From: Edaphochlamys debaryana
Taxonomy: Eukaryota > Chlorophyta > Chlorophyceae > Chlamydomonadales
Reading direction: 5' to 3'
Length of the DNA stretch: 64,000 nucleotides
Assembly (NCBI GenBank): GCA_016858145.1
Contig: JAEHOE010000075.1
Span: 372,001-436,000, forward strand
Shown: in pieces, positions 1-64,000 of the stretch
How the letters are laid out: each line of letters starts with the position of its first letter
Numbering within the stretch: the first letter of the stretch is position 1
Position numbers and translations under genes: made by a program
Notes under the pieces: model-generated
The model's database searches: none
What the model saw: only the letters and a program-made list of their open reading frames with translations
Told to the model about the DNA's origin: nothing

Positions 1-1337
1 TCGTAACCCTGCCCCCCGGCCAACCTGCTATCGCCGTTCCGACGTGCTCCTAGCGTGAGCTCCCGGACAGCAGGGGGCAGCGAGCAGCTCATTCACCTGC
101 GCTGGCTGCCACAAAACCCCCTGGGTATCTCCTGGCGGGATCCCTGGAATGGCGGGGTGGTGGGGCCGAGGGCAGGACCTGGGACACCGCCAGCGGGCAG
201 GACCCCCCTAGCTGGAACGTGTGCACAGGCAGGGGAAGGCCGTCATCTCTGCCCGTCTTGTGCCGCCGTTGGGTCTGTAAATATCTTCAAGGGCGAGGGG
301 GTGCCGTACGCGACGTGGAGTGAGGCAGGTGCCCTCCTCATGGCCCCAAACCACAGCCCGTCTCCCACTCACGCCCCCCCCCCTCGGTCCCGGCCCCTGT
401 GGCCACGACGCGCTGGCGTCTGCCACAGACGCACAGGATGACATACCGGTACGCCGCCACTACTCTCTGAGACGGGAACGCCTGGAAGACTACGCACGGG
501 TAGCCCGTTGGCCCTAGGGTTCGTGAGGTTGGGTGCTCACATGTGTTGGCATGTCCGGCCCGTTGACGTGGGGTGATTCAAGTCAACTGGACTTGTTGTG
601 AAGATCTCGTGTTGTCCCATGAACCTCTGAAGACATCTTGCGTGTCCTTGCGGGCGGTCAACACCAACATGGACGAGCAATCATAACGATCAGTCGTCGG
701 CCGTCGGGCTTGCGCGGCGCGCTCTGTGGTACACCTTGATAATCAGGCAGGCCCGAGGCCCCACCAACTTGCCACGACGTCGTGACCCCGCACAACACCT
801 CCATCACCACCGCAAAACCGCACATATGTACTCATAATCCATGCAATACCAAATATTCCAGGGTGGCGTGAATGCAGTGTAGCGCCCCCTCACGCCCCGT
901 TGTCTCTAATAATCCCTGCGGCGCGGGGTACGAGCCCTGTGTACAGCATTACGGTGCCATTATCTTACGGTACATTAAAACGCTCATACAGCCCCGCTGT
1001 ATATGCTACCTCCCCTGGGACGCAGACTCTCACCGGGCCGGGCTTCTACCCCCACGTGCCCTGCCGCTCGCCCCCGCCTGCCCCACCTACCCGCACAAGC
1101 TCCAAGCACGTGCCCCCGCCCGCCACAGGTCCCACACAAGCTCCGGAGGGGGGCCCCCGCGCCGCCAAAAGACCGGCCCGCCTCCCCCTACTAGCTACTG
1201 CACCCACCCACCTGCGTCCCTCTGCTGCTCCTCTTGCCTGCCCCTTGACCGCCCCTGTCTCCCTGCCTCCCGGTCTGTCGCCCCGTCCTCACACGACCGC
1301 TACCCACCCCCCACCCGAGCCCCCCGCCCCAACCCGC
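1..1337. other. No gene recognised; flank and 3' side of the minus-strand gene
   Basis: Open frames here are short or are C-rich low-complexity frames on the plus strand (about 1000-1340), with no convincing splice pattern or domain. The part next to 1338 should hold the 3' untranslated region of the minus-strand gene. I see no tRNA, transposon ends or tandem repeat. Confidence 0.4.
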
Positions 1338-3920
1338 TCACACCGCCACCCCCGCCTCCCGCTTGGCCTCCTCCCGCGCCCCCACCTCCAACAGCAGGAT
1401 GAGGCCCCCCAGGCGGCTGCGGGTGGCGGCCACCACGCCGTCGCAGGCAAAGGCCTGGGGGGCGGGGAGGGGATCCAGGAGCGGGGGTGTGAGGTGGGTG
1501 GGGGTGCAGGGGGACCATGCGCAGCGCCACACGGTACTGCAGGCAAGGACACATGCACCCAGCGTCCATGCTTGGACCCAGCCCTCCCCCATTACCCTTG
1601 TTGCAACGCACCCGAACACGCCACCTGCCACACCCTGGGGCACACGCCCAGCCCCGTGAGGCCCAACCCTCGACCCCGGCCCCGCGCGCACCGCAATGCC
1701 TTCGCCCAGGAAGAGGGGCAGCCCCCTTCCAAGGCACGTGTACCCCCACCCCTCAACCCCCTGCACCTCCTCCTCGCAGGAGCCCCACCTTGATCTCGTT
1801 GGCCGGGAAGAACGGCAGGCCCAGGTCCACCGCCGGCGCGGCGGGGTCCTCTCGGCACGTGGGCGAGGCGGGTAGGCAGCCGGAGAAGTCGGGGCCGGCG
1901 GAGGGGCCGGCGGGGGCGGAGGAGCCCGAGCCCGCCTGCCCCCCGGCCCCGCGCCAGGCCAGCCAGCGGGCGGCGCGGCGCCAGGCCTTGGGGGTGCGGG
2001 CCTCAATGCGCACGTGCCGGACCTGACAGGGGGGGAGGGGGGGGGCGCAGGGGGAGGGAGGGAAGTGGGCTACCACGGGGGGTTCAGGCGATGACCAGGC
2101 CAGGTGCCACTCCACTCGCTGCTCCATGCGCCGTCGACTGCGACACCGCACTGCGAGTTGAGGGCTGCTTAATACACAGGGGGTTGGGGTGGGGTGCGGG
2201 GAGGCCACACGGTACAGTATGTGCCCCCATACACCACGGCAAAAGTGAAGCCTGCTAGGCACAGCCCCTGGTGTAAACCGCACGTACCGTGTATGACAGG
2301 TGTCCCGGGGCGAGCCACTTGCTGGGGCCCCTGTGGATGGGTGGAAGCGTGGGGCCGGTGCACAGTAAGATGACATGCACCATTCGCGCTATTGTGCCCT
2401 TCCCCCAACCCTGGCCCCCACCCCGAGCCCCCGCCCCCAAGACCTCCCCCCCCCCCCTGCTTCCCCCTGCTCCCCCCTCCCACCTGAAGCCGGTGAAGAT
2501 GAAGTCCAGGTCGGTGCCGAGAGTGAACGAGTCGCCGCCGGGGGGCGCCTGGGATGGGAGGGGGGAGGGAGGGCGGAGCGCGGAGCTCGGTTGATCCTTG
2601 CAGGTCATGTGTGCTGCAACTGGCCGCGTACCACCACTCACCCAGATACACACCCCCCACCCCACCCCCACCGCCCCACCTCCAGCTCCTCCACGGCGGG
2701 TATGTACTGCACCGCCCCCACGTCCGCCCCCACCACCAGCATCCAGCGCTGCGGGGCCACCGCCGCCAGGCCCGGGTCGGGGAGGTTGGGTGCGGCGGTG
2801 GCTGAGGAACGGGGGGGGAGGGAGAGGGGCCGGTGGGTGGGTGGGTGTGTAGGGTGTGTGGACGGGAGGGGTAGGGAGGCTCGGCTCTCTACCCGCATGG
2901 GTCCCTGACTGCAGAGATTCAACCCCATACACTCCCAAGTGTCACACCTCAGCCCCTCCCCCTACTCCGACCCCCCACCCCCCCGCCCCCCCCCACCCAT
3001 GAGCTCCAGCAGCACCATGCCCCCCTCCACCACGGGGAGGGGCACGGAGCGCCGGGTGGCGGCAGCCTGAGGGCAGGAGGGCGGCGGGAGGCGGAGCGGG
3101 GAGGGCTTGGGGTCCCCCGTAGCCGCTGGAGCTGCTGCCAGTGATGCTGCCCATGCCATGGAGAGACAGGCGTCTAGCCGGGGCTTTCCTTGCTTACCCC
3201 CGTCGCCCTTTCCTCCCCTCCCCCTTCCCCTCCCCCCTCCCCTCCCCCTTCTCCCCCCTCCCCCCCACCTTCATGAGCTCCAGGATGCGCCCCCGCAGCG
3301 CCGAGGGGCCCTCGCTGGCGGCCGCAGCGCCCCCGCCGCCGGGGGAGGACAGGTAGGTCACGGCGGCCTGAGAGGGGGGTAGGGGGCAGGGGCAGGACGA
3401 GCCGGGCTTGTCAGCGCAGGGGCGTGCACGACGGCATTTGGCCATACCCTCAAGACTACCGCCCCTGGTCGATGGCACCCATACGCCGTCCCACCGCAAG
3501 TCAGCCTCCCATCCCCCCGCAGTGACTGCCGCCGCAGTGCGCCGGTCCCGCCCCTTGGCCCCACCCCCCCGCAGCCCCCCGGGGCGGCCCCCCCACCTGC
3601 AGCGCGCTCAGCTCGGACTTGGTGAAGGGCTTGCCGTACACATTGGTGGCGGCAGGGTCGGCGCCGGCAGCCGCCAGCAGCTGCAGCAGGGGTGCCGAGG
3701 AGCGGGCCGGGGGGGCGGAGGCGGAGGGGGTCGTGGTGACGGAGGTGGAGGCCGAGGCGCCCGAGCCCGAGGGGGGCGGCTGCGCGCTGCAGCGAGCCGA
3801 CGCGGGGCTGAGGCGGTGGCGGGAGGGCAGGATGGCGGGGTGCGCGCCGCGAGCAGTGCTGGTCGCAGGGCGCCGAGAGGCCGCTGGGGATCCGCGCGCG
3901 GAGGCGATGCTGAGGGCCAT
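1338..3920 (-). CDS. Conserved-looking protein of unknown function, 8 exons, about 354 aa
   Basis: I rebuilt eight exons (transcription order): 3920-3597, 3367-3269, 3066-2997, 2801-2680, 2548-2484, 2321-2288, 2022-1789, 1454-1338. They sum to 1065 nt, keep phase throughout, and use GT-AG borders. The start is the ATG at 3918-3920. The first 60 or so residues are rich in Ala, Ser and Arg with few acids, which would suit an organelle transit peptide (inference). The mature part contains the motif YGKPFTKSEL, then QRWMLVVGADVGAVQYIP, then TDLDFIFTGF, a basic stretch RIEARTPKAWRRAARWLAWR, and LPFFPANEIK near the C-terminus. I do not recognise the family; a plastid-type protein is possible. It is divergent from the dihydrouridine synthase gene with 442 bp between starts. 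The 34-nt exon 2321-2288 is needed to keep the frame. Confidence 0.6.
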
Positions 3921-4362
3921 GTTGGTCTGGCTGCCGTTACGAGTAGACGTTTGGGGTTTGGTGGAAGCTGACGCTAGGAGAAAGGTTGAAAGGCTTATAG
4001 GGGCTCAATGAGGTCGGCTGAGGTATAGCGAGCTCGGGCCGCAGCGCGGGAGCTTCAGCGGAGCCCTAGCTCGACGTCATGAGCTGTCGCAGCGCCTCGG
4101 CCGCAAGCGAGGTGCTCCGGGGAGTGTTGATTAACTCGTATCCAAGCTGTGCGTGTATGCGACGCGAACGCCAGCGTCTCTGTGCGGACTCGCGCCAAGT
4201 TGGGGGCCATGAAGGCGAGCGGTCGGCAGTCGTGCAAGCGGGCCCGGATTGCCCTGGACTCGACTGACAGGCGCCTGCGGACAGTAATCCTTACTTTGTG
4301 CGCCTCTTTACACTTCTCTGGTCACCAGGACCGCTGCTCGCTGGCGGCCGCTGAACGCGGAC
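3921..4362. promoter_or_regulatory. Divergent intergenic region between the 1.3-3.9 kb gene and the DUS gene
   Basis: These 442 bp separate two start codons pointing away from each other, so they must hold both 5' untranslated regions and the promoters. I see no clear TATA box or repeated motif. Confidence 0.4.
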
Positions 4363-7300
4363 ATGCCTTTGCCAGCGACTCTCTTCGGCCCAAGGTCCCA
4401 GCTGCTTAGCGCGAAGGAGACATCCTCAAATCTGCTAAACCTTAGCTCACGGCGGCTGGCGTCTTTGGCTCCAGCCTTATTGCGTGCCGGCGCGCATCGC
4501 GTCCTCTCCGGGGTTCAGGCACAGCAAAGAAGGCTTCCTCTTCGACCGCTTTGTTCTGTGGATACAGCGGTGGAGAGCGCCGCTCCCGCTGTAACAATGG
4601 CCCCAGACGCCGACCACACGATGGACGCGGAGGCGGAGGCCGCAGCCCTCGCGCTCGCGCCCCAAGCGGCCGGGCGCCAGCTCCTGAGCGTGGCACCGAT
4701 GTGAGCACGGGGCTCGGCGCTTTGAGCTGGGAACTTGTCTCCCCAGGTCCCTTCAACCAGGGCCCACAGCCACCACCACCGAGCCAACCGCCCCGACCTC
4801 GCTCCTTAGCTGCCACGCCCCTCCCTCTCATCTCCGACCCCAACTCCCACCTCCCCGTGCTCTCCCACTCTTCGTGCCCCTCCCCCGCCCCCTCTAGGAT
4901 GGACTGGACGGACGTGCACTTCCGGCAGCTGGCCCGGCTGCTGAGCAAGCGCACGGTGCTGTGGACCGAGATGGTGGTGGACAAGACGGTGCTGCACGCA
5001 CACGTGGGTGCAGGGGGGAGGGGGAGGAGGGAATGGGGGGGAAGAGGGGCATGAGGGGGGCGAGAGACAGGGGCGGGACTGGAGCGAAGGGGTGAGGTAT
5101 AGGGTTCTGAGGTGTGGGCCTGGCGTGGCTGGCTTTCTGCCCCAACCCACATCGCTCTCACCTTGTCCCGGCACCCTCTTCTCCTACCTACCTCCTTCCC
5201 CTCCCCTCCCCTCTAGAACCTGGATAAGCACCTGTGGTTCCCCCCGGAGCAGCGGCCGCTGGTGCTGCAGGTGGGGGGGGGGGGTAGCAGGGGGCACGGC
5301 CAGGGACGGCGAGGTGTAGCGGGCAGGGGAGCGAGCGAAGTGGGGGTGGGTTCATGCCTCGCTCCTGGCATGGGCAGGTGCTTGGGGAGGTGGCTGCTCC
5401 CGCGTGGGGGTGTTGGCTCGGGTCCTGGCGTTGCATGTGCGGGCCGGCCCGGCTGTGCTCGTGCGTGTGGCCTTGGGGTGGGGTTGGAAGGTTAACACGG
5501 CAAGTCGACGGAGGCGTGCCGAGTGCGTGGTGCGCTACTTGCCCTGCCTGCCGCTGTGGGGCTTCCTCCCCTGAGCGGTGGAGACGGATGAGTCCCGCGC
5601 AGGCACCAACCCGTCCCTCGACGCCCCCCTCCCGCGCAGCTGGGCGGCTCCGATCCCACCACCCTTGCCGCCGCCGCCGCCCGGGCGGTGTCGTACGGGT
5701 ACGACGAGATCAACCTCAACTGCGGCTGCCCCAGGCAAGGGGGCCAAGGGGACCGGGGTCCACTGGATGGGCGCGGGCAGGGGGCGGTCACGGCTGCGTG
5801 CGTGTATCTCACGAGGACCGCTCGCAACCTTGCCTCCCGTCTCCTCCCAACCATCCCGCCCCTCCCCTGCCCTCTCTCCACCCCGCCCCCTCCCCCCAGC
5901 GACCGGGTGGCCGGCGCGGGCTGCTTCGGCGCCGCCCTCATGATGCAGCCGGGCCTGGTGGGGGAGTGCCTGGCGGCGGTGGCGGAGGCGGTGGAGCGAG
6001 CCACGGCGGAGCTGGCGGCGGGGGGGGCAGGCGCAGCGGAGGGAGGCGCGGCGGCGGGGGCAGCGGTACAGGCGGGAGCGGAGGCGGGAGCGCAAGCGGG
6101 CAGCTCCGGAGACGGGGCGGAGGAAGGAGAGGAGGCGGAGGAGGAGGGTGCGCTGAGGGCCCCGCCCGCGGCGCGGGTGCCGCTGCGCCGCCCCGCGCCG
6201 CTGCCCACGCCGCCCCGGCTGACGGTCAAGTGCCGGCTGGGGGTGGACGAGGCGGACTCGTACGAGCAGCTGGTTGAGTTCGTACGGGTGGTCTCGGAGC
6301 GGGCGCCCGTACGGCACTTTGTGGTGCACTCGCGCAAGGCATTCCTCAACGTGAGGGGGGGGGAGGGGGGAGGGAGGGCATTGTTGGGAAGCGGGTGAGG
6401 AGGGGGGCGCTTCGACGCTTTCTGTCCCGTGGAGGGTAGAAACCCGGTATCCATCCTCGCTCGCCTGCACTGATCATTTCCCTTCTGCCACTCCCCCCCC
6501 CAGGGCCTGTCCCCCCACCAGAATCGCACGGTGCCCCCCCTGCGCCACCAGTGGGCCTGGGCGCTGGCGAGGGACTTCCCGCACCTGCAGGTGGGGGGCG
6601 GGGGCGGTTGTGAGGGAGGCGGGGGGCGAAGCTAGCGTGGCAAGGGTGGAGCGAGAAAAGTTTGTTCAGGTGTAGCTAAGGTGCCGCATGCTCGTCCGAG
6701 CTCAGTCCAACCTTCCTCACCCCTCTCTGTCCCCCCCCCGCCCGCTCACCCCAGTTCTCCCTCAACGGGGGGCTGCAGACCGCCCACGAGGGCCGCTCCG
6801 CGCTCCTGACCGCTCACCCCGCCGTGCCCTTCACCCGCCCCCGCCCCGACCCCGCGCACCCCGCCGCCGCCGCCGCGTCCGTCGCCGCCACGCCCGACTT
6901 CGCCGCCCTCGCCACCACCTCCTCTACTTCCCCCTCCTCCGCCTCCACCCCCTCCGCCACGCCCCTGCCCACCAACGGCGGCGGCATCGAGGGGGTCATG
7001 ATCGGCCGCGGCGCCTACAACGACCCCTGGGGCTGCCTGGCGGACGCGGACCGGGCGGTGTGGGGCGAGGCGGCCAACCCCGCCGCCAGCCGGAGGGAGG
7101 TCATTGCGGCGTACCGGGAGTACGCGGAGAGCATGCACGGCCGGTGAGGGGGGAGGGGCGGTGGAAGGGGGGGGGGGCAGAGCGGTGCCGGTAGTGGCAG
7201 CAAGGCAGGGAGGAGCATGCTCGGCCGGTGAGTGAGGAGGGGAAGCATGGCGGGCAGGCAGGGGTAGGGGCAGAGAAGGGGAGGATGGGTCTATGGTGGG

Positions 7301-8423
7301 AAGGGGTAGGACGGGGTCGCTCGGAGCAGGGGCACAGACGCGGGAGAGGTGCAGCGTCCCACAGCAGCTCCGCATCCCATTCATCTCACCGCCTTCCGTA
7401 CCGCCCCCCACCCCACCACCCCACCACCCCCAGCTGGTCCGTCAAGGCCGACGGGCACCACGACCCCTCTGTGCGCACGCTCATGCGCCCCCTGCTCAAC
7501 CTCTTCCACGGGGAGGGGGGCTGCAAGCGCTGGAAGGCGGCGGTGGACGAGGTGCTCAAGGCGGGGGCGGGGAGCATTGGTGAGGGGGGGGGCGGGGAGG
7601 GAGAGGGCTGTCACTATCGGGCTGTTGCCGCACTGTCTGAGGAGGAAGGGGAAGGGAGCGTCTGCCGGGTCTGCAGGGAAACGGTGAGGGAAAGTGCTCG
7701 GGCGGGGGAACCGGGAAGGGGGCCACATAGGTTCTTCATAACCGCCAGGCTGTGGCCGCAAGCCCTGCGGGGGAAGGGGAAGGGCGCCCTTGCAGCCCAT
7801 GCAGCCCATGCCTCGCCGCCCCTCATCCTCGGTCCCCTTCTTTGCCCTCTACCCCCCCCTCCCCCCCCCCCCCAGGCGAGGTCCTCGACGCCACGCTGCC
7901 CTTCCTGTCCGCCGAGGTGCTCGACGCGCCCCCCCGCCAGCCCGACCTGGCCGCGCTCCCGGCCTTCCCCCTGGACCCCGAGCTGCCCACACCCTCGTCC
8001 AGGGCGGGGCAGAACCAGGACCCGCCGGGGGCGGGCAGGGCGGGGGGGCAGGGGAAGGCCGGCAAGGGCAAGGGCAAGAAGAAGAAGGACAAGGGCGCGA
8101 GGGGCTCGGAGAACGGCAGTGGGAATGGTCACGCCGCGACGTCGGTGGAGGAGGCGGGAGAGGGGGTGGAGGGGCGAGTGGCTGTGGGGTGCTGCGCTGA
8201 GGCGGCGGCGGAGGCGGCTGAGGCGGCGGCGAGGGCGGAGGCGGAAGAGTCGGACGGCGATGGGGGCATGGGAGGGTCGGCGAGCGCTGGGCGTGGGGGG
8301 GCGGGGATGGGGTCCATTGTGGGAGGGGCTGTGGGGGCCACGGCGCCGGAGCGTGCGGTGGCGGCGGCGGCTGCCGGGTCGCGTGGGGAGCAGCGGCGGC
8401 GGCGAGGCTGCGTTGTGAGCTGA
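4363..8423 (+). CDS. DUS: tRNA-dihydrouridine synthase, DusA type, with long disordered insert and tail
   Basis: Flavin enzyme family reducing uridine to dihydrouridine in the tRNA D-loop. Nine exons keep phase (2214 nt, 737 aa): 4363-4700, 4898-5003, 5217-5270, 5640-5734, 5900-6350, 6504-6590, 6755-7143, 7434-7579, 7876-8423. DusA hallmarks occur in order: LLSVAPMMDWTD (FMN-binding start of the barrel), TEMV, GYDEINLNCGCPSDRV, LTVKCRLGVDEADSYE, HSRKAFLNGLSPHQNR, SLNGGLQT, and GVMIGRGAYNDPWG. The first 90 residues are Arg/Leu/Ser-rich and look like an organelle targeting peptide. An Ala/Gly/Glu-rich insert of about 70 residues splits the barrel after VERATAEL, and the last 130 residues are low-complexity. 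Oddities: the usual catalytic Cys of FGACLM is Ala (FGAALM), with a Cys four residues earlier; the intron after 5734 has a GC donor; the protein ends RRRRGCVVS, a CaaX-like end. Family call secure; activity not. Confidence 0.92.
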
Positions 8424-9363
8424 GGGGGAAGGTCGTGAGGCTGAAGAGAGGCAGTGTGCCCTGGGACGAGAGCGTGCATGACTTGGGTTCATCTAAACAT
8501 CTGCCCTTCGGACGAGGCGCAACCAGACCGATGGGTGGCGTGGATCAAACAGAGCGAGGGAAAGGGCCGAGGCCCGAAGGGCAGATACTGCGAGCGGGGC
8601 AGGTTACGACGTTCACTTGAAAGCTTCGCTCCGTGTTCCAGACCACCGCCTCATGAATGCCAGCACAGATCATGCAGCCCAAACAGCTCTACGCGACTAC
8701 GCCAGTACGCCTCCGGCTCAGCAGGCTGCTCGAGTCGCGCGGCCTCCACGCCATGCCGTCTTTGGCCAACCCTACACCTATGGCTACCTATGGCGCCTGT
8801 GCATTGGACACGGGCTTCGACCGCACTCATTACGTGCAAAACATCCGACCAGGACAGTCTCAGTTCTCCTGCATCAAAGGCCTAGGCCGCATTCGAGAGC
8901 GCAGTTTGGGCCTCCCCCAACCGCGTGTCATTTTGCAAACTGTGAATGCTTCACAGTACAACACCTGTCCCCTCACACTTCCTCCCTCGCCCGACCGTGC
9001 TTAGTGCCCGGAGGTCACACATGCACAGCTCTACCCCTCCCCCTGCCCGTCCCGCTGCCCCTCCCCACCCGCCCCGCACCCAGGGGGTTGCAGTGAGCAC
9101 CTGGGGCTGCGCTACAGTCGCCTGGCGCCCCGGAGCCCCGCAGGGCCATGGCGCCTGTAACCTTCCTCGCGCCGCCTGGCGGCTGCAGCTGCGGCGGCGG
9201 CGGTAGCGCTTCTGGCCGGCCCACCGCGGAGGATCCAGCACTCTTTCCCGGGGCTCCCCTGGCGCTACAAAGCGGTGCACGCGTCTGGTGTAGCCCCAAA
9301 CCGGCGGTGAGCCAATGGCAGCGGAGGCGGTGGCGGCGGTGGAAGAAGGCCTGGGGGTGCTGC
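8424..9363. other. Convergent intergenic region, no gene seen
   Basis: This lies between the stop of the plus-strand DUS gene and the stop of the minus-strand pseudokinase gene, so it holds two facing 3' untranslated regions. Open frames here lack splice signals and motifs. Confidence 0.5.
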
Positions 9364-12300
9364 TTACTGGGGCTGCTCTGCAGAGGCTGCCGACCGGTCC
9401 GCCGCCAGCTCCCTCAGCAGTGCCCGCACCCGCTCCACCACCTCCCCCATGCCCGGCCGTTCCCCCGGCTCCAGGCGGAGGCAGTCCCGCGCCAGCCCCA
9501 GCACCGCCTCGCTCAGGGCGGGGGGCATGGGCTCCAGGTGGGGCGGGAGCCTGTCCAGGAGGAGGGCGGGAAGCTGCCGCAGGCCATCAGGCTCGCGGTG
9601 AAGGCCGTACAGCTGATTGGGGTGGGGCACGGGGAGGGGCAGGGAGGGTCACTCGCAATGTGCGGCTGGACAAGGTGTGAAAGCGCGGACTTGATCAGTC
9701 CCACCCGACAAGCCACCGCGCTCACCTGCTCGTACCACGTTCCCAGGGAGGGGTCAAGGTTGATGAGCTCCGGGTGCAGCAGCTCGTACAGCTTGTCGTG
9801 CTTGCGCGTGATGAGCTGGCAGAAGATGACGCCCCAGCCGTACACGTCAACCTGGGGGTGAGTCATGATAAGGGCAGCGCCGCCCATTGCCACAGCCCAG
9901 CCAAGGCGTAAGCAAAAAACGAAAGGAGCCCACCAGACATGCTTGCTTGCTCACCGCCTGACTGTACACAACTTGTGCGCCGCCGTGTGGCGGAAGCTCG
10001 GGCGCCATCCACAGCTGGAAGCCGTAGCCGTCGTCGCCGTGGACCTTTCCGTCCTCATCCACGGTCCTGCTATGGCTGAAGTCCGCGATCTGCGGTTGCA
10101 AGGGTCGATGGAAGGAATTGGGACAGGGCGGAGGTAGAAGGGCGCCTGCCCCGCTGCAGACCCATGCGCCGGCCCCGACCCAGGCACTGGAAGCCCACCG
10201 TGACTTCGAGGCCGTCAGACAGCAGGACGGTGTCTGGACGTACACAGAGGTGGGCACCAGAGTGGGGGCGGCGAGGGATGAGTGGGCAGACAAGCAGACA
10301 GGCGGACAAACCTCCATCCAACCTTTCCCTTCAATACCCTTACCGGGTATGACGTTCCTGTGAACCATCTTGTTAGCGTGGAGGTACTGAACGCCCTGGG
10401 GTTGCGGAACCAAAGGATGCGGTCAGTGATGACCGGTTCGCCAGCCTAGTCCGCCTGATTGGCACCCCACTAGCCCCACCTCTGCCAGGTCCAGGGCGAT
10501 CCTCAGCTTCATGCCCAGCGTCAGCTGCCGCTTCTTCTCCGACGCACTGACAAGGACCCGATGAAGGTCCAGCGGGTGCCTGGGGAGAGGCGCATGGGAC
10601 AGGTGGAAGGGGTCAGGAGCCGAGGCCCCAGGGACCGCTTCACTTGAAGGCCTTGGTCACGGCCGTGTGCCCTCGTGCAAGCCCGTCGATCGAGAAACGG
10701 CCAGCCGCTGGGCTAGATAGGTCCCAACCCACGGTCCCAACCCGTCCCTCTCAGCTGGTCTTTCTACGTCTTACGCACACACTCAAGCCCCCGCCTGCTC
10801 ACCACTCCATGACCAGCCCCGGCTGCCGGGTGGAGGGGTCGGTGGTGATGCCGACCAAACCGACCACGCGCTTGTGGAGCGGCAGGGAGCGAATGCGGAG
10901 GAACTCCCTCCGCAGGTCCCCCGGGCGATCGTGCTTGAGCCGCTTCAGCGCTACCTGAAGGGGTGCGTGGATGATGAGCGAGGCGGAGCCGGAACGCGAG
11001 GGCCTGATGAGGCTTTCTAGATGGAGGGACTAGGGGCGGACGCTGTATCCTGGGCCCCGCGGCCAGTCCCGCTGCGACCGCCCCTCAACCCCGATACAAA
11101 CCCCTACTACTAGTACTCACCTCCTCGCCCTGATAGGTGGCGTGGTAGATGTCGGCATCCCCCAGCTGCCACACAAAGGTGGGCTCCCCGAGGGCGCTCC
11201 ACTCGACCTCAAAGCCCAGCTGCGGGTCCAGCACGCCGTACACCGGCCGCAGGTACCCCGCCTCGGCCTCATCGCCGTCCGCCTCCAGCTTGGACACCTG
11301 CGCCTTGAGCTCCTCCAGGTCCTGGCAAGGCCCGCAAGGGCACGTAAGCGTGGACTGGGAGCAGGCACCAAGCGCCCCCAACGCCGTCCTGGCCCTAACG
11401 CCCTGCACCACCTACCTTGTTGGGGTCCGCGGTGCTGCTGACCACCGCCCCGAGGCCCGCCGCCGCCAGCGCCCCCACCACCACCCGCCGCAGCTCGCCC
11501 TCCAGCTCGGCCCCATGCAGCTGCGCCACCTGCTCACGCAGGGCGGCGGCCGGCTGCCCCACCTCCTCGAGCGCCTGTCGTCGAGCAAGGCAGCGTGTCA
11601 GCGTTAGGACAGGTCAGGTCGGCGAAAAGCAGCTCGGGGCACGGCTGACAGCATGGGGAAGCAGTCGGACAGGTCAGCGTCGCAGTGTGGCCAAACACAT
11701 GAGCACAGCGCTATACGGCAGTAGGCGCACGGCCTTATCTCTAGAAAAGCAGGACGATAGGAAGCGCGCAAACTCTCTCTACTCAGGTCGGGGCAAGGCA
11801 GCTCGGGGCATTGCGCATGGGCTAAGAACGCAAGGGCAGAGTGCGCGCACGACAGCAACCCGGCACCGCCGAAGCACCCCTGGCCCGTGCTCCCCTTGCG
11901 GCATGCGCACCTCCAGCTGCGGGCGCCAGGCGGCCATGCACTTGAGCTCCCCAGCCAGGGCCTCAGACACCAGGCCGGGCGGGGCCCAGACCGAGGCCAG
12001 CTTCCTGGACGCGCTGGCGGCGCCCTCCAGCGCCGCCTTGACCGGGGGCAGGAGGGCATCTGCGGGAGCGACAACATAGTTGCACCACCGAGCACTTTCG
12101 TCAGCTGCGGGCGTACGTGATCTTTGCCGGACGCACGGAGGCCGCTCAGGCCCCCTTGCTGCGAAAGCAGTGCTAGGACTGCAGGTCGCACACACCTTTG
12201 AGGAGGAACTGCACCAGCGCGCTCTGAGGCTGTCCGCTCAGGGTCTCGAGGCAGCGCTGCAGATCGCTCAGGGGGCCCTGCGCCAGCGCCATGGCCTCAC

Positions 12301-13895
12301 TCGACAGCCGCCCCCGGTCGTCCTCGAGCAGCAGCGTCGCCACCAGCGCCTGCAGCTTGCGGACCTCGGCCTCAGCCACCGCCTCCGCCAGGCTGCCTCC
12401 CAGCCGCACGTACAGCCTCGTGATCTCCCGCAGGTTCTGGACATCCATCTGGCCGCTGGCCGCTGGCGTCTCGGCGCCGGCGCTGCGGCGACCGGGTGTC
12501 CCGGGCTGCGGCTCCCCCGGCTCCAGTGTTTCCGGGGGTAGCGGCGGCAGCGGCGGTGGCGGCGGCCCCGTGCACAGTGGCCCCGGAGCTGGCAGCTTGG
12601 GTTGCGGGACGGGTGGCTGCTCCTCCGACACACCCTCCCCAGCGTCCGCCTCGCGTGCGGCCACCGCCTTCAGCCCGACCTGAGCGTGCGGCCCAGGCCT
12701 GCTGGCTCCCGCACCGGACGTCTGCGTTCGGGGAGAGACGGAGGTGTTGAGCCAACGAAGCCACAGGGGATGCACTGCAGGGCGAGCATGCCCGGAAAGC
12801 CGCTAGCTCCACCCGCCTGCCCGCCGCCCGCTCACCTCTTCGCCTGGGCCCACTGGGCGGAGCACCTGTAGCTGTGGGCCTCTCGTCGAGGTTGGGGCCT
12901 CCCTACAATCAGCAGGTTTCCACGCTGGGACCGAGACGCCAGAGAGCTAGACTCATCAAGCCCTGGCTCTATCGCAGCCATCATGCACCTCACCTGGATG
13001 GCGCCCTGGATGGCGAGGGCGGCCCATCCACCCCGGCACCCAGCTCGTCAATCGCCTCCGCCTTGCCCACCGCCGGTGGCTCGCTTGACGCTCCTGGTAG
13101 GAGGCCACCAGGGGAATGAAGAGCTTGGGAATCTAGAGCGCCGAAGGCTGGGCACAGAGCCCCGCCGTCTTCCCTACCGGTATCAACAGGCAAGTGAACC
13201 GATGTGGCCCACGAGTACCTGCTCTCGCGGCTCTGGTTGCGTCGTCGTCCGCATGTTGGCTGGCCACCGCCCTGTCCTGGGCCTCCTCCCGCGCTGCGAG
13301 CGGCAGCGGCACGGAGCACGGAGGATAGTGGTAGGACAGACCTGCGGAGCACTGTAACGCCATGTCCTCATCCCGTCCACCGTCACCTGCTCGCTCGGCG
13401 CTCACGTCCTGGGCCTCCTGCTCCTCCGTTTCCTCCCCCTCGTCCCCGCTGCTGCCAACCACCGCCTGGTCGCCGCTTCCCGCGAACTGATCGCTGTCGG
13501 CGGCGTGCTGCCGCTCCTCCTCCTCCTCCTCCAGAATCGTGCCCAGGGGCCCGCTAGCGGGTCTCTGCTGCAACGCCGCCAGCGGTAGCAGCGACCAATC
13601 AGCGCCACCGGCGGGCAGCAGCACCTGGGCCTCGCCACGGTCTGCACCAGTGAAAGGCAATGAGGCAAAGCGCTCAGTGACAGGCTGCAGCACATGGCAA
13701 GGCGTGACACAAGCACGGCAGCTTGACAAGATGGCACGAGGCCTCACCAGTAGCGGAGGCGCCAGCAGTCGCCGCAGCCGCCCTTGCGAGGATGCGTCCG
13801 CCGAGCCAGGCCCCCGCCTCCACTGCCACCGCCGCCGCCGCCGTCACCGCCCCTGCCACCACCGGCCGCAGCCGCCTGCAGGCCAGCGCAGCCAT
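9364..13895 (-). CDS. Predicted pseudokinase with helical N-terminal region, paralogue of the ankyrin kinases
   Basis: Secure exons (transcription order): 12721-12196, 12059-11911, 11574-11416, 11321-11121, 10954-10803, 10579-10480, 10395-10344, 10233-10199, 10089-9955, 9851-9726, 9612-9364; together 628 codons including stop, in phase. Exon borders between 13895 and 12722 are less certain; likely pieces are 13895-13748, 13641 to 13219 or 13387, and 13093-12994. The kinase part starts with VALKRLK, so the ATP-binding Lys is kept. The catalytic loop reads HRNVIPDTV instead of HRDVKPDNV, and the metal-binding DFG reads DFS, so phosphotransfer is not expected. WMAPEL and the C-lobe DVYGWGVIFCQL are kept. 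Upstream lie acidic, Pro-rich and helical stretches. Exon lengths 152, 100, 52, 35, 135 and 126 equal those of the 29-60 kb kinases, proving shared descent. There are no ankyrin repeats. The true start may be the ATG at 15984. Confidence 0.75.
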
Positions 13896-15984
13896 GGCAG
13901 CGGCCGCGGATCGGGCCAGTGCCAAGGCCGCTGTGTGCGGTGGTCGTGAAGCCTCGGCCGCGCAGCCTCTGGCTGCTACCGGGCCCGCCTTGGCCTGAAC
14001 TCGAGGGCGCTGTTTGCTGGCTGTACGCCGCAGCGTTGAAGCCCCCAGGCACGTGGCCCCCCAGGCCCTGGTGCTGAGCGTCGGAGCCAGCCACCAGCAC
14101 TCGCTGCTGCAGAGGCTGGGGCTGCGGCGCAAGGCTCAAGGCTCTGAGGTTGTAATGGCCCAGAAAGTCTCCGTACGAGCCGCCTGCCTCCCCGGCACAG
14201 ATGGCCACACTGGCCAGTCCGGGGCTGGTCAAAACCAGGATCATGGCCCAATACCTCCCCTGCGCACCGTCCGCCAGCTGCATCTGGACAAGGCAGCCTG
14301 TGAGCGCCTGCCCCTGCAGGGCCGGCGGCCGGTCATGCGGCCACAGAGGCTCGATGAGGTACTTGCCCACTGGCAGCAGGTGCGCATGGGAGGTTGACAC
14401 CACGGAGAGGGTGGTGCCGCCAGGGGCCCTCACGGGGAGCGGCGGCTTCAGGCCATCACGCGGTTCCGGCGGTAGGCTCGGCTCAAGCGTAAGCTCGAAG
14501 TCTCCAGCGTGCGCACCGGGGCAGCGGGGACCGCCCGGCGCCAGCGTCCACAGGCGCACCGTGAAGCGCCGGTCGCAGCCATCGTTGCCGCCGGTCAGCT
14601 GCTTCCAGCGGTAGGGCCGCCAGGGACCAGCGCCCTCGCGCCGCCAAATGAGAGGCCACGGTGGGATGCCCGAGTTGGGGTCCTCGGACTCCGCGGGCCC
14701 ATCTGGTAGACGGCACTGCGTGTACACTCCAGGCGCGTAGGTCTCCGGCTGCCATAGCTGCACGGTGCTGGGGGCGCCTGGCTCTGTGCCGCGGGCCCCA
14801 GCGCTCCCCTGCCCAGAGCCCCCGGGCCCTGGGCTGGCCGTGGCATCCCCATCCGGCTCTGAGCGACCCGGGCTGTCGCCAGCTGCATCCCTCCTTGCTC
14901 CGCCCACGTCGACAGTAGTCCGGGGTCGCTTGCTGCCGGCGTTGGCTGCTGTCGGGCCCGTGCCGCCAGCACCAGCGTTCCCCTCCCTTGAGCCGCCCTG
15001 CCCAGGGCTGCCGCTGACGCCCGCAGCCGGGTTAGCAAACCCGTGTACGGGGCTGCTGCTGCTGCCGTCCGCCCTGCCCTCCATGGGTCCCGGCTCGCCC
15101 GTCTCCGTGTCCAGGACCTCGCTGCCGTCGCCTGGCTCCCTTGCTGCCAGCCCGGAGGTGGCGCTACCCTCCGCTGCAGCTGGTCCGCCAGAGCCAGCGG
15201 GCGCGGCCCAGGCTCCAGCGGCGGCCTGGGCTGCTCCCGCAGGCAGGGCAGGGGCAGGCCCCAGGGCAGACACGAGCCCCTGCGGGGCCGGCGGTGCGGC
15301 TGGAAGCACCTGGCCGCCGACTGGCATCCCCGCCTGCTGCTGCACAGCCGCTCCCGCCGCTGCCGGCCCCCTGAGCCCCAAACCCGCAGCAGCAGGTGTA
15401 GCCGCTCCTGCTGCCCCCGCTGCCGCCGCCGCCCCCGTCCCCACGCCCACTCCAAAAGGTGGCGCTGCTACCCCTTCCAGCTGCGCTGCCAGCGGCCCTG
15501 CCTGGTGCAGCAGCGGGTGGAGGTGCTGCGGCGTCACCGCCAGGGCCCCCTGCGCAGCCGCCAGCAGGTCCGCTGCCAGCGGCCGCCTGTCCCCAGTGTC
15601 CGGCCGCTTGACCCCGTTCTTGCCGCACAGGGGCCCCAGCTCCCCCGGGTCGGTCGACGTAGGCGGTAGCGTGACGTTGAAGTAGGCCGCCGAGATGTGT
15701 GCATTGTACTGCGGCTCCGAGAGATTTACGGCGGGACAGAAGGGGCAGGCCCCTCCTCTGAACTTGAACGTCAGCCGGTCGCATAGGTGCGCCTCTTTCC
15801 CCTTCGACTGGGCTTGGGCGATGAGCACTGACAGTAGACTTCCTTGCGCCGCCTTGATGTGCGCAAGCGCCCGAGCGGCATGCTCCTCGTGCTCAAGTTG
15901 GCGCTTCAGAGCATTCTCTGACAGCTTGCTGACGCAGGCAACGCACCGGCGGTGTAGGTCCTGCTGGGGCTGCAGCTGCGCCAT
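13744..15984 (-). CDS. Unidentified 746-codon ORF, own gene or N-terminal part of the pseudokinase
   Basis: Opens with ATG at 15982-15984 and stays open to a stop at 13744. The N-terminal 110 residues hold two Cys-x-x-Cys pairs (RRCVACV and GACPFC), possibly a zinc site. Then follow an Ala/Gly/Pro-rich linker of some 280 residues and a compact-looking region of about 200 residues (around VRLWTLAPGG, GKYLIEPLWPHD, CLVQMQLADG, GSYGDFLGHYN) that I cannot assign. The last 90 codons are Gly-rich and probably a wrong-frame reading: in another frame the same DNA gives AALALARSAAAAMAAL and splices neatly at 13748 into the pseudokinase exons. A short intron somewhere in 14060-13940 would join the two; two candidate introns fit the phase and I cannot choose. 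One gene from 15984 to 9364 is the simpler reading. Confidence 0.5.
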   Translation of the reverse strand: MAQLQPQQDLHRRCVACVSKLSENALKRQLEHEEHAARALAHIKAAQGSLLSVLIAQAQSKGKEAHLCDRLTFKFRGGACPFCPAVNLSEPQYNAHISAAYFNVTLPPTSTDPGELGPLCGKNGVKRPDTGDRRPLAADLLAAAQGALAVTPQHLHPLLHQAGPLAAQLEGVAAPPFGVGVGTGAAAAAGAAGAATPAAAGLGLRGPAAAGAAVQQQAGMPVGGQVLPAAPPAPQGLVSALGPAPALPAGAAQAAAGAWAAPAGSGGPAAAEGSATSGLAAREPGDGSEVLDTETGEPGPMEGRADGSSSSPVHGFANPAAGVSGSPGQGGSREGNAGAGGTGPTAANAGSKRPRTTVDVGGARRDAAGDSPGRSEPDGDATASPGPGGSGQGSAGARGTEPGAPSTVQLWQPETYAPGVYTQCRLPDGPAESEDPNSGIPPWPLIWRREGAGPWRPYRWKQLTGGNDGCDRRFTVRLWTLAPGGPRCPGAHAGDFELTLEPSLPPEPRDGLKPPLPVRAPGGTTLSVVSTSHAHLLPVGKYLIEPLWPHDRPPALQGQALTGCLVQMQLADGAQGRYWAMILVLTSPGLASVAICAGEAGGSYGDFLGHYNLRALSLAPQPQPLQQRVLVAGSDAQHQGLGGHVPGGFNAAAYSQQTAPSSSGQGGPGSSQRLRGRGFTTTAHSGLGTGPIRGRCHGCAGLQAAAAGGGRGGDGGGGGGSGGGGLARRTHPRKGGCGDCWRLRYW

Positions 15985-16721
15985 GGCGGGAAGGCCCAGG
16001 GGTATGAGCGGTCCGAGGCTCCAACGCTCGTTAAGGCACTCTCACTTGTATCTGCACGAGATGAGGTGGGGGGGAAGGGCAAAGAGGGGGAGGCCACACG
16101 GTCAGGTAGGCTCCTACTCCGTGCCCGCTGTGTGCACAGCGCCTAGGTCCTAGACCCGCCTAGCTTGTCACGGCCGCGCGCAGGCCGACGAGCAGAGCCC
16201 CCGGCCTGCCGATCATCTCATCGCAACGGGACTCGCCTCCTCCGAGGATGGAGGCAGCAAGCTACGCATGACTTGTCATATGTACTAGCTGGGCGTGCAG
16301 GGGCATCCCCGCTGCGCCAAGTGCAGTGTGCGAGTTTATGCATGCATGTCCCAAACGCTGCGCGAACTCACCGCTCGCGTGCCAGGCACGATCCTGTCCA
16401 ATTGATAGAGAGTTTGATATCGCATGCTGTCCGGGGGGGATGCCACACACTTTGGTACTAGGAGAACGACAGGGTCAGACTGCGTACATGAAGAAAGCTT
16501 GTTTCTCCGGGTGAGTGCGTGGCTGAAGCAATTATTTGTCGAATGAAATGTGTGGCTTGGCGGCGAAGCGAGACAAGGCGAGCTGTGCCCCTCCACGATG
16601 CCAACCTCCCGGCCCATGCAAATAGTCCTGAGTTACACGTTCACACATGCCGCCCAGCGTCTCGGCCTTATAAGCCGTGTCTCTTCACGCATCCTCCGAA
16701 ACGTTACACCCTGCGTCCTCG
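15985..16721. other. Intergenic region between two minus-strand genes
   Basis: Holds the 3' end of the LRR gene and the 5' side of the ORF starting at 15984. Its base composition is closer to average than the surroundings around 16250-16560. No gene, repeat or RNA is recognised. Confidence 0.4.
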
Positions 16722-19700
16722 TCACGATGCGTACCCCAGCGCCGCCGCCGCCCCGCCCGGCACCGCCACCTGCCCCAACACCGCACCCCCAATACCGCTC
16801 AGCCCAGGGCTCCGACCGCGGGCGCTGCCGCCACTCCCCCCCGCCCCCGCCCCCGCAGCTGCAGCCGCCGCCATGGACCCCCCGCGCCTCTGCAGCGTGG
16901 GCGAGCGGGGCGGCGAGGCGGCTGCGGACCGGGAGGCCTGGCCCGAGCCCAGCCCGGGCGAGGCGGATCGAGAGTTGACGCTGGGGCCCGAGGCGCCGGG
17001 CGCCTGCCCCGCCACACTTAGGCCCCCGCCCTGCGTGGGCGCCCCCACCCCGCCCCCGACCGTGTTGGCGCCTGCCCCTGCCCCCGGCCCCCGGTTGGCC
17101 CCCCCGGCCGGCGGTCCGTCCTCCGCCAGGATGTGGTCCGCCAGCAGCACCAGGCCCTGGGGGGGTGTGGGGGGGGGGGGGTGGCGAGGGGACAGGAGGT
17201 CAAGTCGGGAAGGCGGAAGAAGGGTGTGTCGGTACCAAGAAGGAGGGGCATGACACACGCAATGGGAGCGAGCATGCACAGCGCGGCACACACACGCCCC
17301 CGACCCATGCTGCCTCTTTGCTTGTTTGCATCATCATCGCGAGCCCGCCCGCCCACAACTACCCTTCCCTGCCCCTCCGCCCCACTGCGCCCCCCTCCTC
17401 ACCTGCGTGGGGTCCATGGGCGTCGCCTCGGCATACAGCTGCGCCTCCGCCTCCTCCTCGCTCTCGCTCTCGCGCTCAATGGCGTCGATCACATCGTCCG
17501 GCAGCTCGCTGCCCTCCTCGCCCACGCCCCCGCCCTCGCCCGTCTCGCTGTCCGTGTCACTGCCGTTGCCGCCCGACGCATCCGCGGCCAGAGCCCCGGC
17601 ACGCTTGGGTATGCCGTACCGCCCGCGGCTCTTCTCCGCCGCCGCCTTGACGGCGCCGGGCGACGGCGGCGCGGGCGCCGCCGCCAGCTGCGCCGCCAGC
17701 GCGGCCTCCAGCGCCGCCAGCTTGCCCTTCATGCCTTCCAGCAGCCCCTCCACCGTCTGGATCTTGACCGCATTCGGCCCTGTTCCAGATCCAGATCCGA
17801 GCGTGGAACCCGACGGCGCCGCCGACGGCAGCGGCGCCAGCCGTGCCGACGGCGCGGGCCGCCGCTGCCGGCGCTTGAGCACCGCCGCCGTGGTTGCAGC
17901 CGTGTACCTGGGCGGCGGCGCCAGTCCGTCGTCCGCCTCCACCAGGGGGTGGGCCAGGGCGAAGCGGAGCGCCGCGATTGAGCCCGCCGAATCATTGGTG
18001 AGGGCGCCGGTGTGCATGGGCAGGGACAGGGGGTCGAGGCCCAGGGCCACCGCCAGGCGCTCGGTGGGGTCCGTGATGGACTCCCACAGGGGTGTCGCCT
18101 CGGCGCTGGGGGGCGCGGGCGCGGGCTCCGAGGCCGGGCGCTCCGACCCCGCTTCGTCGCCCTCCTCGCCCTCGCCCTCCTCGGCGTCGTCCTCGCCCGG
18201 TTGCTGCGCCGAGCCCCGCCGCCGCCGCTCCGCGATGCCCACCCCCGTGAGGAAGGTGTGGTCCTCGGGCGCCTCGCCGTCCTCCTCCTCCTCCTCCTCG
18301 TCCTCCTGAGGGGCGCCACAGGGGCGGGGGATCGGGCGTTGAGAACATAGCAGCGACAGCAGCAGTACCGGTACCCTCAGTAGCCCCTGCCAACCGGTAG
18401 CCCTGCCTCCGGCCTGCGCCCCCGCCCATTCGCCAACCGCGCCTCTTCACCCTCCTCCAGTAACCCACCCTCCCACCCGCGCACCCTCCCGCCCACCCAC
18501 CTCGACCACCGTGTTGAGCCGCCACTGCTCGATGGTCTGCTCCGTGCGATCGAAGGCCTCCGCCACCCGCTCGGGGGCCGCGGCGGCGGTGATGACGGCG
18601 GCGGCGGCGGCGGCCACGGTGGCGGCGGCGGCGCGCGGCGGCGAGTCGGGGATGCGCGCGAAGCGGGCGGTGAGGGAGGCGGCCACGGAGGGCTTGGCCG
18701 GCTCGGGCTCGGGGGCGCCGAAGTCCAGCTTGTGCGCGGGGAAGCCGTCGGGGCGGGCGTGGGGGCGGGTGGCGGTGGGCACCTGCGGGGAAGGCACGGG
18801 GGAGAGGGGGCACAGGGGAGGGGAGGATGAGGTGCCGTGGCAATGCGCGAGCTGCCATACGCTGCCTGGTCATGACTCTGGGGCCAGGAGCACCGCACTA
18901 TACAGCCCCTGGCAAACGCCCCTCGTTCCACGCCCTCGAGCCCCAAGCTCACCAGGGGGTTCCCCGCCAGCAGCAGCCGCTGCAGCGCCGGCAGCTCCAG
19001 CAGCGCCGCCACCGCCGCCTCGCTGCCCACCCGGTTGTACGACAGATCCAGGACCACCAGGCAGCGCAGCGGCCCGCCCTCGCCGTCACCTTCACCACCC
19101 ATACCCCACTCCGCCCCCGCGCCCACGCCCGAGCCCGCATCCGAGCCCGGCCCGGGCCGCGGCGGCGGAGGCATCCCAGCAGAGCCGCCGGACCGCTCCG
19201 CCGCCGGCCGTCCGTGACCAGCCAGCGAGATGGAGTTGGCGGAGGGCTCTGCGGAGGCGCGTGCTGAGGGCGGCATGGAGGCGGAGGCGGAGGTGGAGGA
19301 GTGGACGACGGCGAGCTGTCCCGAGCCCCAGGCGGGCGCGGGCGCTCCGTGCAGCGGTCCGGGCGGCGCCCCGGTGAGGGCGTTGCGGGAGAGGTCCAGG
19401 TGCGTGAGCAGCGGGGGGCTGAGGGCGGCCAGCGAGGCGAGGGCGGCGTTCTGCAGTGGTTGGCAGGGCAGGCGCGGAGCGGGCGGGGGATGTGAGCAAC
19501 AAGCCCGGCAGGCATTCTTCCCTGAACCTCCCACCTCCAAGCAAGCACCAACCAGATGCGGAAAGCGACCCCAGCACCGCCCCAGACCGCACGGCCCCCG
19601 CTCACCTTCAACCCGTTGTCCGCCAGCCGCAGCCGCCGCAGCGCGGGGAAGGCCGGGCCCAAGCCCTCCGCCGCCGCTGCCGCCGCCGCCGCCGCCACCT

Positions 19701-22700
19701 CCGCCGGGTGCGGCAGGTGCTTGAGGCGGTTGGAGGCCAGGTCCAGCTCGGACAGGCGGGGCAGGCGGGACAGCGGGCAGCCGGGCAGCAGCAGCGCGGC
19801 CGCGGGCAGGGCGTTGAAGGAGAGGTCCAGGACCTCGAGGAAGGCAAAGGGCGGCGCCAGGGGAGGCAGCGGCAGCGGCAGGGGCACCAGGGCGGTCGAG
19901 GAGGAGGCCGTGGAGGCCTGTGCTGCGAGGGCTGGCGGGGCCGCTGAGGCCTCGCCGGATGCGGAGGAGCCGGGGCGGCGCGGCTCGGCGGCCGAGCACG
20001 TGGGGGAGCCGGCCTCGTCGCCGTCGCCTGATGCCGTCGCTGCTTCCCCGTCGCCTGCCTCCTCGTCGGCCCCCTCCGGCTTGGCCTCCGCCTCTGCCTC
20101 GCCATCGCCTTCCCGCTGCGCCTCCTCCTTCCCCTCCTCTCCTCCCCCCTCCGCTCCCTCTCCCTCTCCTTCCCCGCCCTCCCCTCCCACGGACCCAGCC
20201 GCCGCCGCCGCCGCCGCCATCAGCTCCTCCCTGACCGCCTCCCAGTCCCCCAGCGCCGCCAGCCGGCAGGCCGCCGCGCGCAGCCGGGCGATGGCCGGCA
20301 GGGGCGCCAGGCAGGCAAGGTCGGGCAGGCGGTTGTCCGACAGGTCCAGCGCCCTCAGGCCGGCGAAGTAGGCCAGATCGGCACTCTCCACGGAGGAGAT
20401 GGAGCGGCCGGACAGGTCGGCGGCCTGGGGAGGAGGGGGCGGGGTGGGGTTGGAGGTGTGGGGGGTGAGGCGTGAGGGCGGAAGGAGGCGGGCAGGGGGT
20501 GGCCCAGACGTGGGCGTACGCCCAGTGCCCGAGCGCCACTCGGTCGCTGCCCTGCACAGCCCCCCTGCCCCCACCTGCACCGCCTCGGGCATCTCCTCGT
20601 CCGCCGCCTCCAGCAGCATGAAGCCGTCCAGCCGCACGCCTGGGGGGGGAAGAGGAGAGGGAAGGGTAGGGCAGAAGGCTGTGGATGAGGGAGAGTCCAG
20701 TGACGAAGAGTGAGACGAGCAGACAGGCAGGAGGGAAGGGAAAGGGGCAGGGCAGGAGGACTTGGATGTCAGAGGTGGAGGCGGAGTGGGATGGCGGAGA
20801 AAAGATGAGAGGAAAGCTGACCGCGTAAGGAACTCTAGCAGGCAGACAGGCAAGAGATGGGGACGAAGTGGGCAGGCGCGGCCAGGGCCTGCATTGAGTG
20901 CACCCACTACCCCTCCCATCCGGCCAACTCCTCCGCACCTGAGGGCGTGGACGGCGGCTGCTGCTCCCTGCGCCGCTGGAAGGGCGGGGGCCCCTCCGAC
21001 ATGAGCCTGGCCGCCCGCAGCCGCCGCGCCAGACCCGACGGAAGTAGCGCCTTGCCGCCGCTGCCGCCCGCCTCCGCCAGCGCCGCCTCCACGTCAGCAA
21101 AGTAGGCCGCCGCCGCCGCCGCCGTCGCAGCGGTGGCGGCGGGGCTGTGCAGCGGCAGGCGTCGGCCGCGTCGGCCGGCCACGCCCGCCATGCCCACGTC
21201 AGCAGCTGACGTGGAGGCCGACGGCGGCTCCAGGCCCGGTGCTGGTCCGGTCCTCTGGATGCAACGGATGCTGACGGCGGAGCTGAGCCCCGCCAGCGAC
21301 GCCTGCTCCGCCGCCGCCGCCTTGGCCGCCGCCACCGCCGCCGCGCCGCTGCCCCGGGCCTTGTCCCGCTCCCGGCTCGGCACGCGGCCCAGGCTCCCAG
21401 GGGCCTGTGGCGGCAGGCCCGAGCCAGCCGCCGGGCCCTGCCGGCTGGCACCCGCCTGTGCGGCGCGAGACGGGGAGCCGGTGACGAGCCCGCTCCTGGC
21501 GCTGCGGCCCGTGCCCCGACTGCTACCGCCGCCCGCTCCGGCGCCCCCTCGAGACCCGGTGGTCTGGGCAAAGGGCGGCGCGGGCCCAGCGGAGGCGGAG
21601 GAGGGCACGTGCGCTGCCACCCGCTCCGCAAAGGGAGCCACCAGCGGCCCCCGGATGCCGCCCACGGAGGAGTGGTGCGTGCCCGAGGCGGGGCCCACGG
21701 AGGACGCCGGGATGCCCCCGTGCCCCGTGGAGCGCTCCGCCGCGGATCGGCCGCCCTGGCTGATCTCCGCCAGCAGCTGGGGAGGGATGAAGGAGTTGGG
21801 GTGGTGGGCTTGCGGGTGGTGGTGGTGGGGCGGCACGAAGCCGCCGTGGGCGTAGGCGGCGGCGAAGGCCTCGAGCTCCTCGGGCGTGGGGGAGGCGGAG
21901 CGGGGGTTGTGCGCGGGCGCAGGCGGTGCCGCGTGGGGCGGGGCGTGTCGGCCCGGCAGGGGGTGCGCGGGCTGGCCCGGGCGCGGTACCGCGTGGTGGG
22001 TGGTGGTCTCGTGGAGCATTCCGGGAGGGGGTGGGGGCTGGGGCGGCCGGGAGGCCCCTGCCGAGCTGCCACGGCTGGGCGGCTGCTGCAGGGGCGGCAG
22101 AGCGCCGCTGCGGGAGCCCGAGCCGGGGCGCAGGGAGGCGCCGGGGGGGCCCAGGGCGCCGCTGGCACTCTCCGGGCGGCTGCCGCGGGCGCTGCCGCCA
22201 CGGCTGGCGGCCCGCTGCGCATCGCCCTCCAGGGACGGCCGCGCGCTCCGGATTTGCTCCTGCGCGTGGGGGAGAGCGGTTTAGACAGGCGGGACGTGAC
22301 CTCAACCCATTTCCCATAGAGTGGAGTGCTCCCGGGCCCCATGCACCCATCCCGTCCTGGGGCTCGCTACCCTCCCTGCCCGCCTCCACGCCCTCGCCCC
22401 CCCGTCCTCACCATGAGCCGCTGCGCAATCACCTCCGCCCGCTGCTCCTCGTTCAGCCCCTCCAGCCCATCCTTCTCGGCGCCGCCCGCACCCGTGTGCC
22501 GAGCGGACCCCGCGGACGCCTCCCCCGCGGCCAGGGAGCGCCGGCTGGCAGACCCCAGGCCCGACGCGTCCCCAGCGCCAAAGGCCTGGCTGGGCTCTGC
22601 AGAGGGCCCCCCGCTGCGCTCCTCGTCCCCGGGCGAGGGCGCGCGCGGCGCCTCAGGGCTGTAGGTTTGAGAGGCGTGGGAGGACTCGGCGGTGGGGAGA

Positions 22701-23428
22701 GGGGGCGCTGCGTCCTGGGCATCGGCACCGGGAGCGAGCGCTGAGGCGTCCCCAGTGCTTGCTGCAGCCTCGGGCTCAGGCGCCGGCGCCCCCGCCTCCG
22801 CTGGCTCGGACGTGCTTGTTACTGCTTCCACGGCGGCGGCGACCCCCGCGTCGGCTGCATCCGATGCCACCGCCTCGGGCGCAGGCTCGGCCGCCACTTC
22901 AGCTTGCTGTGAGCCCTCCGTGCCTGGTCCCGGCGCTGACTCAGGGTCTGGGTCCGCCGCGGCCCCTGGCTCCGCCTCCTCTACAGCTGCTGGCCCCGCC
23001 TCAGCTTCGGGGCCCGGCGGTGTGCCTGAGCCCGTGTCGGCCTCAACAGGGGCCTCGGCATCGGCACCGGCGCTGGCGCTGGCGGTCCTGGACACCTGCC
23101 GCGAGCTGTGTGGGGGGGGACGTGTGCAGGACAGGGGAGCAGGGGTGAGTCAGGGGCACGGCAAGGGCCGAGCGTGGCGGCCAGAGGCCGCGTCTGCGCC
23201 TGCTTACAACCGACCGCCGTCGTTTGTAAACGCACCACAGCGTCTGTCCTCTGACTTCCATCCTTGCTAGGCTTGCAAGCGGGTGGGCCCAAGCAAGCGA
23301 GCAGGGCCGCCGGGGTTGGAGAGCGCCGGGTCGACGCACCTGGTGCGCTGCCCCTGTCGAGAGCCCGGCAGAGACGCGGCTGGCGCGGGCTCCACTTCCC
23401 AGCCTTCTCCAGCTTTGTCGCTTTCCAT
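16722..23428 (-). CDS. Leucine-rich-repeat protein, XRRA1-like, about 1695 aa
   Basis: Nine exons keep phase over 5088 nt: 23428-23340, 23087-22412, 22259-20939, 20639-20575, 20424-19606, 19450-18953, 18782-18501, 18305-17403, 17156-16722. I chose the ATG at 23426-23428 because the larger exon at 23087 has no ATG of its own and this short first exon joins it in phase. The first 680 or so residues are disordered (Ala/Pro/Glu/Ser). LRRs follow from GVRLDGFMLLEA: LRALDLSDNRLPDL, LEVLDLSFNALP, LSELDLASNRLKHLP, LRRLRLADNGLK, LTHLDLSRNALTG, LVVLDLSYNRVGS and LQRLLLAGNPL, broken by low-complexity inserts. The C-terminal half has an acidic patch followed by DHTFLTGVGI and a predicted helix around KIQTVEGLLEGMKGKLAALEAAL. 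LRRs near the start of the ordered part followed by a long tail recall XRRA1; that name is tentative, LRR protein is certain. Confidence 0.75.
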
Positions 23429-24026
23429 TTGAAGACGGCTGGCTCAGCAGCCTGCGCCAGCGTCAAGCCAGGCCCGCGTGCAGCTGCGCCATGTCCGCTC
23501 GCGGACTGCCTCCGCAATGGTTTCCGCCTGCTCTATGCTCAATATTCTATGCAGTGCTTGTCGGCAGGGTCAAAGCTGCTCACGAACGAGGAAGGCTGAC
23601 CCCGATGCCGAGCACCGCGGCCTCGACACAGGCGATATCCTGTTGTGCCAGATGTTCGAGGTAGAGCACTAGAAGTAGAAACAAGGGCGGAGTACTAATT
23701 ATCTACCGAAGGCTTGTTTCGGCCTTCGAGCGTGCTCGGCAAGCAACGCAAGTGTGGGCACGCTTGTGTGACCGATGCAAGCTTGTGTACGGGCCTCTAT
23801 GCATATTGCTGTGCTGGTCGTCGTCTCACCACCGAGCTGTCGGCGAATGAAGCCGATGGCGCAAACCCTGGGACTTCCTTCATCCAGCGCTCCTCCTTGC
23901 ACACATGCCCACCACCCTGCGTCCGTCGCACAAATAAAGCACTGGTACTGAGCCGCCGCGCAGGCTCGCGCACATCGGACCTTTTGGCGCGCGGTGCGCC
24001 GGCCAGCGTCTGGTCGCGTAGCTGCA
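23429..24026. promoter_or_regulatory. Divergent intergenic region between LRR and SNAPC3 genes
   Basis: These 598 bp lie between two start codons that face away from each other and must hold both promoters. It is notably less GC-rich than the flanking exons around 23500-23900. No motif was identified with confidence. Confidence 0.4.
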
Positions 24027-27000
24027 ATGGCCACGGGCAGGGGAGGCGGCGATGCCGATGGCAGAGGCGCAGCCGCGGGAGCCAGCGCGGGGGCGAGCGG
24101 CGCGCCCATCCGGCCCTCGCTGGCCCTCCAGCCCTACGCGTGGAACGGGCTGCAGGTGCTGCCCCTGGCCCCGGACGCTGCGGCCAGAGTGGCTGCGATG
24201 CCTCCCCCTCTCCCGGGGAACCTTCACTCTCCACCTTTCAGGCAAGCAGCAGCGCTAGAGCGCTGCCCTTCCACTGCAGCCAGGCCCTTGCAATGCAGCC
24301 AGCAGACGCCCCCGCTCGCCCTCCGCCATAACCCCTCCTTTCCCCCCACCCTGGCCCTCGTCTCAAACCCCACAGGGTGGCAGAGTTTGAGGCCCGCAGT
24401 CGGGCGGCCGTGGAGGCTCTGCAAGCCGCCCTCACACGGGCCAGCGAGCAGGTGAGGCGGCCTCTAGTACTCCTCGGCCGAGGGCCGCTGCCGCCAACCG
24501 TGCCTGGACCCCCCTCATCACCCGGAGGCATTAACACACACCGCCCCCGACCCCGACCTCGCCCCTCAGGTGGCGGCCCTAAACGGCCCCCTGGAGGCCC
24601 TCCCCGACCTGGACCTCTCTGACCTGGCGGTGCCGCTGCCGCCTCGCCTTGTGGCGGGCCCCGGCCGAGGCACCCAGGCCCCGCCGCCGCCCGGGCCTGC
24701 GCCCCAGCCGCCGCAGCAGGCAGCGGAGCCGCATCCACCGGTCCAGCAGGGCCCGGGGGCGCAGGGCGCAGCTGCCCAGGCAGAGCCGCAAACTGCCCCT
24801 GCGTCCCCAGCTCCGGAAAACGGGACGAAAGCGGCACCGGCTGACGACCCTGGGGCGCAAGCCGGCGGGCTCCAGGAGGGCGACGGCGTTGTTGCGACAG
24901 CAGGGGCGGGAACAGACGGGGCTGCGGATGGGGGTGGTGAGCAGGGGGCGGAAGGAGGAGAGCAGCCAGCGGAGGAGTCGGCAGCAGCAGTTGGCGGTGA
25001 CGGGGAGGGTCCGCAGGCGGAGGAGGAGGCGGGCCCGCGGCCCAAGCGACGGCGGGTCGCGCCGTCGCGGTTCCGGTCAGCGGAGGAGGCGGAGGAGGCG
25101 GAGGCGCTGGGGGGAGCTGAGGGCCCCTCAGGTGCACGCCTGCGGGGCAGGGGCCGGGGCCGGGGCGGCCGAGGCTCCGCTGCAGGCCGGGGCCCCGGTC
25201 CTGTAGCACAGGAGGCGGAGGGCGAGCCGCCGGCGCCTCAGCCTCCGCCTTCAGGTCGCCGCGCGGGCGCGGCGGCGGCGGCGGCGCACGCGGCGGCGGA
25301 GCGGCGGCAGACGGCGGAGTGGTGGTCGGCGCTGTCGGCGGCGGCGGGGCGGCTGGAGAGCGTCAAGGCGGCCGTGGAGGCACAGCTGCCGGGGGCCGCC
25401 ACGCTGCAGCGGCTGGGGCCCGGCGGGGCGGGAGCTGGTGCGGGGGCGAGGCCGGGCACCGGTGCACCCAGCCCTGGCCCGGGGGCCCCAGACGCCGAGG
25501 CCGAGGCGCAGGAGGAGATGGAGCGGGAGGAGCGGGCGCGGCAGCGCTGGTGGGCGGGCGAGCGGGATGACGGGGGGCGGAGGGAAACCTCGCCGAGTGG
25601 CGGAGGCGGAGGCAGCGGAGGGGCCGGTGGAGGCGGGGGCGCGTACGGCTCCGCCGCGGACTTCACGGCTGAGGGAGGCGGAGGCGGCGGTGGCCGGCGG
25701 CAGGTCAGCCCTGAGCGCTCGGCGGCGGAGGCCTTTGCGGAGCGACTCGAGGGGACTCTGCACGGCCGGGGCAGCTCGGGGCTGGAGCCCGGCCGGGCCA
25801 CCTCGCCGCCAGCTCCAGCGCTGCTTGCCTTGCCTGCGCCTGAGACCGTGCCAGTGGGGCCGGGCGCCGGGGGGCCTCCTGGGGCCCGTTCAGGCGCTGA
25901 AGCGGACGGCGCCGGTCCGAGCAACGCCGGTCCTGTGGCAGCTCCTACGATACCGGGGCCACAGCTTCCTGTGCCATCGCTTGGGCCTCTGCCCGAGGCG
26001 GGTCAGGGTCAGGGCGCAGGCGAGCGCGGTGTAAGCGCAGGGGCCGGGGCACGGGGGCCCCAGGCTGCTGCCGGGCTGCTGCTGGAGGCGGGGCCGGGCC
26101 AGCAACCCGCCGGCGCTGGCACCGAGGGGCCCGAGGGTGGCCTGGAGGAGTCCCTCGAGGTAGGCCTTCGCCCAGGGTGGATCCCGGTTCTCAACATGGT
26201 TTTTACGGTCTGGGCTTGTATCACTGCCTCTCTCCTTCGTTCGCAATGTCCTGTGTCCACCGCTTCCTGCACCCGATGTATCCGCCCCATCCGTGCCCCT
26301 GCAACGCCCCGAACCCCTCCCCTCATGCACCCTCCCTCCCGCTGCAGGGCGAGGTGCTGGTGTGGGTGGCGGTGTGCAACCCCTCGCAGCCCTCCGCCCT
26401 GGACGAGGAGTGGCTGGCGCTGGGCGGCGGCAGCCTGCAGCAGCTGAGGGACGCGCTGGGCTGCGCCACAGAGGCAGCCATGCGGGAGGCGGCGGAGGCG
26501 GCGGAGGCGGCGGGGCGGGGCGGGGCCGGGGCAGCCGCTGGGCCCGGGCCGGGACCGTCTGGGCCGGCGGGAGCGGGGCAGGGGCAGGGGCAGGAGCAGG
26601 GGGAGACACAGGCGGCGCGGGGGCGAGGGCGGAGGGGCCGCAGCCGCTCCAAGGCACAGCGGCCCCCGCCGGTGCCGCCCGCACCGGCGCCGGTGCCGGT
26701 GCCGGCGCAGGCGGGGGCTGGGGGCGAGGCGGCGGCCGCCGTGGCGCCTGCGCCCGTGGCCCCCCCGCCCAGCCGCGCCGCCTACCTGCTGTTGGAGGGG
26801 CGCTTCTTCGCGGACACGCGGCTGCCCGAGGGGGCGGAGGGCGACGATGGGGAGGAGGAGGGCGAGGGCGAGGACCTGACGGAGCCCATCCGCGACATGT
26901 ACCGGTGAGCACGCACGTCGCGTCGGGTACTTGGCTCGCCATGGCTACCTGCCCTACATGCAGGCCTCTCTCTCCGCCTTCTCACCCCGGTCTTTCACTA

Positions 27001-28143
27001 ATCCCCTGGCCCACCCCCCACCACCGCAGCTCCCACGGCGTGCGCCCCGGCGCGCTGCAGCCCGACCACGGCTGGCGCCCCACGCTGGCCAAGTGGGCGG
27101 GCCCCGGGGCCTACCCGCCCGGGGGCGACCCGCTGGGCCCCCCGCCCCGCATGGGCGCCGTGCGGCTGCGGGACCTGGTGCTGAGGGCCTCCAACCATCC
27201 CACCGCAGTCTTCTGCCACCGCGCCTGCTGCGAGCACCTGCTGTTCGTGCGGGACGTGAGGAGGTGGGGTCACGGGGAGAGGAGGGGAGGGGAGGAAGAG
27301 GGGCTGGGGAGGAGATTGAGAGGGTTTGGCGGGCAGAAGGTGGTTGAGAGTTAGGGGGTGCAAGTGCAAACTGGTCGGCCGTCGTTCAACCAGCCCTCAA
27401 ATCGCAATCCTCCTCTCACCCACGCCCGCGCCTCTTCCGCGCAGGTGGCACCCGGGCGACCCCGCGCCCCGCTCCGCCTACCCCCTGCCGCTGCGCCTGC
27501 GCGGCCCCTCCGCCGCCTCCGCCTCCGCAACCGCCCCCTCCGCGGCCGCCTCCGCCCCCCGGCGGCGCTGCTGCGTGTGCGAGGGGCGGCCCGCGGAGCT
27601 GGTGACGCACGACGACCCCCTGGCGCCCTGCAACCCGGCCATCATGTGCAGGTAGCGAGAGGCGTTGGGGAAGGGGGCAATGAGGGCGTGGGTATGGGGT
27701 TGAAGAGGGAATGCGAGAGCATGGCTGGTGACTTGGGATTTGATTGTAAGCCCTCCTGACGAGTACCCGCCTCCCCCACCTACCCCCCGCCCCCCAGGCA
27801 GTGCTTCGACATGCTGCACATTGGGTCCGCGGGGGAGCGCCTGGCGCCGCAGGTGAGAGGGGGGTGGGGTGGCGCAACCTGGTGCTTGTCGGACGGGTGG
27901 GAGGTGCGCCTATGTCTGAAGTTCAGGTTGTGAGGACCGCACCGTCCCGACTGTGATGCACCTGTGCGTGATCCCCCGGCCTGTCCTCCACCCCACACCC
28001 AGGTGTCCGTGCAGCCGTACAACCCCGCCCTGGACATCCCACCCACCGCCTCTGGAACCTGGATCCTGTCCGCATCGGGGACCTACGCGTCCGCCAGCCA
28101 GGCGGCGGCAGCGGCCGCTGGGCGGGCGAGGCCGGTCGGCTGA
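24027..28143 (+). CDS. SNAPC3: snRNA-activating protein complex subunit 3 (SNAPC3/SNAP50) homologue
   Basis: SNAPC3 is part of the complex that binds the proximal sequence element of snRNA genes for RNA polymerases II and III. Exons: about 24027-24170, 24376-24451, 24570-26159, 26348-26904, 27030-27263, 27445-27651, 27798-27852, 28003-28143. All joins keep phase except the first, where I could not find a clean canonical donor. The conserved C-terminal domain shows EVLVWVAVCNP, SLQQLRDALGC, YLLLEGRFFADTR, MGAVRLRDLVLRASNHPTAVFCHRACCEHL in two parts, then the Cys-rich end CCVCEGRPAELVTHDDPLAP and CRQCFDMLHIGS, the family's zinc-binding signature. The 530 residues of exon 3 are mostly disordered Ala/Gly/Pro/Glu sequence with a basic PKRRRVAPSRFRSAEEAEEAE patch (possible nuclear signal), far longer than usual. 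The gene is divergent from the LRR gene. Confidence 0.9.
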
Positions 28144-29186
28144 GGCACGGCCATGGGGTGCCTGGCCAGCGGTTGGGCAGCGGACAGCATGGGTCCAGAA
28201 CATCCTGGGCCGGGGCGGGGTGGCTGAGAGGCCTGGCCGTAAGGTTCCGCCGTGCTCCTGATGCAAGTGTGCAAGGGGCACCCGGAGGGGACTTGTTGGT
28301 GTGGGTACACGGACCAGGCATCGGTTACGTTGGCCGTGACCTCCCGTACGGGCCGTGCGCCAAAGGGATAGGTTTGGTCAGGAGCAGAGGTCGTGCACTG
28401 CTGGTCGGCGTGTGACGGCTCGCGGCTGGACCCCGAGTTGGGTCCCTACGGGTGGTTGGGCGGCGGGGCGGGTGACGAGGCGGGGCGGCTGCGGCGGCGA
28501 CGGGGGGTATGCGACGAGGGATGCTGCGGGCCAGCGTCGCCGGATGCAGTGCTGCTTGCAGCGGAGTAGGTCAGCAGCGGTCTGGGGTCCTGATCTGGGC
28601 CCAGCGTCACCCTTCAGTCGGTGCTGTGTTGCGGGTGCGGCTTTATCCCTGAGTTGATAAGGACAGGTTGCCCCAGAAGTCAGTGAGGTTGTCCGACGGG
28701 CGTCCCAGTGGATCTCCGCGTGGCGAAAGCGCGTAACAACAAGAACCACGTCGCGGCCCCCTTGTACCCGACTGGGCTTCCCCACACTCCCCACTTCCCC
28801 AGCCCCGACGAACGAACCCAGCCACAGCCAGCCAGCCTTTGCGCCACCAGCAATTTGCAAGTACGCCCCAGGGTCTATTACACTGTTTGGCTTTGCCTCT
28901 TCTTCTGCCCTCCTGCCCCCCTTCCTCTGCCGTCCTGTCTTGCCTGCCTCTTCCTCTGCCCATTCTCTGCCCATCCCTATCCCCTTGCTCTCCCCGCATC
29001 GTATCCGCCCCTGCGACCCCTCCATCCTCCATAGCATCAAGCGCCCGGGCAAGGAGCTGCCGTCCGCCCTCAGTAGAAGCAGCTGTAAGCAGTACTGGAA
29101 GGGTCTGCCACCTTCGCCACGGCCCGTCAGGCTGCTGCGTGAAGGGTGCAGCCCCCCCGCTCTGACGCAGGTCACCCCTCCCCCGG
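28144..29186. other. Convergent intergenic region
   Basis: Lies between the SNAPC3 stop and the stop of the first ankyrin-only gene. A pyrimidine-rich stretch spans about 28870-29040. No gene or RNA recognised. Confidence 0.4.
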
Positions 29187-30617
29187 CTATTGGGCAGCAG
29201 ACCCTGGGTCTTCCCCACCCTGGAGCAGCGCCACCAGCTCACTGCGGCCAGCGGCCTTGGCCATGTCGAGGGCGGTTGTGCCGTCCTGCAGCGGGCCCCG
29301 CGTCAGCGCGGTCGGGTCATGGCGAGCGCGTCGACGGTCAGGCCGTGCAGGCGAATACCCAGCCCCAGCCCATGTGCGTACCGGGGTCTGGGCCTCCTTG
29401 CTGGCCCCTGCCTCGAGGAGCATTCGCACTGCGGAGGCGTCGCCCTCCCTAGTGGCCAGATGGAGAGCCGTGAACCCCTGCACTTTTACGGAGGGCGGAT
29501 ACCGAGGTCAGGGTGTGTGTGTCTATCAAACTGCGCGCCTCGCACACTCCCAGAAATCTGCACCCACGCACCTCGTTGTCGCGCGCCTCAGTGTCTGGCT
29601 CGGCGTCCAGCAGGGCCTTGAGGACCTCCTTGCGGACATGGGACTTGCACGCCCAGAGGAAAGAGTTCCGTCCCCCCTGCGTGCACGCGAACCAAGGAGG
29701 ACGGCAGCTCAGGTGTGCCGATCATCTGATCCATAGACAAGGAAAGGGCCGATTGCAGCGTACGGTATATGGCTTTCCCCCTTGCTTCGCAGAGGGGCGC
29801 AGAGAGAGATGCGGAGCAGCACTCACGGCTTCAATGCAGGCTCCTGCTTCCAGGAGCGCCCTCACCACGCCCGCATTGCCACGAACGGTGGCCACATGCA
29901 GGGCCGTCATGCCCTGCGAGTGGGCGGAGTCCTGCGTGGACGGCAACGCGGGTACGTCCTTCAAGCCAGTTTAGGTTGCATAAAAGCATGCCAGGGCAGG
30001 CAACGCGGATACGTCAAGCCTCCTTCAAGCCAGCGGCAGGGGACGAGCACTGGGCACTGGGCTTCCCCTAGGCTTACCCGACATACGACTTCCGTGTTAG
30101 CCCCCGCCTGGAGCAGTGTCTTCACCACGTCTGTGCGGCCCATCGCAGCTGCCGCAAAGAGGGGGGTTTCTCCATCCTGAGGGGCGGGAAAGGGTTCAGG
30201 CAAGCGAGGCAAGGGGTCCACCGTCCACGCAAACCTCCGCAACCAGATCGGCCACGCCAAGTCCCAAGCCTGGTCCCAAGGCATCGCGCACCTCATCCAC
30301 AGCGTCAGGGTCGACGCCGGCAATAAGCAGCGCTCTCACGGTCTCCATGTCATGCTGGGGGACCGTACAAAGGTGAGGGGAGGGGAGGGGTCGCCGAGGA
30401 GCATGCTCTTGCGGCCCCCCGTCTTCCGCACCTCGGGGGTCTCCACTTCCACTCCCGGGCTCATTCTTGCGCGCATGCTCTCCATTCCTTCATTACATAA
30501 GCTGCTAGATGTGACCGCGAGGTGAAGGGCCGTCGTCCGATTGATGGCCAGGGCCCGAGGGTTAGCGTCAGGCTCGAAGAGGTTTAGTTCTGTCACACGT
30601 AGCCGCAGTACGTTCAT
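29187..30617 (-). CDS. Ankyrin-only protein, unit 1 (A1), about 241 aa
   Basis: Seven phase-0 exons: 30617-30432, 30354-30292, 30176-30087, 29913-29827, 29676-29572, 29477-29382, 29285-29187 (726 nt). The start ATG is at 30615-30617. Each exon carries about one ankyrin repeat: TTALHLAV, HDMETVRALLIAGVDPDAV, GETPLFAAAAMGRTDVVKTL, GMTALHVATVRGNAGVVRAL, SFLWACKSHVRKEVLKALLD, GFTALHLATREGDASAVRML, and a last half repeat GTTALDMAKAAGRSELVALL. Ankyrin repeats bind proteins; there is no other domain, signal or membrane segment. One exon per repeat with equal phase allows repeats to be gained or lost without frame damage. The first exon's donor could also lie earlier (after CTCGCG). It starts 119 bp from the divergent kinase gene at 30737. 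Confidence 0.75.
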
Positions 30618-30736
30618 TTTGCGTATGCAGAAGCAAAACAGAACAATGACAGAACAGGAATGAATGGGCTCCGCGCTTTGGCGCCCTAGCGTGCTAGGCA
30701 CTCTAAGTACTGAGTATACAAGTAAAGGTGCACAAC
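30618..30736. promoter_or_regulatory. Bidirectional promoter region of unit 1
   Basis: Only 119 bp separate the ATG of A1 (minus) from the ATG of the ankyrin-kinase gene (plus), so both promoters and 5' leaders must overlap. It is relatively A-rich for this genome near 30620-30660. Confidence 0.5.
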
Positions 30737-32012
30737 ATGGGGCAATCGGCGTCCGCTTTGCCGGACGTTGGCCCGTTGGTGCGGTGGATCAAGCAGCCCC
30801 ACTGCAACGAGCTGCCAGCTAGCCAACTGGTATGTACTTGGAACGTGCACCACGCTATCGGCGAAGGGCTCCGCCGATAACCGCCTGCCCCCGGCCTCCC
30901 ACCCCTTCCCACCCCCACCTGCACCCTCCTGCACCCCGCCAGCTTGAGCTTGAAGCCCTCTTCAAGGCCGACACCACAGGCCCTCAGCTCCTCCGCGCAT
31001 GCGCGTTTCACAATGGACGGTGGCTGGCGCAGTACATGGATAAGGATAGGGCCGCGGCACCTGATTCCCAAGGCCGCACCCTGCTGCATTGCGCAGCATA
31101 CGCAGATAACAGGCGGGCGGTGTCCACCCTACTGACGCGGCACAGAAAGCTGGTCAGCGCGAGGGACATAGACGGTCGGACGCCGCTGCACTTCGCTGCC
31201 TGGACGGGGGCTCAGGGTAAGTTGTCTCCGCCACCCCCCGGCTACTCAGGTCGTGGCTTGACGTGCTCCCTTCCTTGCCCCATGACCGCAGCCTCCGTGT
31301 ACCGGCTGCTCGAGGCAGGGGCGGAGCTCTGCCCGAAGGACCGAGATGGATTGTACGTGGCATGGGGAGGGTGCATAAGCTGTGGAAGGGTGTGTGATGA
31401 AGTCCTTGGCTTGGTTGGGGATTGGGAGCGGGGCAGCCGTTGAGCTCCTCACGCGCACTTTGCCACTGCACCCCTTCTCCCCTCAGGACTCCGCTGCACC
31501 TGGCGTGTGCCACGGGGGACGCTGGCATGGTGTCCCTCCTCCTGGCCATGGAGGGCCTCAGGAGCGGCGGTGCCCCACCCACCAGCCCCATGCTCCTCTG
31601 CAACCTGGGCTGGGCCCCGGCGCACATGGCAGCCTGCGCCGGCTCGGTAGGAGCATTGCGCGCCCTGCACGGGGCCCGGCCCGACTCCGTAAGCCTCGCG
31701 GCCGGTGCGGCGGCCGGTGACCAGTTCAGCGGTTACACACCGCTGCACTGTGCGGTGGCGTGCGGTTCAGCGGAGGCAGTTAACCTTCTGCTCGGCTGGA
31801 TCGAGTCCAATTGGCAGGGGGCCTTCCCAGTGGGCCTCTTCAAGCTTGCGACGAGCTGGGATGAGTGGGAGCGCGTGTGGCGACGGCGGCACGAGCTACC
31901 CCGCTTCATATCCGCCATCGGGCAAGCGGACCCCCTCGATGACCCGGCCGAAACGTTCACTACTTTCCGCCGAGTGAGCCAGGCTTTCAGGGATGGGCTC
32001 CGCCGCATGGGC
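30737..32012 (+). pseudogene. Ankyrin-kinase unit 1 (K1), 5' part, cut by an inversion
   Basis: Exons 30737-30829, 30943-31216, 31292-31352 and 31486 to about 32012 match exons 1-4 of the intact paralogues in length and phase. The product starts MGQSASALPD (a possible N-myristoylation start), then carries five ankyrin repeats, for example GRTLLHCAAYADNRRAVSTL, GRTPLHFAAWTGAQG, TPLHLACATGDAGMVSLLL and YTPLHCAVACGSAEAVNLLL, then the linker KLATSWDEWERVWRRRHELP. The exon reads normally up to DGLRRMG near 32010, where the paralogues continue LSVEAEVPGGP; here the sequence turns into the reverse complement of the kinase's last exon. As it stands this strand would give an ankyrin protein ending at a stop near 32087 without a kinase. 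Confidence 0.8.
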
Positions 32013-34172
32013 CCGCGGGCCTGCGGCTGGAGGCCAAAGAGCTGGGCCCAGCATGAGGGGAGGGAGGGACAGCGTGCGAGAGGGTAGGTGGGTCGAGGAC
32101 ACAGCTTCTAGTGGCTGGCCAGGAGGAAGAGCAAGACATGCGTCATCAGGCCATGAGACCCTCCTGCGGCACGCGCCGACAAACACGGCTCAGCCAACCT
32201 GCATGTTCCAGGGCTGCGAGTGGTCCGCCCGGACGAGCTCCGGCGTCAGCAGCTCGTAGATGCGGTGGTGTACGGTCGAGATGAGCTGGCAGAAGACGAC
32301 GCCCCAGGCGTACACATCGACCTGGGGGCGGGTCAGTTGAGGACAAACAGCCGTACTCATGCCACATCGGTTGCTGCCTTGCTAGTACTTGATTGCCGGC
32401 GAATGATCTCCGGCCCAGTGGGATGTCAGATGTACCAGATCCCACTGCTTACGGTATTGGTATAGGCGGGTTTTGCTCCCGGAATTGCCTGTAGCTCCGG
32501 GGCTAGCCACAGCGGGTTCCCGTTGCCCTGCACCGTGTTGAGCTCACCCCCAGGCGCCACGGCCCTGCTGATGCCAAAGTCCGTGATCTGAGGGGTGAAA
32601 GCGGGCAAAGGGTTGAGGGTTTTGGGGGCAATTACAGCAGGACCCCGGCAATCAGAGGCCCTGACCTCCGGAGTGTGCCGCAGCTCACCTTGACGTGGAG
32701 GTCCCGGGTGAGCAGGACATTATCTGGATGATGAGGAAGGGAACGGAGGTAAGACAGCGGGAGGGAGGGGCGGAAGCGTAACATGCAGGGCGCCGGGCCT
32801 TGCGTCCGACTGTTCTGAGCAAGGCTCCTGTGCCGAGTGCATAGCGTGCCTCATGTGTCTCACCCAGGGTCCTCTACCCACCTGCCTTTCCCCTCTATCC
32901 CTTCCTACAATCCTACCTTGGTGCTTCTAAGGGGCGTATCGGCGCGCCACATGGGCGTATGTCTGCCGTCACTGCGCTGCGCAGTCTTCCGGCCTTGCGC
33001 TGCTACCAACTGGAGTCTCTCGACCCCACTCGATTACACACGGACGCTAACGATTCCCCTTGCAAACAACCCGCAAAGTTGCTTGCCTGGCTTGACGTCG
33101 CGGTGCACCACCCCGTGTGAGTGCAGAAACAGCAGGCCCTGGGGGTGCCCCGGAGAGGGGACCGGCATGGGGGAGGGGGTCGAAGTATTCAGGTGCCGTT
33201 CCGCAGTCCGCCAGGCTCGAGCTTGGTCACAGCTCTCCGCCCCCTGGCTACCGCTCTTTCCCCTCCTGGAGTGGAAATGAGGGGTGAAGTGCGACAAGCA
33301 GACCGCCACCCAGCTCCTCCCGGACCCCCCCCCACCTCCGCCAGCTCGAGGGCAATCTCCAGCTTTTTGCCCAGGGTCAACTGCCCCCCGTGCTCCGATG
33401 ACCCACAGAACAGCCGGTGCAGGTCCAGGGGGTACCTGGACGGGCGGAGGCACGTGGCACGCGGCTGGGTGGAAAGCAGCAGAATGCCCTCAAAACCGGT
33501 GGTAAACACCACTAGTAGCTAACGATGGCCTTTGCCTGCCCCTCGCCTGCTGTTATGGGACGGAACGTTCTAGTGCGTTCCGGACCGCGGCGCTTCGTGC
33601 ACGTCGGGAATCTCCGCCCGCCCATGACCACGTCAGATAGAGCGTTGCCTATATGTCCGAAACTGTCGCCTTGGACTCCTCGCGGGATCACGCCCCGCCC
33701 GTGCTCAGCTCTCTACCGCCGCCCTATAAGACCTGCCCCTTGCCCCACCAGGCCATGACCAGCCACGGCTGCCGGGTGGAGGGGTCGGTGGTGATGCCGT
33801 ACAGGGGGGTGATGTGGTCGTGGGGCGGCAGGGAGCGCATGAAGGCAAACTCCCTCTGCAGGTCCTCGGGGCTACCGCTCGTCAGCCGCTTGAGGGCAAC
33901 CTGGGAGCCACGGGGCGGTGTTCAGGGGTCCGAAACCACCACGCATAGCTCCGTCCGCTCTGCACTGCTGCCCCCTGGCAACAGTACACGCGCCTGCGCG
34001 TACCGTTGTGTGGGAGTTGTAAGTAGCACGGTAGACCTCCCCAAACCCGCCCGCGGCCGCAGCACGCCCCACCACCCCCCCGGGTTTGTCCGTGATGGCG
34101 CTCCAGGGGACCTCGAAGCTCCACGCCCGGGGGCCCCCAGGCACCTCCGCCTCCATTGAGAGGCCCATGCGG
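32013..34172 (-). pseudogene. Inverted kinase-domain segment of K1
   Basis: All kinase exons of K1 lie here on the opposite strand: 34172-34004, 33900-33749, 33435-33336, 33138-33087, 32723-32689, 32587-32453, 32321-32199 and the start of the last exon from 32041. Internal lengths 152, 100, 52, 35 and 135 equal the intact copies (the next is 123 against 126). Motifs are intact: GGFGEVYRATY, VALKRL, VVHRDVKP, ITDFGISRAV, WLAPELQ, DVYAWGVVFCQL. The intron after HRDVKP has a GC donor. The segment has no start of its own and its last exon breaks after LFGLQPQARG at the left junction. Because all motifs are clean the inversion may be recent, or an assembly error. Confidence 0.8.
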
Positions 34173-34387
34173 AGCGCCCCAGCATGGCCCGGGTGGTGGA
34201 GCGGGCGCGGGCATTGCTGGAGCTGGTGGAGGACGGGTCGGTGGCGCCTGCTGCGGAGCAGCCGCCGCAGGCAGGAGGGCTGCTGCCGTTGGTCGTACCG
34301 CCGGCCCCGCCCGAGCTTGTACTGGGTGCTCCGCCACCGCCGCCTCCCCGGGCTCCCAACCCGTTCGAGATGGGAATGCACTCGTGA
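34173..34387 (+). pseudogene. K1 C-terminal fragment after the inversion
   Basis: Plus-strand coding resumes with RPSMARVVERARALLELVED and runs to APNPFEMGMHS and a stop at 34387, matching the tail of K2 and K3 (APNPFEMGMDS). About 50 codons that should come before RPSM in the last exon are absent from both junctions, so the rearrangement also deleted roughly 150 bp. Confidence 0.75.
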
Positions 34388-35154
34388 AGCCCTCTGCCTC
34401 CCCCCTGATTTGGCATCTATCGAGCTACAAGCAGGGCTCGTGAACGGCAAGCGGTAGCTGCGGTACGCCATGCCAGCTTGTCACAGGGTTGGTGTCCGTC
34501 GCAAGGGCGATGGTCGTAGGGGAGGACAACTGGAGTGACGATTCAATGTGAGAGGGGCCGAGCGCGGCATAAGGGGTGTGCACGGGCTCGTTGCTTGATG
34601 CAACCGTGTAAACCGTGTGGTTTGAGCAGGATGGCGACGTGCTTGTGTACGGTATGTTGAGGGGCTAGCAGTGGCCGAAGCCCGAAGGTGGGCGGCCATC
34701 GTGGCGGGTTGAGGGGCGTTAGTTGGTGTGCGCGTAGGTCGTGTATGTAGCGCCCGACCCCAGGCAGTTCCGGGCGGGTACTCTGTGGGCCCCGAGCGCC
34801 ACAGCGGCTCTTGGTGCACGACTTGTCGACTTGTCCCTCGCGTCCGTCTTGTCTCCATTCATTGGCCATGACCCTGCACAGTCTGATCACCCAATTCGCT
34901 ACGTACGCGTCGTCCCGTGCATCCACGCCCGCGGAGGCTCACCAGCTGCAGCCTGCAGGCCTCACCCTTTGCTCTGCGAGCTTTACCCATCTCCCTCCTC
35001 CATCTGATATCCCTCACGTCACCTTTCGACTGAGGAGTTGCTGCCTTCCGAAGTCCGCCGTCCGCTGCCCGCCCTCCGCCTTACGCCCCGCGCCCAAGGC
35101 CCCGAAAGGCTGTATTGCCAGTCGGCCCCCTCCCCCCCCAGCCCCACCCCCCCG
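34388..35154. other. 3' flank of K1
   Basis: The first hundred or so bases resemble, in diverged form, the 3' flanks of K2 (from 41100) and K3 (from 48821), for example the shared GGTAGCTGCGGT and CTTGTCAC stretches. A TGTAA, the usual algal polyadenylation signal, occurs near 34607. No gene is seen. Confidence 0.4.
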
Positions 35155-35253
35155 CTAGGGGCCCTGCAGGAGCTCCACCAGGTCTCTGCGGCCCGAGCCC
35201 AGGCCCAGCCAGCTCCGAGCGGACCGGTCCAGGTCCAGGGCGGTCTGGCCGTC
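35155..35253 (-). pseudogene. Orphan terminal exon of an ankyrin-only gene
   Basis: These 99 nt encode DGQTALDLDRSARSWLGLGS through LVELLQGP and a stop, with an acceptor AG just upstream. It is the same length as, and nearly identical to, the last exons of A3, A4 and A5, but differs from the true last exon of A2 at 36026-36142. None of the four preceding exons is present between 35254 and 36025, so it is the remnant of a lost A3-type copy, or an alternative last exon of A2. Confidence 0.7.
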
Positions 35254-36025
35254 CTGCTGCCGTGGGAGGGGCACGAGAGGAGGATGCAGGCAGGGGGTTC
35301 CGTGCGTCGATGCGTGCCAAGCCTGACAAGCAATGGACGGCACACTGCACGTCCATACGGTACTCAATCAGCCCCGCCCTGTATGTGGGATGTCGCAAGC
35401 GTGAGCACTGCCGGCGGGGGGCAGGGATGTAGGGGAGCCGTGGGAAGATAGGGGTGGGGCTAATTGCAGCACATTCCTGGGCCCGTCTTGGCGGACACAA
35501 GTCAAGTCACTCGCCTGCCTGCCTTTGGTGCCCTTCGCTGACATGGTTTCCGCCTACCCCCAGACCCCCTGGCCCCCATCGCCCCTACCAACTCAACACT
35601 GCGCCTGGGCTTCCCCAGCCCCGACCAAAACCTGCTCCAGGCCTACAAGTGCCGATCTTTGTCAACCGTTTCTCCTGTGCTATGCCACTCTACCTTCTGT
35701 TCGTCCGCTGCCGCTGCACCGCTCCATCCTGCCTAAGGGTCGGCCTTACACACGGCCCACAGGTGGCCGCACTGGGTGCCACGAGCGCTGCCCCGACAGC
35801 TTCCCACGGTCGAAGCAGTTCAGTCCCACCATACGCTGCCCGGCCCGGATCTACTCAAGCTGTCCCCATCATACACCTCCGTTCCTTTCCAGAGACATCG
35901 TAACCCGACAGCCTCCTGCTTGACTGCAGCTCTCGGACCCGCCATCCAGCGCCCTATGGGCCTGTAGCTGCCGCTCTGCATCCTGCTCTGGCCGTGGCCA
36001 GGGCCTGCCACTGCATGAAGCTGCG
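35254..36025. other. Gap between orphan exon and A2
   Basis: Scanned on both strands for the other ankyrin exons and found none. It holds short open frames only. Confidence 0.4.
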
Positions 36026-37386
36026 TCACCGGCTCCTCGACAGGTCGGGCAGGAAGCGAGGGGTCTCGGTCTCAGGCGCCAGCAGCTTCACCAGGTCCAT
36101 GCGGCCGGCAGCCACGGCGATGCGGAGGGCGGTCCTGCCGTCCTGCGCCGGGGGGACAGCGCGGAGGCAGTGCTGAAGGGCAAGCACGGAACGGATAGCC
36201 TGAGGTAAGTGGCCTGTGCGCGGCCCGGCCAGTTTCAGTACGCACCGGAGTCTCGGCTTCCGTGCTGGCCCCTGCCTTGAGGAGCTCCCTCACTGCCTTG
36301 ACGTCACCGGTGGTGGCAGCCAGGTGGAGCGCGGTGAGCCCCTATCAGGTTGGGAAGTTAAAGCGCCGTGAGGAGGGAGGGTTTGGTGCCGCCAAAGCGG
36401 AGCATGGGCATGTGAAAAGAATGCGTTCGCACAACGCCCGCCTCGCACCTCCGGGCTGCGTGCCTCAGGGTCTGCCCCAGCATCAAGCAGAGCCGTGACG
36501 ACCTTCCAGCTGCCGTACACTAGTGGGGTGCACCCATCCTGCTGCTGGCACGCGGGGAACGCAGAGCAGCGGGATTTGGGCCGAGCGCTTGCTGACCATG
36601 GTGACGCCAGGGGACGTACTTGCACAACCCTTTCACGCCCAGCCACTGCAGCGCCCTGCGCCTCGTCCGCGAACGTTGCGGAGTCAGGGCACAGCAGGCT
36701 CCCACTGCCTTGAGCGCCCTCACCACACTCGTGTGGCGACCCTTGATGGCCAGATGCAGTGGCGTGTAACCCTGCAGTGCGTGGAAGCAACTGAGTGTGC
36801 GCAGGCGGGCAGGGGCCAGGGGGACGCGGGCACGCGCCGTGAAGCCAGAGGCTACGGCCCATATACCATGTATGTCGCTTCGGCGTAGGCCCTGCCAAAG
36901 TCTTGCCACAGCTAAGCCCCCCTCCGGTACGGCTCCTGAGGCTCACCCGACAGGTGACATTGGCTTTTGCTCCTCCCTGGATCAGGGTTCTGACGAGTTC
37001 TGTGTCACCCAGGACAGCTGCTGCGAAGAGGGACGTCTCCCCGTCCTACGGGGAGGTCCAGGGCGAATAGCAACAGGGTGGGAGCAGGCTCTTAGGGTGG
37101 GTAACCCCCTCCTCACATCAGGGGTGCGGGAGCCGAGGCAGGCAGTGGGCCCAGTCGTGCTGGTGGTGCCCTAACACGCTGTTCGGGCTGTGACCCCGCG
37201 CCCCCCCACGCGCACCTTGCCTCGAGCGTCCTTGTCCACACCGGCAGCGAGAAGCGCTTTTACAGTCCCCACATTGTTGTCAAAGATCGCAAGCTCAAGA
37301 GCGGTGGGGCGGGATGGCAAAGCGCGAGGGCTTGCCTCGGGCTCGAAGCGGCTAACTGCTTCCAGGCGCTGTCGTAGTGTGTCCAT
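36026..37386 (-). CDS. Ankyrin-only protein, unit 2 (A2)
   Basis: Exons: 37386-37216, 37045-36947, about 36771-36660, 36538-36449, 36341-36246, 36142-36026. Five are in phase 0; the donor of the third exon is not settled. The ATG is at 37384-37386 (MDTLRQRLEAVSRFEPEASP, like the start of A3 and A5). Repeats: TALELAIFDNNVGTVKALL, GETSLFAAAVLGDTELVRTL, YTPLHLAIKGRHTSVVRAL, CTPLVYGSWKVVTALLDAG, LTALHLAATTGDVKAVREL, RTALRIAVAAGRMDLVKLL, then a tail ending DLSRSR. Two acceptors are TAG rather than CAG. The gene is divergent from K2, 148 bp between starts. Confidence 0.75.
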
Positions 37387-37534
37387 CACTATAACGAGAG
37401 AGAGTTGGCAGGGCGCTAAGGAGACGCTGCATCGAGGCCCAAACCGGGCCCCGATCCCAGGTAGGGCGACATGCGAGAGAGTTAGCCGTCCAGACACCCG
37501 CACATACAAGGCACATAGTCCAGTAGCCCTGCAC
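37387..37534. promoter_or_regulatory. Bidirectional promoter region of unit 2
   Basis: These 148 bp lie between the A2 and K2 start codons. GAGAGAGTT occurs twice (near 37396 and 37470), which might be a repeated site; nothing more can be said from sequence alone. Confidence 0.45.
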
Positions 37535-40500
37535 ATGGGGCAAAGCTTGTCTGCAGACAACAAGTCCGGACTTGTTGGCACGGACATCACCACGCTCCTG
37601 GACAGTATCAAGCAGCCGAGCGGCCGCGTGCATACTATCGACCGATTAGACGAAGGCAGAGACGTGGCGGAATGCCCGGCACCCACCGTGCGGGGAACTT
37701 CTTCCCCTTCCCAGCCCCAGCCCCCCGCGCCTCCCCCGCCCGGCAAGCACGTCGCGGAACTCGAAGCCGCCCTAAGCAATGACTCCAAGGGCCCCCAGCT
37801 GCTCCGCGCCGCCTCGCTCTATGATTCGTCATGGCTGCAGTACTTCCTCGATACGTACAAAGCAGGGAAGGCCAAGGCCGCAGTGCCAGACAAGCAAGGC
37901 CGCACGCTGATGCACTGCGCAGCCTACGCCGACAACCAGGAGGCGGTGTGCACGCTACTAAAGCACGACCGCGACCTGGTCAATGCGAGGGACAGAGACG
38001 ACTGGACGCCGCTCCACTACGCTGCTTGGATGGGGGCTCAGGGTGGGTGGGAGGGCGGGTGAGAGGGTGTGTGCCCACGCCCTCTGCCTTCTGCCAATGC
38101 GGGTCTGGGCCTGGGCCATGGCTTCCCGTCTCAACTCCGCTCACGCTTTGCTTGACTGGTGAACCTCGCCTCTGCAGGCTCTGCGTACCGGCTGCTGGAG
38201 GCTGGGGCAGAAGTCGGCGCGAAGGACAAGGATGGCTTGTGAGTGGCGTATGGAGGGGGCCTGAGCCGGGGGAGGCCGGTGCACTGCATTCGTGAGGGAG
38301 GCCCCACGCATGCTCACTGCCCGAGCGCCCGCAACCCCTAAGCTGCTCATCCGTCGCCTCCGCACCCCTTCTCCCTCAGGACTCCGCTGCACCTGGCGTG
38401 TGCCACCGGGGACGGTGGCATGGTGTCCCTCCTGCTGGCCATGGAGGGCCTCGGGAGCAGCCGCGGAGCGCCGCTCGCCTCTCCCATGCTCCTCTGCAAC
38501 CTGGGCTGGGCCCCGGCCCACCTGGCGGCCTGCAGCGGCTCGGCAGCCGCTCTGAGGGCCCTGCACCGGGCCCGACCTGAGTGCATCAGCCTAGCGGCCG
38601 GTGCGGCGGCCGGCAAGCAGTTCAGCAGCTGCACACCGCTGCACTGTGCGGTGGCGTGCGGCGAGGCCGAGGCAGTAGCTTTGCTGCTGGAAGCGCTCCA
38701 GCCCGACCGGCTCGAGGCGGTTCCAGAGGGGCTCACGAAGCTTGCGACGAGCTGGGATAAGTGGCAGAGCGCATGGCAGCGGCGGAACAAGCTCCCTCGC
38801 TTCGTTGCCGTCGTGGACCCTTTCCATGATGAGGACCCGCTCGACGACCCTGGGGAGGCATCCCATGCCTTTGAACGAGTGTCCCAGGCCTTTAGGGAGG
38901 GTCTCAGTCGCATGGGTGTCTCTGTGGAGGCAGAGGCGCCGAGGGTTCCCCGGGCGTGGACTTTCGAGGTCCCGTGGAGCCTCATCAGCTACAAGTCTGG
39001 CGAGGCGATGGGGCGTGCTGCGGCGGGCGGTTTTGGAGAGGTCCACCGTGCCACCTACAACTCTTGCACGTCGGTAAGTTTGTTTGCAGTTGCTTCACAC
39101 ACGGCGGCGGGCGGGGGATGCAGGGATGGCACGAGTGGTCAGGGCTTCGCAGCTTCGACGCAGTTCCCAATCGCTGTGAAGAGCCTCAGCTTGCATTGAA
39201 CGCCGCCCCGTCCCATGCACCCTTGCAGGTGGCCCTCAAGCGGCTCAAAAGCGGCAGCCCCGAGGACCTGCAGCGGGAGTTTGCCTTCATGCGCTCGCTC
39301 CCGCCCCACGACCACATCACCCCCCTGTACGGCATCACCATCGACCCCTCCACCCGGCAGCCGTGGCTGGTCATGGCCTGGTGGGTGCATAGGGGCGGGG
39401 GCTGGGAGTAGAGAGCGTCCGCCTCACCCTCCGCCACGGCCTGAGCGGGCAGTTGGGCACGGTTTGTTGGGGCTTCGTGACCGATACGGGTACCAGCACT
39501 GGGCGGAATGCTTGCCTTGAGTGCGCAGGTCATGTCAACTCCTTTCCTCCGCCCCTCCAGGTACCCCCTGGACCTGCACCGGCTGTTCAGCGGTCCGGCG
39601 GGGCACGGGGGGCAGCCGCTGCTGAGCCTGGGCAAGAAGCTGGACATTGCCCTGGAGCTGGCGGAGGTGAGGAAAGGTCGGGGAGGGGCCAGGGGGCGAA
39701 GAGCGGTAAACCCCTCCTGCCCAACCCCCCATGCCTGTCCCCTTTTACGCTCCCCACCTCCAGGGCCTGCTGTTCCTTCACTCACATGGGGTGGTGCACC
39801 GGGACGTCAAGCCAGGCAAGCGGGCTGGAGGGGTAGCGGATCGGCTGATGGGCTTAGCGCTGCAGTCAGCTACAAGGTTTGAAATTGCGGTTGTAAGTTG
39901 CAAGGGCGGCGGTTGAAATCGTGTGCACTCTCCCACCTTCCTTTCTCCCGCCGTCCTGCCTTCACCAGACAACGTCCTGCTCACACGGGATCTCCGCGTC
40001 AAGGTGCGGAGGCTCGAGTGAGGGCAGGGCCGTTGCATGCCCGTGTCCGGGCTCTCGCCCTGAGCCGTAAACCCTCTCTCCGCTCTCACCCCTCAGATCA
40101 CGGACTTCGGGATAAGCCGGGCGGTGGCACCCGGTGGCGAGATTGACTCAGTACAGGGCAACGGGAACCCGCTGTGGCTTGCCCCGGAGGTTCAGGCGTT
40201 CCAGGGGACCAAGCCTGCCTACACCAATGCGGTGAGCAAGGGTGCTCTGTCAGCTCTGACGAACAGGCTCCGGGAGGCGCAGGGACCGCTTTGTCTATGA
40301 GCGGCGGGTTACCAAACCCTAGTCGACTTCGGCTATGAGACTTGATGCCCAGACAAGAAGCGGTGCTGCCCCAATTGCGACCCACATTCCAGGTCGACGT
40401 GTACGCCTGGGGTGTCATCTTCTGCCAGCTCATCTCCACACTGCACCACCGCATCTACCAGCTCCTGGCGCCGGAGCTCATCCGGATGGGGGAGGGAAGG

Positions 40501-41099
40501 CCGCCGTGGCACCAGCAGGTGGGTTACGCCCCGTGTGCCGTGCCGGCACTTGCCGTTGATTGCAGCCCGACCCACATGCCGTGTCGCCTCCCGTCTCACG
40601 GCCTAATGAGTGTGATGACGCAAGTCTACTTGCTTTGCTTTCTGGCCCCTTTGCGCTTTGCCCTTGACCCCCCTGCCCTCTTGCCCGCTTTCCGCCATGT
40701 GCCACCCCCTTGCCGGTACCCGCCGCGCAGCTGCTCGGCCTCCAACTGTCGGCCCCGGAGTCCCTGCGGCAGCTGCCTGCCTTCCTCCTGGACAGGCTTC
40801 CGCTCCACCTGGAGCCCATGGCCCCCGCCCTGAGGGATGCGGCACTAGGGCTGGCGCGGGACTGCCTCCGCCTGGAGCCGGGGGAGCGCCCCAGCATGGC
40901 CAAAGTGGTGGAGCGGGCGCGGGCGCTGGTTGAGTCCGTGGAGGACGGGCCGGCGGCGCCTGCTGCTGAGCAGCCGCAGGCAGCAGGGCTGCTGCCACCG
41001 GCCGTACCCCTGGCCCCGCCACAGCTGCCGGTAGGAGCTCCACCGCCGCTACCGCCTCCTCGGGCTCCCAACCCGTTCGAGATGGGGATGGACTCGTGA
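37535..41099 (+). CDS. Ankyrin-repeat protein kinase, unit 2 (K2), about 705 aa, intact
   Basis: Eleven exons in phase (2118 nt): 37535-37627, 37748-38042, 38178-38238, 38380-39073, 39229-39380, 39561-39666, 39764-39815, 39969-40003, 40097-40231, 40393-40518, 40731-41099. The protein starts MGQSLSAD, a possible N-myristoylation signal. Five ankyrin repeats span about residues 40-260, then a linker (KLATSWDKWQSAWQRRNKLP), then a kinase domain from about 360. Glycine loop GGFGEV, ATP-binding Lys in VALK (near 385), catalytic HRDVKPDN (Asp near 481), DFG near 499-501, and APE in WLAPEVQ are all present, so an active Ser/Thr kinase of the tyrosine-kinase-like type is likely. The C-terminus is Pro-rich and ends PNPFEMGMDS. 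The intron after HRDVKP uses a GC donor. Substrate unknown. Confidence 0.9.
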
Positions 41100-42169
41100 A
41101 GCCCTCCGCTGCCCCCCACCTGCATCGGCACCGAGCACCAGGCGGGGCCTGCGGTAGCTGCGGTGCGCAAGTCAGGAGGGTGCCGGCTTGTCACGGGGTT
41201 GGCCACCGTCGCGGGGGCTATTGTTGGTTGCAGTGGCTGCCGTTTGGCCGGAGGGCGGGAGGGGACGGCGCACCCGGTTGTATCTGCACAGAACTGCACA
41301 ACGCTAACGGAACTAGTCTTCTGCGCTTTGCGAGCACGTACAGTTTGCAGAGTGAGAGGGGCCGAGCGCTGCATGAGGGTGGGCACGGGTGCACGGTTGG
41401 GGCAGAGGCTCATGAGCAGGCAGGTCGTAGACGCTTGCGTTGCTGGATGCGATGATGCAGTACGGTTGAAGCAAAATGGAGTTGTGCTCTTCATGTTGAT
41501 TGGCGGGTTGCTCCGGGTTTCCAAGCAGTGGCTTAAGGCGGGCGGCCAGATGGCCATCCTTGCGGGTTCAGTTCAGGGTAACTGGTGTGCGGGTAGACTG
41601 TCCAGGCCGTCCTGTCCAGGCAGCGCTTCTGCCCGACCCCTTTTGGTGCACCAAGCAGAGGGGCCTAAACAGATGGGGAATGTACGAGGCAATGAGTCAC
41701 TTGCGTCACGTGTCCTCGACTTGTCCTTCTCGTCCGTCCTGACTTCATTCATTTGCCATGACCCTACTCCCGGTCACCCCTGCGTATCCCATCTCCTAGC
41801 GATGCCACACCGCGCACGCTAGCGGGGCCCGCCCCGGCCAGCAATGCCTGCACAGTCTACCCACCCGACATCAATACTCGCAGAAGCTCACCAGCAGCAG
41901 CAGGCATCGCCCTTACTCTCTGAGCTTTTTACCTGGCCTCGCCTGGCTGCCTGCCAGCGGTGGCCCTGTATCCCCCATCTCTCCCCATCTTCCCGCAGAA
42001 GAATATGAGGGCCAAATGAAAGGCCATAAGGTCCATTCGGTCTAGTCTGCTCCCGTGGGGGCGCCCCGCCGTTCGTCTGAGAAGTTGCTGCCGTCCGCCG
42101 TGCGGCGTCCATCGTCTGCCCTCATCAGTCGTAGGCCCGGCGCCCAAGCCCCCAGCCCCACCCCCCCCG
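41100..42169. repeat. 3' flank of K2, duplicated after K3
   Basis: From 41100 the sequence is nearly identical to that after K3 (48821 onward) for several hundred bases, for example the shared ACCAGGCGGGGCCTGCGGTA and the GTTTGCAGAGTGAGAGGGGC stretch. This shows that the K2 and K3 units arose by duplication including flanks. No gene within. Confidence 0.65.
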
Positions 42170-43266
42170 CTAGGGGCCCTGCAGGAGCTCCACCAGGTCT
42201 CTGCGGCCCCAGCCCAGGCCCAGCCAGCTCCGAGCGGACCGGGCCAGGTCCAGGGCGGTCTGGCCGTCCTGCTGGGAGGGGCACATACAGGTGTAAACTG
42301 TCGGGAAGACAGCCTTGGGCCGGGGCACCGCACGTCCACGAACATAGCGGCAACATGACAGCGCAGCTGCCGAGAGGAAGGCCCCGTGCAGCCAAAACGA
42401 ACCGCCCACCCCTCGCCCGTGCACGCACCGTTGTTAGGGCTTCCCGGCGGGCTCCCGCTGCCAGGAGCGCCCTCACCGCACCCGCATGGCCGCCCCGGGT
42501 GGCCAGGTGCAGGGGTGTGTGGCCCTGGGGGTGCGAGGACGCGGATGGGCTTGTGTTGGCGGAATGGGGCAGGCAGAAGAAGGCCGGCACAATCCCTCTC
42601 CCGAGCGCTACCGACAGGGACGACGTGCCCGCTGCGTTGCCCTCGCCTCGTTCGAGCCCCAACCAAACCCACTGGACTCCCCCCGGAGTGCCCGGGCCCA
42701 CCCGACAGGTCGCCTCGGTGTTGGCCCCCGCTTCGAGCAGGGCCTTGACCACATCGGTGTGGCCCGACTCGGCCGCTACACAGAGGGGGGTCTCCCCATC
42801 CTGGGAGGGATAGGGAGAGCAGGGTGGGCAGCGGGATCCTGCAGGCCCGCCTACACGAGCCACATCCGGGTCCAGGTCTGAAATGCCTGCAGTGCCCCGA
42901 GGCAGCGCACCTCTCCCGATGCCTCCTTGTCTGCGCCCGCGGTAATCAGCGCTCCTACGGCTTTCGCATCATTCCTCCGTGCCGCGAGGTGCAGGGGCGT
43001 ATAAGGCCGCGACTGCGCACGCGAGGGGCACGGGGCAGGGAGTTGGGGCGTTGAAAGTGCCGATAGGCGTCGTGGACCAGGGGCGAGGAGCGGGGGCCGC
43101 GGGGGGAACACGCGGCGGAGCAGTCCGTCCCGGCCGAGCCCATCGCGAGCTTCCAACACGTGTGGCTTTGTTGCCTGCGTACCTGCTCTGGCGTCCGGCC
43201 GCGCGGGCATGCCTCGGGCTCCACCAGGCTGTTGAGCTCTGTCAGCCGTTGGCGCAATGATATCAT
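42170..43266 (-). CDS. Ankyrin-only protein, unit 3 (A3), 159 aa
   Basis: Five phase-0 exons: 43266-43183, 43012-42911, 42800-42702, 42524-42429, 42268-42170 (480 nt). The ATG is at 43264-43266; the protein starts MISLRQRLTELNSLVEPEAC. Each later exon is one ankyrin repeat: YTPLHLAARRNDAKAVGALI, GETPLCVAAESGHTDVVKAL, HTPLHLATRGGHAGAVRALL, and a final GQTALDLARSARSWLGLGWG ending LVELLQGP. It differs from A1 and A2 in having fewer repeats. Its upstream region, shared with K3, is interrupted by a mobile element. Confidence 0.85.
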
Positions 43267-43375
43267 GCGTGGAGCACTGCGCTGAATGCCTATGTGGGCT
43301 GGCACTGACTCCTATAGGCGAGGCAGGGTGCGGGCCCAAAGGGCGTGGGCCCGGCGCGATTGGACCAGACCAACC

Positions 43376-43582
43376 GCACAGCCGCGGCGACCTACCGCGC
43401 AACATTCCGCCCCTCCCTGGAGCGGAAACCGGAAATCGCGGAAACAGCACGCCGCAGCCCCAGACCACTTGCAAACGTTAGCCCTATGCTGTAGCTGTAG
43501 CCTAGAGTCGCTCAATTTGCAATAACTTCGCCGCGACGCACCCCGACTCTCGCCCGCGACCATTGCGACCGGAACGCAGCCA
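43376..43582 (+). repeat. Left terminal inverted repeat
   Basis: Pairs with 44881-45086. Positions 43455-43582 match the reverse complement of 44881-45008 at all 128 bases; the outer 79 bases are diverged and contain small gaps. Confidence 0.85.
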
Positions 43583-44851
43583 TAGCGGGCCGGGTGCCGG
43601 ACATCCCTGCGTCTCGTTGCGCACGCAGCTGCGCGTGCCGTCCCGAGCCTCTTGGCGAGCCTCTTGCCAAGCCTCCCTGTCAAATGCGGCTGCACGGCGA
43701 CAAGCCCAGCAGCGACGACAGCGACCACTCTGGCGGTGGGTTTCGACAGTGGCACCCGGCAGCCCCCACGCCCTCAGCCGAGAGGCGAGCCCCGCCTCTG
43801 CTTCCCCACCGCAGGCCATCACGAGGCTGGAAGCGACAGCGATGATGAAGAGAACATGATGTCGGTGCAGTCGCCCCAGGGGTGAGGCGGGATTCTGGCG
43901 AGGCTGGGCGCGGCAAAGCGGCGCCGGCTGCTGACGCTGTCGTGCTGCTTGATGACGCAGGCGCCGACACGGCTTCAACATGCCTGGCGCCGGCGATCCC
44001 CCCACGCGACACAGTGAAGTCACCCCTCCTCCCTCACAATTGTTACCCCGAAGCCAGCCCACCTCCGTGAGAACCGTGCGGATCAGCTGCGTGAGGGAGC
44101 TCTTGGTGGTGTCCACGAGGAAGCTGGTCTTCATGGTCTGCCAGAAGCGCTCGAGGTGGTTGGAGGTTGACAGCTCCGACTTGCGCCCGAAGGCAGCCCA
44201 CCTGCGGGTGAGAAGGTGGGGAAGAACGCTGTTAGGGCGGAGCATCATGACCTGCCCCATGTATCCGCAGCCGCCTGACTGCTGTCGAAACGCTCCCCTG
44301 CCTCCCCTGCCTCCCCTGCCTCCCCTGCCTCCCCTGCCTCCCCTGCCCCCGACCGCTACACACTCTTCAAACTCACGTCACGGCCTGCTCGCCGCCCCAG
44401 TTGACCAAGAAGAACTCGGAGAAGCCGGGAATCCGCCGAACGAAGTCCAGCAGAAGGAACAGCGCCTCCTCCACCACGTAGGCCTCCTTCGTTGGGGCCC
44501 GCACGAGGGGGTCGAGCGCCCGCGACCAGGGTACTGGCCAGGCCCGGCGCCGACGGCAGGGCTGGCGCCGGCTGCAGAGCTGACATAGCGGGCGGGGCCG
44601 TTGGTGCCTGAGGTTGATGGGGTGACGCTCCAGACGCTCAGCTCCTCGGGCGACGCGACGCCATCCTCCTCGCCATCATCCTCGTCGCTCGCCTCATCGC
44701 CCTCCTCGTCCGGCTTGGCAAGCGAAGGCAAGGGAAGCGAGGTGCTCGGGCAGGCTGCGCAACGCTCGCCTGGCCTGCTGCATCGGCAAGCAGTCGCGGG
44801 CATGCCGCAAGTGGGCGCAGAGCTTGTGGGCGCAACATGACTATGGTCCAT
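43502..44851 (-). pseudogene. Transposase-like gene fragment inside the inverted-repeat element
   Basis: Two parts join well across a GT-AG intron: KEAYVVEEALFLLLDFVRRI with GFSEFFLVNWGGEQAVT (about 44490-44381), and WAAFGRKSELSTSNHLERFW followed by SLTQLIRTVLTE (from about 44200 down to 44070). The TSNHLERFW motif resembles the C-terminal end of the catalytic domain of Mutator-type transposases (inference). An upstream open frame from ATG 44851 has Cys pairs and an acidic stretch SDEDDGEEDG. The DDE core is not visible, and the frame's stop lies inside the left inverted repeat, so this is probably a non-autonomous derivative. Confidence 0.5.
44293..44346 (+). repeat. Six-copy 9-bp minisatellite
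   Basis: CTCCCCTGC is repeated six times without error. It sits in the intron between the two transposase-like exons. Confidence 0.9.
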
Positions 44852-44880
44852 GCGGCGTGAGGAACGCGAGAAGGGGCTTG

Positions 44881-45086
44881 TGGCTGCGTTCCGGTCGCAA
44901 TGGTCGCGGGCGAGAGTCGGGGTGCGTCGCGGCGAAGTTATTGCAAATTGAGCGACTCTAGGCTACAGCTACAGCATAGGGCTAACGTTTGCAAGTGGTC
45001 TGGGGCTGTAGGGTGCTGTTTCCGCGATGTCCGGGTCCGCTCCAGGGAGGGGTGCTTTGCGCGGCCGTAGGTCGCGGAAACTGTGC
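44881..45086 (-). repeat. Right terminal inverted repeat
   Basis: Reverse complement of the left repeat; its outer end is CTGTGC at 45081-45086, matching GCACAG at 43376-43381. Confidence 0.85.
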
Positions 45087-45298
45087 AGACCAATCAGACC
45101 AATCTGCCTCTCGCGTGCCGAGCACATCACCAAGCCACATCTCCGTATCTCCTTAACTGGTTTCCCAACGCTTCTTCCAACTGGCCTCCCCAGAGCAACA
45201 TCCATCCTTAAGTGCAGTCCCCTATGCAGCGACGAAGCAAAATGTTGAGCTCGCAGCACTAGACAGGCGTATAGCTTGAGTCAGGCAGCCGACGGACT

Positions 45299-48200
45299 AT
45301 GTGGCAGGCGTTGTTCGGACAGCCTGCCGGCGACATCACCTCTCTGCTGGAAGCCATTAAGCGAGGCGACACGTGCTTCAAGCAGCACCTGCGCCCGGGC
45401 CAGGTATGCACTCGTACCCACTGGTGTGCCTGCAGCGGGCTTGGAAGGCCTCGTCCCTCACGCCCGCCCCCCTACCCCTTACCCCTACCCCCCTTGGCCA
45501 CGTGCGCAGAGCCTGGAGTCTCTCCTGGATGACTCCGATGCGGGTCCCAAGCTGCTCCGGGCCGCCGCCTGCTACAACCCGAAAGCGTTCTTCGCGTTTC
45601 TCAACATCATCGAGGAACTGGTGTTATCACCAATCCTGCGACTCACGGGCGGCCGTATGCACGTGCTGAGCGACGCTGCAGGTATAAAGGATGAGCGGGG
45701 CCGCCGGCTCTTGCATTGGGCGGCGTTCACGGACAATAGTGGGACGGTGGCGGAGCTCCTGGAGGAGGCCAGCAGCCGTGACAAGGACAAGGACGGCCGG
45801 ACGCCGCTGCACTACGCGGCCTGGTCGGGGGCACAGGGTGAGTGGTGGTGCAGTTTTGCGTCTACCATATCCGCGCCTCCCGCTTGCCTCCTGCATGCCT
45901 TTACCATCGCCTTCCGGCTCGGCTGCTCCCTCAGGCTCTGCCTACCTCCTGATGGCGGCAAAGGCGAACGCAACCGCCAAGGACCAGGACGGCATGTACG
46001 TTGCAGGGCGTGCTCGGCCTAGGAACCAGGTGGAACCAGGCTTCAAACGTGAGTCCCCTTACTTGCTCACGCTCTACCTCTGCACCCTCCTACCCCTAGG
46101 ACGCCCCTGCACCTGGCGTGTGCCACGGGGGACGCTGGCATGGTGTCCCTCCTCCTGGCCATGGAGGGCCTCCGCAGCGGGGGCGCCCCGCCCGCCTCCC
46201 CCATGCTCCTCTGCAACCTGGGCTGGGCCCCGGCGCACATGGCAGCCTGCGCCGGCTCGGTAGGAGCATTGCGCGCCCTGCACGGGGCCCGGCCCGACTC
46301 CGTAAGCCTCGCGGCCGGTGCGGCGGCCGGTGACCAGTTTAGCGGTTACACACCGCTACACTGTGCGGTGGCGTGCGGCGAGGCTGAGGCGGTTGACCTT
46401 CTGCTCGGCTGGATCGAGTCCAACCGGCAGGGAACGGTCCCGGTGGGCCTGACTAAGCTCGCGACCAGCTGGGGCGATTGGAGGAGTGTGTGGCAGCAGC
46501 GGGCCCAGCTGCCCCGCTTTCTCACCGCCCTCGGGCAGGCGGACCCGCTCGATGACCCGGATGCAGCGTCTGAGGCCTTTGAGAAAGTGCGCCAGGCGTT
46601 CAAGGAGGGCCTCCGCCGCATGGGCCTCTCAGTGGAGGCGGAGGTGCCCGGGGGCCCCCGGGCGTGGAGCTTCGAGGTCCCCTGGAGCGCCATCACGGAC
46701 AAACCCGGAGCGATGACGGAGCGGCCTCCTGCGGCGGGCGGGTTCGGAGAGGTCTACCGTGCTACTTACAACTCCCACACAACGGTACGCGCAGGCGCGT
46801 GTACTGTTGCAGGGGGGCAGCAGTGCAGAGCGGACGGAGCTATGCGTGGTGGTTTCGGACCCCTGATCACCGCGCCGGGGGGCAGGGGGGCAGTAGAGCA
46901 GAGCGGACGGAGCTATGCGTGGTGGTTTCGGACCCCTAATCGCGCCCCCCGTGGCTCTCAGGTTGCCCTGAAGCGGCTGACAAGCGGCAGCCCCGAGGAC
47001 CTGCAGAGGGAGTTTGCCTTCATGCGCTCGCTGCCGCCCCACGACCACATCACCCCCCTGTACGGCATCACCACCGACCCCTCCACCCGGCAGTCATGGC
47101 TGGTCATGGCCTGGTGGGTGCATGGGGTGGGGGCTTGGAGCAGAGCACAGCGCAGCGGTTGAGACACGGACAGTTGGATACGTGTGGGGTGACTTTGGGC
47201 GGAATGCTTTCTCAAAGTGCACAGGCAGGCCTCGCCCACCTCCTTCCTTGCTCGCTTCCATCCGCCCAAATCACTTCACGCCTTGCCTCCGCCCGTCCAG
47301 GTACCCCCTGGACCTGCATCGGCTGTTCAAGGGGTCGGCGGAGCACGGGGGGCCACTGAGGCTGGGCAAGAAGCTGGAGATTGCCCTGGAGCTGGCGGAG
47401 GTGGGGAAAGGTCGGGGTGGGCAAGGAGCCAGGGGGCGGAAGAGCGGCAACCAAGCCTGGCAGAGTCTCATCTTGCATGCACCCCCTCCCTCACGTATGT
47501 CCCCTCCTCCGGCCTCCACCCCCAGGGCCTGCTGTTCCTGCACTCACACGGGGTGGTGCACCGCGACGTCAAGCCAGGTAAGCGGGCTGGAGAGGTAGCG
47601 GTTGAGGTCATGTGGGTCGGAAGGCAAGTCAAGGCCCAAGGCCCTACACGGCTAAAGGCCTGCCATGCTTCCACCCCTCCAGACAACGTCCTGCTCACGC
47701 GCGACCTCCGCGTCAAGGTGCGCTGCGCACGCTCCGGCGAGGGCAGGGCCTCGGAGTGCCCCGGTCCTGGCCTTCCCCCTGAACTCTGAACCCTTCGCCC
47801 GCTTTCCCCCCTCAGGTCACCGACTTTGGCATCAGCAGGGCGGTGGCGCCTGGGGGCGAGCTGAACACGGTGCAGGGCAACGGGAACCCGCTATGGCTTG
47901 CCCCGGAGGTGCAGGCGTTCCGGGGGACCAAGCCTGCCTACACCAATTCGGTAAGCGAGTGGCTCCAGTAAATGTGACACATGAGGAGGGGAATCCTTGC
48001 TTGGCAATTCTCGACTCCAGGGGTCCAGGCGTCCGCATGCATGGGTTTCGTCGCACGCATGATTGTCCGGAGTCCTGGGACGCTCACTTTGTATGATGCG
48101 GTGTCTCGTGCCGCCCCGCCCCAGGTTGATGTGTACGGCTGGGGCGTCATCTTCTGCCAGCTCATCTCCACCCTGCACCACCGCATCTTCAAGCTCCTGG

Positions 48201-48820
48201 CGCCGGAGCTCATCAGTCTGGAGGAGGGCAGGCCGCCGTGGCACCAGCAGGTGGGTGGCGGATCCCGTCATGGGTCGCCGGACCTAACAGGGCTTTGGCG
48301 GGGGCTGGAGTGCATTGCAAGGAATGCCCGCCTCGGTCTCTGCCTTAAAGCTGCTGGAGCCTTTATGCACCCCTTGCTCTTCATCGTCGACTTCACAATC
48401 ACCTCCGCCGCTGTCCGCCCCCCATTGCCCCTTCTCCCAACCGCCCAGCTGTACGGTCGCCAGCTCGCGGACCCGGAGGCCCTGCGGCAGCTGCCCGCCC
48501 TCCTCGTGGACAAGCTCCCGCCCCACCTGGAGCCCATGCCCCCCGCCCTGAGCGAGGCGGCGCTGGCGCTGGCGCGGGACTGCCTCCGCCTGGACCCCAC
48601 GCAGCGGCCGAGCATGGGGGAGGTGGTGGAGCGGGCGCGGGCACTGGTCGAGTCCATGGCGGACGGGCCGGCGGCGCCTGCTGCTGAGCAGCCGTTGCAG
48701 GCAGGAGGTCTGCTGCCACCGGCCGTACCGCTGGCCCCACCACAGCTGCCGGTAGGAGCTCCGCCGCCGCTACCGCCTCCCCGGGCTCCCAACCCGTTCG
48801 AGATGGAGATGGACTCGTGA
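45299..48820 (+). CDS. Ankyrin-repeat protein kinase, unit 3 (K3), about 716 aa
   Basis: Eleven exons in phase (2151 nt): 45299-45403, 45510-45837, 45935-45995, 46100-46784, 46962-47113, 47301-47400, 47526-47577, 47683-47717, 47816-47950, 48125-48250, 48449-48820. The first exon (MWQALFGQPAGDITSLLEAI) differs from K1 and K2 and lacks the myristoylation-type start. Ankyrin repeats: GRRLLHWAAFTDNSGTVAEL, GRTPLHYAAWSGAQG, TPLHLACATGDAGMVSLLL, WAPAHMAACAGSVGAL, YTPLHCAVACGEAEAVDLLL. Kinase motifs intact: GGFGEVYRATY, VALKRL (Lys near 397), HRDVKPDN (Asp near 491), VTDFGIS, WLAPEVQ. The intron after HRDVKP has a normal GT donor, unlike its paralogues. Much of exon 4 onward is almost identical to K1, so gene conversion between them is plausible. 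A TGTAA occurs at 49368, a possible polyadenylation signal. Confidence 0.9.
46825..46937 (+). repeat. 40-bp direct duplication in intron 4 of K3
   Basis: The 40 bases 46825-46864 recur exactly at 46898-46937. Part of the same sequence occurs once in the matching intron of K1 (minus strand, about 33900-33990), so the duplication happened in K3. Confidence 0.85.
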
Positions 48821-49637
48821 AGCCCTCCGCCGCTCCCCTGCATCGGCACCGAGCACCAGGCGGGGCCTGCGGTAGCTGCGGTGCGCAAGTCAGGAGGGTG
48901 CCGGCTTGTCACAGGGTTGGCCGCTGTCGCGGGGGCTATTGTTGGTTGCAGCGGCTGCCGTTTGGCCAGAGGGCGGGGCGGCGCACCCGGATGTACCTGC
49001 TCAGAACTGCACAACGCTGACGGAACTAATCCTCTGCACTTTGCGAGCACATACAGTTTGCAGAGTGAGAGGGGCCGAGCGCTGCATGGGGGTGTGCACG
49101 GGTCCATGGCTGGAGCCGTTTGGCTTAAGCAGGATAGCGGGTTGTCCCGGGTTTCTGAGCAGTGCCTTAAGGCGGGCGTCCTGTCAGGTTCAAGGTTACT
49201 GGTGTGCGGGTAGACTGTCCATCAGCAGGCCAGGCAGTCGCCCTGTCCAGGCAGTCGCCCTATCCAGGCAGGCTTCTGCCCGACCCCAGCGCCCAGGCAG
49301 TAACTGGCGGGCAGGAACTGGTGGGCCACGAGCGTCACAAAGCACAAAGCAGGGGGGCCAAACTAGATGTAAGATATACTAGAGAATGAGTAGTAGTACG
49401 GTAACGTGCGTCACGTGTCCTCGACGTGTCATCGTCCGTCTTGTCTCCATTCATTCACCATGACCCTGCACAGTCTGATCACCCAAATTGCTACCGGTAC
49501 GCGTCGCACCGTGCACCCACGCCCGCAGAGGCTCACCAGCAGCAGGCCTCGCCCTTAGCCATACGCCCCGCGCCCAAGCCAACCAGACGACCGTGCCGCA
49601 AGTTTCCTCCTTCCCGGCCCCCAGCCCCACCCTCCCG
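48821..49637. repeat. 3' flank of K3, duplicate of the K2 3' flank
   Basis: Near-identical to 41100-41600 over several hundred bases. No gene is seen; short open frames match shadows in both copies. Confidence 0.65.
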
Positions 49638-50816
49638 CTAGGGGCCCTGCAGGAGCTCCACCAGATCTCTGCGGCCCCAGCCCAGGCCCAGGCAGCTCCG
49701 AGCGGACCCGGCCAGGTCCAGGGCGGTCTGGCCGTCCTGTTGGGAGGGGCGCCAGGGGAGGATGCAGTCAGGAGGTTGGCTGCAAGCGCGGCCTGCTTTT
49801 GCCCCGCTAGACAGACAGCTGGGGGCCGGGGGAGTGGTGACATGCGGTGGGCCAGGACGCCGCACATGGACAGCACACCGCAGACCACGCCCATGGATCT
49901 AGGGGCATCTTGCAGCACGGCAACATGACAGCGGCGCCGTCCCCGACAGGCAGGCCATGCATGTGCGCTCGAAGCCATCCCCCACCCCTCGCCTGCGCAC
50001 GCACCGGCGTCCGGGCTTCCCGGCGGGCTCCCGCTGCCAGGAGCGCCCTCACCGCACCCGCATGGCCGCCCCGGGTGGCCAGGTGCAGGGGCGTGTGGCC
50101 CTGCGGGTGCGGGGAGGCGGATGGGCATGGCGCAGGCGGGCCGGGGCGGGCCGACGAAGGCCGGCACATTCCCTCTCCCGAGCGCTACGGACAGGGACGA
50201 TGCATTCGCTGCGTTGTCCTCGCTTCGCTCGCGCCTCAAGCAGCGCCACCGCTCCCCCCGGACCCACCCGACAGGTCGCCTCTGTGTTGGCCCCCGCTTC
50301 GAGCAGGGCTTTCACAACACCTGTGTGGCCCGACTCGGCCGCTACACAGAGGGGAGTCTCCCCATCCTGCGGGATAGAAGAGGGCGGAGACGGAGAGCAG
50401 CGTAGGCAGCAGGCGGAGTGGGAGACCAGGCGGGTCCAGGCCTCGAGTGCCCCAAGCCCGAGGCAGCGCGGCGCCCGCGGCAACCAGAGCTGCTATGGCC
50501 CTCGCGTCATTCCTCCTTGCCGCGAGGTGCAGGGGCGTCAAAAGCGGCGGCTGCTGGGGGCAAGGGGCGGACGTGAGGGGCGCCTGAGTTGGGCACGAGG
50601 GGACCCCCCTGGAGCCCTTCGCAAGCTTCCAGCACGCCGGAACAGCAAGTGTGGCTTGAAAAGTCGTCCCGGCCGAGCCCAGCGCGAGCTCCCAACACGT
50701 GTGGCTTTCCAAGTCTTTGCCTGCGTCCCTGTTGCACGGCTCTGCTGTCCGGCCGCGCGGGCATGCCTCGGGCTCCACCAGGTGGAGCTCGGTCAGCCAC
50801 TCCCGCAGTGCTACAT
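49638..50816 (-). pseudogene. Ankyrin-only gene, unit 4 (A4), probably broken
   Basis: Exons 3-5 (50366-50268, 50100-50005, 49736-49638) are clean and match A5 almost base for base. Two lesions lie upstream. At the start, the ATG at 50814-50816 is followed directly by TAG; compared with A3 and A5 a base is missing, putting the conserved reading (VALREWLTELHLVEPEACPR) out of frame with it, and no other in-frame ATG lies upstream. In exon 2 the end of the repeat and its donor site are deleted: after VAALVAAG... the sequence jumps into what is intron in A5. A translated product is unlikely unless another start is used. Confidence 0.75.
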
Positions 50817-51063
50817 GCGTGGGACACAGCACTAAAGGTCTGGGTGGCAGCGGCTGAATCTGTCGCGAGGCTGCAGGGCACAGGCCCGCCGGCCCATGCC
50901 GGCCCGTGCCGGCCCGATGCTGGGCCCGAGGCGATTGGCAACAGCCTGAGGCGATTGAGCCACGGGCCCTGCATCCCAATCCTTTCTCTCGCGTGCAAGA
51001 TCATCAAGCCACGACACCGAATCTCTTGAACAGGCACCCCAATGTCCCGGAAACTTTGTACGC
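50817..51063. promoter_or_regulatory. Spacer between A4 and K4
   Basis: These 247 bp hold motifs shared with the A3-K3 and A5-K5 spacers: GATGCTGGGCCCGA (also in A5-K5), GGCGATTGG and CTCTCGCGTGC (also in A3-K3). They may be conserved promoter parts or simple duplication relics. Confidence 0.4.
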
Positions 51064-53878
51064 ATGGCCTTTCCCTGTCCCTCGCGGTATTCTCCTGCGT
51101 CCACAACACCTAGTGTGAACTATTGGCTGGTAGGGTATGCAGCAAGCCAAATCATCAAGTGGGGAGTAGACTTGTTCAGGGAGAGGCTCCTCATGGGGAA
51201 GTCTGTGCAAAAGGAGGTGCCCTGGAGCGCCATCACCGACAAACCCGGAGCGATGACGGAGCGGCCTCCTGCGGCGGGCGGGTTCGGAGAGGTCTACCAA
51301 GCCACGTACAACTCTCACACCCCGGTGCGTGTCCTGCACGGCACTCGTGTGCGCACGGAGCTCTGCGTGGTAGCCGTACGTTCCCCCTGGCCCGCAGGTG
51401 GCCCTGAAGCGGCTCACGAACGGTTGCCCCGAGGACCTCCGGAGGGAGTTTGCCTTCATGCGCTCGCTGCCGCCCCACGACCACATCACCGCCCTGTACG
51501 GCATCACCACCGACCCCTCCACCCGGCAGCAGTGGCTGGTCATGGCCTGGTGAGCGCACGCGTGGGGTGGGGGCTGGGAGTAGAGAGCAGAGAGCAGCGC
51601 CTTCCTCCTCACAGCTTCAGGGTTTGGGGACACGGACAGATGGGAGCGCGTGGGGGTGACTTGGGCGGACTGCTCGCAGCGAGTGCGCAGGCGCTGCTCC
51701 TTCTAGTGCTCCTACCCGCCCAGGTCACTTTACTCCTTGCTTGCCTCCGCCCGTCCAGGTACCCCCTGGACCTGCACCGGCTGTTCATGAGGCCGGCGGA
51801 GCACGGGGGGCCGCTGAGCCTGGGCAAGAAACTGGAGATCGCTGTGGAGCTGGCGGAGATGGGTGGGATTAGGCATGGGTCGGACAGGGGTGGCTGCCCG
51901 AAGGCAGGAAAAGGCCAAGCCCCGTGGTGCCCCCCAGGGTTCAATGTCCAGGGAAACGAGAACGCTCGGGGGGCCATGTAGAGCCAAAGTGCCGTACGAG
52001 CAGCATGGGTCGGGATCCCCAAACCACACGAAAACCCCGCGATAGTGGCCTCCACATCTTCAGTATTGGCATTGAGGCGGCCGTGTAAGATGCTTTCCTT
52101 CTTGGTGGTGCCCGCGTCGGCGTCGTCTTGCGGGGCACAGCACCTTCAGGCTCCCTGTCGGCTGTGGTCAGCACGCTGGCCCCGCCTTCTTGCCGACGCG
52201 CTGCTCATCAGACTCCTAGCCCAGCTCCTTCTGGGCGACGCGGTAGGCCTCGCCTGGCCTGCGTCCCGCACGGCCATATACTCGACCGGGCGCGACCGGC
52301 GCTGGCGTGGGTCCAGTGCGGAGAGCTATGGCAATGCCGCCGCTGTCGCGGCCCGGGGCGGCCGAGGCGTAGCCCAGGAAGGGCGCGGCCGCGAGCACCG
52401 CGGCGAAAAGCCACCAACAGGCGCACGGCGCCTGGCGGTGCAGGCTTGTTGCCCGCTCCGTGTAGTTGTAGTTGTGCCTACGAGCAACGCCCTTCAGCCG
52501 CAACGCTCTTCCACGGACCCCGCCCTCCGCCCCCACCTCCGGCCCCAACCCTGCTCCCATACCGTCTGCCCACCCGCGGCACGGACATAACACCAATCTC
52601 AACTCTAACCCCTCCGCCCCTCTTCTTTTTCCCCCGTCTCTCTCAGGGCCTGCGGTTCCTGCACTCACAGGGGATGGTGCACCGCGACGTGAAGGCAGGC
52701 GAGATTGGCGGGGATGGGCTGATGGGCTTGGGATAACGGATGGGCGGGAGTTGGCCTGCGTGAAGCCTGGGTTTGGCTAATGGTACAGGCCATGTGCAAG
52801 GACACGCCTTTCAACCCGCCGCTGCATGCCTGTGCCTGCCTCCAATGTCCCAGATAACGTGCTACTCACCAGCGACTTCCACGTCAGGGTGGGCGTGGGC
52901 AGAGCGAGCATGCATTGATTCGCTCGGATTGCCAGCTCTCTTCTGATGTATGCCAACATGGCCTTTACATGCAGATTACTGACTTCGGTCTGAGTAGGGT
53001 GGTGGCGCTGGGCGGCGTGGTCAACACCGTTGGGGGACTGGGGCACGTGCTATGGCTGGCCCTGGAGCTGCAGGCGTTTCGGGGGACCAAACCCGCTTAC
53101 ACCAATTCGGTGAGCGACTGGCGCTAGCAGCTCGGTTTCACTGGGACCGGTGCCCTTGCTCTGTCGTTATCAACTCCAGAGGGACATGGTGCTCCGGGAG
53201 GCGCAGGGACCACTATGCGCGGCAGGCTGCTCACATATCTTTCAGATACGGCCTGGGACCGGGGCTGGGAGCACTCGCTGCATAGCAGGAACGTTTCGGC
53301 CCTTGTTCAGCCTCGGTGAAAAGCTGTGCCTGGGGTCCACAGGTGGACGTGTACGGCTGGGGCGTCATCTTCTGCCAGCTCATTTCGACCCTGCACCACC
53401 GCATCTACAAGATCCTGGCGCCGGAGCTCATCACGCCGGGGGAGGGCGACGACTGGGAAACGTGGCACGAGCAGGTTAGTGCGGTGGCTGGTCCAACGGC
53501 TGTTGCCGGACCGGACAGGGCTGTATGTGGTGGGGGCTGGAGTGCATCGCGACGAGTCCCCGCCCGGGAGCCTTCATGCGCCCCTCGCTCTTCCTCCTTG
53601 ACCCAACTGTCCCTCCGCCGCTGTCCGCCCCCCCTCGTGCCACACCCGCCTCTCAGCTGAACCATCGCCAGCTCGCGGACCCGGAGTCCCTGTGGCAGCT
53701 GCCCGCCCTCCTCCTGGAAAGGCTGCCGGACCACCTGGAGCCCATGCCTCCCGCCCTGAGCGAGGCGGCACTGGGGCTGGCGGGGGACTGCCTCAGCCTG
53801 GAGCCGGGGGAACGGCCGGGCATGGGGGAGGTGGTGCGGCGGGCGCGGGCGCTGCTGAGGGAGACCGCTGGGGGCTAG
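51064..53878 (+). pseudogene. Kinase of unit 4 (K4), no ankyrin part, several lesions
   Basis: Exons: 51064-51324, 51398-51549, 51759-51858, 52647-52698, 52854-52888, 52975-53109, 53343-53474, 53657-53878. All ankyrin exons are gone: the first exon runs from an unrelated segment (NYWLVGYAASQIIKWGVDLF) straight into VPWSAITDKPG. After the third exon the expected donor GT is AT (51859-51860), and the following intron is swollen to 788 bp. The catalytic loop is HRDVKADN (Pro lost) and APE is ALE (WLALELQ), while VALK, ITDFG and the C-lobe remain. A TAG at 53876 ends the frame where K5 goes on with a Pro-rich tail; the tail is still readable beyond. Either a pseudogene or a strongly altered soluble kinase. 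Confidence 0.7.
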
Positions 53879-55651
53879 TCTGTAGCACCTGCAGAGCAGC
53901 CGCTGGCAGCAGCGCCGCCGCCCGGCCTCCACCCGCGCCAATGGCTCGCAGCCCGTTCGCGCCTTCCGCGGATTCGTGCAGCGCCCCGGACTGCCTCCCT
54001 GAGTAGTAGCTTTGAAGCGCCAGGAGGGCCCTGAGACTGAGAGCGGCCAACACCAGGTGCCACGTCGGCGTGGATGCCCCAGCAGGGGGTGAGGGGGTGG
54101 GGTGAGAGTTGGGGGTGGGGTGAGAGTTTGGAACTACGGTACCCGCGAACGGCTAGAAGGCCGCGGGCTGATCGAAGCCAGCTGACCTCCAGCTGCTCGG
54201 ACACTGGCTAATAGTGGACTGAAGGCCTGTGGGGTAGGTGAGGGAGGGGCTAGCTTCGACGCTCGAGCCAGGCCATGGTTGATGCCATGATGTACTCCTC
54301 CCTAAGTAGCTTCGGAGCGCCAGGAGAAACCCGGGCGCGAGTTCTGGCAGGTAGCTAGCTGGCCCGGCCGTTGCACGGCGGCTGAGCGCAGCATCCAGGC
54401 GCTGGGAGAGGGGGGAGTTGCTGCGCTAGACGGTTGGTGTGCAAGTGCTGATGCGGGCATGTGCACAGCAGAATGGTTGAGAAGTGGCGCAGTCGGAACG
54501 GGACCGCTTGCCGACTAGCTGTGTTGGGCGAGGTTCGTGTTCGTGGGTTCGTGGGTTCTCACGGTATGCGCCAGAGTGGACGTAGACACAAACCCATGAG
54601 CCTGCATGCCCGGTGGGTCGCCGGTGGGTCCGTCGCCTGAGGGCTTCCCGCGGCCCCTGCGTTGTTCAAAGTGCACTCTGCTTCTAAGTTGTGGCACTGT
54701 CTGGCGGCGAAGGATGGGGCCCCTGCCGCTCTCTGCTGCGCAGCTCAGTGGTGCTCCTGGGTTTCCTGTTTCCCTGGTGAGCAGCCCTTCACACCATCGG
54801 CGTTGCACATGCTCCGGGCACATGCCAGCACCTTACAGGCCAGCCAGGGATCTCCGACCTGCCCTGGTTTGCCCCTGCCCCTCACCCGTGCCCCTACCCT
54901 CAGCCCACGAACCCCTCAGCCCACTTAGTCCAGTCGAGCTCTAAGCAGGCCCAGCGGCCCCCGTCGTTGAGTCGGCGGCTCGGCGCAATCAACACCAGCG
55001 CAACCCCACCACCAAAAAGGGGGGCAAGCTCCGACTGCTGCGCAGCTCAGTGGTTTGGCCCTCCATCCCCTTCGTACTCCTTGGTGCGGCCCCACCGCCT
55101 GCCTGAACGCTTTCGCCCCCTTGAGCCCGTGTCATGGCTCTCTCTCCTCTCTCTCTCCTCTCTCTCCTGTCTCTCTCTTTCTCTCTCGCACGCGCTCGCT
55201 TGCTCAACCCCGAGGACTCGCCCGCTGCCCATTGTACTTCTTGCCAGATCATGCGCTCGCATGGCCGTACATGCAGCATCCAGCCCTCACTGTGGCCACC
55301 ATACATATGAGTAGTTGCTACTCCCATGACGCTACTCCCGATCATATCTCCGAGTATTATCTGTTGGCATTGCCAAACCGCCCACCTTGAGCGAGGCTCC
55401 GGGCGACAAAGCCTGCATAGTCGAACTAAATAACCGCAGTCTCACCCACCCGACTTAATCTGCGCATCAACACCGGTCGAGGCCCCCCACCACCAGACCT
55501 GGCCCTTTCCTCTGCGCTCTTCACCCACTTCCCTCCTCCTCCCTGCTGCCGTCGTCCGCTGTCCGCCCTTAGGCGTACGCCCCGCGCCCAAGCCAACCAG
55601 ACGACCGTGCCGCAAGTTTCCTCCTTCCCGGCCCCCAGCCCCACCCTCCCG
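53879..55651. other. 3' flank of K4, partly shared with the K5 flank
   Basis: Pieces such as AGCACCTTACAGGCCAGCCA (near 54830 and 61000) recur after K5, tying K4 and K5 into one subfamily. A pyrimidine microsatellite made of CT repeats spans about 55140-55188. No gene is recognised. Confidence 0.5.
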
Positions 55652-56768
55652 CTAGGGGCCCTGCAGGAGCTCCACCAGGTCTCTGCGGCCCGAGCCCAGG
55701 CCCAGCCGACTTCGAGCGGACCGGGCCAGGTCCAGGGCAGTCTGGCCGTCCTGCGGGGAGGGGCGCCAGGGTAGGATGCAGTCAGGGTGTTACATTCGCG
55801 GCTTGCTTTTGCCCCGCTAGGCAGACAGCTGTGGGCCGGGGGAGTGGTGACACGCGGTGGGACAGCACACCGCAGACCACGCCCGTGGATCTAGGGGCAT
55901 CTTGCAGCACGGCAGCATCACAGCGGCGCCGTCCCCGACAGGAAGGCCATGCATGTGCGCTCGAAGCCATCCCCCCCCCTCGTCCGGGCACGCACCGGCG
56001 TCCGGGCTTCCCGGCGGGCTCCCGCTGCCAGGAGCGCCCTCACCGCACCCGCATGGCCGCCCCGGGTGGCCAGGTGCAGGGGCGTGTGGCCCTGCGGGTG
56101 CGGGGAGGCGGTTGGCGCAGGCGGGCCGGGGCGGGCAGACGAAGGCCGGCACATTCCCTCTCCCGAGCGCTACGGACAGGGACGATGCATTCGCTGCGTT
56201 GTCCTCGCTTCGCTCGCGCCTCAAGCAGCGCCACCGCTCCCCCCGGACCCACCCGACAGGTCGCCTCTGTGTTGGCCCCCGCTTCGAGCAGGGCTTTCAC
56301 AACACCTGTGTGGCCCGACTCGGCCGCTACACAGAGGGGAGTCTCCCCATCCTGCGGGATAGAAGAGGGCGGAGACGGAGAGCAGCGTAGGCAGCAGGCG
56401 GAGTGGGAGACCAGGCGGGTCCAGGCCTCGAGTGCCCCAAGCCCGGGACAGCGCACCTCTCCTGGGACATCCTTGTCCGCGCCCGCTGCAACCAGCGCTG
56501 CTACGGACTTCGCGTCATTCCTCCTGGCCGCGAGGTGCAGGGGCGTCGAAAGCGGCGGCTGATGGGGGCAAGGGGCGGACGTGAGGGGCGCCTGAGTTGG
56601 ACACGCGGTCCCCTGGAGCCCTTCGCAAGCTTCCAGCACGCCGGAACAGCAAGTGTGGCTTGAAAAGTCGTTGCAGCTGCATACCTGCTCTGCCGTCCGG
56701 CCTCGCGGACATGCCTCGGGCTCCACCAGGCCGTTGAGCTCTGTCAGCCGCTCGCGCAGAGCCAACAT
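55652..56768 (-). CDS. Ankyrin-only protein, unit 5 (A5), 159 aa
   Basis: Five phase-0 exons: 56768-56685, 56558-56457, 56351-56253, 56091-55996, 55750-55652 (480 nt), the same lengths as A3. ATG at 56766-56768; start MLALRERLTELNGLVEPEAC. Repeats: STPLHLAARRNDAKSVAALV, GETPLCVAAESGHTGVVKAL, HTPLHLATRGGHAGAVRALL, and the last exon ending LVELLQGP. It is nearly identical to A4 from exon 3 on, including the introns, so the pair is a recent duplicate, with A5 the working copy. Divergent from K5. Confidence 0.85.
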
Positions 56769-56934
56769 GCGTGGAGTTCAGCGCTGAAGGTCAATATGGC
56801 CACCTGACTGCGAGGCAGGAAGGGGCTGGTGCCTGGGCCGATGCTGGGCCCGACGTGACCATCGTATGGGACCATGCGTATGTTAAGCGATTTTACCAAG
56901 CAACATCCGCTTCAGCATCAGAGCGACAGAAGCT
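56769..56934. promoter_or_regulatory. Bidirectional promoter region of unit 5
   Basis: These 166 bp lie between the A5 and K5 starts. GATGCTGGGCCCGA is shared with the A4-K4 spacer. An AT-richer stretch GTATGTTAAGCGATTTTACC lies 40-60 bp before the K5 ATG. Confidence 0.45.
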
Positions 56935-59900
56935 ATGCAAGCATTCAAGGAAGGCTTCAAAGAAGGCTTAGGGGCTGTCGGCGACATCACCTCCCTACTG
57001 GAAGCAGTCAAGCGAGGCGACACGTGCTTCAAGCAGCACCTGCGCCCGGGCCAGGTAGAAGCCATTCATGTTCTGGCAATCGGAGATGGACCAAGAAGCC
57101 AGAGGCCCCTCAGTCCCACACACGCCCGTCCACCCCCTGGCTTCCCCCCTGGCCCCCTGCCCCTCAGAGCCTGAAAGAGGTCCTGGAAGACGACGATGCG
57201 GGCGCCCAGCTGTTCCGGGCTGCCGCTTGCTACAACCCCAAAGCGTTCTTTGAGTTTCTCGGCCTTCATCGAGGACTATTCGCTGGGTGGAACAGCAGTC
57301 TCATGCTGTTCACCGCTGCAAATGCGAAGGATGAGCGGGGCCGCCGGCTCTTGCATTGGGCAGCGTTCGCGGACAACAGTCAGGTGGTGGCGGAGATCCT
57401 TAATGAGGCTGACAGTGGTGACAAGGACAAGGAGGGCCGCACGCCGCTGCACTACGCAGCCTGGTCGGGAGGGCAGGGTAAGTGGTGGTGCAGCTGTGAG
57501 CAGTATCGCGCCGTCCCCAAGCCCTGTGGCTGTGCCTTCACGCCCTCGATCGTGCATGTTCTTAGTCGCCTGATGCCTCTGCTTTCCCCTCAGGCTCGGC
57601 CTACCTATTGATAGCTGATGGTGCGAAAGTGGCCGCCAAAGACCACGACGGCATGTGCGTTGCGCGCCTAAGATTCATGGTTCCAACGTGCATGGTGGGG
57701 GACGCGGTTTAAGTGTCCACAACACGCTACCCTGCCTCTGCACCCCTCCTACCCCCAGGACTCCGCTGCACCTGGCGTGTGCCACGGGGGACGCTGGCAT
57801 GGTGTCCCTCCTCCTGGCCATGGAGGGGCGCCGCAGCAGCCTCGGGGCACCGCCCGCCTCCCCCATGCACCTCAGCAAACTGGGCTGGGCCCCGGCCCAC
57901 CTGGCGGCCTGCAGCGGCTCGGCGGCAGCCCTGGGGACCCTGCGCCGGGCCCGACCTGAGTGCATCAGCCTGGCGGCCGGTGCGGCGGCCGGCAAGCAGT
58001 TCAGCGGGTACACACCCCTCCACTGCGCGGTGGCGTGCGGCGCAGCTGAGGTGGTGACCCTGCTGCTGGGCTGCGTAGACTCAAAACAAATCACGTTCGA
58101 CCTCATCAAGCTTGCGACAAGCTGGGACGAGTGGGACCGCGTGTGGAAGCAGCGGGCCCAGCTGCCGCGCTTTGTCACCGCCGTCGGGAGGACGGACCCC
58201 CTCGATGACAAGGACGCAGCTTATAACGCCTTCAATACCGTGCGCCAGGCGTTCAAGGAGGGCCTCCGCCGCATGGGCCTGTCTGTAGAACTGGAGGTGC
58301 CCGGGGGCCCCCCGGCGTGGAGCTTCGAGGAGGTGCCCTGGAGCGCCATCACGGACAAACCCGGAGCAATGACGGGGCGGCCTGCGACGGCGGGCGGGTT
58401 TGGCGAGGTGCACCGTGCTACCTACAACTCCTGCACCGCGGTATGTGCATGTAACTCTCAGGTCCCTCTCGAGGCCCCGCTGGCCATACACACCCTGACC
58501 ACACCCTGACCCGCAGGTGGCCCTGAAGCGGGTCACCGTCGGTAGCCCCGAGGACCTCCGGAGGGAGTTCACCCTTATGCGCTCCCTCCCGCCCCACGAC
58601 CACATCACCCCCCTGTACGGCATCACCACCGACCCCTCCACCCGGCAGTCATGGCTGGTCATGGCCTGGTGAGCGCACGCGTGGGGTGGGGTTCCGGAGC
58701 AGAGAGCGTCCGCCTCACCCTCCGCCACGGCCTGAGTGGGCAGTGTGGCACAGTTTGTGCGGGCTCCGTGACGGATACGGGTACCGGCACTGGGCGGAAT
58801 GCTTGCCTTGAGTGCGCAGGTCATGTCACTCGTTGCCTCCACAACGCAGGTACCCCCTGGACCTGCACCGGCTGTTTAGCGCGCCGATGGAGCACGGGGG
58901 GCAGCTGGGCCTAAGCAAGAAGCTGGAGATCGCTGTGGAGCTGGCGGAGGTGGGGGGTGGGGAGGGGCCAGGGGGCGAAGAGTGTAAACCCCTTCTGCCT
59001 AACCCTCACGCCTGTCCCCTCCTCCGGCCTCCACCCCCAGGGCCTGCTGTTCCTGCACTCACACGGGGTGGTGCACCGGGACGTCAAGCCAGGCAAGCGG
59101 GCTGAAAGGGCAGCGGGGCAAGATGACTGTTGTGCAGTGCTGCCGCCCACAAGCTGAAGACCTCCGTTGTAAGCATATCCCCTCCCCCTCCCTGCCTTCC
59201 CCAGACAATGTCCTGCTGAGCCGGGACCTCCGCGTCAAGGTGCGCACGATGACACGGGGCCAGCGGGCCCCAGCCTGCCATAGCTCTCCCCCCTGAACCC
59301 TGAACCCTTTCCCCGCTCTCACCCCTCAGATCACGGACTTTGGGATCAGCAAGACCGTGGCGCCTGGGGGCGAGCTAAACACAGCGCAGGGCAACAGGAA
59401 CCCGCTGTGGCTCGCCCCGGAGCTGCAGGCCTTTTGGGATTCCAAACCCTCCTACACCAATGCGGTGAGCAAGGATGTGAAACCAAGGGTGCTCCGGGAG
59501 GCGCTGGGGCCGCTACAGCTATGAGCTACCCACCTGCAGGTCGACGTGTACGCCTGGGGTGTCATCTTCTGCCAGCTCACCTCCACCCTGCACCACCGCA
59601 TCTACGAACTGCTGATGCCAGAGCTCATCCGGATGGGGGAGGGCAGGCCGCCGTGGCACCAGCAGGTGGGTGGCGGATCCCATATGGCCTGGAGTCACCG
59701 TCTCCATCCGCGCTTCAGGAGCTGTTGGAGCTCGTTGGCCTTCCTCCTCGCCCGCTGTCCGCCCCTCCTTGCAGCCTGACCCACATGCCGTGTCGCCTCC
59801 CGTCTCACGGCCTAATGAGTGTGATGACGCATGTCCTCTTGCTTTGCCTTTTGGCCCCCTTGCGCTTTGCCCTTGACCCCCCTGCCCTCTTGCCCGCTTT

Positions 59901-60268
59901 CCGCCATGTGCCACCCCCTTGCCGGTACCCGCGCGCAGCTGCTCGGCCTCCAACTGTCGGCCCCGGAGTCCCTGCGGCAGCTGCCCGCCCTCCTCGTGGA
60001 CAAGCTCCCGCCCCACCTGGAGCCCATGCCCCCCGCCCTGAGGGAGGCGGCACTGGGGCTGGCGAGGGACTGCCTCAGCCTGGACCCCACGCAGCGGCCG
60101 AGCATGGCCCAAGTGGTGGAGCGGGCGCGGGCGCTGCTGAGGGAGGTCGCTGCGAGCCGGCTGGCAGCCCCTGCAGAGCAGCCGCCGGCAACAGCGGCGG
60201 CGCCCGGCCTTCCTCTACTTCCGCCACCGCCACCGCCGCCATTGGCTCGCAGCCCGTTCGAGGGTTGA
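56935..60268 (+). CDS. Ankyrin-repeat protein kinase, unit 5 (K5), about 700 aa, intact
   Basis: Eleven exons in phase (2103 nt): 56935-57054, 57168-57477, 57594-57654, 57759-58440, 58517-58668, 58850-58949, 59041-59092, 59205-59239, 59330-59464, 59540-59665, 59939-60268. It starts MQAFKEGFKEGLGAVGDITS. Ankyrin repeats: GRRLLHWAAFADNSQVVAEI, GRTPLHYAAWSGGQG, TPLHLACATGDAGMVSLLL, WAPAHLAACSGSAAAL, YTPLHCAVACGAAEVVTLLL. Kinase motifs are complete: GGFGEVHRATY, VALKRV (Lys near 395), HRDVKPDN (Asp near 489), ITDFGISK, WLAPELQ. The intron after HRDVKP has a GC donor. The C-terminus ends LARSPFEG, shorter than K2 and K3. In the last intron a block is shared almost exactly with K2 (40600-40720 and 59790-59930), suggesting gene conversion. 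Confidence 0.9.
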
Positions 60269-61330
60269 AAGCGCCAGGAGAGCCCCGGGATGGCATAGCA
60301 ACCATACGATGCGGCCTTGGGAGGGGTTTCGAAGACGTCATTTCACGTAAGGATGGTTGAAGGGGAGCCGTGGGGCTCGGAGTAGGCGGCTGGGAGGCTT
60401 GCTGGCCCCCACCAGCGCCTGCTGACCTCCAGGCGCTCGAAGCCTGGCTGGTAGTGGGCTGAGTAAGCTAGCGCTTGGGAGGGGCCCGGCGGCCGCTCGG
60501 ACACTTCCGTGACTCGAGTAGAGCTAGTGCAGGGAACGAGGCCACGACAGGCAAACAGATGTCAGATGGTAGACAGCACGGGCATGTGCACAGGAGCATA
60601 GATGTTGGCTTGCCCCTATTCCTCTCGGTGCGCGAACGACGCCAGAGTGACCGGGCGCAGTGGTGTGCGAGTACTGATTGCATATGCACAGCAGTATGGT
60701 TGAGGAGTGTTTTGTAATGACGGCGGTTACAGGATCAGTTGGAACTTGAAAGGGGAATAGGGGATGGACGCTGGGGACAGGCCGCTGGAGCAATGTGGCT
60801 GGCTGTACTGAGTGGGATAGCTCTGATAGGCTCGTGGTGTGCACAGCCGGCCCCCACCCGAAGGACTCAAGGCTACGAGCTGTAAAGCTTGCTGGGTGCG
60901 CCACCAGGGTAGTGAGGGTACCACATCCCTTAGCCACGCACAACTTCGCGGGCCATCGTCCGCCAAACTGCTGGCGATGCGCACACTCCTCGGACATGCA
61001 AGCACCTTACAGGCCAGCCACTAACCCGTCCAGTCCCGCCTCGCACCAATCGATCACTGTGTCTCTGCCTCTGCCCTACCCCCAGCCCACCAACACATTC
61101 TCCCGCCCCCGTCAGCCCTCTCCCTCACCGCCCGTCGCACGTCACAATATCACGCCAGATCACGCGCTTCCATCTCCGTACGTGCAGTGTCCAGCCTTTT
61201 CCTGTGGCGTGCCAGGGTCCTGAAGGTCTGGCAGGGGTCCCTCAAGGCCCCGTCGCACATATCTGTTGATCTGACTCTGCCCCCCGACTGCCCCTGCCTG
61301 CAGTCCCTATCCTCAGCCCCCACGCACCCC
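60269..61330. other. 3' flank of K5 and convergent spacer
   Basis: Contains diverged matches to the K4 3' flank and then the 3' side of the minus-strand membrane-protein gene. No gene or RNA seen. Confidence 0.45.
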
Positions 61331-64000
61331 TCAGCCCTTGTGCGCCCCAGACCCGGTGCCCCCGCTCCCCGACTTGCGGAACCCCAGCCGCCCCGCCACG
61401 CCCCCCGCGGACCCCGACCCCGCCCCGCCGCTCCCCGCTGGCGGCCCCAGCCCCGCCGCCCCCGAGGACGAGTCCTCAAAGTCCCCCGCCAGCGGCACCG
61501 CCTCGTCGCGGTCCCGCTCCCGCTGCCGCTGCCGCTCCGCCCGCGACCGCATGCGAGAGGCACTGGCGCCCCCCGTGGACCCGGCCGCCGCCGCAGACCC
61601 GGTCAACCCCGCCGCCGCCGGGGCCCCGTCCAGGCCCAAGCCGCCGCCGCTCGAGGCCCCCGTGAGTACGGGCAGAGACTGATGCGGCGCGCCGCCGGGT
61701 GCCGGTGTCGTGCCGTACGGCGCCGCCGGCTGGCCGTACATGGGCATGGAGGAGGGGGAGGAGAGGTCGCCGTACGGCGGGAGGCCGGCAGCGGGGAAGG
61801 CGGCGGTGGAGGGCGGCGGGAGGGGCGGCGGGGGCTGGTAGGAGGATGAGGGCAGGGGGTATTGGTAGGGGGCGTGGGCGCCCTGGTCCTCCCCGGGCCC
61901 GGGCGGGGGCGGCGGGGGGTAGGCGTAGGAGTGCTGGCCGTAGGGCGGCAGGGCCTCCTGCGAGTAGCCAGACGCAGGGCCCTGGTTCTGCTGCCCCGGG
62001 GCGGGGCCGGGGGCGGCGGGGGTGTACTCGAGCATCTCAACACTGCCGCCGGGTGGGGGGTAGCTGGGCGGGGGGTAGCCGGCAGGGGGGTAGCCGGGCG
62101 GGGCGCCGTAGCTGCGAGGAGAGAGAGGTGGGACAGAAGTGTGAGTGCACGTGCGGGCCAGTGGGCGGGGCTCAGCTCAAGCTCAGCTCAAGTCCTCACT
62201 GCCCACACCGCCCCTTCCCGAGAGTCTCGCCCATAGCCGGATAGCCCGGACCCCAGTCACCAGCTGCAGCCCCAGTGACCGCCCTCCCTCCGCTCACCCC
62301 GGGTGGTACGGCGTGCCGTACGCCGGCAGCCCCATGACGGGCTGGCCGTCGCTGTAGGCCCCCGGGCCCGGCCCCGGTGCGGCCATGTAGAAGGGCTGCG
62401 CGGGGGCGCCGTCGGGGCCGGGGCCGGCCACGGGTACCCCTATGGCGGGGGCGTAGGCGCCGCCGTACCTGGGGCCAGGGGGGGTGCGGCAGGGTTTGTG
62501 AGGGGAAGAGCGATACTGTGGAAGAAGTTCGCATAACGAGGCGTTGGTAATGCCGGCTGCAGCGCACAGCCCGCTCTGGCGCACGCCGGGCCCTCCCCGA
62601 GGCCATCCCCCCTTCCCCACGCACCCTCCCCCCTCCTGCCCCCCCCCCCCTCCCCCCCCCTCCACTCGCCTGTTGGCCAGGTCCCACGCGTACCCCTCCA
62701 CCACGCCCGCTGGCCGCTGCGTGGGGCGGCGCCGCGCGCACAGCATGCGCCATGCCAGCAGCGCCGCCGCCGCCCATGCCAGGCAGCCCAGGGAGCCCAC
62801 CACCACCAGCACCACACCGCTGGCCACCAGCGTGGACTGGGGGGGGGCGGTGAAGGGGGGAGAGCTTTGACGAATTGAGAATCCGAAGAGAGAGCAAATG
62901 CATGGCGGCAGCGGCGGCGCTGGCGGGAGGGGGAAACCTCACAACCACGCGCCCCTATACATATAGAATAATCTCGCAATCCCGCTCGGCCCCCATCGCC
63001 GCTGACCCCATCACACCCCGCCTGCGGCCCCGACCCCCCCCCCCCCCAACCCCACCTTTCCGGCCCCCTCCCCTCCCCCCTCACCTTGTGCGTGCCAAAG
63101 TACCCGCTGCCCCCCGTCACGTACACGTAGCTCAGCCAGGGGTCGGCGCTGGAGCGCACAGTGAGGGTGAGGGAGGCGGGCCGCCCGCCCCTCCGGGAGT
63201 GGATGGAGAGCAGCTGGAAGAGGGGGCCCGCAGTGCCGTTGAGCGGCTTCGTCACGCGGGAGAAGCCTGGGGGGGGGGGGGAGGGGAGGGGAGGGGCAGA
63301 GGCGGACAGGGGCCGGGAGGGGAGCTTCAGCGGAGCGGGCTGGGCGGAAGCAGCCGGTGAGACCAGGCGGGGGGGCGCCATGAGGGGCGAGAGTGGGCCT
63401 CGTAGTGAGAGCCGTGAGAAGGAGGCTGTGGGGCAGAGGGATGTTGCCGCATGGTCAGATGCCTGGTGCGGAGTCCAGGCGAGCTAGCCAGCCAGGCCGG
63501 TGCGAACGAGGCAGAAGGCGTTGCCCGGTGAGGTGGGTGGGGCTAGGCCACAGGCCGCACCCTCAGGAGCCCCCAGCACCACCACTGCGCCAACCCACCA
63601 GCGAGCCACACCTCCCAGCCCGCCGGCCTACAACCGCGCCCGCACCCCGCCATCGTCCCCTCGGCCGGGGTGCCCAGGTCCCCGACCCCTGTCCCCACCT
63701 GTGGGCATCCAGTTGGCTCCGTACCCGGTGGATGGGCGGGCGGGGTCCAGAGCGTAGGAGCCGCCGGGGGCGGTGGGGGAGCCTGAGGCCGTGGGGGGGA
63801 GGGGGCGTCCCGGTGGGGAGGGGTCAGCCGGAGAGGGCTGAGGGTGGGAGCGCCCAATGGAAAGCAGGGCAGCAGGAACCAATCTACCTCCTTCCCCCCA
63901 CCCCAGCGCCCTTCGCGCTCGCCTGCCAGGGACTTTGCCCAATTCCCGCCTCTTGTGCCCGCGCCCGCGCACCTCCCGGTGGTGGGTCGTACTGCACCTT
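61331..64000 (-). CDS. Single-pass membrane protein with Pro/Gly/Tyr-rich tail, partial (5' end outside window)
   Basis: Six exons in phase, 470 codons visible: 64000-63973 (partial), 63782-63699, 63266-63085, 62836-62670, 62468-62298, 62111-61331. The visible N-terminal part looks extracellular (TGYGANWMPT, VTKPLNGTAGPLFQLLSIHS with an N-glycosylation motif, DPWLSYVYVTGGSGYFGTHK). A membrane helix follows (TLVASGVVLVVVGSLGCLAW and on to ALLAW), then basic CARRRPTQRP, which puts the tail in the cytosol. The tail has PPGYPP/PPSYPP repeats and a charged RSRAERQRQRERDRDEA segment. The intron after 62670 uses a GC donor. I do not recognise the family; the missing 5' end may decide it. Confidence 0.65.

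Follow-up and report, generated by a model that had tools for sequence, protein, structure and literature searches.

Three apparently intact ankyrin-only/ankyrin-kinase pairs in a five-unit head-to-head tandem array of Edaphochlamys debaryana

The window analysed here, a 64,000-nucleotide stretch of contig JAEHOE010000075.1 of the green alga Edaphochlamys debaryana, harbours five head-to-head gene units, in their complete form composed of a minus-strand ankyrin-only gene (A) and a plus-strand ankyrin-kinase gene (K). Spliced models place all five units in one orientation across positions 29187-60268, at a spacing of 6.0-7.5 kb, and bear out the single-direction repeat described in the original prediction. 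The start-to-start distances given there were likewise all reproduced, with ATG-to-ATG gaps of 119, 148, ~320, 247 and 166 bp for units 1-5, the third counted without a 1711-bp element located between A3 and K3 (43376..45086, no strand assigned). The element has inverted ends of ~205 nt, with paired arms at 43376-43426/45036-45086 (75%) and 43429-43582/44881-45034 (97%). Judged by sequence, the five units are clear paralogues, beyond chance; no A- or K-like match was obtained in a 10 kb flanking window on each side (tblastn, E 0.01), and the array appears specific to E. debaryana within the protein data searched. Promoter motifs common to the units were rejected following a short-word comparison, which returned mostly 9-18-base words near chance and a single 16-bp match between units 4 and 5. 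The proposed count of five ankyrin-only plus ankyrin-kinase pairs was confirmed for units 2, 3 and 5, the only ones with an apparently intact A and K, and failed for units 1 and 4; five intact pairs are ruled out by the inverted core of K1, the lack of ankyrin exons in K4 and the broken state of A4.

The A genes, all on the minus strand, fall into two types. A1 (type I, 29187..30617) is apparently intact and encodes 216 aa in 7 coding exons, with an ankyrin assignment from Pfam, while A2 (type I, 36026..37386) has 6 coding exons and ~218 aa, the end of its exon 3 being uncertain (the donor is GC in one model and GT in the other). A3 (42170..43266) and A5 (55652..56768; Pfam ankyrin) are intact type II genes of 5 exons and 159 aa, with the same exon lengths of 84/102/99/96/96. 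The reported exon conservation consequently holds within types and not over all five copies. A4 (49638..50816) is broken: exons 1 and 2 no longer have donor sites, and the one ATG upstream (ATG TAG) is not in frame. Downstream of A2, a relic at 35155..35256 on the minus strand represents the stray final exon from a type II A gene, its frame resembling the last exon of A3 and A5 and matching other copies. Pairwise dN/dS was 0.44 for A1 versus A2 (p 9e-7) and 0.30 for A3 versus A5 (p 8e-5), and spanned 0.27-0.44 over ten A pairs. A3, A4 and A5 seem to have no public models, since K3, K4 and K5 are consecutively numbered and a search with A3 among proteins of similar length gave no E. debaryana protein in the best 120 of 334. 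This apparent absence from an RNA-seq-guided annotation, in combination with the dead A4, the uncertain exon 3 of A2 and the stray exon, would fit a reading in which the A copies are not genes but leftover ankyrin exons lying next to the K promoters. Such a reading is nevertheless very unlikely, as A1, A2, A3 and A5 all retain open spliced frames, with every exon in phase 0 and dN/dS values of 0.29-0.44.

Intact ankyrin-kinase genes, all on the plus strand, are found as K2 (37535..41099, start MGQSLS; public model HYH03_012276, short at the 5' end), K3 (type II, 45299..48820; HYH03_012278, 716 aa) and K5 (type II, 56935..60268; HYH03_012280, modelled without the first exons). Each has 11 coding exons in our models, 6 of them equal in length across all three genes, with the alignments of K2 and K3 having been cut short by the aligner at the first exon. 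The residues expected of an active protein kinase are carried by K2, K3 and K5, as the VAxK Lys, HRD, DFG and APE motifs were read directly in all three and their columns are invariant among 8 aligned proteins. Pfam places ankyrin repeats N-terminal to the kinase domain in K3 and in K7, a relative outside the array. In a sequence comparison with solved structures, most of the kinase chains among the best 60 shown are HCK or LCK, while B-raf and a MAP kinase each occur once. The ankyrin plus kinase architecture is split over reading frames and strands in K1 and is lost in K4. The ankyrin half of K1 (type I, 30737..32087, plus strand, start MGQSAS) is followed by an inverted kinase core on the minus strand (32199..34180), extending from the end of exon 4 through exon 10, whereupon the strand switches back for the C-terminal tail (34175..34387, plus). 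In a minus-strand spliced alignment the K1 core was identical to K3 at 228/276 positions, one spurious last exon counted, and its dN/dS is 0.19-0.36; in the public annotation, HYH03_012274 is modelled as an ankyrin protein of 280 aa without kinase. K4 (51064..53878, plus strand) is a kinase-only remnant whose spliced alignment begins at K5 residue 354. Its exon-6 donor reads AT instead of GT, giving an intron of ~0.8 kb rather than 0.1 kb that runs to 52646, ALE replaces APE and a premature stop is present; the public model HYH03_012279 (303 aa) comprises the kinase alone.

A feature absent from the original prediction is the MGQxxS start of K1, K2, K6 and K8, which is not found in K3, K5 or K7. 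An MGxxxS start is a signature of N-myristoylation, and these four proteins are probably lipid-anchored. The pattern matched 5 of 4605 open ATG-initiated 20-mers, four of them being these very starts and the fifth lying upstream of a kinase-only relative (L018) on the same strand.

Over all regions and pairs the K genes gave dN/dS values of 0.19-0.54, and by these ratios purifying selection acts on both A and K as coding genes. The two types are old and distinguish both the A genes and K exons 1-3, with cross-type dS of 0.91-1.24 for A and 1.31-2.00 for K exons 1-3. The corresponding values are 0.32-0.63 for exon 4 plus linker and 0.27-0.44 for the kinase. K1 is a mosaic, in which the N-terminal part groups with K2 and exon 4 with K3, and K2 and K5 share intron stretches that are 92% and 96% identical. 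The kinase half is thus homogenised between the types, a pattern that recombination would produce.

Relatives outside the array bear on the age of the pairing. K7, on contig C151, shares 36-55% identity, depending on the region, with the K proteins of the array, and its divergent neighbour A7 starts 398 bp away (ATG to ATG) with an 84-nt first exon. Smith-Waterman scores of A7 exon 1 against A5, A3, A1 and A2 were 46, 37, 39 and 42, and 0 of 1200 sampled control peptides scored as high, in a control test run after the likeness had been spotted by eye. A7 is not ankyrin-only: the first exon is in common with the A genes, and most of the ankyrin repeats are replaced. A by-eye assignment of the replacing repeats to LysM was discarded, Pfam giving one unrelated family below the cut-off even at E 10. 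K6 also has an ankyrin-only neighbour, A6, at a distance of 237 bp. In sequence, A6 resembles the A proteins of the array no more than it does unrelated ankyrin proteins, three of four exon-1 comparisons being at chance, and it was rejected as a sequence-proven relative since seven other loci (six places, as L007 and L031 overlap) outscore its best array match. No A-like neighbour was found at K8, K9 or two distant ankyrin-kinases on C53; aligner scores of 68 and 70 for a candidate A gene next to K9 reflect simple repeats, control pieces reaching 85 and 79. Absence of the pairing in relatives had been named as grounds for refutation, and the outcome is mixed: among six non-array ankyrin-kinase loci, K7 has an exon-1 relative, K6 an ankyrin neighbour whose descent is unproven, and the other four lack any partner. 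A partner at 3/7 ankyrin-kinase loci versus 0/7 kinase-only loci is not significant. Given that the divergent neighbour of K7, on a contig outside the array, has an A-type first exon, the A/K partnership probably predates the array.

The original prediction took the keeping of the pair through five duplications as a sign that the partners cooperate. This argument is not supported, as two of the five units have a broken kinase gene, one of them also a broken A. Tandem copying of a 6-7.5 kb block preserves the pair without selection. The loss of an intact kinase in two of five units and the insertion of the element between A3 and K3 were counted against a functional pair. A strong rival, which we regard as quite possible if not favoured, is that A and K are functionally unrelated and form a tight divergent block that was copied by unequal crossing-over and persists since it is short. 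The spacing of 6.0-7.5 kb, the active recombination seen in the homogenised kinase halves and some introns, the decay of two units and the unpaired K8, K9 and C53 ankyrin-kinases all agree with such hitch-hiking, and close neighbours are common in this genome, for which the published description gives a median intergenic distance of 555 bp (PMC8226300). The same paper names Chlamydomonas sphaeroides as sister. It is harder to reconcile with the far-diverged K7, which on another contig retains a divergent neighbour with A exon 1, with the ankyrin neighbour of K6, and with a constraint on A similar to that on K.

A decoy role, in which A, by imitating the ankyrin surface of K, would capture a target or effector on its behalf in the manner of the integrated decoys of paired plant immune receptors, is highly improbable. 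The short common intergenic stretch of head-to-head genes, as in paired NLR genes (PMC9528088), the tandem birth-and-death and the position of K's greatest cross-type divergence in the N-terminal ankyrin part would be in its favour. However, A resembles the ankyrin repeats of K (38-65 bits) no more than it does the best among 17 further ankyrin-like loci in the genome (49-81 bits, best four per query), which disfavours the usual form of decoy and led us to reject A as a copy of the K ankyrin domain. Moreover, the dN/dS check proposed for the ankyrin parts revealed no positive selection, the ratios, taken pairwise and not site by site, being 0.27-0.50 for K exons 1-3 and within the A range given above, and most of the ankyrin stack is replaced in A7.

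The reading that we prefer, and to which we give an even chance, is that of an old, probably co-transcribed two-gene signalling unit, A plus an ankyrin-TKL-type K, in a birth-and-death tandem array. A and K would share one short intergenic promoter region and be transcribed together, so that production of the A protein would keep pace with that of the kinase. A would then act on the kinase, probably via the conserved first-exon helix rather than a fixed ankyrin surface, and serve as regulator or adaptor for a kinase of K2, K3 or K5 type. If the pair is real, it offers a compact test case, in a cultured alga and outside the NLRs, of the way in which a kinase and a small partner remain linked, diverge as one block and swap parts. 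The apparent absence of A genes from the public annotation means that some members of a signalling family may go unnoticed, and tandem "pair" counts made from raw sequence require checking for broken members.

Among known systems, the INK4 kinase inhibitors, which are small, have roughly four ankyrin repeats and are likewise linked to a kinase, resemble A by analogy only. The volvocine ankyrin-kinases HYH03_010173, PLESTM_000123800 (Pleodorina), Vretifemale_2750 (Volvox reticuliferus), GPECTOR_1g459 (Gonium) and one of Tetrabaena combine ankyrin repeats and kinase as K does (profile E 7e-64 to 1e-37, Tetrabaena 2e-26), but are 28-34% identical and 1359-1722 aa long, and no A-like gene lies upstream at the HYH03_010173 locus or its C53 neighbour. 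A literature search found no description of a divergent ankyrin-only/ankyrin-kinase pair. Plant integrin-linked kinases, or ankyrin protein kinases, a Raf-like subfamily, likewise unite ankyrin repeats with a kinase in a single protein and are ascribed roles in stress and immunity (PMC5376563); the likeness to K noted here is one of architecture, and the part of that account used here does not mention a divergent ankyrin-only partner, an MGQxxS start or a tandem array. A bolder and unlikely reading is that A/K is a dedicated two-component sensing pair of a unicellular alga, in which the output of a lipid-anchored kinase would be held by the first-exon helix of its co-transcribed partner, the rest of the partner being exchangeable (ankyrin repeats in the array genes, a different repeat domain in A7), and thus a modular paired receptor without NLRs. 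Of the features of paired immune receptors, NLR domains with an integrated decoy are absent from A/K (for the proteins scanned, Pfam gives ankyrin plus kinase, or ankyrin only) and the divergent layout is present. The paired NLRs RGA4/RGA5 and RPS4/RRS1 (PMC9528088) are two homologous receptors, whereas A and K are unlike proteins without NB-ARC or LRR. Common to both systems are two divergent genes with one intergenic stretch between them, which in A/K measures 119-398 bp from ATG to ATG (excluding unit 3, which carries the element) and in the NLR pairs several hundred to several thousand as intergenic distance (PMC9528088).

Spliced alignment gave models for all ten genes of the five head-to-head units, each a minus-strand ankyrin-only gene (A1-A5) and a plus-strand ankyrin-kinase gene (K1-K5), with K1 modelled in pieces. 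K2, K3 and K5 have 11 coding exons each and encode, in order, a short N-terminus, two blocks of ankyrin repeats and a linker, followed by a kinase carrying VALK, HRD, DFG and APE. A3 and A5 are ankyrin proteins of 159 aa each, from five phase-0 exons of 84/102/99/96/96 nt, with about one ankyrin repeat per exon after exon 1; A1 (216 aa, seven exons) and A2 (218 aa, six exons, the end of exon 3 uncertain) are longer. In unit 3, A3 is separated from K3 by a 1711-bp element (window 43376-45086) with inverted ends of ~205 nt. The original prediction of five ankyrin-only/ankyrin-kinase pairs held in part: K1 is split in three, its ankyrin half and its tail lying on the plus strand on either side of a kinase core inverted to minus, K4 lacks ankyrin exons, and A4 is broken (ATG out of frame, TAG directly after, donors of exons 1 and 2 missing), and therefore three of the five (units 2, 3 and 5) are apparently intact. 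The matching public E. debaryana proteins are HYH03_012274, 012276, 012278, 012279 and 012280, with 012275 and 012277 not among the matches. These models concur on the damage (K1 a 280-aa ankyrin protein, K4 a 303-aa kinase); being apparently built on the same assembly, they are not an independent check against assembly error for K1 and K4. The K4 HRD exon, which is left out of the public model, follows a long intron (~0.8 kb, window 51860-52646) with AT at the donor position.

By dN/dS from Nei-Gojobori counts, the partners are constrained: values were 0.30 for A3-A5 (Fisher p 8e-5), 0.44 for A1-A2 and 0.30 for A1-A5, and 0.19-0.54 for K regions. The inverted K1 kinase still gives 0.19-0.36, and the inversion is thus probably recent. 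Divergence along the units is a mosaic, with A and K exons 1-3 falling into type I (A1/K1, A2/K2) and type II (A3/K3, A5/K5). In K exons 1-3, dS is 0.75 for K1-K2 and 0.44 for K3-K5, against 1.31-2.00 across types; A parallels this (A1-A2 0.85, A3-A5 0.22, cross-type 0.91-1.24), with A1-A2 barely closer than cross-type pairs. Cross-type dS falls to 0.32-0.63 in exon 4 plus linker (0.38-0.51 within types) and to 0.27-0.44 in the kinase (0.28-0.50 within types); in exon 4, K1 clusters with K3. Stretches of two K2 introns nearly match K5 (window 39404-39529 vs 58703-58820, 109/118 identical; 40565-40730 vs 59774-59938, 158/165), pointing to recent gene conversion between the types. The dS mosaic and this intron identity together point to A and the K N-terminus moving as a single block, with the kinase half exchanged between types. 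Retention of the pair through five duplications had been taken as a hint of joint function; linkage alone explains the joint travel of the block, which leaves function unproven.

In a K5 protein search that scored the 8000 best-sharing candidates, eight proteins of E. debaryana exceeded 350 bits and the next one reached 195; a profile search brought in K4, the K1 ankyrin half and ankyrin-kinases of volvocine algae (28-34% identity). The solved-structure chains nearest to the kinase half are HCK, LCK and B-raf, in line with a TKL-type kinase. Protein-kinase orthogroups are described as among the most expanded in E. debaryana (Craig et al., PMC8226300). The 142-Mb genome containing the window was searched with the K5 and K7 proteins, the best candidates were scored and loci then retrieved; among these candidates were six ankyrin-kinase loci outside the array: K7 (HYH03_016824), K8 and K6 (HYH03_016834) on contig C151 at 228, 262 and 289 kb, the apparently truncated K9 on C63 at 329 kb, and two distant loci on C53, one being HYH03_010173.

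On whether the pairing predates the array, these relatives give a mixed answer: K7/A7 resembles it via exon 1, K6/A6 by position only. A7 (minus, about 3700-4988 within C151:222501-232500) lies divergently 398 bp upstream of K7; its 84-nt exon 1 begins MSLQAMRARLTALTGLEPE and scores 46/37/39/42 against A5/A3/A1/A2, whereas 1200 controls drawn from a set of 2693 peptides all stayed lower (top control 34), in a post hoc test of a resemblance spotted by eye. One ankyrin-like repeat follows, then four ~55-aa repeats (LQPGED...LN...G.PL.VPG) that matched no Pfam family; weak relatives occur at C151:221183 and 224958. A6, ankyrin-only (166 aa, five phase-0 exons), lies 237 bp from K6; it resembles the array A proteins no more than it does ankyrin proteins at large, and in the control test exon 1 of A6 passed against only one of four array A (fraction 0.008; others 0.23-0.65). 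No A-like neighbour was found at K8, K9 or either C53 locus, nor an adjoining ankyrin gene at seven kinase-only relatives (two on C30, three on C77, C75 at 52 kb, and window 9316-10960). A divergent partner is therefore present at 3/7 ankyrin-kinase loci (array counted once) vs 0/7 kinase-only loci, a count not significant alone (one-sided Fisher, by hand, p about 0.10; about 0.23 without A6). The kinase-only relative at window 9316-10960 (minus) shares about 70% identity with the K kinases in its final part; one of its matched stretches contains a TAA, and ankyrin repeats are absent around it. C4:1505001-1514500 has numerous ankyrin exons of one repeat each, several of them 99 nt long, which strongly resemble A exons and are a possible source of A's ankyrin body; no K relative on C4 was among the best candidates of the K5/K7 searches.

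K1 (MGQSAS), K2 (MGQSLS), K6 (MGQCVS) and K8 (MGQGAS) share an MGQxxS start, which fits putative N-myristoylation of these four; K3, K5 and K7 are without it. Among open ATG-initiated 20-mers in the DNA of the examined loci, 5/4605 match, four being these starts. The fifth (MGQPSS; position 6676, plus, within C75:45001-55000, open frame of 60 codons) may be the start of a kinase-only relative whose matched kinase exons begin ~670 bp further on; the model of that relative has HRN for HRD and GFG for DFG. The motif backs the start codons of these four kinases, and with those of K1 and K2 the short ATG-to-ATG gaps originally reported for units 1 (119 bp) and 2 (148 bp).

The A/K partners have a short shared intergenic stretch, both are constrained, and one old relative pair exists; what A7 shares with the A genes of the array is exon 1. 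In the proposed mechanism, A and K would be transcribed jointly from the shared stretch, A would contact K through exon 1, and some K proteins would be membrane-anchored. Against this weighs the probable lack of A3, A4 and A5 from the public annotation, which is described as RNA-seq-guided (PMC8226300): an A3 search among proteins 0.55-1.75x its length returned no E. debaryana protein in the best 120 of 334, and the public models of K3, K4 and K5 are numbered consecutively. As far as the cited accounts describe them, plant ILKs share the ankyrin-kinase layout with K (PMC5376563) and paired NLRs share the head-to-head layout with the A/K units (PMC9528088); neither is described there with the combination of the two.
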